Origin: Palleronia pontilimi
Lineage (GTDB): Bacteria > Pseudomonadota > Alphaproteobacteria > Rhodobacterales > Rhodobacteraceae
Direction: 5' to 3'
Length of the DNA stretch: 32,665 nt
Assembly (NCBI RefSeq): GCF_016412875.1
Contig: NZ_JAEKPD010000025.1
Span: 1 to 32,665 of the forward strand
In this document: positions 1 to 32,665 of the stretch, piece by piece
Position numbering within the stretch: the first letter of the stretch is position 1
How the letters are laid out: each line of letters begins with the position of its first letter
Notes under the pieces: generated by a model
Told to the model about the DNA's origin: nothing
The model's database searches: none
Seen by the model: the letters and a program-made list of their open reading frames with translations, nothing else
Program-made: the position numbers and the translations under genes

Positions 1-39
1 ACCTGAAGGTCGTAGGTTCAAATCCTACTCCCGCAACCA
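1..39 (+). tRNA. 3' end of a tRNA, probably initiator tRNA-Met (partial)
   Basis: Only the 3' half is inside the window. A 5-bp T stem (GTAGG at 12-16 with CCTAC at 24-28) encloses a 7-base T loop, TTCAAAT. A 5-base variable loop AGGTC lies at 7-11 and the 3' side of the anticodon stem, CCTGA, at 2-6. The acceptor strand TCCCGCA (29-35), discriminator A36 and an encoded CCA (37-39) follow. The AGGTC variable loop and an A at the last acceptor position resemble bacterial initiator tRNA-Met, where that position is unpaired. The anticodon lies off the left edge, so the identity is inferred. The tRNA end is probably the integration site of the element to the right. Confidence 0.75.
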
Positions 40-391
40 ACGATTTCTGCGAAATCAGGTTGTCCAAAGCCTCGGCCTCCGAAAGGAAGTCGGGGTTTTG
101 CTTTCCGGCGGCAAAGCGCAGGATCGCCCCCAGATCGCCGCGCAGGACGATGGAGAGTTCGCCGTTCTCGGGCACAAGGCTGATTTCATCGACAAGTGAT
201 CGAAGCACGTCGACGGCGGCGCCACGATCTTCCTCGGATTGCAGGTTCTCGCAGAGCTTGGCGGTCCGATCTTGATACATCTGCGCCATGTTCGGGTGCA
301 GCAATGGCGGCGGCTCATCGGCATTTTCCAGAAGCTCGCGCAACTGCGACTTCCTCGCCTCCAGCTTCTCGGCCTTGTCTTTAAGCTTTGC
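1..391 (-). pseudogene. Large serine recombinase, C-terminal fragment
   Basis: Reading the minus strand from about 391 down to 1 gives an open frame with no start codon. It matches the C-terminal part of alphaproteobacterial large serine recombinases: a lysine-rich coiled segment (LKDKAEKLEARK), then PPPLLHPNMAQMYQ, VDEISLVPENGELS and IVLRGDLGAILRFA. The resolvase catalytic domain and the zinc-ribbon region are absent. The 5' end stops at about 386-399, where a truncated ParB begins on the opposite strand. The frame continues through the complement of the tRNA, giving the typical readthrough peptide VAGVGFEPTTF; its stop lies off the left edge. Such enzymes integrate and excise mobile elements. 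This copy cannot be catalytic. The family call is from remembered motifs. Confidence 0.7.
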
Positions 392-2156
392 TGGCGGGAA
401 GGCCGGCGTGTCGATCGAGGAGCTGGCCGAGGACATTGCGCGGCGGACGCTGCTCAGCTCCATCACCGTGCGGCCCGTGCTGGACGACAGCGGCGCCGAG
501 ACCGGCATGTACACGATCCCCGCCGGCGGGCGGCGGTTCCGGGCGCTGGAACTGCTCGTGAAGCAGAAGCGCATGAACAAGACCGCGTTGGTCCCCTGCA
601 TCCTGCGCACCGACGGGCTCGCCGAGGAAGACAGCCTGGCCGAGAACGTCCAGCGCGCGCCGCTGCATCCGCTCGACCAGTTCCGCGCCTTCCAGGCCAT
701 GCGCGAAAAGGATCGCTCCGAGGAGGAGATTGCGGCCGCCTTCTTCGTCCCACCCAGCGTGGTCAAGCAGCGGCTGAAGCTCGCCGCCGTCGCACCGTCA
801 CTGCTCGACGCCTATGCCGAGGAGGAGATGACGCTCGACCAGCTCATGGCCTTCACGGTCAATCCCGACCATGCGCGCCAAGAGCAGGTCTGGGAGGCGC
901 TGCAGCGGCACTATTCGCGAGCGCCTCATGAGATCCGCCGCATGCTGACCGAAGGCGCGGTGCGGGCCTCGGACAAGCGGGCGCAGTTCGTCGGGCTCGA
1001 CGATTACGTCGAGGCCGGGGGCGAGATCCTGCGCGACCTGTTCCAGCAGGACGACGGTGGCTGGCTGCAGGATGCCGCCCTTCTTGACTTCATGGTGCGC
1101 GAGAAACTGGCCGAGGACGCCGAGACGGTCCGGGCCGAGAGCTGGAAATGGGTCGAGGTCGATACCGAGTTCCCCTATGGCCACACCTTCGGGATGCGCC
1201 GGGTGCATGGCGAGGCGGTGCCGATGAGCGACGAGGAGGCTGCCAGCTACCAGGCGCTGAAGGCCGAATACGACGCGCTCGAGGCCGAGCATGCGGAGGC
1301 CGACGAGCTGCCCGAGGACGTCGATGCCCGGCTGGGCGAGATCGAGGAGGCGATCGAGGCACTCGAAGCGCGCCCGATCCGTTTCGAGGCGGAAGACCTC
1401 GCGCTGGCCGGAGCCTTCGTCAGCATAGACAGCTCCGGGCGGCTGCGCGTCGAGCGCGGCTACGTGCGGCCCGAAGATGAGCCGGTCGAGGTGGTGGAGG
1501 ACACCGGCGAGGTCGCACCGGAAACGGTACCGGTCGAGGACGCCGATGACACCATCGTGTCAACCGCGGACGAGGAGGAAGAGGACGACGGCCTGAAACC
1601 GATTTCCGACCGCCTCGTCATGGAACTGACGGCCCATCGCACCCTGGCGCTGCGCAATGCGCTGGCCCAGGACCTGCAGGCCGCCTTCCTCGCGGCGCTG
1701 CACGCGATGGTCCTGCGGCTCTTCTATCGCTACGCCGTCGACACCTGCGTCGAGATCGAACCCCGCAACGCGGGTTTCGGATCGCAGGTGCCGGGCCTCG
1801 GCGACACGGCCTACGCGCAAGCCATCGACCAGCGTCACGAGACCTGGGCACGGAACCTGCCGAAAGCGCCAGAAGACCTGTGGGAGGCCCTGACCGAGTT
1901 CGACAGCTGCAGCCGCGAGGCGCTCTTCGCCCATTGCGTGGGGATGAGCGTCAATGCCGTCCACGATCCCTACCAGCGCCGACTGCGCGCCATCGCGCAT
2001 GCGGATGTGCTGGCCGGGACCGTCGGGCTCGACATGGCCAAGGCGGGCTGGACGGCCACGGGTGACAGCTACCTCGGCCGCGTGACCAAACCCACCGCGT
2101 CCGTGTGCCGGAAACCCCGGCTTATCTCGACGCGCTTCTGGCCGACCAGCCGCTGA
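288..2156 (+). CDS. parB: ParB/RepB-type partition protein, truncated at both ends
   Basis: The frame is open from ATG 288 to 2156, but only about 399-2092 looks like ParB. The ParB nuclease-like N-terminal domain is seen as KAGVSIEELAEDIARR and IPAGGRRFRALELL, followed by the conserved SLAENVQRAPLHPLDQF and a helix-turn-helix region (FFVPPSVVKQRLKLA). The long acidic C-terminal half is of the type carried by integrative elements of this group. Residues before KAGVSIEE derive from the antisense of the recombinase fragment, so the first tens of ParB residues are missing. The end is also lost: after YLGRVTK the frame enters trbE sequence out of phase and stops. Function would be segregation or regulation of the element by binding a centromere-like site. 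Whether the chimera is made or active is unknown. Confidence 0.75.
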   Translation: MFGCSNGGGSSAFSRSSRNCDFLASSFSALSLSFAGGKAGVSIEELAEDIARRTLLSSITVRPVLDDSGAETGMYTIPAGGRRFRALELLVKQKRMNKTALVPCILRTDGLAEEDSLAENVQRAPLHPLDQFRAFQAMREKDRSEEEIAAAFFVPPSVVKQRLKLAAVAPSLLDAYAEEEMTLDQLMAFTVNPDHARQEQVWEALQRHYSRAPHEIRRMLTEGAVRASDKRAQFVGLDDYVEAGGEILRDLFQQDDGGWLQDAALLDFMVREKLAEDAETVRAESWKWVEVDTEFPYGHTFGMRRVHGEAVPMSDEEAASYQALKAEYDALEAEHAEADELPEDVDARLGEIEEAIEALEARPIRFEAEDLALAGAFVSIDSSGRLRVERGYVRPEDEPVEVVEDTGEVAPETVPVEDADDTIVSTADEEEEDDGLKPISDRLVMELTAHRTLALRNALAQDLQAAFLAALHAMVLRLFYRYAVDTCVEIEPRNAGFGSQVPGLGDTAYAQAIDQRHETWARNLPKAPEDLWEALTEFDSCSREALFAHCVGMSVNAVHDPYQRRLRAIAHADVLAGTVGLDMAKAGWTATGDSYLGRVTKPTASVCRKPRLISTRFWPTSR

Positions 2157-4003
2157 CCGGCGGGCTCGAGCCGCGGTTGGGAAACGCCCATCTCCGCGTG
2201 TTGACCCTCTCGGGCTTCCCGACCGCCACCACGCCCGGGATCCTCGACGATCTCAACCGGCTGGCCTTTCCCTATCGGTGGGCGACCCGCGCGATCCTGA
2301 TGGACAAGATGGAGGCCGCGCGGATGGTCGCCCGCATTCGCCGCCAATGGTTCGCCAAGCGCAAATCCATCGCCGCGATCCTGAAGGAGGTGATGACCAA
2401 CGAGCAATCCGCGCTGGTCGATACCGACGCTGCCAACAAGGCGGCCGATGCCGATGTGGCTCTGCAGGAACTCGGTGCCGATATCGCCGGCGAAGCCTAT
2501 GTCACGGCGACGCTCATCGTCTGGGACGAGGACCCGCGCCGCGCCGACGAGAAACTGCGCCTCGTCGAGAAGGTCGTGCAGGGCCGGGACTTCACCGCCA
2601 TGGTCGAGACGGTCAACGCCGTTGACGCCTGGCTCGGCTCCCCGCCGGGGCAGGTTTACGCCAATGTCCGCCAGCCACCGATCTCCACCCTGAACCTCGC
2701 CCATATGATCCCGCTCTCCGCCGTCTGGGCGGGGGAGGAGCGGGACACGCATTTCGACGGGCCGCCGCTGCTCTATGGCAAGACCGAGGGCGCGACACCG
2801 TTTCGTCTCTCGCTCCACGTGGGCGATGTGGGCCATACGCTGGTTATCGGGCCGACCGGGGCGGGCAAGTCCGTGCTGCTCGCGCTCATGGCGCTGCAGT
2901 TCCGCCGCTACCCGGGTGCCCAGGTCTTCGCCTTCGATTTCGGGGGCTCGATCCGCGCCGCCACGCTGGCCATGGGTGGGGACTGGCATGATCTGGGCGG
3001 CGAGTTGACCGAGGGGGCGGAGGCGACGGTCTCCCTCCAGCCGCTCGCGCGCATCGACGATCCCGCCGAACGCTCTTGGGCTGCGGGTTGGATCGGCGCG
3101 ATCCTCGCCCGCGAGGGTATCACGATCACTCCGGAGGTGAAGGAGCATCTCTGGTCCGCCCTGACCTCGCTGGCGTCCGCTCCGGTCGGCGAACGCACGA
3201 TCACCGGTCTCGCGGTCCTGCTGCAATCCAATGACCTGAAACAGGCCCTGCGCCCCTATTGCCTTGGCGGCGCCCATGGGCGGCAGCTCGATGCCGAGAC
3301 CGAAGAGCTTGGCGCGGCCTCGGTCCAGGCCTTCGAGATCGAGGGGCTGGTCGGCACCGCGGCGGCGCCCGCGGTCCTCTCCTATCTCTTCCATCGCATC
3401 GGCGACCGGCTCGACGGGCGGCCGACGCTGCTGATCATCGACGAGGGGTGGGTCGCGCTCTATGACGAGGGCTTCGCGGGCCAGCTCCGCGAATGGCTGA
3501 AGACGCTGCGCAAGAAGAACGCCTCGGTGATCTTCGCGACCCAGTCGCTCTCGGATATCGACGCCTCGGCCATCGCGCCCGCGATCATCGAAAGCTGCCC
3601 GACCCGGCTGCTTCTCCCCAACGAGCGCGCCATCGAGCCCCAGATCACCGCGATCTACCGCCGCTTCGGCCTCAATGACCGACAGATCGAGATCCTCGCG
3701 CGCGCCACGCCGAAGCGCGACTACTATTGCCAGTCGCGGCGCGGCAACCGGCTCTTCGAACTGGGTCTCTCGGAAGTCGGCCTCGCCCTCTGCGCCGCCT
3801 CGTCCAAATCCGACCAGGCGCTGATCTCGGAGATCCTCGCGGAGCATGGTCGGTACGGCTTCCTCGCCGCCTGGCTCGACGCCCGCGGGGTCGGCTGGGC
3901 CGCCGAGCTGATCCCTGACCTCACCAATCTCGCGCCGGAACCTGAAGTTCCGGATGCACCGATCCCCCAAGCCCCCGAACCCGCAGAGGAGACCATCCCA
4001 TGA
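2105..4003 (+). CDS. trbE: TrbE/VirB4-family conjugative transfer ATPase, N-terminally truncated
   Basis: This is the cytoplasmic ATPase that powers assembly of the mating-pair formation (type IV secretion) channel. The C-terminal ATPase is complete. Walker A, GPTGAGKS, lies at residues 249-256 counted from GTG 2105, and Walker B (TLLIIDEGW) at about 441-449. The late motifs VIFATQSLSDID and IYRRFGLNDRQIEIL are also present. Recognisable TrbE sequence starts upstream of the GTG at 2093 (HRVRVPETP), immediately after ParB sequence in another frame. Full-length relatives have an N-terminal domain of very roughly 190 residues before this point, from memory; here it is gone. The end overlaps trbJ in an ATGA at 4000-4003. 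A truncated product may keep ATP binding but is unlikely to work normally. Confidence 0.85.
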   Translation: MPETPAYLDALLADQPLTGGLEPRLGNAHLRVLTLSGFPTATTPGILDDLNRLAFPYRWATRAILMDKMEAARMVARIRRQWFAKRKSIAAILKEVMTNEQSALVDTDAANKAADADVALQELGADIAGEAYVTATLIVWDEDPRRADEKLRLVEKVVQGRDFTAMVETVNAVDAWLGSPPGQVYANVRQPPISTLNLAHMIPLSAVWAGEERDTHFDGPPLLYGKTEGATPFRLSLHVGDVGHTLVIGPTGAGKSVLLALMALQFRRYPGAQVFAFDFGGSIRAATLAMGGDWHDLGGELTEGAEATVSLQPLARIDDPAERSWAAGWIGAILAREGITITPEVKEHLWSALTSLASAPVGERTITGLAVLLQSNDLKQALRPYCLGGAHGRQLDAETEELGAASVQAFEIEGLVGTAAAPAVLSYLFHRIGDRLDGRPTLLIIDEGWVALYDEGFAGQLREWLKTLRKKNASVIFATQSLSDIDASAIAPAIIESCPTRLLLPNERAIEPQITAIYRRFGLNDRQIEILARATPKRDYYCQSRRGNRLFELGLSEVGLALCAASSKSDQALISEILAEHGRYGFLAAWLDARGVGWAAELIPDLTNLAPEPEVPDAPIPQAPEPAEETIP

Positions 4004-4788
4004 TCCACACCGCCGATTGTCTGTCCCGTCTCGCCAGCGCCTCCGCCTTGGCCCTGGCGCTCGCCGCCCCCATCGGCCTGTCGCCGATCTTCGCGACGCC
4101 GGCCCAGGCTTTCCTTTTCGGCGGGGGCGGACGCATCGTCTACGACCCGCGCAATCACGCCGAGAACATCCTCTCCGCCGCCCGGGCGCTCGAGCAGATC
4201 AACAACCAGATCACCCAGTTGCAGAACGAGGCGCAGATGCTGATGAACCAGGCGCACAACCTCGCGAGCTTGCCCTATTCCTCGCTGCAGGCCCTGCAGC
4301 AGAATGTCGACCGGACCCGGCAGCTCCTGTCCCAGGCGCAGAACATCGCCTTCGATGTCGCCCAGATCGACCAGGTCTTCCAGCAAGACTATGCCAACAT
4401 CCCCATGGCCGCGCCCGAGGCGCAGCTTCTGGCTGATGCGCGCTCCCGCTGGGAAAACACCGTCGGCGGGCTGCAGGATGCGCTGCGCGTGCAGGCCGGC
4501 GTTGTCGGCAATCTCGACGGCCAGCGCGCCGAGCTATCCGCCCTTGTGGGCGAAAGCCAGTCCGCCGTCGGCGCCTTGCAGGCGACCCAGGTCGGCAACC
4601 AGCTTCTGGCGCTGCAATCCCAGCAGATCGCTGACCTGATCGCCGTCGTGGCCGCCAATGGACGGGCCTCGGCGCTGGTCGAGGCCGAACGGTCCGCGGC
4701 GGCCGAACAGGGCCGGGTCCAGCGCGAGCGGTTCCTCACCCCGGGCGCGGGCTACCAGCCCGGCAATGCCCGGATGTTCAACAACTGA
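4000..4788 (+). CDS. trbJ: TrbJ, P-type conjugative transfer protein
   Basis: This is a periplasmic component of the mating-pair formation apparatus, corresponding to VirB5-like proteins. The 262-residue product starts with a signal peptide (basic start, a Leu/Ala-rich core, likely cleavage after TPAQA near residue 38). The mature part is almost wholly helical and glutamine-rich, with ALEQINNQITQLQNEAQML typical of the family. The ATG at 4000 overlaps the trbE stop and follows a good GAGGAG ribosome-binding site, so translation is probably coupled. Length fits TrbJ, and the position between trbE and the small trbK-like gene is the standard order. No damage is visible. Confidence 0.9.
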   Translation: MIHTADCLSRLASASALALALAAPIGLSPIFATPAQAFLFGGGGRIVYDPRNHAENILSAARALEQINNQITQLQNEAQMLMNQAHNLASLPYSSLQALQQNVDRTRQLLSQAQNIAFDVAQIDQVFQQDYANIPMAAPEAQLLADARSRWENTVGGLQDALRVQAGVVGNLDGQRAELSALVGESQSAVGALQATQVGNQLLALQSQQIADLIAVVAANGRASALVEAERSAAAEQGRVQRERFLTPGAGYQPGNARMFNN

Positions 4789-4801
4789 GGGGAGAAGATC
4801 C

Positions 4802-5068
4802 ATGGAAGGATCGGTCCTCGCCCGCATCGCGGCCATCGTCTTCGTCGCCATCGCGATCACCGCGGCGGTGGTGGAGATGGGCCGGGACGAGGCGGGGCAG
4901 GCGATGCGTCCGGCGGCTCCCTTCCTGCCGGAGAACGATCCCTTGCGGGTGGAACAACGGCGTTGCCAGGAACTGGGCGAGGCCACGGCCTCCGATCCCG
5001 GCTGCCTCGCCGTCTGGGCCGAAACCCGCGACCGCTTTCTCGGGCGTGACCGAACCGGGGGCGAGTGA
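4802..5068 (+). CDS. TrbK-alt-like small membrane protein (putative entry exclusion)
   Basis: The 88-residue protein has one N-terminal membrane segment (about residues 6-24, VLARIAAIVFVAIAITAAVV). A short periplasmic tail follows with two cysteines (RRCQELGEA and DPGCLAVW) and the ending AETRDRFLGR. This layout and its position between trbJ and trbL match the small proteins annotated as alternative TrbK. Those are proposed to block entry of a second copy of the element, and that function is inferred from position. ATG 4802 is chosen because a longer in-frame start at 4658 would lie inside trbJ. A GGGGAGAAG ribosome-binding site precedes ATG 4802. Confidence 0.75.
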   Translation: MEGSVLARIAAIVFVAIAITAAVVEMGRDEAGQAMRPAAPFLPENDPLRVEQRRCQELGEATASDPGCLAVWAETRDRFLGRDRTGGE

Positions 5069-5071
5069 GCC

Positions 5072-6421
5072 ATGGGCGGCACCGGCGTCATCGACACCTT
5101 CCTCGGGGTCTTCACCTCTTACATCGACAGCGGTTTCGGGCTGCTGGGCGGCGAAGTCGCGTTTATCGCCAGTACCCTAATCGTGATCGACGTGACACTG
5201 GCGGCCCTCTTCTGGGCCTGGGGCGCCGATGACGACATCATCGCCAGTCTCGTGAAAAAGACCCTTTTCGTCGGCGTTTTCGCCTGGCTCATCTCTAACT
5301 GGAACAGCCTCGCCGCCATCGTCTTCGACAGTTTCGCGGGGCTGGGGCTGCTGGCCTCCGGCACCGGCTTTTCGCCCGCCGATCTCCTGCGCCCGGGCCG
5401 TGTGGCGCAGACCGGGCTCGATGCCGGGCGTCCGCTTCTGGAGTCCACCGCCGATCTCATGGGCTTCGTCGCCTTCTTCGAGAACTTCATCCAGATCGCC
5501 TGCCTGCTCTTCGCCTGGGCGCTGGTGCTCCTTGCCTTCTTTCTGCTCGCTGTGCAGCTCTTCGTGACGCTGATCGAGTTCAAACTGACGACCCTCGCAG
5601 GCTTCGTGCTGATCCCCTTCGGCCTTTTCGGCAGGACCGCCTTCATGGCCGAACGGGTGCTCGGCAATGTCGTCTCCTCCGGCATCAAGGTGCTGGTGCT
5701 GGCGGTGATCATCGGCATCGGCTCGACCCTCTTCGGCCAGTTCACCGCCGGCTTCGGGGGCGTGACGCCCACGATCGACGAGGCCATGGCGATCGTGCTG
5801 GCCGCGCTCTCGCTCCTCGGTCTCGGCATCTTCGGCCCCGGCATCGCCACGGGCCTCGTCTCCGGTGGGCCGCAACTGGGCGCAGGCGCGGCCGTCGGCA
5901 CCGGGCTTGCTGTTGGTGGGGCCGCGGTCGCGGCGGGCGGCGGAGCCCTGCTCGGCGCGCGCGGGGCCGGGGCACTCGCCTCGGGTGGAGCCGCCGTCAC
6001 GCGCGGAGCTGCCTCCGCCACCGGGGCTGTGTCCACCGCCTACAGCCTCGGATCCATGGGCCAGACCGGGGCGGCGGGTGTCGCCTCCGGTCTCGGTGGT
6101 ATGGCAAGGGCCGCGGGATCCGCGGCTGCGTCGCCTCTGCGCCGGGCCGCCGCCTCGGCCTCCGAAGCCGTCAAGGCACACCACGCAGACGGTGCCCGCG
6201 CGGGCTTCGCCGCCACTGGCGGCACCTCCTCCCTCGGCAGCGTCACAGGCGCGTCTGCTGCCATGTCCGCTCCCGCAGGCACCCCACCGGCCTGGGCGCG
6301 GTCCATGCGTCGCAGCCAGGCCATGAGACATGGCGTCTCCGCAGCCACTCACGCGTTGCGCGCCGGGGACAGTCCCGGTTCCGGTGCCTCCGTTTCCCTT
6401 TCCGAAAGTGACCGCCCATGA
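5072..6421 (+). CDS. trbL: TrbL, P-type conjugative transfer membrane protein
   Basis: This is a polytopic inner-membrane component of the conjugation channel (VirB6-like). The 449-residue product has several hydrophobic segments in its first 260 residues, including stretches around 25-50, 65-85, 140-170, 190-210 and 215-265. A low-complexity tail rich in Ala, Gly and Ser follows (AAVGTGLAVGGAAVAAGGG and similar), as is usual for TrbL. Family motifs such as GGTGVIDTFLGVFTSYID at the N-terminus are clear. It starts three bases after the stop of the small trbK-like gene and ends in an ATGA overlap with trbF. Confidence 0.92.
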   Translation: MGGTGVIDTFLGVFTSYIDSGFGLLGGEVAFIASTLIVIDVTLAALFWAWGADDDIIASLVKKTLFVGVFAWLISNWNSLAAIVFDSFAGLGLLASGTGFSPADLLRPGRVAQTGLDAGRPLLESTADLMGFVAFFENFIQIACLLFAWALVLLAFFLLAVQLFVTLIEFKLTTLAGFVLIPFGLFGRTAFMAERVLGNVVSSGIKVLVLAVIIGIGSTLFGQFTAGFGGVTPTIDEAMAIVLAALSLLGLGIFGPGIATGLVSGGPQLGAGAAVGTGLAVGGAAVAAGGGALLGARGAGALASGGAAVTRGAASATGAVSTAYSLGSMGQTGAAGVASGLGGMARAAGSAAASPLRRAAASASEAVKAHHADGARAGFAATGGTSSLGSVTGASAAMSAPAGTPPAWARSMRRSQAMRHGVSAATHALRAGDSPGSGASVSLSESDRP

Positions 6422-7107
6422 GCCTCTTCAAACGCGCCGCCGCGCATTACGGCAAGACCCCCGCCCCCGAGACTCCCTACCAGAGGGCCGCCCAGGTCTG
6501 GGACGAGCGCATCGGCTCCGCCCGGGTGCAGGCCAAGAACTGGCGCCTCATGGCCTTCGGCTGCCTGGTCCTCGCGGGCGGATTCGCGACCGCGCTGGTC
6601 TGGCAATCGGCGCGTGGCACCGTCGTGCCTTACGTCGTCGAAATCGACCGGCATGGCGAAGCCCGCGCCGTCGAGGCCGCCAGCGCCGGGTATCGCCCCA
6701 GCGATCCGCAGATCGCCTGGCATCTCGCCCGCTTCATCGAGGAGGTCCGGGGCCTGCCCGCCGATCCCATCGTCGTCCGGCAGAACTGGCTGCGGGCGTA
6801 TGAGTTCACCACCGATCGCGGCGCGCTGGCGCTGAACGACCATGCCCGCGCCAACGACCCCTTCACGCGGGTCGGCGAGGACCAGGTCTCGGTCGTGGTC
6901 TCGAGCGTCATTCGCGCCTCGCCCGACAGTTTCCGGGTGGCCTGGTCCGAGCGGCACTACGAGAACGGCCAGCTCGCCCGCACCGAGCGCTGGACCGCGA
7001 TCCTGACCATCGTCATCGACCCGCCGCGCACGGCAGACCGACTGCGGGCAAACCCCCTTGGAATCTATGTCAACGCGATCAACTGGTCGCGGGAGATGAG
7101 CCAATGA
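6418..7107 (+). CDS. trbF: TrbF, conjugal transfer protein (VirB8-like)
   Basis: The 229-residue bitopic inner-membrane protein should nucleate the periplasmic part of the transfer channel. It has a cytoplasmic N-terminus with the family motif TPYQRAAQVWDERIGSARVQ. One membrane helix follows at about residues 42-62 (LMAFGCLVLAGGFATALVW), then a VirB8-like periplasmic domain (VPYVVEIDRHGEARAVEAA, WTAILTIVIDPP, NPLGIYVNAINWSREM). ATG 6418 overlaps the trbL stop, and its own end overlaps trbG, consistent with translational coupling. It appears full length. Confidence 0.93.
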   Translation: MSLFKRAAAHYGKTPAPETPYQRAAQVWDERIGSARVQAKNWRLMAFGCLVLAGGFATALVWQSARGTVVPYVVEIDRHGEARAVEAASAGYRPSDPQIAWHLARFIEEVRGLPADPIVVRQNWLRAYEFTTDRGALALNDHARANDPFTRVGEDQVSVVVSSVIRASPDSFRVAWSERHYENGQLARTERWTAILTIVIDPPRTADRLRANPLGIYVNAINWSREMSQ

Positions 7108-8078
7108 CCCGACCGATCCTGCCTACCGTGCTTCTCGCCACCACGCTTCTGGCCGGCTGCGCCAGCGACCGCCCTACAGACTTCGCCTATGACGAGGCGG
7201 TGCCACCCTTGCCGTCGCCGCCGGCTACGGCACCCGATGACCGGCCGCGCCCGCTCCATGTCCCGCCCGCCTGGACCCCTAGCCGGGGTGGGGAGGCCGC
7301 CGCCACTCCTGTCGCGCAGGTCGGCAATGCCAATGCGGCCGCCCGCGTCGAACCAAGGCAGGCGGGGTATTTCAACGCGATCCAGATTTACCCGTGGTCC
7401 GAGGGCGCGCTCTATCAGGTCTACGCCGCCCCGGGCCAGATCACGACCATCGCGCTCGAACCCGGCGAACGTCTCGCCGGAACCGGCCCGATCGCGGCAG
7501 GGGACACCGCGCGCTGGATCATCGGCGACACCGAAAGCGGCGCAGGACGCGACACCCGCTTCCTCGTTCTGGTGAAACCGACCCGACCCGATATCAGCAC
7601 CAACCTCGTGATCTCGACCGACCGGCGCACCTACCTGATCGAGCTCAACGCCAGCGAAGAAACCTGGATGCCCGCCATCTCCTGGGCCTATCCGCGTGCG
7701 CCCGAGGCCCCAACCGTTGCGCTAGCCAAGCCGCGTATCCCACCCGCGCATGCTCGCAATCACCTCTACGGACTGCAGGGCGACAGCCCGCCCTGGCGGC
7801 CGGTCTCGGTCTTCGATGACGGGCGCCGGGTCTATGTAGTCTTCCCGCGCGGCATCGCCCAGGGCGAGATGCCGCCGCTTTTCGTGCTCGGGGCCGATGG
7901 CGAGCCGGAGATCGTCAACTCCCGCATCCACGGCAACGTGCTGATCGTCGACCGGCTCTTCGGCGCGGCGGAACTGCGCCTCGGACGCGGTCCCCGGCAG
8001 GAGGTGGTCCGCATCCTGCGGATCGAGCCGCAGACTGAAGCAGCCGTAGTTCGGCAGGACGCGGGGCAGGGGACATGA
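7104..8078 (+). CDS. trbG: TrbG, conjugal transfer protein (VirB9-like lipoprotein)
   Basis: This is an outer-membrane-associated channel component of the VirB9/CagX family, 324 residues long. The N-terminus is a lipoprotein signal with a lipobox LLAGC, cysteine at about residue 19. A proline-rich linker follows, then the conserved beta domain: YQVYAAPGQITTIALEPGE, DRRTYLIELNA and, near the end, VLIVDRLFGAAELRLGRG. Stop and start codons overlap in ATGA motifs with both trbF and trbI. No lesion is visible. With TrbF and TrbI it would build the periplasm-spanning core. Confidence 0.93.
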   Translation: MTRPILPTVLLATTLLAGCASDRPTDFAYDEAVPPLPSPPATAPDDRPRPLHVPPAWTPSRGGEAAATPVAQVGNANAAARVEPRQAGYFNAIQIYPWSEGALYQVYAAPGQITTIALEPGERLAGTGPIAAGDTARWIIGDTESGAGRDTRFLVLVKPTRPDISTNLVISTDRRTYLIELNASEETWMPAISWAYPRAPEAPTVALAKPRIPPAHARNHLYGLQGDSPPWRPVSVFDDGRRVYVVFPRGIAQGEMPPLFVLGADGEPEIVNSRIHGNVLIVDRLFGAAELRLGRGPRQEVVRILRIEPQTEAAVVRQDAGQGT

Positions 8079-9211
8079 GCGAGACATCGACCGATACTGC
8101 CGCCGCCATGCGCCTGCGCGCCGATCCGCCGCGCGTCACACGGATTTCACGCAAGGTGATTATCGGGCTCGGCGTCGTCGCGGGCCTCGGGATCGGTGCC
8201 GCGTTGATCTACGGCCTGCAACGTCCGGACCGGACGGCCGCCCCGGAAGAACTGATCACCACGGACCGCCGCCAACCCGCCGATGGCCTACGCGATCTGC
8301 CGGGCAGCTACGACGCCATTCCACGACTGGGACCGCCCCTGCCGGGCGATCTCGGCGGCGGCGTCTTCGACGCGCAGCAACGCGGCCAGCCTATTGCAGC
8401 TCCAAGTCTCGTGCCACCCACCATGGACCCGGCGGAGCAGCAGCGGCTTGCCGAACTGGAGGCCGCCCGTGTCAGCGATCTCTTCTTCCAGACGCGGCCC
8501 GGGGCACCAACGTCCCCGGGGTTTCAGATGCCGCCTGCAGCACCGGGGAGCGGTTTGGCCGCCACCCCGGAAACCGATCCACGTCAGGCCTTTCTGACGG
8601 CACCGACCGACCGCCGGACCGTCACGCCCGACCGCGTCCAGCCACCGGCCTCGCCCTGGTTGTTGCAGGCCGGCTCCGTCATCCCGGCCGCGCTGATTAC
8701 CGGCATTCGCTCCGACCTGCCAGGTCAGATCACCGCGCAGGTCACCCAGAACATCTATGACAGCCCCACGGGAAGCCTGCTTCTGATACCCCAGGGCACC
8801 CGACTGATCGGCGCCAACGACGACAGCGTCACCGTGGGCCAGCGCCGCGTGCTCCTGGTCTGGACCCGGCTGATCTTCCCCGATGGACGATCGCTCCTGC
8901 TCGAACGCCAGCCCGGCGCGGATGCCGCGGGTTTTGCCGGTCTCGAGGACCGCGTCGACAATCACTGGGGCAGCATCCTGCGCGCCGCAGGGCTGTCCAC
9001 CTTGCTGGCCGTCGGCGCGGAGCTCGCCCTCGATGAGGAAGACCGCCTCGCCCGCGCGCTCCGCGACGGGGCCCTCGACACGATCAACGACGCCGGCCAG
9101 CGCATCGTTCAACGCCAGCTGGAGGTCCCGCCGACCCTCACCATTCGCCCGGGCTTTCCCGTCCGCGTGATCGTCACGCGCGATCTCGTCTTCGCGCCAC
9201 CCGGAGGCTGA
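8075..9211 (+). CDS. trbI: TrbI, conjugal transfer protein (VirB10-like)
   Basis: The 378-residue protein would span from inner to outer membrane in the conjugation core complex. It has a short cytoplasmic tail, one membrane helix at about residues 28-48 (VIIGLGVVAGLGIGAALIY) and a proline-rich periplasmic linker. The VirB10 beta barrel domain follows, seen in AGSVIPAALITGIRSDLPG, LLIPQGTRLIGAND and DNHWGSILRAAGLSTLL. The overlap with trbG is ATGA. One base separates its stop from the start of the broken DUF2274 gene. It appears intact. Confidence 0.93.
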   Translation: MSETSTDTAAAMRLRADPPRVTRISRKVIIGLGVVAGLGIGAALIYGLQRPDRTAAPEELITTDRRQPADGLRDLPGSYDAIPRLGPPLPGDLGGGVFDAQQRGQPIAAPSLVPPTMDPAEQQRLAELEAARVSDLFFQTRPGAPTSPGFQMPPAAPGSGLAATPETDPRQAFLTAPTDRRTVTPDRVQPPASPWLLQAGSVIPAALITGIRSDLPGQITAQVTQNIYDSPTGSLLLIPQGTRLIGANDDSVTVGQRRVLLVWTRLIFPDGRSLLLERQPGADAAGFAGLEDRVDNHWGSILRAAGLSTLLAVGAELALDEEDRLARALRDGALDTINDAGQRIVQRQLEVPPTLTIRPGFPVRVIVTRDLVFAPPGG

Positions 9212-9212
9212 C

Positions 9213-9461
9213 ATGACCAAGCTGAAACTCGGACCGATCCCGGATAACAAGCCTGTGAAGCTGACCGTGGAAGTGCCCGCAGAGCTGCATCGAGACCTGA
9301 TCGCCTATGGTGAAATCCTCAGCTAGGAAGCCAGACAGGGACCGATCGAACCGGCAAAGCTGGTTGTTCCCATGCTCGAGCGGTTCATCGCGACGGATCG
9401 CGGCTTTGCGAAGGCAAAGCGATCGCTTCCGAAACGTGAGGTGGCGAAGCAAGGACTATGA
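9213..9461 (+). pseudogene. DUF2274-type protein with in-frame amber stop
   Basis: The frame starts at ATG 9213 just after trbI and reads MTKLKLGPIPDNKPVKLTVE, the typical start of DUF2274 proteins that follow trbI in such elements. After 37 codons it meets TAG at 9324-9326. The same frame then continues with recognisable family sequence (PAKLVVPMLERFIATDRGFA) to a TGA at 9459-9461. One substitution therefore explains the interruption; the rest is still in phase. The role of DUF2274 is unknown to me. Loss fits a decaying conjugation module. Confidence 0.8.
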
Positions 9462-9695
9462 TCCACGGCTCCGGTTCCCCTAAGAATAGAGCGAGCGCAG
9501 CCGGACGGCGTGAACATCGGTCTGGTGATGGATGGTGGCGATTCTAACAAGATTTCAATTAGTTGTAGCAGGTTTTGTGCAGCAGGTGTTCACGTTCTGA
9601 TCGCGTAATATCGTGCTCGATCCTGGTCGTTTCAGTTCGCGATAGGCAATTGGTTGGCGTGAATGAATGCCCAGCAAGGGTGCGGATGATGATAA
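9462..9695. other. Non-coding stretch between the trb remnant and the IS91 pseudogene
   Basis: No supported gene lies here. Base composition is visibly more AT-rich than on either side, with runs such as ATTTCAATTAG. It presumably contains the end of the trb operon and the upstream end of the IS91-type element. IS91 elements lack classical long terminal inverted repeats, so the boundary cannot be placed by eye. Confidence 0.4.
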
Positions 9696-10830
9696 CTTGC
9701 TCTTCGGCCCGCTAGGCAGGACAGAAAGCGGCCGTTCAGTGCGCGCGTCAGGACCGACTGCTATGCGGGACAAGGACTGGAGGTCGCGGATATCTTCCGC
9801 GCCCATGGTGCTGCGTATCGCCGTGACCATGACGGGCATCTGAACCTGCCGCAGTTGAAGGCGATGTCCGCGATCGAGACTTGCCGGACCGCAGCCCTCG
9901 GAGGGCATGTCGCGGCCTGCACCAAGTGCGGCCATGAGCATATTGCCTACAACTCCTGCTGCAATCGGCATTGCCCGAAGTGCCAGGGCGCGGCGTCGCG
10001 GGACTGGATGCAGGCCCGTATCGAGGACCTGTTGCCGGTTGAGTATTTCCACGTGGTCTTCACTCTGCCGGCCCAGATCTCGGACATCGCGTTCCAGAAC
10101 AAGGCGGCGGTCTATGACCTGCTGTTCAAAGCATGCGCGGAGACGCTTCTGACCATCGCAGCAGACCCGAAGCGTCTCGGCGCAAAGATCGGCATGACCA
10201 GCGTGCTGCACACCTGGGGATCGGCGATGACCCACCATCCGCATGTCCACATCATCGTCCCGGGTGGCGGGCTGTCGCCGGATGGCACTCGATGGATCGC
10301 TTGCCGCCCGGGGTTCTTTCTGCCCTTGAAGGTGCTGTCGCGGCTGTTCCGGCGTTTGTTCCTCGAAGGTCTGGCCAGGCTGCACAAGGCGGGGAAACTG
10401 ACGTTCTTCGGCAATCTGTCGGAGTTGACCGACCCCGGTGCCTTCCACGCCCATCTCACGCCGATGCGCAAGACCGACTGGGTCGTCTATGCCAAACCAC
10501 CCTTCGGCGGACCGCAAGCCGTGCTGGCCTATCTCAGCCGATATACCCACCGCGTCGCGATCTCCAACCACCGCCTCGTCAGCGCGGACGCTGGCACCGT
10601 GGCCTTCCGCTGAAAAGACTACCGCATCAAGCGCGGCGACCGGATGAAGGTCATGCGCCTGCCCACCGACGAGTTCATTCGCCGGTTCCTGATCCATGTC
10701 CTGCCCTCCGGTTTCCACCGCATCCGCCACGCGTGCCTCCTGGCCAACGGCATCCGCCGCGACAGGATCGAGAAGATCAGGTGCCTGATCGATCGGGTCC
10801 CGGAGCCCGATCAGATGGCCAGCGAAAACG
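9696..10830 (+). pseudogene. IS91-family transposase, degraded
   Basis: IS91 enzymes are HUH transposases acting by rolling-circle transposition. Family sequence begins near 9777 (LEVADIFRAHGAAYRR). A zinc-binding N-terminal region follows (CTKCGHEHIAYNSCCNRHCPKC), then the HUH motif in THHPHVHIIVPGG at about 10227-10265, and the catalytic tyrosine region (AYLSRYTHRVAIS). Three lesions are visible. No ATG, GTG or TTG exists in frame between the TAA at 9693 and ATG 9855; an ATG at 9763 lies in another frame and could be rejoined by a one-base indel. TGA at 10611-10613 replaces the Trp expected before KDYRIK. The C-terminus is cut off by another IS. The longest uninterrupted ATG frame is 9855-10613. 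Confidence 0.85.
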
Positions 10831-10947
10831 GGCGACGTCGATCTCGAAGCCAAGCTTCAGAGATGGGAGCGCTTCTACAACCTGGCCAGGCCGCACGGCG
10901 CCCACAATGGCAAGACGCCTTACGAGGCGCTGCGCGAAAAGCTATGA
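10831..10947 (+). pseudogene. C-terminal fragment of a DDE transposase (IS481/IS3-like)
   Basis: The frame reads GDVDLEAKLQRWERFYN, then RPHGAHNGKTPYEALREKL and stops with TGA at 10945-10947. The RPHGAHNGKTPYEAL ending is characteristic of the integrase-core transposases of the IS481/IS3 group. Everything upstream, including the DDE catalytic residues apart from the final helix, is missing. It directly follows IS91 sequence in another reading frame, so one element was inserted into or recombined with the other. Confidence 0.8.
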
Positions 10948-10959
10948 TCGCCAAACACG

Positions 10960-11232
10960 GTGTCTCGCCAGATCGATCAGGTTACAGATTCGAACGTGAC
11001 CTTCTGGTGGTTCCCGGTCGGGGCGGCGGGCGTGCCGACCACCTTCGAGGAACTCGACGCGGCGCCCGACGGCGTTCCGGCCCCGCCGGACATGGAAGAC
11101 GCCGTCGCCGAAGAGGCCGCGGCGCGGGCGGACCGGCCGGCGGACTTCGTCGGGGAACTGGAGCGCGCCTTCGACCGGACGTTACCGGGCAACGAGCGCC
11201 TGGCGCTCGCAGCGAAGCTCGCGGCGATCTGA
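10960..11232 (+). CDS. Hypothetical protein, possibly the tail of an interrupted gene
   Basis: The 90-residue frame starts at GTG 10960, 12 bases after the IS481-like stop, and ends with LERAFDRTLPGNERLALAAKLAAI. From about residue 12 (NVTFWWFPVGAAG) onward, codon use is strongly GC3-biased and alanine/acidic-rich, so it looks like real coding sequence. The first dozen residues probably come from the IS terminus, so this may be the 3' remnant of a larger gene cut by the insertion. I do not recognise the family. It converges on the minus-strand ATPase gene. Confidence 0.4.
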   Translation: MSRQIDQVTDSNVTFWWFPVGAAGVPTTFEELDAAPDGVPAPPDMEDAVAEEAAARADRPADFVGELERAFDRTLPGNERLALAAKLAAI

Positions 11233-11239
11233 GCGGCGT

Positions 11240-11264
11240 CCGCGCGGGCCGGCCGCCCGCGCGG
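11240..11264. terminator. GC-rich hairpin between convergent genes
   Basis: CCGCGCGGG at 11240-11248 pairs perfectly with CCCGCGCGG at 11256-11264 around a 7-base loop. It lies 7 bases after the stop of the small plus-strand frame and about 100 bases beyond the stop of the minus-strand ATPase, a natural place for a shared terminator. No T-run follows on either side, so classic intrinsic termination is not proven. Confidence 0.4.
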
Positions 11265-11367
11265 CGCGGCACCGGGGCAGGCGGGTCGTCCGAGCGTATC
11301 ACGGGGTCCGGTCGCTGCGGCCCGCGCCGTGTCGTCCGCGTCGCGGGACGGCGCCGTGGCAGGGCGG

Positions 11368-13737
11368 CTACCGGCCCGGCGGCAGGACCGCCTGCCAGCT
11401 GCCCAGCCGCGAGCGGTCGGACATCCGGCCGATCTTTTCCAGTTCGCGCCACAGCCCGCGCACGCAATGGCGCATCGAGAGCGGCGCGCCCTCCTCGGCG
11501 CTGAGCAGGAGCGCGGTGTAGATCGCGTTGCGGATCTCGCCGCCCACGATTTCGAACGGCTCGGCGAGCTGCGGGATATCGATGTCGTTCGCGCGATCCT
11601 CGGGCGGGGGCAGCAGCTTGTCCCAGATCGCGCGCCGCTCGCGCGCCGCGGGCGGCATGAATTCCGCCCGCACCCGGATCCGGCGCAGGAAGGCGTCGTC
11701 GATATTGCCCGCCAGGTTGGTCGCCAGGATCGCCAGGCCGTCGAAATCGTCCAGCCGCTGCAGCAGGTAGTCGATGGTGATGTTGGCATAGCGGTCGTGA
11801 CTGTCGCGCACCTCGGTGCGCTTGCCGAAAAGCGCGTCGGCCTCGTCGAAGAACAGCGCCACCCGCGACCGCTCGGCCTCGTCGAACACCGCCGCCAGCC
11901 GCTTCTCGCTTTCGCCGATGAACTTGTCGACCACCTGCGATAGGTCGATGCGGTAGAGCGCATAGTCCACCTCGGCGGCGATGATCTGGGCGGCCATGGT
12001 CTTGCCGGTCCCCGGCGGCCCGCTGAACAGGCAGGAAAGCCCCGCCCCGGCGCGCAACCCCGCGCCGGGGCCGCCTTCGCCGAACAGCTGCTGGCCGTGG
12101 CGCGCCCAGGCGATGGCCAGATCGAGCTCGGCGCGGGTGCGGTCGGGCAACACGATGTCGACGCGGGTCCAGGGGCAGGGCAGGCGCTCGGCAGCGCCGT
12201 CGAAACGGGTCTGGCGAAGCCGGTCGCAGGCGGCGGACAGGTCGGCGGCCGAGGCTGCCGCGCGGCCCTCGGCCCGGGCCTGCGCCTCGGCGATGCGGCG
12301 GGCGCGGGCGATGCCGCGGGGGCCGAAGTCGAAGCGCTCGGCCAGGCGGCGCAGACCGTCGTCGTCGACGCCCCCGGGCTGGGGTCCGGTCCCGGCGGCC
12401 CACAGGCGCAGCCGCTGCGCCGGGTCGCGCGGCGGCGCGTCCAGCCGCATCAGCGGCCGGTCGCAGGCCATCGCGAGCGCGCCGTAGCGCGCCGGCTCGG
12501 CGATCAGGAAGGCCGGGGCGGGCAGGCCGCCCATCAGGGCGGGCCAGACCGCCTCGGGCACCGCTTCAGGCGCGGTCAGCACCAGCGCGGCCTCTTCGAG
12601 GCAAAGCTCGCGCAGCACCGTGCCGAGCCCCCCGGGCTCGGCCAGCACCGTGCCGGGGACGGCGAGCGCGGCATGGCCCAGCCGCCCGGCCAGCGCCGTG
12701 GCGATGGCGCCGCGGCCGCTGTCCTCGGGGCCGAGCACCGCCACAGCCGGGACCTGCGCCGCCCCGGCGAGCGCGGTCGCGGCGGCCTCGAGCACCGGCC
12801 GCAGGCTCTCGGGAGCCTTCAGGCGCGCGATCGCTTGCGGATCGGCCGGGCTCAGCGGAAAGGTCGGCGCGCGGTCGCCCCCCAGCACCAGCCGCCAGAC
12901 CGCCGGCGGAACCGTGACATCCGCGGTGGCGAGCGGCCCGTCCGGCGCCACCGTGGCCAGCCCGAAGCGCACCAGGCGCCCCTCGGGGCCAAGGCTCGCG
13001 TCCAGCCGCTCGGGCGGCAGGCCGAGCTCGGCGGCAAGACCCGCCATCGGCCGCGGCCGGCCCATGTGGTCGTTGAGCAGCGTCAGCAGCCTTGCCGCGC
13101 GCAGATCGACCTCGACTAGGCTGCCGAGCAGGATCAGGTCGCGCTCGGTCGGGTCGAGCGCGAAGACCGAGACCAACCGCTCGAGCCCCGGCAGCTTCGG
13201 CGCCGGCCCGTCGCCTGCCAGCTGCCGCACCAGGTCGCGCAGCTCGCGCCCCGGGCCGACATCGGGCACCCGATCGCCGCGGTGCGCGAGGATGCGCGCC
13301 GCGATCCTGCCGAGGCAGGCCGACAGCGCATCGCCCGCGCCGGGCGGCGCCGGCGCCTCGACCCGCGGCGGGCCGTGGAACAGGCCGTAGAGCCAGCCGA
13401 GCAGGCCGGGCCTGTCGGGCACGGGGTTGGTTAGCAGCTCGCGGATCCTGTCGGGCGAGGCGTCGTGCAGCACCTGCGGCGCGCGGCCGGGGCGGTGCAC
13501 GGTCACCCGCGCGCCCGAGGGGGTGACCGCGATCAGCCGGTCGGCCTGGCCACGGTTCAGGATCGCCAGCGAGGCACGCTCGGCGCAGACCAGCACCGCG
13601 TCGACGCGACGCTCGGCGCACTGCCCGGCCAGGTCCTCGATCTCGGCATCCGGGATCCCGGCCAGGGTCTCGGCAAGGATCGATCGCAGAATGTTCGGCG
13701 CGTCGCTCAGATCGACGGCGATGCGAAGGCGAGGCAT
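11368..13737 (-). CDS. eCIS AAA+ ATPase (Afp15/Pvc15-like)
   Basis: The 789-residue protein is the AAA+ ATPase that accompanies contractile injection systems and is needed for particle assembly in studied relatives. Its C-terminal AAA domain has Walker A GPPGTGKT (about 572-579), Walker B ALFFDEADALFG (about 626-637), sensor 1 ILATNLAGN and arginine-finger region FLRRIRVRAEF. The N-terminal 500 residues contain a second, degenerate nucleotide-binding fold (VAVLGPEDSGRGAIATAL, with no usual GKT). ATG 13737 (MPRLRIAVDL) is preferred over GTG 13776 because AAAGGA precedes it at suitable spacing. It is transcribed away from the structural operon across a shared control region. The family is clear; a client in this system is inferred. 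Confidence 0.88.
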   Translation of the reverse strand: MPRLRIAVDLSDAPNILRSILAETLAGIPDAEIEDLAGQCAERRVDAVLVCAERASLAILNRGQADRLIAVTPSGARVTVHRPGRAPQVLHDASPDRIRELLTNPVPDRPGLLGWLYGLFHGPPRVEAPAPPGAGDALSACLGRIAARILAHRGDRVPDVGPGRELRDLVRQLAGDGPAPKLPGLERLVSVFALDPTERDLILLGSLVEVDLRAARLLTLLNDHMGRPRPMAGLAAELGLPPERLDASLGPEGRLVRFGLATVAPDGPLATADVTVPPAVWRLVLGGDRAPTFPLSPADPQAIARLKAPESLRPVLEAAATALAGAAQVPAVAVLGPEDSGRGAIATALAGRLGHAALAVPGTVLAEPGGLGTVLRELCLEEAALVLTAPEAVPEAVWPALMGGLPAPAFLIAEPARYGALAMACDRPLMRLDAPPRDPAQRLRLWAAGTGPQPGGVDDDGLRRLAERFDFGPRGIARARRIAEAQARAEGRAAASAADLSAACDRLRQTRFDGAAERLPCPWTRVDIVLPDRTRAELDLAIAWARHGQQLFGEGGPGAGLRAGAGLSCLFSGPPGTGKTMAAQIIAAEVDYALYRIDLSQVVDKFIGESEKRLAAVFDEAERSRVALFFDEADALFGKRTEVRDSHDRYANITIDYLLQRLDDFDGLAILATNLAGNIDDAFLRRIRVRAEFMPPAARERRAIWDKLLPPPEDRANDIDIPQLAEPFEIVGGEIRNAIYTALLLSAEEGAPLSMRHCVRGLWRELEKIGRMSDRSRLGSWQAVLPPGR

Positions 13738-14227
13738 GGGGCGGCCGTCCTTTCCGCGGCCGATACTAAACGGCACGCGACCGCGCGGTGAACCGCGGCG
13801 AGGGCCCAGCGGCGGGCCCAGATGGTCCTGATCCGCGGACCGGCGCCCGCGGGCAGGCGGCGGCTGGACAGCCGCGCGGCGGCGGTGCGGGGCGGGCGCC
13901 GAATCAGATCCGGGGCGTATCGGGAATGTCGTCGTTCACCAATGGCTTGCGGGCCATCCTTCGCGTTTTCCCCGGTTTCGGGATCGGGTCCCGCCAGCTG
14001 CCGGGGATCCAGATCCGCCCGGGCCGGGAAGATCCAGATCCCCGGCGGCGGGCCGCCCGGCCAGGGGCGGGGCCTGCTGCGGAAATACCCAATTCCAACA
14101 GGGGCTTGCGCATACGGGCTGGCCCGGGTGGATCCGAATTGAACCTCTGCCGGCTTTGCCAATCGGCATCGGTCGGCCGCACCATCGGTGCAAAGCCCCT
14201 TCGTTCTCATCGAGGAGCCGCCAGCCC
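13738..14227. promoter_or_regulatory. Divergent control region between the ATPase and the eCIS operon
   Basis: About 550 bases separate the two divergent start codons and no convincing gene lies within. Two perfect inverted repeats stand out: CCGGGGATC (14001-14009) with GATCCCCGG (14037-14045), and GGCTTTGC (14152-14159) with GCAAAGCC (14190-14197). An 11-base direct repeat GATCCAGATCC occurs at 14006-14016 and 14031-14041, nested in the first pair. Either pair could be an operator or an RNA hairpin. The second lies just before the first ribosome-binding site of the operon. I cannot place -35/-10 boxes with confidence. Confidence 0.45.
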
Positions 14228-14296
14228 ATGGCCAACGCCGACCATCCCATGCCCTGCGCGACCCGCGCGCTGCCGGCGGAGTCGGCCGATGGCTAA
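14228..14296 (+). CDS. Possible 22-residue leader peptide
   Basis: ATG 14228 is preceded by GAGGAG at 14212-14217, a better ribosome-binding site than most in the window. The frame encodes MANADHPMPCATRALPAESA plus two residues and ends at TAA 14294-14296, five bases beyond the first base of the DUF4255 start codon (14289). This overlap would couple translation of the two. No family resemblance is seen. It could equally be a chance frame in GC-rich leader sequence. Confidence 0.3.
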   Translation: MANADHPMPCATRALPAESADG

Positions 14297-14900
14297 CTGG
14301 CGGGTGGTGGAGAACACGGGCCGTACGCTGGTCGAGCTGCTGGATCGGCACATCGGCCTGCTCGGCATTCCCAACGTCACCGTCGGCTTGGTCACGCCTG
14401 CCGCCTTCGGCACGCTCGCCGGGACCGCGGATCCGTTCGTGTCGCTGTTCCTCTACCAGATCTCGGACAATCCCGAGCTGCGCAACAGCCCCCAGCAGAT
14501 GCTGCCCGACGGCACCTTTCAGCGCCAGCCGCTGCCGCTGGAGCTGTCCTACCTGGTCACCGCCTGGGGGGTCCGGGCGCAAGCGGACGTCGCCTCGGAC
14601 CTGCTGGCCACGCGCGACGAGGCGCGGCTTCTGGGCGCCGTCATGCAGGCGTTCTACGAGGCGGCCGAGATCGATCGCGGCAGCCTGTTCGAGGATCCGG
14701 CGGTGCCGGTCTGGGCGCCGCATGATGGGCTGCAGCTGATGATGGAGACACTGCCGCTCGAGGGCCATTACCGGATCTGGGACGCCGCCGAGCTGGGCTA
14801 TCGCCTTTCGCTGGTCTACCGCGCCCGTGTCGCGGCGCTCGAGCCGCTGGTCACGCCGCCGGGACCGCCGATCACCGATGCCGCGCTGGAGACGGCGTGA
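14289..14900 (+). CDS. DUF4255 / Pvc16-family protein (tube cap or terminator)
   Basis: The 203-residue product belongs to the DUF4255 (Pvc16/Afp16 N-terminal) family. In Afp and PVC, the member of this family caps the tube and sheath and sets particle length. Family features are ENTGRTLVELLDRHIG, the strand SVTLFLY-like segment FVSLFLYQISDNPELRN, PLPLELSYLVTAWG and the late GYRLSLVYRARVAAL. ATG 14289 is chosen: CGGAG lies 7 bases before it, and sequence further upstream lacks family character. The stop overlaps the next start in TGATG. It opens the plus-strand structural operon. Confidence 0.88.
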   Translation: MANWRVVENTGRTLVELLDRHIGLLGIPNVTVGLVTPAAFGTLAGTADPFVSLFLYQISDNPELRNSPQQMLPDGTFQRQPLPLELSYLVTAWGVRAQADVASDLLATRDEARLLGAVMQAFYEAAEIDRGSLFEDPAVPVWAPHDGLQLMMETLPLEGHYRIWDAAELGYRLSLVYRARVAALEPLVTPPGPPITDAALETA

Positions 14901-15571
14901 TGGCAGGCGACGTGATCCGGCATCAGCTTTCCTTCGCGATCCGCTTCCTGGATCATTTCAGCGGCGCGCCGGTGCCCGAAGAGCTGCCGGTGCGGCTGGC
15001 GGGGTCGTTCCAGCGCCCGGCGGCGCGGCGCGGCTCGGTCTCGCGCCGGCAGGTCGACGGCGCCTACCGGTTCCTGTCGGTGCCCACCGGCACGGCGCAG
15101 GTGCTGTGGCGCGATCCGTTCCGCCGCACCCAGGCCGGCTGGGCACGCTGGGACGGCGAGGATCCCCAGGTGCAGCTGCCGCGCCCCGATCCCACCCTGC
15201 CGGTCGAGATCACGCTCTGGCCCACCGCCGCGGCCACCGCGCCGGCGGGCGCCACCGGGGTCCGGGGAAAGCTGCTGGGCAGCAACGCCGACGGGCTGGC
15301 CGTGCGCATCGCGCGCACCGGCACTCCGTTCGACCGCTTCACCCGCACGGATTCCGCGGGCGAGTTCCTGTTCCTGCCGCCGGGCACGCTCGCACCCGAT
15401 GGCGCCACCGGCCGGGTGCCGCTGGACATCGAGGTCCGCGACGCCGCGGGCGTCCAGCGCGTCGTCACCGGCGGCGCCTTCCTGCCGGCCGCGGCCGGCC
15501 CGGCCTTCGCGGGCCCAAGTTTCACCGTCGCGCCACGGACCGTGCCGCGCGTTCTGTTCCAACTGGCGTGA
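14900..15571 (+). CDS. Beta-rich accessory protein of the eCIS operon, function unknown
   Basis: The 223-residue protein has no signal peptide or membrane segment. It looks like two beta-sandwich units. The first is RFLDHFSGAPVPEELPVRLA to about residue 90. The second begins near GVRGKLLGSNADGLAVRIA and includes FTRTDSAGEFLFLPPG, resembling carboxypeptidase-regulatory or transthyretin-like repeats. Its ATG overlaps the DUF4255 stop, so the two proteins are probably made in step. Position between cap and sheath genes suggests a structural or cap-associated role, but this is inference. An adjacent GTG at 14897 would add only one residue. Confidence 0.7.
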   Translation: MAGDVIRHQLSFAIRFLDHFSGAPVPEELPVRLAGSFQRPAARRGSVSRRQVDGAYRFLSVPTGTAQVLWRDPFRRTQAGWARWDGEDPQVQLPRPDPTLPVEITLWPTAAATAPAGATGVRGKLLGSNADGLAVRIARTGTPFDRFTRTDSAGEFLFLPPGTLAPDGATGRVPLDIEVRDAAGVQRVVTGGAFLPAAAGPAFAGPSFTVAPRTVPRVLFQLA

Positions 15572-15598
15572 GCCGCCGGTAGCCAAGGAGACCAAGCG

Positions 15599-18439
15599 AT
15601 GCCCGAATACCTGCGCCCCGGCGTCTACATTCAGGAGACCTCGTTCCGCGGCAAGCCGATCCAGGGCGTGAGCACCTCGACCGCCGGTTTCGTCGGTGCC
15701 ACCCGCACCGGACCCGAGGGCAAGGCGACCTTCGTGTCCAGCTACGCGCATTTCAAGCGGCTGTTCGGCGACCCGATCGCGCCGGTGCAGAACCTCGGCG
15801 ACTACATGGGCTATGCGGTCAAGGCGTTCTTCGAAAACGGCGGCTCGCGCGCCTATGTCGTCCGGGCGCTGTCCGGTGCGGCCGTGGCCTCGGCCGTGGC
15901 GATCGAGCAGGGCACGGTGCTGAAGCTCGCCCCCGGCGTGACGGTGCGCGGCCCGACCACCAGCCTGCGGCTGAACGCGCTGCGCGGCGTGACCGTGGGC
16001 ACGGTGCTGCACGTCTTCACCCGGCCCGACGCCAACAGTCCCTTCGCCGAGACCCGTCAGCTGAACGTGCAGGGCTACGATCCGCAGCGCGACAGCATCA
16101 CCGTCGCGGCGGGCGAGATCCCGGCGGGCGTCAGCCTCAGCCCGTCGAACACCGTGTTCCTGATCGGTGGCATGGCCCCCGCCAACGCCAATCCGCTGGG
16201 CGGCGGCGCCAGCTTCACCGCGCGCCATCGCGGCGTGGACGGCGACCGCATCTCGGTCGAGATCCGGCCGCGCGACCGGGCGCCGGTCGCGCTGACCTCG
16301 GTCTCTGCGGTGCGCCAGGACCCGCCGCTGACGCTCGATGCGGGACAGTTCCCGCTCGCGGCGGGCGCCGTCGCGCTGCAGTTCGACTCGGCCTCGCTGC
16401 GGCGGCTGCGTGTCGGCGATAGCATCGGCGTCGGCACCTCGTCGGGGCTGGTGATCCAGGCCATCGCGGATGGCGCCGCGGATCTCGGCGTGGTCGGCGG
16501 CGGCAACGGCAACGACCACAGCGCGGGCGCCACGGTCACGCTGGTCTCGCGCGGGGGGGCGGCGCTGCCGACGCCCCTGCAGCTGGCCGACGCCGCGGCC
16601 GGGGCGGGGCTGGGGATCGACATGTCCGGCGCCAACAGCTTCCCCGGCGTCGCGCTCGACCACGACACGGCGATGCTGTTGCGGCCCGCTGACGTGATCC
16701 GGCTGGATACCGGCGGCGTGACCACCGACCTCACCGTGACCGCCGCGCAGGTGGCCGAGGAAATCGCGCCGGGCGCCCATGTCACCCTGGCCGCGCCGGG
16801 GCTGGCGGCGGCCGAGGCGGGCCCGGTGGACCCGGAGCTCGAGGCCGCGTCGCCCGGCGCCGCGGCGTTGCCGGCGGCGGCGCAGATGAGCCGTCTCTAC
16901 CTCGGCGACGTATCGGGCTTCGTCGCCCCCAACCGCGCCGGCGCGCTCGAGGCGGTGGCGATCAGCGACGGCGGCAATATCGACACCGGCCATATCCGCC
17001 TGGTTGACCCCGCCACCAGCGCGCTCTGGATCGCGACCGCGGCGGGCGAATACCCCACCAACGTGGCCGCCGACGACTATGCCACCGTCGAGGTGCTGCA
17101 GGTCGCCGCCGATGGTGACGCCAGCGTGCGCGTCGCCTCGACCGCCGCCTTCTACACCGGCGCCAAGGTCGAGCTGGACACCGGCACCGCCAAGATCGAG
17201 CGCATCGTGGCCAGCATCGACGGCGCCGCCCGCCGGGTGACCTTCACCGCCGGGCTGCCGCTGGGCGCGGGCAACACCATCGATCTGGACCCGGATCCGA
17301 ACAACCGCCGGGTCTACCTGCGCACCTGCGAGATCGACGTGGCGATCCTGGAGAACGGCGTCGTGTCGGAGATCTTCGAGGGCCTGACCTGGAACTCCGA
17401 TCCGGCCACCGACGCGGGGATGCGCTATTACGTGGACCGCATCAACGACGACGAGGTCGGCTCGGCGCTGGTGCGCGTCGCCGCCGCGCCCGCGCCGGGG
17501 CTGGGCTTTGCCGAGGCGCCTGTGAACGCCAACGGCCAGCCGAAACCGCTGACCGGCGGCGACAACGGCCCGGCGCTCACCGAGCTCGACCTGATCGGCG
17601 CCGACAACGGCCCCGGCCAGCGCACCGGCATCCAGGCCCTGGGCGAACGCGACGACATCTCGATGGTCGCGGTGCCCGGCGTGGTGGCCGAGACGGTGCA
17701 GGGCGCGCTGATCACCCATTGCGAGAAGCTGCTCTACCGCATCGCGGTGCTGGACGCGCCGCTGACCGCGCTCGACGTCACCGCGCTGCAGTCCCATCGC
17801 AACAACTACGACAGCAAGTACGCGGCCTATTACGCGCCTTGGGTGCGGGGTCTGAACCCGGTCAACGGCAGGATCGAGAGCTTCCCGCCCTCGGCCTACG
17901 CGATGGGGATCTACGCCCGCACCGACAACACCGTGGGCGTGCACAAGGCGCCGGCGAACGAGGTGGTGCGCAACATCACCGACGTGGTGCTGCCGTTCAC
18001 CGGGTCTGAACAGGACGCGCTGAACCCGGTCGGGATCAACCTGATCCGCGACCTGGCGCCGCGCGGCATCCGGATGTGGGGCGCGCGCACCATCTCGTCC
18101 GACCAGGAATGGAAATACGTCAACGTCCGGCGGCTGTTCATCTTCCTCGAGCACTCGATCGACAAGGGCACCCAATGGGTGGTGTTCGAGCCGAATTCCG
18201 AGGCGCTGTGGGCCAAGGTGGTCGAGACCATCACCTCGTTCATGACCGGGGTGTGGAAGAGCGGCGCGCTGATGGGCACGACGCCCGAGGAGGGCTTCTT
18301 CGTGACCTGCGACCGCACCACGATGACCCAGGACGACATCGATAACGGGCGGCTCGTCTGCGAGATCGGCGTCGCGCCCGTCTACCCGGCCGAATTCGTG
18401 ATCTTCAAGATCGGCCAGTTCACCGCCTCCAGCAGCTAA
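15599..18439 (+). CDS. Contractile sheath protein, oversized (Afp2/Pvc2-like)
   Basis: The sheath surrounds the inner tube and contracts to drive it into a target. Conserved sheath parts are the N-terminus MPEYLRPGVYIQETSF, GFVGATRTGPEG, FENGGSRAYVVR and FTARHRGVDGDRISVEI (about 206-222). VVSEIFEGLTW and MRYYVDRIN follow at about 585-616. The C-terminal interlocking domain has APRGIRMWGARTISSD (about 820), FLEHSIDKGTQWVVFEPN and APVYPAEFVIFKIGQF. At 946 residues it is about twice a typical sheath. The extra mass is a beta-rich stretch at about 230-580, probably surface-exposed. AAGGAG stands 8 bases before ATG 15599. It appears intact. Confidence 0.92.
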   Translation: MPEYLRPGVYIQETSFRGKPIQGVSTSTAGFVGATRTGPEGKATFVSSYAHFKRLFGDPIAPVQNLGDYMGYAVKAFFENGGSRAYVVRALSGAAVASAVAIEQGTVLKLAPGVTVRGPTTSLRLNALRGVTVGTVLHVFTRPDANSPFAETRQLNVQGYDPQRDSITVAAGEIPAGVSLSPSNTVFLIGGMAPANANPLGGGASFTARHRGVDGDRISVEIRPRDRAPVALTSVSAVRQDPPLTLDAGQFPLAAGAVALQFDSASLRRLRVGDSIGVGTSSGLVIQAIADGAADLGVVGGGNGNDHSAGATVTLVSRGGAALPTPLQLADAAAGAGLGIDMSGANSFPGVALDHDTAMLLRPADVIRLDTGGVTTDLTVTAAQVAEEIAPGAHVTLAAPGLAAAEAGPVDPELEAASPGAAALPAAAQMSRLYLGDVSGFVAPNRAGALEAVAISDGGNIDTGHIRLVDPATSALWIATAAGEYPTNVAADDYATVEVLQVAADGDASVRVASTAAFYTGAKVELDTGTAKIERIVASIDGAARRVTFTAGLPLGAGNTIDLDPDPNNRRVYLRTCEIDVAILENGVVSEIFEGLTWNSDPATDAGMRYYVDRINDDEVGSALVRVAAAPAPGLGFAEAPVNANGQPKPLTGGDNGPALTELDLIGADNGPGQRTGIQALGERDDISMVAVPGVVAETVQGALITHCEKLLYRIAVLDAPLTALDVTALQSHRNNYDSKYAAYYAPWVRGLNPVNGRIESFPPSAYAMGIYARTDNTVGVHKAPANEVVRNITDVVLPFTGSEQDALNPVGINLIRDLAPRGIRMWGARTISSDQEWKYVNVRRLFIFLEHSIDKGTQWVVFEPNSEALWAKVVETITSFMTGVWKSGALMGTTPEEGFFVTCDRTTMTQDDIDNGRLVCEIGVAPVYPAEFVIFKIGQFTASSS

Positions 18440-18468
18440 CAGGGCCGACCCACGAGGAGAGTTGATCC

Positions 18469-18927
18469 ATGGCAACCGAACGCGCCAACAAGAACCCCTA
18501 TTCGAACTTCAACTTCATCGTCGAGTTCGACGGGATGGAAGAACTGGCCTTTGCCGAGGTCACCGGGCTCGACAGCGAAACCACGCCGATCGAGTACCGC
18601 GAGGGGGCGGACGCGACCAGCGCCATGCGCCAGCTGCCCGGAGTCGAGAAATACCCGCCGGTCCAGCTCAAGCGCGGCATCACCGGTAGCCTGAAGCTGT
18701 GGGAATGGCGCAAGGAGGTGCGCGACGGCGGCAGCACCTTCCCGCCGACCAAGACCGTCACCGTCAAGCTTGTGGACGAGAAGCACGACCGCAACGCGCC
18801 GGCGATGACCTGGACGCTGACCAATGCCTGGCCGACCAAGCTGACCGGCCCGTCGCTCACCGCCAAGGGCAACGACTATGCCGTGGAACAGCTCGACCTG
18901 GTCCACGAGCGGCTGGACGTGAGCTGA
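18469..18927 (+). CDS. Inner tube protein (Afp1/Pvc1-like, gp19 fold)
   Basis: The 152-residue protein is of the T4 gp19-like tail tube family, whose hexamer rings stack to form the tube carrying cargo. Typical features are NKNPYSNFNFIVEFDGMEE, FAEVTGLDSETTPIEYREG, KYPPVQLKRGITGSLKLWEW and a C-terminal strand region ending AVEQLDLVHERLDV. A GAGGAG ribosome-binding site precedes the ATG. Placement directly after the long sheath is standard for eCIS operons. Confidence 0.93.
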   Translation: MATERANKNPYSNFNFIVEFDGMEELAFAEVTGLDSETTPIEYREGADATSAMRQLPGVEKYPPVQLKRGITGSLKLWEWRKEVRDGGSTFPPTKTVTVKLVDEKHDRNAPAMTWTLTNAWPTKLTGPSLTAKGNDYAVEQLDLVHERLDVS

Positions 18928-18934
18928 GGTCGGC

Positions 18935-20296
18935 ATGTCGCAGTCCTACTCCATCCCCGGTGTCTACCGCCGCCCCAAGCCGCGGGCCGAGGGCTTCCCG
19001 CGGATCCGGACGGACGTGGTGGGGATGGTGGGCGCCGCGGGTCCGCAGCATCTGCACCAGGCCGTGGCGGTGGACGACTGGAAAGGCTATGTGGCCGCGT
19101 TTCGCGAGGCGGAGGACGGCGCGCCGATCCCGACCCCGGCGGGCAGCGCGCTCGACGGCGCGGTGCGGGATTTCTTCGCCAACGGCGGCCGCCGGGTGGT
19201 CATCGTGAACGTCGCCAGGCGGATCGACGCGGCCGAGCGACAGCGCTTCCTCAACGACATGATGGGGATCGGCGAGCGCGCCGAGCCGCATGGGCTCGAG
19301 CAGCTTCTGCGCCATCACGAGGTCTCGCTGGTCACGCTGCCCGATCTCGACGCCTCCGAGACGGTGGAAGAGGACCGGTACGAGCCGGACCTGCCGCCGC
19401 GGCCGGCCTGTTTCGGTCCCTGCACCGGCCTCGATCGTGGCGGCCTTCCCGCGGCGCAACGCGCCAAGGCCTCCGAGGTTGTCCGCAGGCTGTTTTCGGA
19501 CGACGACGTATTCTGGGCGCAGCAATACCTGCTGGAACGGCTGGAGCGCACCCGCTGGAAATGGCTCGCGCTGCTGGCGCCGCCGCCCGGGCTGACCGCC
19601 GAGCAGGCGGTCGACTGGCGCCAGCGCCTGACCGCGCGCATGGGCGGCTCGGACCAGGGCGCACTCTACTGGCCCTGGCTGCTGGTCCAGGACAGCCCCG
19701 GGGCGCCGGTCGAGGCGCGCTCGCCCGTGGGTGCCGTCGCCGGCGTCTTCGGCGCCACCGATATCGCCGAGGGCCCCCATGTCGCGCCGGCCAACAAGGT
19801 GCTGGTCGGGGTCGTCGGGCTGCAGACGCCGGTGGGCGACCGCGAGAACCGGCTCGCCTACGACGCTGGGCTCAACGTGCTGCGCGCGCGGGCCGGGCGC
19901 GGCATCCACATCTGGGGCGCGCGCACCCTGCTGTGGCTGTCCGAGCTCTCGGCGGCCGACCCGCTGGCCTTCGTGCCCGGCCGCCGCTGTCTCTCGGCGC
20001 TGGCGCGCACCTCCGAGGTGGTCGGCCAGCCGCTGGTGTTCGAGCCCAACACGCCGATCCTGCGCATCCGGCTTCACCAGATCATGACCGGCTACCTGCT
20101 GAGCGTCTACGAGACCGGCGCGCTCAAGGGCACGGCCCCGGAACAGGCCTTCTTCGTCCAGGTCGAGACGGTCGAGGACAGCCTTGAGGGCTTTCTGGAA
20201 TGCACCATCGGGGTGGCGCTGGCGGCCCCGGCGGAATTCATCGAGTTCCGCATCGGCCGCGAAGGCGGCGTGATCGAAACGGCGGAGGCAGCCTGA
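18935..20296 (+). CDS. Second contractile sheath protein (Afp3/Afp4-like)
   Basis: The 453-residue product is a phage-tail-sheath family protein of ordinary size. The N-terminus SYSIPGVYRRPKPRAEGF, FFANGGRRVVIVNVARR and the C-terminal domain (GRGIHIWGARTLL at about 322, VFEPNTPILRIRLHQIMTGY, LAAPAEFIEFRIGR) are diagnostic. Several eCIS carry extra sheath paralogues; in Afp one such copy sits next to the baseplate. It starts 8 bases after the tube gene and its stop overlaps the next start in TGATG. It lacks the large insertion of the first sheath. Confidence 0.9.
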   Translation: MSQSYSIPGVYRRPKPRAEGFPRIRTDVVGMVGAAGPQHLHQAVAVDDWKGYVAAFREAEDGAPIPTPAGSALDGAVRDFFANGGRRVVIVNVARRIDAAERQRFLNDMMGIGERAEPHGLEQLLRHHEVSLVTLPDLDASETVEEDRYEPDLPPRPACFGPCTGLDRGGLPAAQRAKASEVVRRLFSDDDVFWAQQYLLERLERTRWKWLALLAPPPGLTAEQAVDWRQRLTARMGGSDQGALYWPWLLVQDSPGAPVEARSPVGAVAGVFGATDIAEGPHVAPANKVLVGVVGLQTPVGDRENRLAYDAGLNVLRARAGRGIHIWGARTLLWLSELSAADPLAFVPGRRCLSALARTSEVVGQPLVFEPNTPILRIRLHQIMTGYLLSVYETGALKGTAPEQAFFVQVETVEDSLEGFLECTIGVALAAPAEFIEFRIGREGGVIETAEAA

Positions 20297-20985
20297 TGGT
20301 GGATTTCCCGCTCGTCCAGCCGGTGATGAAGGTCAACTTCTTCGTCACAATGTGGGACACGCCGGATTCGAACGACGGCGGCGTCATCGGCGGGCTGACC
20401 ACGGCGGCGACGGCGGTTCTGAATGCCGCGGTGCCGTTCCTGGCCGGCGGCTTCCGCAGCGTCGAGGGGCTCGACGCGATCAACGAGCTGGTCACGCATC
20501 AGGAAGGCGGCAACAACCACTCCGAGCACCGGTTCTACGACCGCTCGACATATGCCAAGATCGTGCTCAAGCGCGGCATCACCTTCAACACCGATCTTGC
20601 CGACTGGCAGAACCAGGTGACTTTGGGCGAGCGCAAGGTGCGCAAGAGCGGCACCATCATCCTGCTCGACAGCCGCAAGCTCTTCGAGGTGCCCAACGTC
20701 TCGGTCCCGATCCCGGGGCAGTACTTTCCCGTCGCCTCTTGGACCTTTCACAACGCGCTGCCCGCGAAGCTGGCCGGCCCGATGCTGGATGCCACGGCGA
20801 GCGAGGGCGATCTGGTGGCGGTCGAGACGCTGGAGCTGCACGCCGAGAAGATCGAGCGGCTATCGCTGTCGCTGATCCCCGGCGTGGCGGATCTGAACTC
20901 GGCGCTCTCGGGGCTCGTCGGCCTTGCCGGCGGCGCCTCCGCGGCCGGACTTTCGGCCGGCGCCGGCGCGCTGGCCGCGCTGTGA
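20296..20985 (+). CDS. Second tube protein (Afp5/Pvc5-like, gp19 fold)
   Basis: The 229-residue protein shares the tube pattern with the shorter tube gene: EHRFYDRSTYAKIVLKRGIT, a WQNQV-type tryptophan motif, YFPVASWTFHNALPAKLAGP and LVAVETLELHAEKIERLSLS. It is longer because of an insertion near residues 30-70 (GGVIGGLTTAATAVLNAAVPFLAGG) and a hydrophobic Gly/Ala-rich tail. In relatives the Afp5-type copy forms the tube ring that joins the spike and baseplate. The start ATG overlaps the stop of the second sheath gene. Confidence 0.88.
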   Translation: MVDFPLVQPVMKVNFFVTMWDTPDSNDGGVIGGLTTAATAVLNAAVPFLAGGFRSVEGLDAINELVTHQEGGNNHSEHRFYDRSTYAKIVLKRGITFNTDLADWQNQVTLGERKVRKSGTIILLDSRKLFEVPNVSVPIPGQYFPVASWTFHNALPAKLAGPMLDATASEGDLVAVETLELHAEKIERLSLSLIPGVADLNSALSGLVGLAGGASAAGLSAGAGALAAL

Positions 20986-20995
20986 GGGGGCCGCG

Positions 20996-21649
20996 ATGAC
21001 CCTGCGCCGCGCCACGCTCCAGAACATCTCGCAGGACGGCCAGGATCCGGTCACGGTGATGTACAATCCCAAAGAGCTGATCGTCACCTCGAACATGCTC
21101 TACCCGGACATCTCGGTGCCGGGGCTGTCGGTGCCGCTGACCCAGTTCGTGCGGGGCGAGCCGCGCACGCTCGAGGCCGAGCTGTTCCTCGACCGCTCGA
21201 ACACCGGCGAGTCGCTCAACGACGACCTCGACGCGCTGCGCGCCTTCGTGCGCATCAACGGAGAGCTGCACGCGCCGCCGGTCTGCCGCTTCGCATGGGG
21301 GGATGCGGATCTGAACCTCGCCGAGGGCGACGAGAAGTTCTTCGACGGCGTCGTCACCGAGTTCAAGGAGAAGTTCCAGATGTTCGACGAGGCGGGCAAG
21401 GTCCTGCGCGCCCGCGTCACCGTCAAGCTCAAGGAATACGTCCCCGCGGACCTGCAATACACCCGGATCAATCCCCAGTCGCCGGACCGGACCAAGGTGC
21501 GCACCGTGCGCGCCGGCGACCGCTACGACCTGATCGCCGCCGAGGAATACGGCGACCCTGCGCTCTGGAGGGTGCTGGCGGCACACAACGGCGACGGGCG
21601 GCCGCGGCTTCTGGCCCCCGGCACCACCATCGAGATCCCGTCGCTATGA
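20996..21649 (+). CDS. LysM-domain baseplate hub protein (Afp7/Pvc7-like)
   Basis: The 217-residue protein has an N-terminal contractile-tail hub domain (YNPKELIVTSNMLYPDISVP, TQFVRGEPRTLEAELFLDRS). A C-terminal LysM domain follows from about residue 167 (TVRAGDRYDLIAAEEYGDPA, LWRVLAAHNGDG, LLAPGTTIEIPSL). In contractile particles this protein bridges the tube initiator and the spike. ATG 20996 is preferred over the upstream start at 20924, which would lie inside the second tube gene; GAGGGGG lies just before it. Confidence 0.9.
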   Translation: MTLRRATLQNISQDGQDPVTVMYNPKELIVTSNMLYPDISVPGLSVPLTQFVRGEPRTLEAELFLDRSNTGESLNDDLDALRAFVRINGELHAPPVCRFAWGDADLNLAEGDEKFFDGVVTEFKEKFQMFDEAGKVLRARVTVKLKEYVPADLQYTRINPQSPDRTKVRTVRAGDRYDLIAAEEYGDPALWRVLAAHNGDGRPRLLAPGTTIEIPSL

Positions 21650-21665
21650 CAGAAGGGCAGCCAGG

Positions 21666-21878
21666 ATGACCGATATCGAGATCGGCACCGTCGACACCAC
21701 CATCGAGATCGAGCCCGAGGTCGACACCGCCGCGCCGCCGGCCGGCGGCGCGGCGGCGGGCGTCGCCGGCGGCGGCATGTCGGGCACCGACATCGCCCAG
21801 CTTCGCGCGCTGCTGCGGCCGATCATCATGGATCTGATGGCCGAGGAATACGACACCCTGCGGCGGATGATGGGCTAG
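21666..21878 (+). CDS. Small Afp6/Pvc6-like protein
   Basis: The 70-residue acidic protein has a threonine/isoleucine-rich start, a low-complexity PAGGAAAGVAGGG linker and a C-terminal helix (IAQLRALLRPIIMDLMAEEY). Small proteins of this kind sit beside the LysM and spike genes in many eCIS operons and correspond to Afp6/Pvc6, whose role is not well defined. Assignment rests mainly on size, position and the helical end. It follows the LysM gene after 16 bases. Confidence 0.65.
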   Translation: MTDIEIGTVDTTIEIEPEVDTAAPPAGGAAAGVAGGGMSGTDIAQLRALLRPIIMDLMAEEYDTLRRMMG

Positions 21879-21881
21879 GCC

Positions 21882-23153
21882 ATGGACAGCGACCTGCACT
21901 CCCCCGAAGGCGCCGCGCCGGGCACCGCGTTCTTCGCCCCGCAGGTGCGGCTGGTGACGCCCGAGGGCACCGCGGTCGAGATCGACGGCAAGCCGATCGC
22001 CCCGGACATCGTCAGCGCCACCGTGACGCTGCCGGTGTCCGGCGTGGGCCAGCTGGAAGTGGTGCTGAACAACCAGCGCCACGACACGAACAACCGTCCG
22101 GTCTATCCGCCCTGGCGCTACAACAAGCTCGAGGCGTTGTCCTTCGGCAAGCGGGTGCGGCTCGACATGCGGTATGGTGCGGAGGGCTGGACGCCGATGA
22201 TCCTGGCGCGGATCACCGATCTGGTGTTCCTGTATCCCTCGGCCTCCGGCGCGCAGATGACGCTGAAGGGCGAGGATCTGGCGAGCCTGCTGAAGGTCAA
22301 GCCGACCGAGAACATCGTGCACCCCAACCGGCACGAGATGGACATGGTCGAGGCCGAGATCAGCGCCGCCGGCGCCGGCCTGACGGTGGTGGGGCCGACC
22401 CCGCGCAACACCTTCTCCGAGCCGCTGGCGACGCTGACCCACGAGCAGGCCAAGACCCATCTGGAATTCATCCAGAGCCTGGCGACGCGGATGGATTTCG
22501 AGGTCTTCATGGCCTTCGACAACCCCGATCCCGGTACCGCCGCGCCGAACCCGACCGAGCCGGACGCGCGCAGTGTCAGCTTCCACTTCGTCCCCGCCCG
22601 GTCCGGGACGCTGGAAGACATGGTGACGCTGCAATGGGGCCGCGACATCGTCGAGTTCGCTCCCGCCTTCAAGGTCTGGGACATCCTGACCGGCGCGACC
22701 GCGGGCGGCAGCGTGCCGCGCGGGCGCGGCAGCTTCACCGCCACTGTCACCGCCGCCGACGCCATCAACGACCTGCACCCCGCCCCCGGCGGGCCGACGC
22801 CGATCAACGCCGCGACCGCGCGCGAGAACGCCTTCGACGAGGAGAACCGGCCGCAGGAGAATGTCGAGCAGATCTCGGTCTCGAACATCGACGAGGAACG
22901 CGCCCGGCGCCAGGCCGAGGCCAAGGTCCGCGCCTCGGCCCGGCAGTTCCTGACGGCAGAGCTGACCACGATCGGCTTCACCCGGCTGCGGCCGGGGATC
23001 CACGTCAACCTCGAGGGGCTCTATCCGCCCTTCGACGGCATCTACTACGTCAACCAGACGGTCCATTCCCTGACCGCCGCCGGCTATATCACCAAGACCA
23101 GCCTGCGCCGGCCCGGGATGCTGGATGCGTCCGGCTATCCGGCAGCGGGGTAG
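21882..23153 (+). CDS. Spike base protein (gp27-like, phage late control D family; N-terminal half of Afp8)
   Basis: The 423-residue protein is of the phage late control D/gp27 type that forms the hub under the spike. Features are the strand-rich start (APQVRLVTPEGTAVEIDG), MTLKGEDLASLLKVKP, a central EFIQSLATRMDFEVFMAF typical of gpD/VgrG hubs, and a C-terminal LRPGIHVNLEGLYPPFDGIYYVN. No gp5 OB fold is attached; that part is the next gene, five bases downstream. In Afp and PVC the two are one polypeptide, so this is a split version. Confidence 0.85.
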   Translation: MDSDLHSPEGAAPGTAFFAPQVRLVTPEGTAVEIDGKPIAPDIVSATVTLPVSGVGQLEVVLNNQRHDTNNRPVYPPWRYNKLEALSFGKRVRLDMRYGAEGWTPMILARITDLVFLYPSASGAQMTLKGEDLASLLKVKPTENIVHPNRHEMDMVEAEISAAGAGLTVVGPTPRNTFSEPLATLTHEQAKTHLEFIQSLATRMDFEVFMAFDNPDPGTAAPNPTEPDARSVSFHFVPARSGTLEDMVTLQWGRDIVEFAPAFKVWDILTGATAGGSVPRGRGSFTATVTAADAINDLHPAPGGPTPINAATARENAFDEENRPQENVEQISVSNIDEERARRQAEAKVRASARQFLTAELTTIGFTRLRPGIHVNLEGLYPPFDGIYYVNQTVHSLTAAGYITKTSLRRPGMLDASGYPAAG

Positions 23154-23157
23154 GCCC

Positions 23158-23787
23158 ATGCGACACAGCGTCTTTTCGGCCCTTCTCGACGACACCGACA
23201 GCCGCCGCCGCGGCGCCGGCCTGATCGGGCTGCGCTTCGCCGAGGTCAAGGAAATCACCGACGAGGGCTACGTGCTCGAATGGCTCTCGGGCGCGGACCG
23301 CTCGGCATCGGCGCCGGCGCGCGCGGCGAGCTTCATGGCCGGCAACGAACGCGGCGCCTACTTCCCCTTCGAGGTGGAGGACGAGGTGGTGGTCGGCTTC
23401 ATCGAGGGCGACCGCGACCAGCCGGTGATCCTGGGCGCGCTGTGGTCGGAACAGGACCCCCCGCCGGAAGTTGCCGACACCAGCGGCGAGAACAAGACCC
23501 GCTCGATCACCTCGCGCTCGGGCCACGTGCTGATGTTCGACGACACCAGCGGGTCCGAGGTCGTCCGCCTGACCGCCAAGCCGCCCAATCAGGGCGGCCC
23601 GATGACGCTCGAGATGGATGTCGCGGGCGGCAAGGTGACGCTGTCGACTGGCGGCACGGTCGACCCGCTGATGCTCGAGCTCGATGCCACGGGCGGCAAG
23701 GTGACGCTGCAGTTCAATGCAAGCAACAAGATCGAGCTGAGCGCCGAGGGCGTGAAGGTCACCGGCACGAAGATCGATCTGAATTGA
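23158..23787 (+). CDS. Spike protein with gp5/baseplate V OB fold (C-terminal half of Afp8)
   Basis: The 209-residue protein starts with an OB-fold domain of the gpV/gp5 type (GLRFAEVKEITDEGYVLEWL, YFPFEVEDEVVVGFIEGD, DQPVILGALWSEQDPPPE). It then continues into repeated short strands (GGKVTLSTGGTVD, ATGGKVTLQFNASNKIEL, GVKVTGTKIDLN) likely to form the beta-helical needle. ATG 23158 follows the hub stop directly; an earlier in-frame start at 23125 would overlap the hub gene. It should assemble as a trimer on the gp27-like hub and carry the PAAR-like tip. Confidence 0.87.
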   Translation: MRHSVFSALLDDTDSRRRGAGLIGLRFAEVKEITDEGYVLEWLSGADRSASAPARAASFMAGNERGAYFPFEVEDEVVVGFIEGDRDQPVILGALWSEQDPPPEVADTSGENKTRSITSRSGHVLMFDDTSGSEVVRLTAKPPNQGGPMTLEMDVAGGKVTLSTGGTVDPLMLELDATGGKVTLQFNASNKIELSAEGVKVTGTKIDLN

Positions 23788-23797
23788 GGGGAAGGGA

Positions 23798-24700
23798 ATG
23801 ATCGTCGAGCCCGCAGAAAACGCACCTCCGCATTTCTTCCTGATCGGCGTGCGCGCGCCGAACGGCGGGGCGCAGGATGATGGCGCGGGCGGCGTGAGCC
23901 ATGAAGATGTCGGGACGATCGCGCTGCGCGCCGGCGTCGATTTCTCCGGGGCGCCGCTCGCCAATCCGGGCGAGGTGGCCACCGACGACGCGGCCTATGC
24001 GGACATGCCCGACGGCGGCCCGTTCCGGCACGAGGCCGATATCGCCACCTACAAGCCCCGGCCCGACGTGATCGTGGTCGACGACCTTCCCGCGATCCTG
24101 ACGCCGCTCCAGATGGCCGATCTGGGCCTGGGCGATCCGGTGGATGTCTCCGAGGCGTTCTACGGCCACCTGGCGGCGACCAACTTCGGCACGGTCCGGA
24201 TCGACCGCGGCGCGGGCTTTGGCGCCGCGGTGGCGCGGCCCTTCGGCTGGGCGAACCGCGGCGACGGTGGCGACGCCCCGACGCCTGGCACCCGCCAGGC
24301 GCTGGCCGGGACGCACCCGATTCCCGGCGGGGTGCCCCCCGCCCGACGCGAGCGCTACCTGGCCGAGTTCAACAAGGATGGCGGTGCCCACAAGCTGCCG
24401 ATCGGCTACGACAACGCCTATCAGAACGGCGGCGCGCTGCCGGGCGAGGCGTTCTTCGCCCCCGGCGACCGGCTGCGCTTCGACGAGCTGGGCGCGCCGC
24501 CGCCGATCACCCTGACGATCCCCGCCGCGCCGCCGCTGACCGCGCGCGGCGAGGACGGTCCGCTGGACCCGCCGCTGCCGCTGACGCCGCTGGTCGACAC
24601 CGTGGTCATGGACCGCGCCGCGCAGACCTTCACCCTGATCTGGCGCGCGACCTTCCCGTGGGAGGCGCGCCTGGAGACCGCACGCCTGGAGGTGGGCTGA
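23798..24700 (+). CDS. DUF2169-like protein (probable adaptor for the tip protein)
   Basis: The 300-residue protein resembles DUF2169, a family best known from type VI secretion clusters where it helps load PAAR-type tips. Matching features are EADIATYKPRPDVIVVDD, a central aromatic PFGWANRGDG, DNAYQNGGALPGEAFFAPGDRLRF and the ending VDTVVMDRAAQTFTLIWRA. A GGGGAAGGGA ribosome-binding site precedes the ATG. Its stop overlaps the start of the PAAR-like gene, supporting a joint role. The family call comes from motif memory and the neighbour; the function here is inferred. Confidence 0.7.
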   Translation: MIVEPAENAPPHFFLIGVRAPNGGAQDDGAGGVSHEDVGTIALRAGVDFSGAPLANPGEVATDDAAYADMPDGGPFRHEADIATYKPRPDVIVVDDLPAILTPLQMADLGLGDPVDVSEAFYGHLAATNFGTVRIDRGAGFGAAVARPFGWANRGDGGDAPTPGTRQALAGTHPIPGGVPPARRERYLAEFNKDGGAHKLPIGYDNAYQNGGALPGEAFFAPGDRLRFDELGAPPPITLTIPAAPPLTARGEDGPLDPPLPLTPLVDTVVMDRAAQTFTLIWRATFPWEARLETARLEVG

Positions 24701-25113
24701 TGGGCAAGCCGATCACCACCGCGTCGAGCGGCACCTGCGTCGCTTTTCCCAACGTCTGCAAGACGCCGGTGCCGACACCGGCCGGGCCGCAGGACGTGCC
24801 GATCCCGTACCCCTCGATCGGGCAGCTCTCCTCGGCCGAGAAGCAGAGCGGCGATCCCACCGTCTTTGCCGGCGGCGACCCGGTGGTGACCACCGATTTC
24901 GAGATCGCGGACACCACGGGCGATGCCGCCGGAACCTCGGGCGGGGTCAAGTCCGGGGGGCAGGGCGGGCCGGTGACCTTCCCGTCCGGATCCGGCTCGG
25001 TCAACGCCCAGACCTATCCGGTGGTGCGCATGTTCGACCAGACCGAGCAGAACGACGGCAACTGCACCGGGACCTGCCTTGGCGGGATTCCGACGATCAG
25101 GGTGGGGGGCTAG
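24700..25113 (+). CDS. PAAR-like tip protein (DUF4150)
   Basis: The 137-residue protein has the DUF4150/PAAR-like layout: CVAFPNVCKTPVPTPAGP, VPIPYPSIGQLS, a GGDPVVTTDF turn, SGGVKSGGQGG and a C-terminal cysteine pair (NCTGTCLGG). PAAR-type proteins form the pointed, metal-holding tip of contractile spikes. It takes the place of Afp10/Pvc10. ATG 24700 overlaps the DUF2169 stop. Confidence 0.82.
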   Translation: MGKPITTASSGTCVAFPNVCKTPVPTPAGPQDVPIPYPSIGQLSSAEKQSGDPTVFAGGDPVVTTDFEIADTTGDAAGTSGGVKSGGQGGPVTFPSGSGSVNAQTYPVVRMFDQTEQNDGNCTGTCLGGIPTIRVGG

Positions 25114-25116
25114 GCC

Positions 25117-25536
25117 ATGGCGAGCACCGATCCGCGCCTGACGGGCAAGCGCCGGCACCTGGGCAAGGGCTGGGCGTTCCCGGTGCGGCCGGTGGGCGGC
25201 AGGCTGGTCTATGCCGAGTACGAACAGGACATCGAGCAGGCGGTCGAGATCATCCTGCGCACCGACCCCGGCGAACGGGTGATGGAGCCCGGCTTCGGCG
25301 CCGGGCTGCGCAGCTTCCTGTTCGCCGGCAACTCCTCGGTGACCCACCGCCGGGTCGAGCAGGCGGTCACCCGCGCGCTGCTGATGCAGGAGCCCCGGAT
25401 CGAGGTGAAGAAGGTCGCCGCCCGCGCCGCAGCGGGCGAACCGAACCTGATGGAGATCGAGGTCGACTACGTCGTGCGCCGCTCCAACGCCTTCTACAAC
25501 CGCGTCTATCCCTTCTATCTGAACGAGGCGGACTGA
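25117..25536 (+). CDS. gp25-like baseplate wedge protein (Afp9/Pvc9-like)
   Basis: The 139-residue protein is of the gp25/GpW family, which initiates sheath assembly at the baseplate. The signature DPGERVMEPGFGAGLRSFLF is clear, with AEYEQDIEQAVEIILRT before it and NAFYNRVYPFYL at the end. It sits three bases after the PAAR-like stop and three before the J-like start. Length and sequence look normal. Confidence 0.92.
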   Translation: MASTDPRLTGKRRHLGKGWAFPVRPVGGRLVYAEYEQDIEQAVEIILRTDPGERVMEPGFGAGLRSFLFAGNSSVTHRRVEQAVTRALLMQEPRIEVKKVAARAAAGEPNLMEIEVDYVVRRSNAFYNRVYPFYLNEAD

Positions 25537-25539
25537 GCC

Positions 25540-27819
25540 ATGCCGCTGACCCCTCCACCGCTCGACGATCTCGACTACGCCACGGTCGAGACGATGCTGC
25601 GCGAACGCATCCCGCTGGTCGCCCCCGACTGGACCGACCACAACGACAGCGATCCGGGCATCGCGCTGATCCAGCTTTTCGCGCATCTCTCGGAGCAGCT
25701 CGGCTATCGGCTCAACCGGGTGCCGGAAAAAACCTATCTCGAGTTCCTCAAGCTCGTCGGCGTGCGCCTCGCCCCGGCCAAGGCCGCGCGCACCCGCATC
25801 GCCTTCACCCTGTCGAAGCCCGCCAATGCCGAGGCGGTGCTGGTGCCGGCCCACTCCCGGATCACCGCGAAGGCGGGCGGCGACGGCCCGCCGCCGGTCT
25901 TCGAGACCGACCGCGCGCTCGACGTGCTGCCGGCGCAGATCGCGGCGCTGGTGACGGTCCGCGACGGCCTGTTCGACATTAACGGCAGCGGCGATGCCGG
26001 CCCGACCGCCGCCGACGAGGTGGCGGCGGACTACATCGCCACGCGTTATGCGCTGGCCTGGGACGGCAAGACGCCCAAGCTGAAGGATATGGCGACCAAG
26101 CCGGTGCGGCTGTTCATGGCACCCGAGGAGGCCGAGCACCGCGTGCTCTGTATCGGGCTCGCCTTCAGCCAGTTGCGCTCGGCCGGGTTCCTGGGCGCCC
26201 GTGCCTCGCTGCACCTGCAGATCGACCAGGACGAGGAACCGACGCCCGAGGCCCAGGTCGAGGCCGGCGCCACCGCGCTGTCGGTCGTCAACGCCTTCGC
26301 CGAAGGCCCGCCGATGGTCGACTACGACTACTACCGCCCGCCGCGCCCGGGCGAGGCCTCGGGCAGCTGGCAGCCGCTGACGGTGCTGAGCGACGGGACC
26401 GACGGCTGGACCCAGTCGGGCACCGTCCGCTTCGACGTGCCCGAGCGCATCGGCCCGGCGCCGCTGACCGAGTGGCAGGAGGTCGAGACCGATCTGGCGC
26501 ACCCCTTCCTCGAGGCGGTCAAGACGCCGGTCCGGGACACGCCGGCCGAGGCGCCGATCAGCGGCTGGATCCGGGTCCGGTTTCCGGTCCCGCCGATGAT
26601 CGCGGTCCGGTCGCTCAGCTTCAACACCGTCGAGGCGGCGAACCTGGAAACCATCCGCGCCGAGCGCCTCGGCCGCGGCACCGGGCTGCCGGGGCAGGCG
26701 CTGAGCTTCACCAAGCCCAACGTCGACGCCGCCTCGCTGCGGCTGATCAGCCGGGACCGGACCCGCGCCGACGAGATTCTGAGCTGGGCCGAGGTGCCCG
26801 ATTTCGACGCCGCCGGTCCCGAGGACCGGGTGTTCGTGCTGGACGCAGAGGCGGGCGTGGCGATCTTCGGCGACGGGCTGCGCGGCCGCCCGCCCACCAG
26901 CACCGAGCTGATGATCGCCGAGATCTACCGCCACGGCGGCGGCACCAAGGGCGATGTCGACACCGCCGCGGTGGCCCAGCCGGCGGGGCTGCCCAATGCG
27001 ATCGAGGCCGCCTTCAACATCGTGCCTGCCCGCGGCGGCGCCGAGGCCGAAAGCCTCGAGACCGCCAAGACCCGCGCCCCGGCCGCCTATCGCCGCCGCG
27101 GCCGCGCGGTGACCGCGGCGGATTTCCGCGAGGCCGCCGAAGAGGCGCCCGGCGTGCGCGTCGCCCGCGCCCATGTGGTGCCGCTGCGCCGGCCGCATCC
27201 GGGCGGCCACCAGATCGGCGGGCTCGACGCGCCCGGGCTCGACATGGCGACCGAGGCGCCGGGCGCGCTTTCGGTCATCGTGGTACCGCAGGCCCCCGGC
27301 GACTACCCGATGCCCACCAACGGCGAGCTGTCGGCGGTTGCCGCGCATCTCGATACCCTGCGCCTGCTGACGACCGAGGTGCACGTGACCACGCCGCAAT
27401 ACGTGCGGCTCTTCAACATGCAGGTCGCGGTGCGGGCGCAGCCGGGATATGCCGAGACGCTGCTGCGCGAGACGATCATGGACCGCCTGCGCACGCGCTG
27501 CCACGTGCTGACGGGTGGCACGGACGGCAAGGGCTACGGCTTCGGCGCCGCCCTGCACCACGCCGATCTGGTGGCCGAGACCATGCGCGTGCCAGGGGTG
27601 GCGCGGGTCGAGGGGCTCGATTGCCTGGTCGACGGCCGCACCCCCGACGACGCCGAGCGCACGCTGGAATGGCGGATCGAGCGGCGGCTGGTGAAGCGGC
27701 TGACGAATTGCCCGGCGGCGGGCGTAGCGACCGATGTCGACCGCATCGTGCTGCTGCCCGACGAGGTGCCGTTCGTCGATCCGGTCTCGCTGCTGGTGTC
27801 CGTGGTGGGCGCGCCATGA
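25540..27819 (+). CDS. Baseplate J-like protein (Afp11/Pvc11-like)
   Basis: The 759-residue protein forms part of the baseplate wedge, corresponding to phage P2 gpJ and T4 gp6. The N-terminus has the typical DWTDHNDSDPGIALIQLFAH, LSEQLGYRLNRVPEKTYLEF motif. The centre shows the strand-rich GVAIFGDGLRGRPPTS and RRRGRAVTAADFREAAEEAP seen in J proteins. The C-terminal part has HHADLVAETMRVPGVARVEG. The stop overlaps the next start in ATGA (27816-27819). A long antisense open frame also crosses this region but is explained by codon bias. Confidence 0.92.
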   Translation: MPLTPPPLDDLDYATVETMLRERIPLVAPDWTDHNDSDPGIALIQLFAHLSEQLGYRLNRVPEKTYLEFLKLVGVRLAPAKAARTRIAFTLSKPANAEAVLVPAHSRITAKAGGDGPPPVFETDRALDVLPAQIAALVTVRDGLFDINGSGDAGPTAADEVAADYIATRYALAWDGKTPKLKDMATKPVRLFMAPEEAEHRVLCIGLAFSQLRSAGFLGARASLHLQIDQDEEPTPEAQVEAGATALSVVNAFAEGPPMVDYDYYRPPRPGEASGSWQPLTVLSDGTDGWTQSGTVRFDVPERIGPAPLTEWQEVETDLAHPFLEAVKTPVRDTPAEAPISGWIRVRFPVPPMIAVRSLSFNTVEAANLETIRAERLGRGTGLPGQALSFTKPNVDAASLRLISRDRTRADEILSWAEVPDFDAAGPEDRVFVLDAEAGVAIFGDGLRGRPPTSTELMIAEIYRHGGGTKGDVDTAAVAQPAGLPNAIEAAFNIVPARGGAEAESLETAKTRAPAAYRRRGRAVTAADFREAAEEAPGVRVARAHVVPLRRPHPGGHQIGGLDAPGLDMATEAPGALSVIVVPQAPGDYPMPTNGELSAVAAHLDTLRLLTTEVHVTTPQYVRLFNMQVAVRAQPGYAETLLRETIMDRLRTRCHVLTGGTDGKGYGFGAALHHADLVAETMRVPGVARVEGLDCLVDGRTPDDAERTLEWRIERRLVKRLTNCPAAGVATDVDRIVLLPDEVPFVDPVSLLVSVVGAP

Positions 27820-30515
27820 GCGGCTCGGTCCTCCTTGACCGGCTGCGGCCGGGGCGCGACGCCAACGACACGTCCTGGGTGATCCTGAGGGGCGCGCGCG
27901 GCTGGGCGCAGGCGCTGGGGCAGGGGGTCGTCTGGAACGCCGCCCGCGACGGGCTGGAGCTGGCGCCGCGCGCGCGGCCCGAGCTGGCCGAGGACTGGCT
28001 GCCGCTCGCGCCGGTGGTCGGTCCCGACGGCACGCTCTATCGCTGCGATCCCGAGCGCGACCTGCTGCTGGCGAAGCGCGCCTGCGATCCCGATTTCGCG
28101 CCGGTGCCCGGGCTCGGCGGCCCCGGCTTCGCCACCGGCCGGTTCCGCATGCCCGCCGGGGTGGCGGTGGACCGGCGCGGCCGGGTCTACGTGGCCGATG
28201 CCGGCAATGCGCGGGTGCAGGTGGTCGACCCGAAGGCCGCGGCGGTGGTCGCGGTGCTGCAGGACGGGCTGTCGCTGCCGGTGCACGTGGCGCTGGGGCG
28301 CTGCGGCACGATCTACGTGGCCGACGCGGGCAACGGCGCGATCCATGTCTTCGGCGCCGATTTCACGCCCCGCGCCGCGTTGCCGCTGGCCACCCGCGAC
28401 CCGGTCACGGACGCGCTCTGGACGGCACCGCCCGCGCCCCGGCCGCTGGCCGTCGCGGTGCTGCCGGGCGGCACGCTGGTCGCCTTCGATCCCGCCCGCG
28501 CCTGGCTGTGGCACATGACCTGCACGGGCGCGGCGCTGCCGGCGCAGCCCTGGCCCGATCCCTGGCCCGAGGGCTGGTCGCCCGCTGCGCGCCGCTTCGC
28601 GTCCGAGGCCGAGGTGGTGCTGGGCCCGATCGACGGCGGCAGCCACGACCTGGCCTGGCACCGGGTGCTGGTCGAGGCGGACCTGCCCGCGGGCAGCGCG
28701 CTCGAGGTCCAGAGCTTCGCCGCCAACCGGGTCGATCCGCCCCCCGCGGCGCTGTGGGCGCCCGCGCGGCCGGTGCCGATGCCGGCTGCCGCCGCCGACC
28801 GGCCGGGGGCCGCCTATGACCGGCTGGTGCTGGCCGATCAGGGCGGCTGGGCGCTCTGGCGCCCCGGCCGCCTGACCCGCGCCGCGCCCACGCTGGCGGA
28901 GCTGCAGGGCACCGGCCCGGACGGCACCGACGAGCTGACGCTGCCCGCCGGGGCCGCGGCCCGCGTCGTGCCCGGCGACGTGCTGCGCCTGACCACGCCC
29001 GCGGGCGGCAGCGCCGAAGTCACCGTCACGGGCGCCGGCGCCGGCGCCTGCAGCCTGGCCTTGAGCGGGCCCGAAGCCGCCTTCCTCGCCCCGCTCGCGC
29101 TGCACCTGATCCGGCGCGACGGCGACGCGCTGCCCTTCGGGCCCTTCGATCTGGGCTTCCTGGTCGATCCGGGCCAGGCGGCGCTGCCCGGCACCGCCCG
29201 CGACGGCCGGCCCGAGCCCGCGGCGCTGCCGCACGCGCTCGCCGCCTTCCTGCGCCCGGGTGACATCCTGTCCTTCGGTGGAGCAGAGCCCGCGCGCGCC
29301 GAGGTGCTGGAACTGCCGTCCGTGCCGGTGACTTTCAAGCTGGCCGCCGATGTCCCCGGCGACTTCCGCGACTGCACGGTGGCGCTGTCCGCCCCGCAGG
29401 GCCGGCTGGTGGTGCGCGAGCCGCTGCCCGATCTCGGCCCCCGGCCCGCGGGGCAGGAGGTCACCGTGATCCAGGACGCGCTATTCGAGCGCCACGCGCT
29501 GGCCTGGCAGGGCGCGGACACGCTGTGGCTGGCCGCGCCGCTGGCCGGCGCCATCACCCAGGCGGGCTGTACCAATGCCCGGTTCCCGGAACCCGAGGCG
29601 ACCGATCGCGGCCGCTACCTGTGGCTACGGCTGCGCCTTGTCGGGCGCGGGCTGCCGGCCCCCGACGGGGTCGGGCCGCCGGTGCTGGCCGACGCCACGC
29701 CGCTGATCCGGTCGCTGCGGGTCACCGGGCCGCGGCCGAGCCTGCTGCACTGGCTGCCGCAGGTCTTCGCCTATCGCGACCCGATGCAGGAGCCGCCGGG
29801 CGGCAATTTCCTGGAACGCTTCCTGGCGCTGTTCGAGGGCCAGTTCACCCGGATCGAAGAGGCGCTCGACAGCGTCCAGCGGCTGATGAACCCGGCGGCG
29901 GCGGATCCCGATTGGCTCGATTACGTCGCCTCCTGGCTCGATCTGGCCTTCGACCCCTCCTGGCCCGTGGCGCGGCGCCGGCAGCTGGTGATCGAGGGCG
30001 CCGATCTGCAGGCCGGGCGCGGAACGCCGGCGGCGCTGCGCCGCTATCTCGAGATCTACACCGGCGCCCCGGTCGGCATCGCCGAGGACTTCCGCCGCCG
30101 TCCGCCGCCGCCGATGCAGCTGGGCGCGCGCGGCGCCCTCGGCGTGGCGCCGATCGGGCCGGGCGTCGACGACCCGGAACGCTTCGCACACCGCTTCACC
30201 GTCACGGTGCAGCTGCCCGCCGGCATCGACCGGCGCACTGCGACCACGGCGGTGCGCGAGATCATCGACCGGATGAAGCCGGCGCAGACGCTCTACACGC
30301 TCGACGCGGGGCGCGCCCGGGCGCGGCGGATCGGCATCGACATGTCGATCGGCGCCATCGTGATCCCGGGGCCGACCCGCGCCGCCCCCTGTGCCTGCGA
30401 CCCCGAGGCCGCGCCTGGGCCCCGCCCGCACCCCGGCCACGTGCCCGGCGGCTTCCGGCTGGGCGGGCGGCTGGGGCACGGCCCGGTGTCCGAGACCCGA
30501 TTGCAAGGAGGGTGA
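27816..30515 (+). CDS. NHL-repeat / phage tail protein I fusion (Afp12-position baseplate protein)
   Basis: The 899-residue protein joins two modules. Residues about 105-190 hold two clear NHL-type propeller blades (MPAGVAVDRRGRVYVADAGN, then LPVHVALGRCGTIYVADAGN), and further degenerate blades probably follow to about 350. From about 640 it matches phage tail protein I (LLHWLPQVFAYRD, FLERFLALFEGQFTRIEEAL, DWLDYVASWLDLAFDPSW, RRYLEIYTGAPVGI). Protein I-type subunits connect wedge and fibres. The C-terminus is proline/glycine-rich with CACDP. ATG 27816 overlaps the J stop; open frame upstream of it lies antiphase within J. The propeller may bind a fibre or a target, by inference. Confidence 0.85.
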   Translation: MSGSVLLDRLRPGRDANDTSWVILRGARGWAQALGQGVVWNAARDGLELAPRARPELAEDWLPLAPVVGPDGTLYRCDPERDLLLAKRACDPDFAPVPGLGGPGFATGRFRMPAGVAVDRRGRVYVADAGNARVQVVDPKAAAVVAVLQDGLSLPVHVALGRCGTIYVADAGNGAIHVFGADFTPRAALPLATRDPVTDALWTAPPAPRPLAVAVLPGGTLVAFDPARAWLWHMTCTGAALPAQPWPDPWPEGWSPAARRFASEAEVVLGPIDGGSHDLAWHRVLVEADLPAGSALEVQSFAANRVDPPPAALWAPARPVPMPAAAADRPGAAYDRLVLADQGGWALWRPGRLTRAAPTLAELQGTGPDGTDELTLPAGAAARVVPGDVLRLTTPAGGSAEVTVTGAGAGACSLALSGPEAAFLAPLALHLIRRDGDALPFGPFDLGFLVDPGQAALPGTARDGRPEPAALPHALAAFLRPGDILSFGGAEPARAEVLELPSVPVTFKLAADVPGDFRDCTVALSAPQGRLVVREPLPDLGPRPAGQEVTVIQDALFERHALAWQGADTLWLAAPLAGAITQAGCTNARFPEPEATDRGRYLWLRLRLVGRGLPAPDGVGPPVLADATPLIRSLRVTGPRPSLLHWLPQVFAYRDPMQEPPGGNFLERFLALFEGQFTRIEEALDSVQRLMNPAAADPDWLDYVASWLDLAFDPSWPVARRRQLVIEGADLQAGRGTPAALRRYLEIYTGAPVGIAEDFRRRPPPPMQLGARGALGVAPIGPGVDDPERFAHRFTVTVQLPAGIDRRTATTAVREIIDRMKPAQTLYTLDAGRARARRIGIDMSIGAIVIPGPTRAAPCACDPEAAPGPRPHPGHVPGGFRLGGRLGHGPVSETRLQGG

Positions 30516-30517
30516 CC

Positions 30518-31849
30518 ATGTCGAAATGGCGAAGCCTGAACCAGTTGCGCGCCTGCGAGGACGCCGCCTGCGGTCTGCCCGCCGGGTTCTTCCGCCTGCG
30601 GTATTTCCACGGCAAGGAGATGCGGCTGGCCGACTATGTCGACGAGCAGCGCTACCACGCCGGCAAGATGCGGTTTCACAACGAAAAGCTGCACGGCGCG
30701 GGGATCCTGTGCGGGCTGAAACTGTCGGTGCTGCAGCCCGAGGGCACGGCGCTGCGGGTGGCGAAGGGGGCCGCGCTTGACGATTGCGGGCGCGAGATCG
30801 TGGTGGGCTTCGACCAGTGCGTCGACGTCGCCGCCTGGTTCGCGCGGCAGGCCTACGAGATGCAGGGGCAGGACGACAATCCCTGCGCGCCCGACGCCGA
30901 GAACCGGGTCAAGCTGTGCGTGCTCATCCGCTATGCCGAATGCGTCGGCGGCCCCGAGCCGGCGCCGCCCGCGCCTTGCCCGCCGCCCGATCCGTGCGCC
31001 TGCGGCGGCGGCGGCGCCTGCGGTTGCGCCACGCCGACGCGCGCGGCCGATCCCTGCGCCGAGGGCGCCGAGTTCGGCCGGGTCGCCGAGGAGTTTGAGC
31101 TGCGCCTGATGTTCGCCGACGAGGCGCGGCGGGTGTCGCACCACGAGCTGTTTCCGGACGCCGCCGAGATCGACGCCGCGCTGGCCGGCGCGGCGCCGAC
31201 CGTGGGTCTGCTGTCGGCGCTGGCGCCGGCGATCCGGGCGCGCTGTCCGGCGGCGGATGACGGCTGGCTGCTGCTGGGCTGTTTCCACGTCCGGGTCGAG
31301 GCCAACGACCCCGCCCGGGTGGTGGCGATCGAGGATGTCGACCACGGCGCCGCCGCGCAGGTGCTGCTTTCGACCGAGGTGATCCAGTACCTGCTGGGCG
31401 GGCTGATCGACGAGGTCGGCCCGGGCATGGCGGGGCCGCGGGTCGGCGGCATCGGCATGCGGCTGCTGCCCGACGGGCGCTACCAGATCGCGCTTGGCCT
31501 CACCGCGCAGATCGAGCCCACCTCGCTGGAGCCCGAGGCAAGCTTCCAGATCCGCGCGATGAGCGCGACCGGCTGGCAGGTGCCGGCGGCCAACGCGATG
31601 GTCGCCACCTACGGCACCGCCATTGCCGGTGATCATCACCTCGAGGGGCCGACGATCTATCTCGCCTTCAACAACGCCAACGGCTTTCTCGCCGAGGGCG
31701 GGCGCTACGAGCTCTTCGCGACCGAGGAAGTCGCCCCGATCGTCGACGACAAGCTGCGCCGACTGCGGCCGCGGCACCTGTCCTGGCGCTTCGGCCTGAC
31801 CACCGATCCGGGCACCGGCGCGCTGCAGATGCAGCCGCTGGGCGGCTGA
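30518..31849 (+). CDS. Cysteine-rich eCIS accessory protein, function unknown
   Basis: The 443-residue protein starts with a motif seen in proteins encoded beside contractile baseplates: FFRLRYFHGKEMRLADYV, EQRYHAGKMRFHNEKLHGAG and ILCGLKLSV. A proline/glycine linker at about 142-190 packs seven cysteines, including CPPPDPC, CACGGGG and CGC, suggestive of metal binding or disulphides. The rest is beta-rich with no known motif that I can name. There are no membrane segments. A strong AAGGAGG precedes the ATG, two bases after the previous stop. It probably belongs to the baseplate or fibre attachment zone; this rests on context alone. Confidence 0.75.
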   Translation: MSKWRSLNQLRACEDAACGLPAGFFRLRYFHGKEMRLADYVDEQRYHAGKMRFHNEKLHGAGILCGLKLSVLQPEGTALRVAKGAALDDCGREIVVGFDQCVDVAAWFARQAYEMQGQDDNPCAPDAENRVKLCVLIRYAECVGGPEPAPPAPCPPPDPCACGGGGACGCATPTRAADPCAEGAEFGRVAEEFELRLMFADEARRVSHHELFPDAAEIDAALAGAAPTVGLLSALAPAIRARCPAADDGWLLLGCFHVRVEANDPARVVAIEDVDHGAAAQVLLSTEVIQYLLGGLIDEVGPGMAGPRVGGIGMRLLPDGRYQIALGLTAQIEPTSLEPEASFQIRAMSATGWQVPAANAMVATYGTAIAGDHHLEGPTIYLAFNNANGFLAEGGRYELFATEEVAPIVDDKLRRLRPRHLSWRFGLTTDPGTGALQMQPLGG

Positions 31850-31869
31850 CCGCGGGAAAGGGGGACGCC

Positions 31870-32665
31870 ATGGCAGAGAACACCGAACGCGAGGAGGCCG
31901 AAAAGCGGCTGAACGCGCGGATGAAGTTCCTGGCGCAGGGGATCGAGATGCTGCGCGCCGGTGGCCAGGCGGCCGGCAAGGTGTCGCTGGCCGCCCTGTG
32001 CGGCAGCATCCCGCTGATGGAGGCCTATTCCGGCGTCCGGGCGGCGGAGTTCGAGCCGATCGGGGACGAGACGCCGGACGAAGAGCCGGCCTTCCTCGGC
32101 CTCGACCGCGGCCAGGCGGCGGTGGTCAGGGCGGCGGGCGCCAAGGTGCTGCTGGAGGCGATCCAGATCGCCTCGATCACCGATCCGATCATCAAGGACG
32201 CGCCGCGCTTCACGCCGTTCAACGACAAGGGCGAGCGGCAGGCGCCGCATCTGATGCACCTGCTGGCCTTCGGCGCGATGGTCCAGCGCCTGTGGGGCGA
32301 CGACTGGCTGAAACCGCCCGCGGCCGAGCCGCCGCAAATCCTCTACGACCCCACGCTGACCGTGGCCTACGTCGCCACGGCGCCCGGCGAATACGCCGTG
32401 GCCTCGGCCCCGCTCGCGCCGCGAGAGATAAGGAGATACGCGATGAGACGCCGCGCCATGAACCAGCCGCCGCTTGCGATGCTGGCCACCTACTCGGATC
32501 CCACCTCGATCGTCGCCGCCCCCGCCACCGGCCAGCCGATGATGATGACGAGCCAGCCGATGGCGATGTCCGGCCAGCCGATGGCGATGTCCGGCCAGCC
32601 GATGGCGATGTCCGGCCAGCCGATGGCGCGCATGCGCTCGGGCGCGGGCATGACCCACATGGCGC
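31870..32665 (+). CDS. Unrecognised eCIS-operon protein with Met-rich heptad repeats (partial, runs off the right edge)
   Basis: The frame is open from ATG 31870 (MAENTEREEAEKRLNARMKF) to the window end, 265 codons without a stop. The first 150 residues are mostly helical and compact (LAALCGSIPLMEAYSGVR, IQIASITDPIIKDAPRF). A basic patch IRRYAMRRRAMNQPP follows at about 189-203, then a low-complexity tail of MAMSGQP repeats. AAAGGGGGA precedes the start, 20 bases after the previous stop. I do not recognise the family. Position at the end of the baseplate genes could suit a fibre, chaperone or cargo-related role, but nothing seen decides this. Confidence 0.7.
   Translation, partial: MAENTEREEAEKRLNARMKFLAQGIEMLRAGGQAAGKVSLAALCGSIPLMEAYSGVRAAEFEPIGDETPDEEPAFLGLDRGQAAVVRAAGAKVLLEAIQIASITDPIIKDAPRFTPFNDKGERQAPHLMHLLAFGAMVQRLWGDDWLKPPAAEPPQILYDPTLTVAYVATAPGEYAVASAPLAPREIRRYAMRRRAMNQPPLAMLATYSDPTSIVAAPATGQPMMMTSQPMAMSGQPMAMSGQPMAMSGQPMARMRSGAGMTHMA
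32560..32622 (+). repeat. Three perfect 21-bp tandem repeats
   Basis: The unit ATGGCGATGTCCGGCCAGCC plus G occurs at 32560-32580, 32581-32601 and 32602-32622 without mismatch. Degenerate partial copies flank it (GGCCAGCCGATGATGATGAC at 32530-32549 upstream, ATGGCGCGCATG downstream). In frame each unit encodes Met-Ala-Met-Ser-Gly-Gln-Pro. Since 21 is a multiple of three, slippage would change protein length without a frameshift. Confidence 0.95.

Follow-up and report, generated by a model that had tools for sequence, protein, structure and literature searches.

An eCIS-type contractile injection system in Palleronia pontilimi and an annexin-repeat giant as its predicted cargo

The window (the whole stretch of DNA that was analysed, 32,665 nucleotides) is one entire contig, C18, which breaks off in the middle of an operon at its right end. 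Judged from its gene families, the region 11368-32665 codes for an eCIS-type contractile injection system. The reading that we favor, with a probability of roughly 0.7, is a headless tail of the contractile type; its reading frames are all open, and its main cargo would be a giant annexin-repeat protein encoded on the adjoining contig, C19. We infer this role from the position and architecture of the giant. The eCIS attract study as natural injectors of proteins, and little is known of the rules that govern their cargo.

Genes of the injection system

Every eCIS component named in the first-pass annotation was recovered, by Pfam families, by PHROG 52 for the hub and by position for the small Pvc6-like protein. 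The sheath and tube genes (Pfam), the baseplate gp25, J and protein 12 genes, the spike and the PAAR gene (Pfam, NCBIfam), and the Pvc16_N/DUF4255 cap and CDC48-type AAA+ genes (Pfam, NCBIfam) are all present, while the NCBIfam matches to CIS5, CIS12 and CIS13 all lie far under the equivalog cut-offs. From position 14289, 17 plus-strand genes overlap or stand at most 29 bases apart, and the last one runs off C18; the tight packing described earlier therefore holds for these genes and fails for the ATPase. The AAA+ ATPase gene (11368..13776, minus strand; Afp15/Pvc15-like, winged-helix plus AAA; Pfam AAA 1.2e-27, WHD 6.3e-8) starts at GTG 13776 or ATG 13737 and diverges from the operon. We place it outside the operon, since no other gene of the system in the window shares its minus-strand orientation and 512 bases separate it from the cap gene.

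The plus-strand operon begins with the cap or tail terminator (14289..14900; Pvc16_N, DUF4255, Afp16-like; Pfam Pvc16_N 7.2e-30) and a carboxypeptidase-regulatory-like accessory protein (14897..15571; Pfam 0.0002, under cut-off), and the Roseomonas gene in this position carries the same annotation. Sheath 1 (15599..18439; 946 aa with a long central insert) matches Phage_sheath_1 (1.6e-18), Phage_sheath_1C (1e-16) and PDB sheaths, and sheath 2 (18935..20296) matches Phage_sheath_1 (1.8e-13). Inner tube 1 (18469..18927; Pfam Phage_T4_gp19 8.2e-40) lies between the two sheath genes, and inner tube 2 (20296..20985; CIS5/CIS1-like; Pfam gp19 4.8e-25; NCBIfam CIS5 1e-13, under cut-off) is followed by an Afp7-like CIS tube-initiator with a LysM-like C-terminus (20996..21649; Pfam CIS_tube 6.3e-25), whose Roseomonas counterpart is annotated LysM. 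The 70-aa Pvc6-like protein (21666..21878) has no Pfam match and is assigned by position and by a start motif compared with a relative. The hub, similar to the VgrG N-terminus and phage late control D (21882..23153), also has no Pfam match and is assigned by PHROG 52 (2.4e-12) and by its place in annotated relatives (Roseomonas). The spike (23158..23787) carries a baseplate V OB fold plus repeats (Pfam Phage_base_V 7.3e-13; NCBIfam VgrG_rel 4.9e-18, under cut-off). In Afp and PVC, hub and spike are fused in one protein; here they are separate genes.

Downstream lie a DUF2169-like protein (23798..24700; Pfam DUF2169 0.00025, under cut-off), a PAAR-like tip (24700..25113; Pfam Tox-PAAR-like 8.8e-26), baseplate gp25 (25117..25536; Pfam GPW_gp25 2.7e-22) and baseplate J (25540..27819; Pfam Baseplate_J 3.8e-12). 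Baseplate protein 12 or tail protein I (27816..30515), with N-terminal NHL repeats, matches Tail_P2_I (Pfam 5.9e-13 to 1.1e-12), NHL (3.5e-12) and, under cut-off, NCBIfam CIS12 (5.6e-27). It is followed by fibre-type protein 13 (30518..31849; NCBIfam CIS13 8.5e-15, under the equivalog cut-off), whose N-terminal part is conserved and which has homologues in relatives. The starts given here are corrected for the cap (14289), tube 2 (20296), CIS_tube/LysM (20996), spike (23158), PAAR (24700), protein 12 (27816) and protein 13 (30518) genes.

Continuation of the operon on C19

The last 37 bases of C18 (32629..32665, plus strand) are identical to the first 37 of C19 (C19:1-37), and on account of this overlap we take C19 to be the continuation of C18. 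The last gene of the window (31870..32665, plus strand), whose product contains a Met/Gln/Ser/Gly tandem repeat, runs on in the same frame over C19:1-498. The 37-base overlap thus recovers the missing half of an eCIS split in two by the assembly. To the right of the overlap (L049) lie genes for a second fibre-type protein (C19 504-2915), a tape-measure-like protein (C19 2869-4515), the annexin giant of 2491 residues (C19 4512-11987), a HEAT/FGE-like protein (C19 11984-13372) and a LuxR-type regulator (C19 13452-14093). The tape-measure, fibre and toxin genes that the earlier annotation had proposed to look for on the right are hence found here as a tape-measure-like, a second fibre-type and a probable toxin gene.

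The tape-measure-like protein matches CIS_TMP weakly (11.3 bits, cut-off 27.8), and its gene and that of fibre-type protein 13 have positions that agree with the relatives. A first search of the genome with PF19268 gave no match, with the control genomes silent too; at a looser limit the genome matched at C19 (E 0.078), and 4 of 14 control genomes matched under the cut-off. An absence of the tape measure was rejected on this match and on the later joining of C19 through the 37-base overlap. PF19268 is a poor tape-measure marker here, because G035 is the sole genome of ten above the cut-off at the looser limit and G105, which has a gene at the tape-measure place, is missed even then.

The annexin giant and its relatives

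In the giant, a long Pro/Ala-rich and helical N-terminal half is combined with annexin repeats and a hydrophobic hairpin, and the C-terminus varies. Its repeats match Pfam annexin at E 2.3e-25 (scanned to E 1) and annexin VI by phmmer at 3.1e-37. Giant homologues were found in seven alphaproteobacterial relatives, spread over four orders, and six of the eight giants (our own and five others, the exceptions being L066 and L071) were scanned whole with Pfam. In the five relatives, annexin matches reach 5.5e-14, 7.5e-9, 8.7e-12 and 7.2e-17, with one at 0.0012, under cut-off, and for the predicted core model of one relative's giant, 46 of the 50 Foldseek rows listed name an annexin. The type II calcium site of annexins is GxGT followed by an acidic residue. 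GxGT is present in the second repeat of all eight giants and in the fourth repeat of seven (ours has TVGT), and the distance to the acidic residue varies owing to inserts. eCIS_core (DUF4157) gave no match at E 0.1 in any of the six giants scanned whole (ours to E 1).

In each of the seven relatives, the eCIS AAA gene is directly followed by the frame of the giant, which opens at most 111 bases ahead of the end of the AAA match and at most 46 bases past it. Across the eight giants, mean pairwise identity is 0.35-0.52 per 100-residue block over residues 801-1900 and 0.16-0.20 over residues 1901-2300. This constant part with a differing tip is, as far as sequence can tell, a polymorphic-toxin architecture. 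Some tips are HINT-like and GIY-YIG-looking and others carry a nuclease-like motif, depending on the species; HINT-like stretches precede the tip in three of the eight, all under Pfam cut-offs, and our own tip bears a weak resemblance to Ntox4. The motif of the 'LWDSKY' tips suggests that they are nuclease-like. At E 0.001 or better, Foldseek finds no counterpart for the predicted model of these tips (pLDDT 63.5), and the weak rows include several nucleases that we take to belong to the PD-(D/E)xK fold.

The loci were also compared for an immunity gene matched to the tip. A protein encoded downstream has a HEAT-like segment common to six of the eight loci regardless of the tip and an N-terminal part common to the three GIY-YIG-type loci; none of the ORFs selected in L069 and L070 (five at most) encodes such a protein. 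In a sheath tree, one branch has on the same side this system and the seven relatives that carry a giant. An ATPase phylogeny that tracks the cargo instead of the sheath is not supported: AAA identities fail to separate the groups, and a single clade is neither shown nor rejected.

Alternative explanations

Tail genes are common to phages, and a defective prophage or R-type tailocin would have them too. We regard this as very improbable: the locus has a Pvc16_N cap, a CDC48-type AAA+ protein, two sheaths, CIS_tube and PAAR, and a Pfam scan (27 window ORFs at E 0.01, five C19 ORFs at E 1) gave zero matches to capsid, portal, terminase or TssJLM families. Among these 32 ORFs, the tail genes thus have beside them neither the head or packaging genes of a prophage nor the TssJLM membrane complex of a type VI system. 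Prophage, tailocin and T6SS were rejected on these grounds, in line with the earlier preference for an eCIS over a phage or type VI system. It is unlikely, though less so, that the machine, while real, works from inside the producer and not extracellularly, anchored to the producer's membrane as in the haloarchaeal T6SS mode or in its cytoplasm as in Streptomyces. By sequence, the solved sheaths nearest to ours are 9ezm (3.4e-104) from Halogeometricum borinquense and 8bky (2.7e-101) and 8bl4 (1.7e-98) from Streptomyces coelicolor, far ahead of Afp3 (4.6e-48 in the same PDB sheath comparison), and those systems are described, in the parts of the reports available, as acting within the producer's cytoplasm or while bound to its membrane. 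However, the two Streptomyces clusters are described there as having no conventional fibre and no typical tape measure, whereas this locus has two fibre-type genes and a tape-measure-like gene. In addition, among 23 eCIS-linked proteins checked, a clear transmembrane stretch is seen in the giant alone, whose hydropathy over 19 residues peaks at 2.34, against at most 1.71 in the others.

A locus that is decaying and no longer makes particles seems improbable. The AAA+ gene sits at the left end in reverse orientation, which is not the case in any of the seven relatives with a giant, and mobile elements adjoin. One is a conjugative element (288..9211, plus strand) with a truncated ParB-like gene, trbE, trbJ, K, L, F, G and I; the first-pass annotation had called it dead, rightly in that the N-terminal 199 or so residues of TrbE are missing and no traG, trbB, trbC or trbD lies between the ParB-like remnant and trbE. 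The other is an interrupted IS91-family transposase gene (9855..10613, plus strand; Pfam Y2_Tnp 3.1e-46, Zn_Tnp_IS91 5.1e-29) that ends at an in-frame stop. On the other side, the 17 complete eCIS frames of the window are open, those of known family keep their domains, and other eCIS of the family also differ in where AAA+ is placed. The claims of a complete core and likely function agree with these reading frames. Similarly improbable is a giant that serves as a structural or surface-tethering part: it is encoded with eCIS genes in all eight loci and its middle is conserved, but the C-termini vary, HINT-like stretches occur ahead of some tips, and the tape-measure-like protein has a gene of its own.

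Proposed mechanism

By homology, the sheath, tube, hub-spike-PAAR, gp25/J/12 baseplate, cap and tape-measure-like proteins would build the particle. By analogy with Afp and PVC, the AAA+ protein would load the cargo and the fibre-type proteins would dock the particle on a target, whereupon contraction would drive the tube in. The Pro/Ala-rich helical half of the giant may thread the tube lumen, the annexin repeats, given their GxGT sites, may bind target membranes in a calcium-dependent manner, the hairpin, given its hydropathy, may insert into the membrane, and the C-terminal tip would be the active part. More tentatively, and with the odds somewhat against it, we propose that annexin repeats and hairpin replace eCIS_core as the constant delivery part, a cargo platform of alphaproteobacterial eCIS in its own right: the particle would bring the giant to the target, calcium and acidic lipids would dock it on a membrane, the hairpin would insert, and a species-specific nuclease-like tip would cross or be freed by HINT cleavage. 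A conserved module immediately before the tip, also present in a Streptomyces cargo of the eCIS_core type, may be a common joint for tip exchange. With eight related cargo genes (seven directly behind the ATPase loader) that combine a constant annexin-hairpin body with differing tips, the question of an annexin delivery module can now be asked directly.

Comparison with known systems

Roseomonas marmotae plasmid p1318-4 (NZ_CP061095.1) shares the gene order from cap to fibre-type genes, the AAA+ gene, an annexin giant (2315 aa) and a downstream protein with a segment in common with ours. It differs in that the AAA+ gene is inside the operon directly before the giant, a response regulator lies upstream, a small gene precedes the LysM gene, and the tip of the giant is HINT-like and GIY-YIG-looking. 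Cereibacter azotoformans pORIO4 (NZ_CP089970.1), also of the Rhodobacterales, has two sheaths, two tubes, split hub and spike, PAAR and a collagen-like fibre gene; its genes, which are named, follow the same order, which bears out the description of the locus as Rhodobacterales-type. No giant homologue is present in the fetched pORIO4 stretch, and its cargo is out of sight because that stretch ends shortly past AAA+. Afp and PVC share the core parts and AAA+, but they have three sheaths (Afp2-4 and Pvc2-4 among the PDB matches) with lower similarity to ours; Pvc15 is reported, in the part of the source available, to associate effectors with the particle.

Annexin-bearing eCIS toxins and proteins that combine annexin, membrane anchor and toxin are already in print (2012, 2014, 2021), and this giant is therefore not the first of its sort. 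In the accessible part of one report, PVC-SS toxins of Haliangium and Microscilla carry an annexin before the C-terminal toxin domain, as in our giant, but with one annexin domain plus PVC-metallopeptidase (eCIS_core), whereas ours has several repeats and the six giants scanned whole lack eCIS_core matches (Zhang 2012). Bacterial multi-annexin proteins, such as that of Burkholderiales JOSHI_001, likewise combine three or more annexin domains with a nearby membrane anchor and a colicin D toxin domain at the C-terminus, some of these proteins showing weak four-repeat units; in the available portion of that paper they are not linked to an injection system and no alphaproteobacterium is named (Kodavali 2014).

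Surveys of annexin and sheath markers

Of 248 family genomes, 35 have sheath matches; this figure sets an upper limit on the number with eCIS, because the weakest matches may be phage sheaths. At E 0.001, the annexin family PF00191 matched 1 of 248 genomes of the family, 3 of 385 of the class and 3 of 398 of the phylum; our genome is included in each and is alone above the cut-off. The weak annexin genomes G422 and G835 show no eCIS or giant match in the stretches fetched (L064, L065), and PF00191 at this limit misses G126, which has a full giant. A search of the 248 family genomes with the giant alignment gave four matches, of which our genome and G126 have full giants; the short, weak matches in G226 and G065 were left out of the count. 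L072, titled an Opitutaceae MAG, was dropped, since its 45-residue match at the end of a 3.5-kb contig has the look of an assembly chimera; by eye, the stretch before the match resembles an acetolactate synthase gene.

The eCIS operon and its continuation on a second contig

The P. pontilimi genome (3.72 Mb in 64 contigs, of which the window, C18, has 32665 bases) is given as 98.98% complete. The first-pass annotation had listed the components of an eCIS core in the window, and its list is borne out by Pfam, PHROGs and NCBIfam matches: a Pvc16_N cap, two sheaths, two gp19 tubes, a CIS_tube protein, a hub, a spike OB domain, Tox-PAAR-like, gp25, Baseplate_J and Tail_P2_I proteins, and the AAA+ ATPase (11368-13776, minus strand). 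Three further plus-strand genes, which that annotation did not stress, encode a carboxypeptidase-regulatory-like protein (14897-15571), a DUF2169-like protein (23798-24700) and a CIS13-like protein, here protein 13 (30518-31849). The mechanically called ORFs start too early for several genes, and these starts were set right via translation. The 17 plus-strand eCIS genes overlap or lie no more than 29 bases from their neighbours, and the ATPase gene is divergent from the operon, 512 bases from the cap gene. A small Pvc6-like gene lies behind the CIS_tube/LysM gene (20996-21878); in the compared genome G105, Cereibacter and Roseomonas, a small gene lies before it.

The window's last ORF is open at the contig end, and its last 37 bases recur exactly as the start of contig C19 (locus L049, 15346 bases). 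The reading frame runs on into C19, which starts with the end of the window's last protein. That C18 and C19 are adjacent is a reconstruction, drawn from this overlap, from the frame staying open and from the agreement seen with relatives. Just before the contig break, a 21-base tandem repeat (32528-32628, 4.8 copies) encodes a Met/Gln/Ser/Gly repeat in the last ORF, followed on C19 by a Gly/Cys/His-rich stretch.

Tape-measure, fibre and toxin genes had been proposed as something to look for to the right of the window, and C19 indeed carries tape-measure-like, second fibre-type and giant genes. In relatives, the second fibre-type protein (C19 504-2915) and protein 13 match the same fibre genes, and the tape-measure-like protein (2869-4515) matches CIS_TMP at only 11.3 bits, below the cut-off. 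They are followed by the giant (4512-11987), a putative cargo of 2491 residues with annexin repeats, and by a protein of 462 residues (11984-13372) that has an FGE-sulfatase match just above the cut-off and HEAT-like matches below it. A gene for a LuxR-type regulator (13452-14093) comes next. In a relative, a strong CIS_TMP match lies in a 1557-residue open frame at G035:C1:2600015-2604613 (loci L038/L040), which seems long for a tape measure.

The giant follows the eCIS ATPase gene in seven other species

At E 0.001, sheath 1 has matches in 35 of 248 family genomes and none in the one same-genus genome. Gene order is similar at loci of several sheath-matching genomes, and annotated plasmids with a similar order are Roseomonas marmotae p1318-4 and Cereibacter azotoformans pORIO4. 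The earlier description of a Rhodobacterales-type genome stands, and the family group takes in a probable Rhodobacter sp. genome.

An alignment of four giants was used for one scan of the species-genome collection, giving 54 pattern matches and seven loci encoding a relative. Six of the seven carry a full giant, whose open frame spans 2336-2391 residues; they come from Rhizobium cauense, a Rhizobiales bacterium, Alteraurantiacibacter aquimixticola, a Rhodobacter MAG, Roseovarius spongiae and an uncultured Tateyamaria. At the remaining locus, L072, part of an annexin giant like the alphaproteobacterial ones stands at the end of a contig titled Opitutaceae MAG; the contig appears chimeric, and the locus was dropped. 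The six loci and Roseomonas make up the seven relatives. We take the Tateyamaria and Rhodobacter carriers to belong to Rhodobacterales. In the NCBI taxonomy, the carriers fall into Hyphomicrobiales (R. cauense), Sphingomonadales, Rhodobacterales (Roseovarius) and Rhodospirillales (Roseomonas). In all seven relatives the eCIS AAA gene is directly followed by the frame of the giant, which opens anywhere from 111 bases upstream to 46 bases downstream of the point where the AAA match ends. Sheath genes are present in all four giant-carrier genomes newly scanned for them.

Architecture of the giant and the gene behind it

The annexin repeats of the P. pontilimi giant are recognized by Pfam (2.3e-25) and by phmmer to annexin VI (3.1e-37), and hydrophobic stretches lie at residues 1377-1423 and 1441-1459. 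Mean pairwise identity among the eight giants, calculated in 100-residue blocks in P. pontilimi numbering, is 0.26-0.38 per block to residue 800, 0.35-0.52 at 801-1900 and 0.16-0.20 at 1901-2300, beyond which too few pairs are aligned for comparison. Just before the tip, at about 1739-1860, is a module similar to part of a Streptomyces eCIS_core (DUF4157) protein (E 7e-11 for the Tateyamaria copy and 4e-9 for that of P. pontilimi); the shared module lies at L049:9633-10121 and, in two other loci, at L071:12917-13363 and L057:8001-8291. No eCIS_core/DUF4157 match was found in any of the six giants scanned whole (of eight, with those of L066 and L071 outside). A plasmid gene of Bosea vestrisii, annotated as DUF4781, also matches the module weakly (E 0.001).

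The tips differ. In Roseomonas, Alteraurantiacibacter and Tateyamaria they contain HINT-like stretches, which match PT-HINT or Hint_2 at E 5.8e-6 to 0.14 without reaching a cut-off in any case, and the ends after these stretches look like GIY-YIG, in Pfam for Tateyamaria only (0.015, below cut-off) and by eye for the other two. The Rhodobacter, Roseovarius and Rhizobiales bacterium giants share an end with an 'LWDSKY' motif, and the R. cauense tip has, by eye, an 'IIDDKS' variant. The P. pontilimi tip matches only Ntox4, at 0.0014, below cut-off. In the protein encoded after the giant, a segment with HEAT-like matches (below cut-off) is found at six of eight loci, with differing tips, and the three GIY-YIG-type loci have a further N-terminal part in common; Rhodobacter and Roseovarius have no such gene among the up to five ORFs picked. 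The downstream protein may join an adaptor function with immunity specific to the tip.

According to the accessible text of Zhang 2012 (PMC3482391), a single annexin domain stands ahead of the toxin domain in several PVC-SS toxins, and a role in breaching membranes is suggested for it. The layout of the giant is therefore not new in itself, and Annexin is among the predicted eCIS effector domains in the accessible text of Geller 2021 (PMC8213781). The eCIS belongs to a kind already known, and the cargo set is a well-resolved example of a known idea. Among the matches listed, from coverage that mostly leaves out subscription papers, no title or abstract beginning describes an alphaproteobacterial annexin-giant set.

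eCIS branch and mode of action

The best solved sequence matches of sheath 1 are 9ezm, 8bky/8bl4 and then Afp3. The first is from Halogeometricum borinquense and the second from Streptomyces coelicolor, and the accessible text of the corresponding papers (PMC11566945, PMC10066040) reports that neither system acts as a free particle. Because these are the systems with the closest solved sheaths, 'extracellular' is not guaranteed for the P. pontilimi system, which might likewise not act as a free particle. Two features favour free particles. P. pontilimi has fibre-type proteins and a tape-measure-like protein, which the Streptomyces clusters reportedly lack in conventional form, and its operon proteins other than the giant have no clear transmembrane stretch.

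In the sheath tree (23 rows), P. pontilimi groups with the seven giant carriers, though support is weak (79/79). In the best ATPase tree (19 rows), it lies outside them and groups with the ATPases of two compared genomes, G071 and G048, although a clade with the giant carriers is not rejected (p-AU 0.23). The ATPase gene is also displaced, being inverted at the left end of the operon; it may have another history than the rest, and its replacement from another eCIS is possible.

The neighbouring conjugative element

The adjoining conjugative element, previously called dead, is indeed broken, with TrbE cut short and trb/tra genes missing. Its trb region shares 77-79% DNA identity with plasmid conjugation operons (the 12 best of 183 plasmid records). 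Compared to an intact operon, about 199 residues are missing from the N-terminus of TrbE, and the element has no traG, trbB, trbC or trbD. Behind trbI, the next frame is cut off early by a stop at 9324-9326, and a stop also ends the IS91-type transposase. An open stretch (10996-11233) that looks like the tail of a truncated gene lies between the IS remnants and the ATPase gene. An open frame also lies on the minus strand at 2-766, and its end is presumably similar to the C-terminal portion of a serine recombinase.
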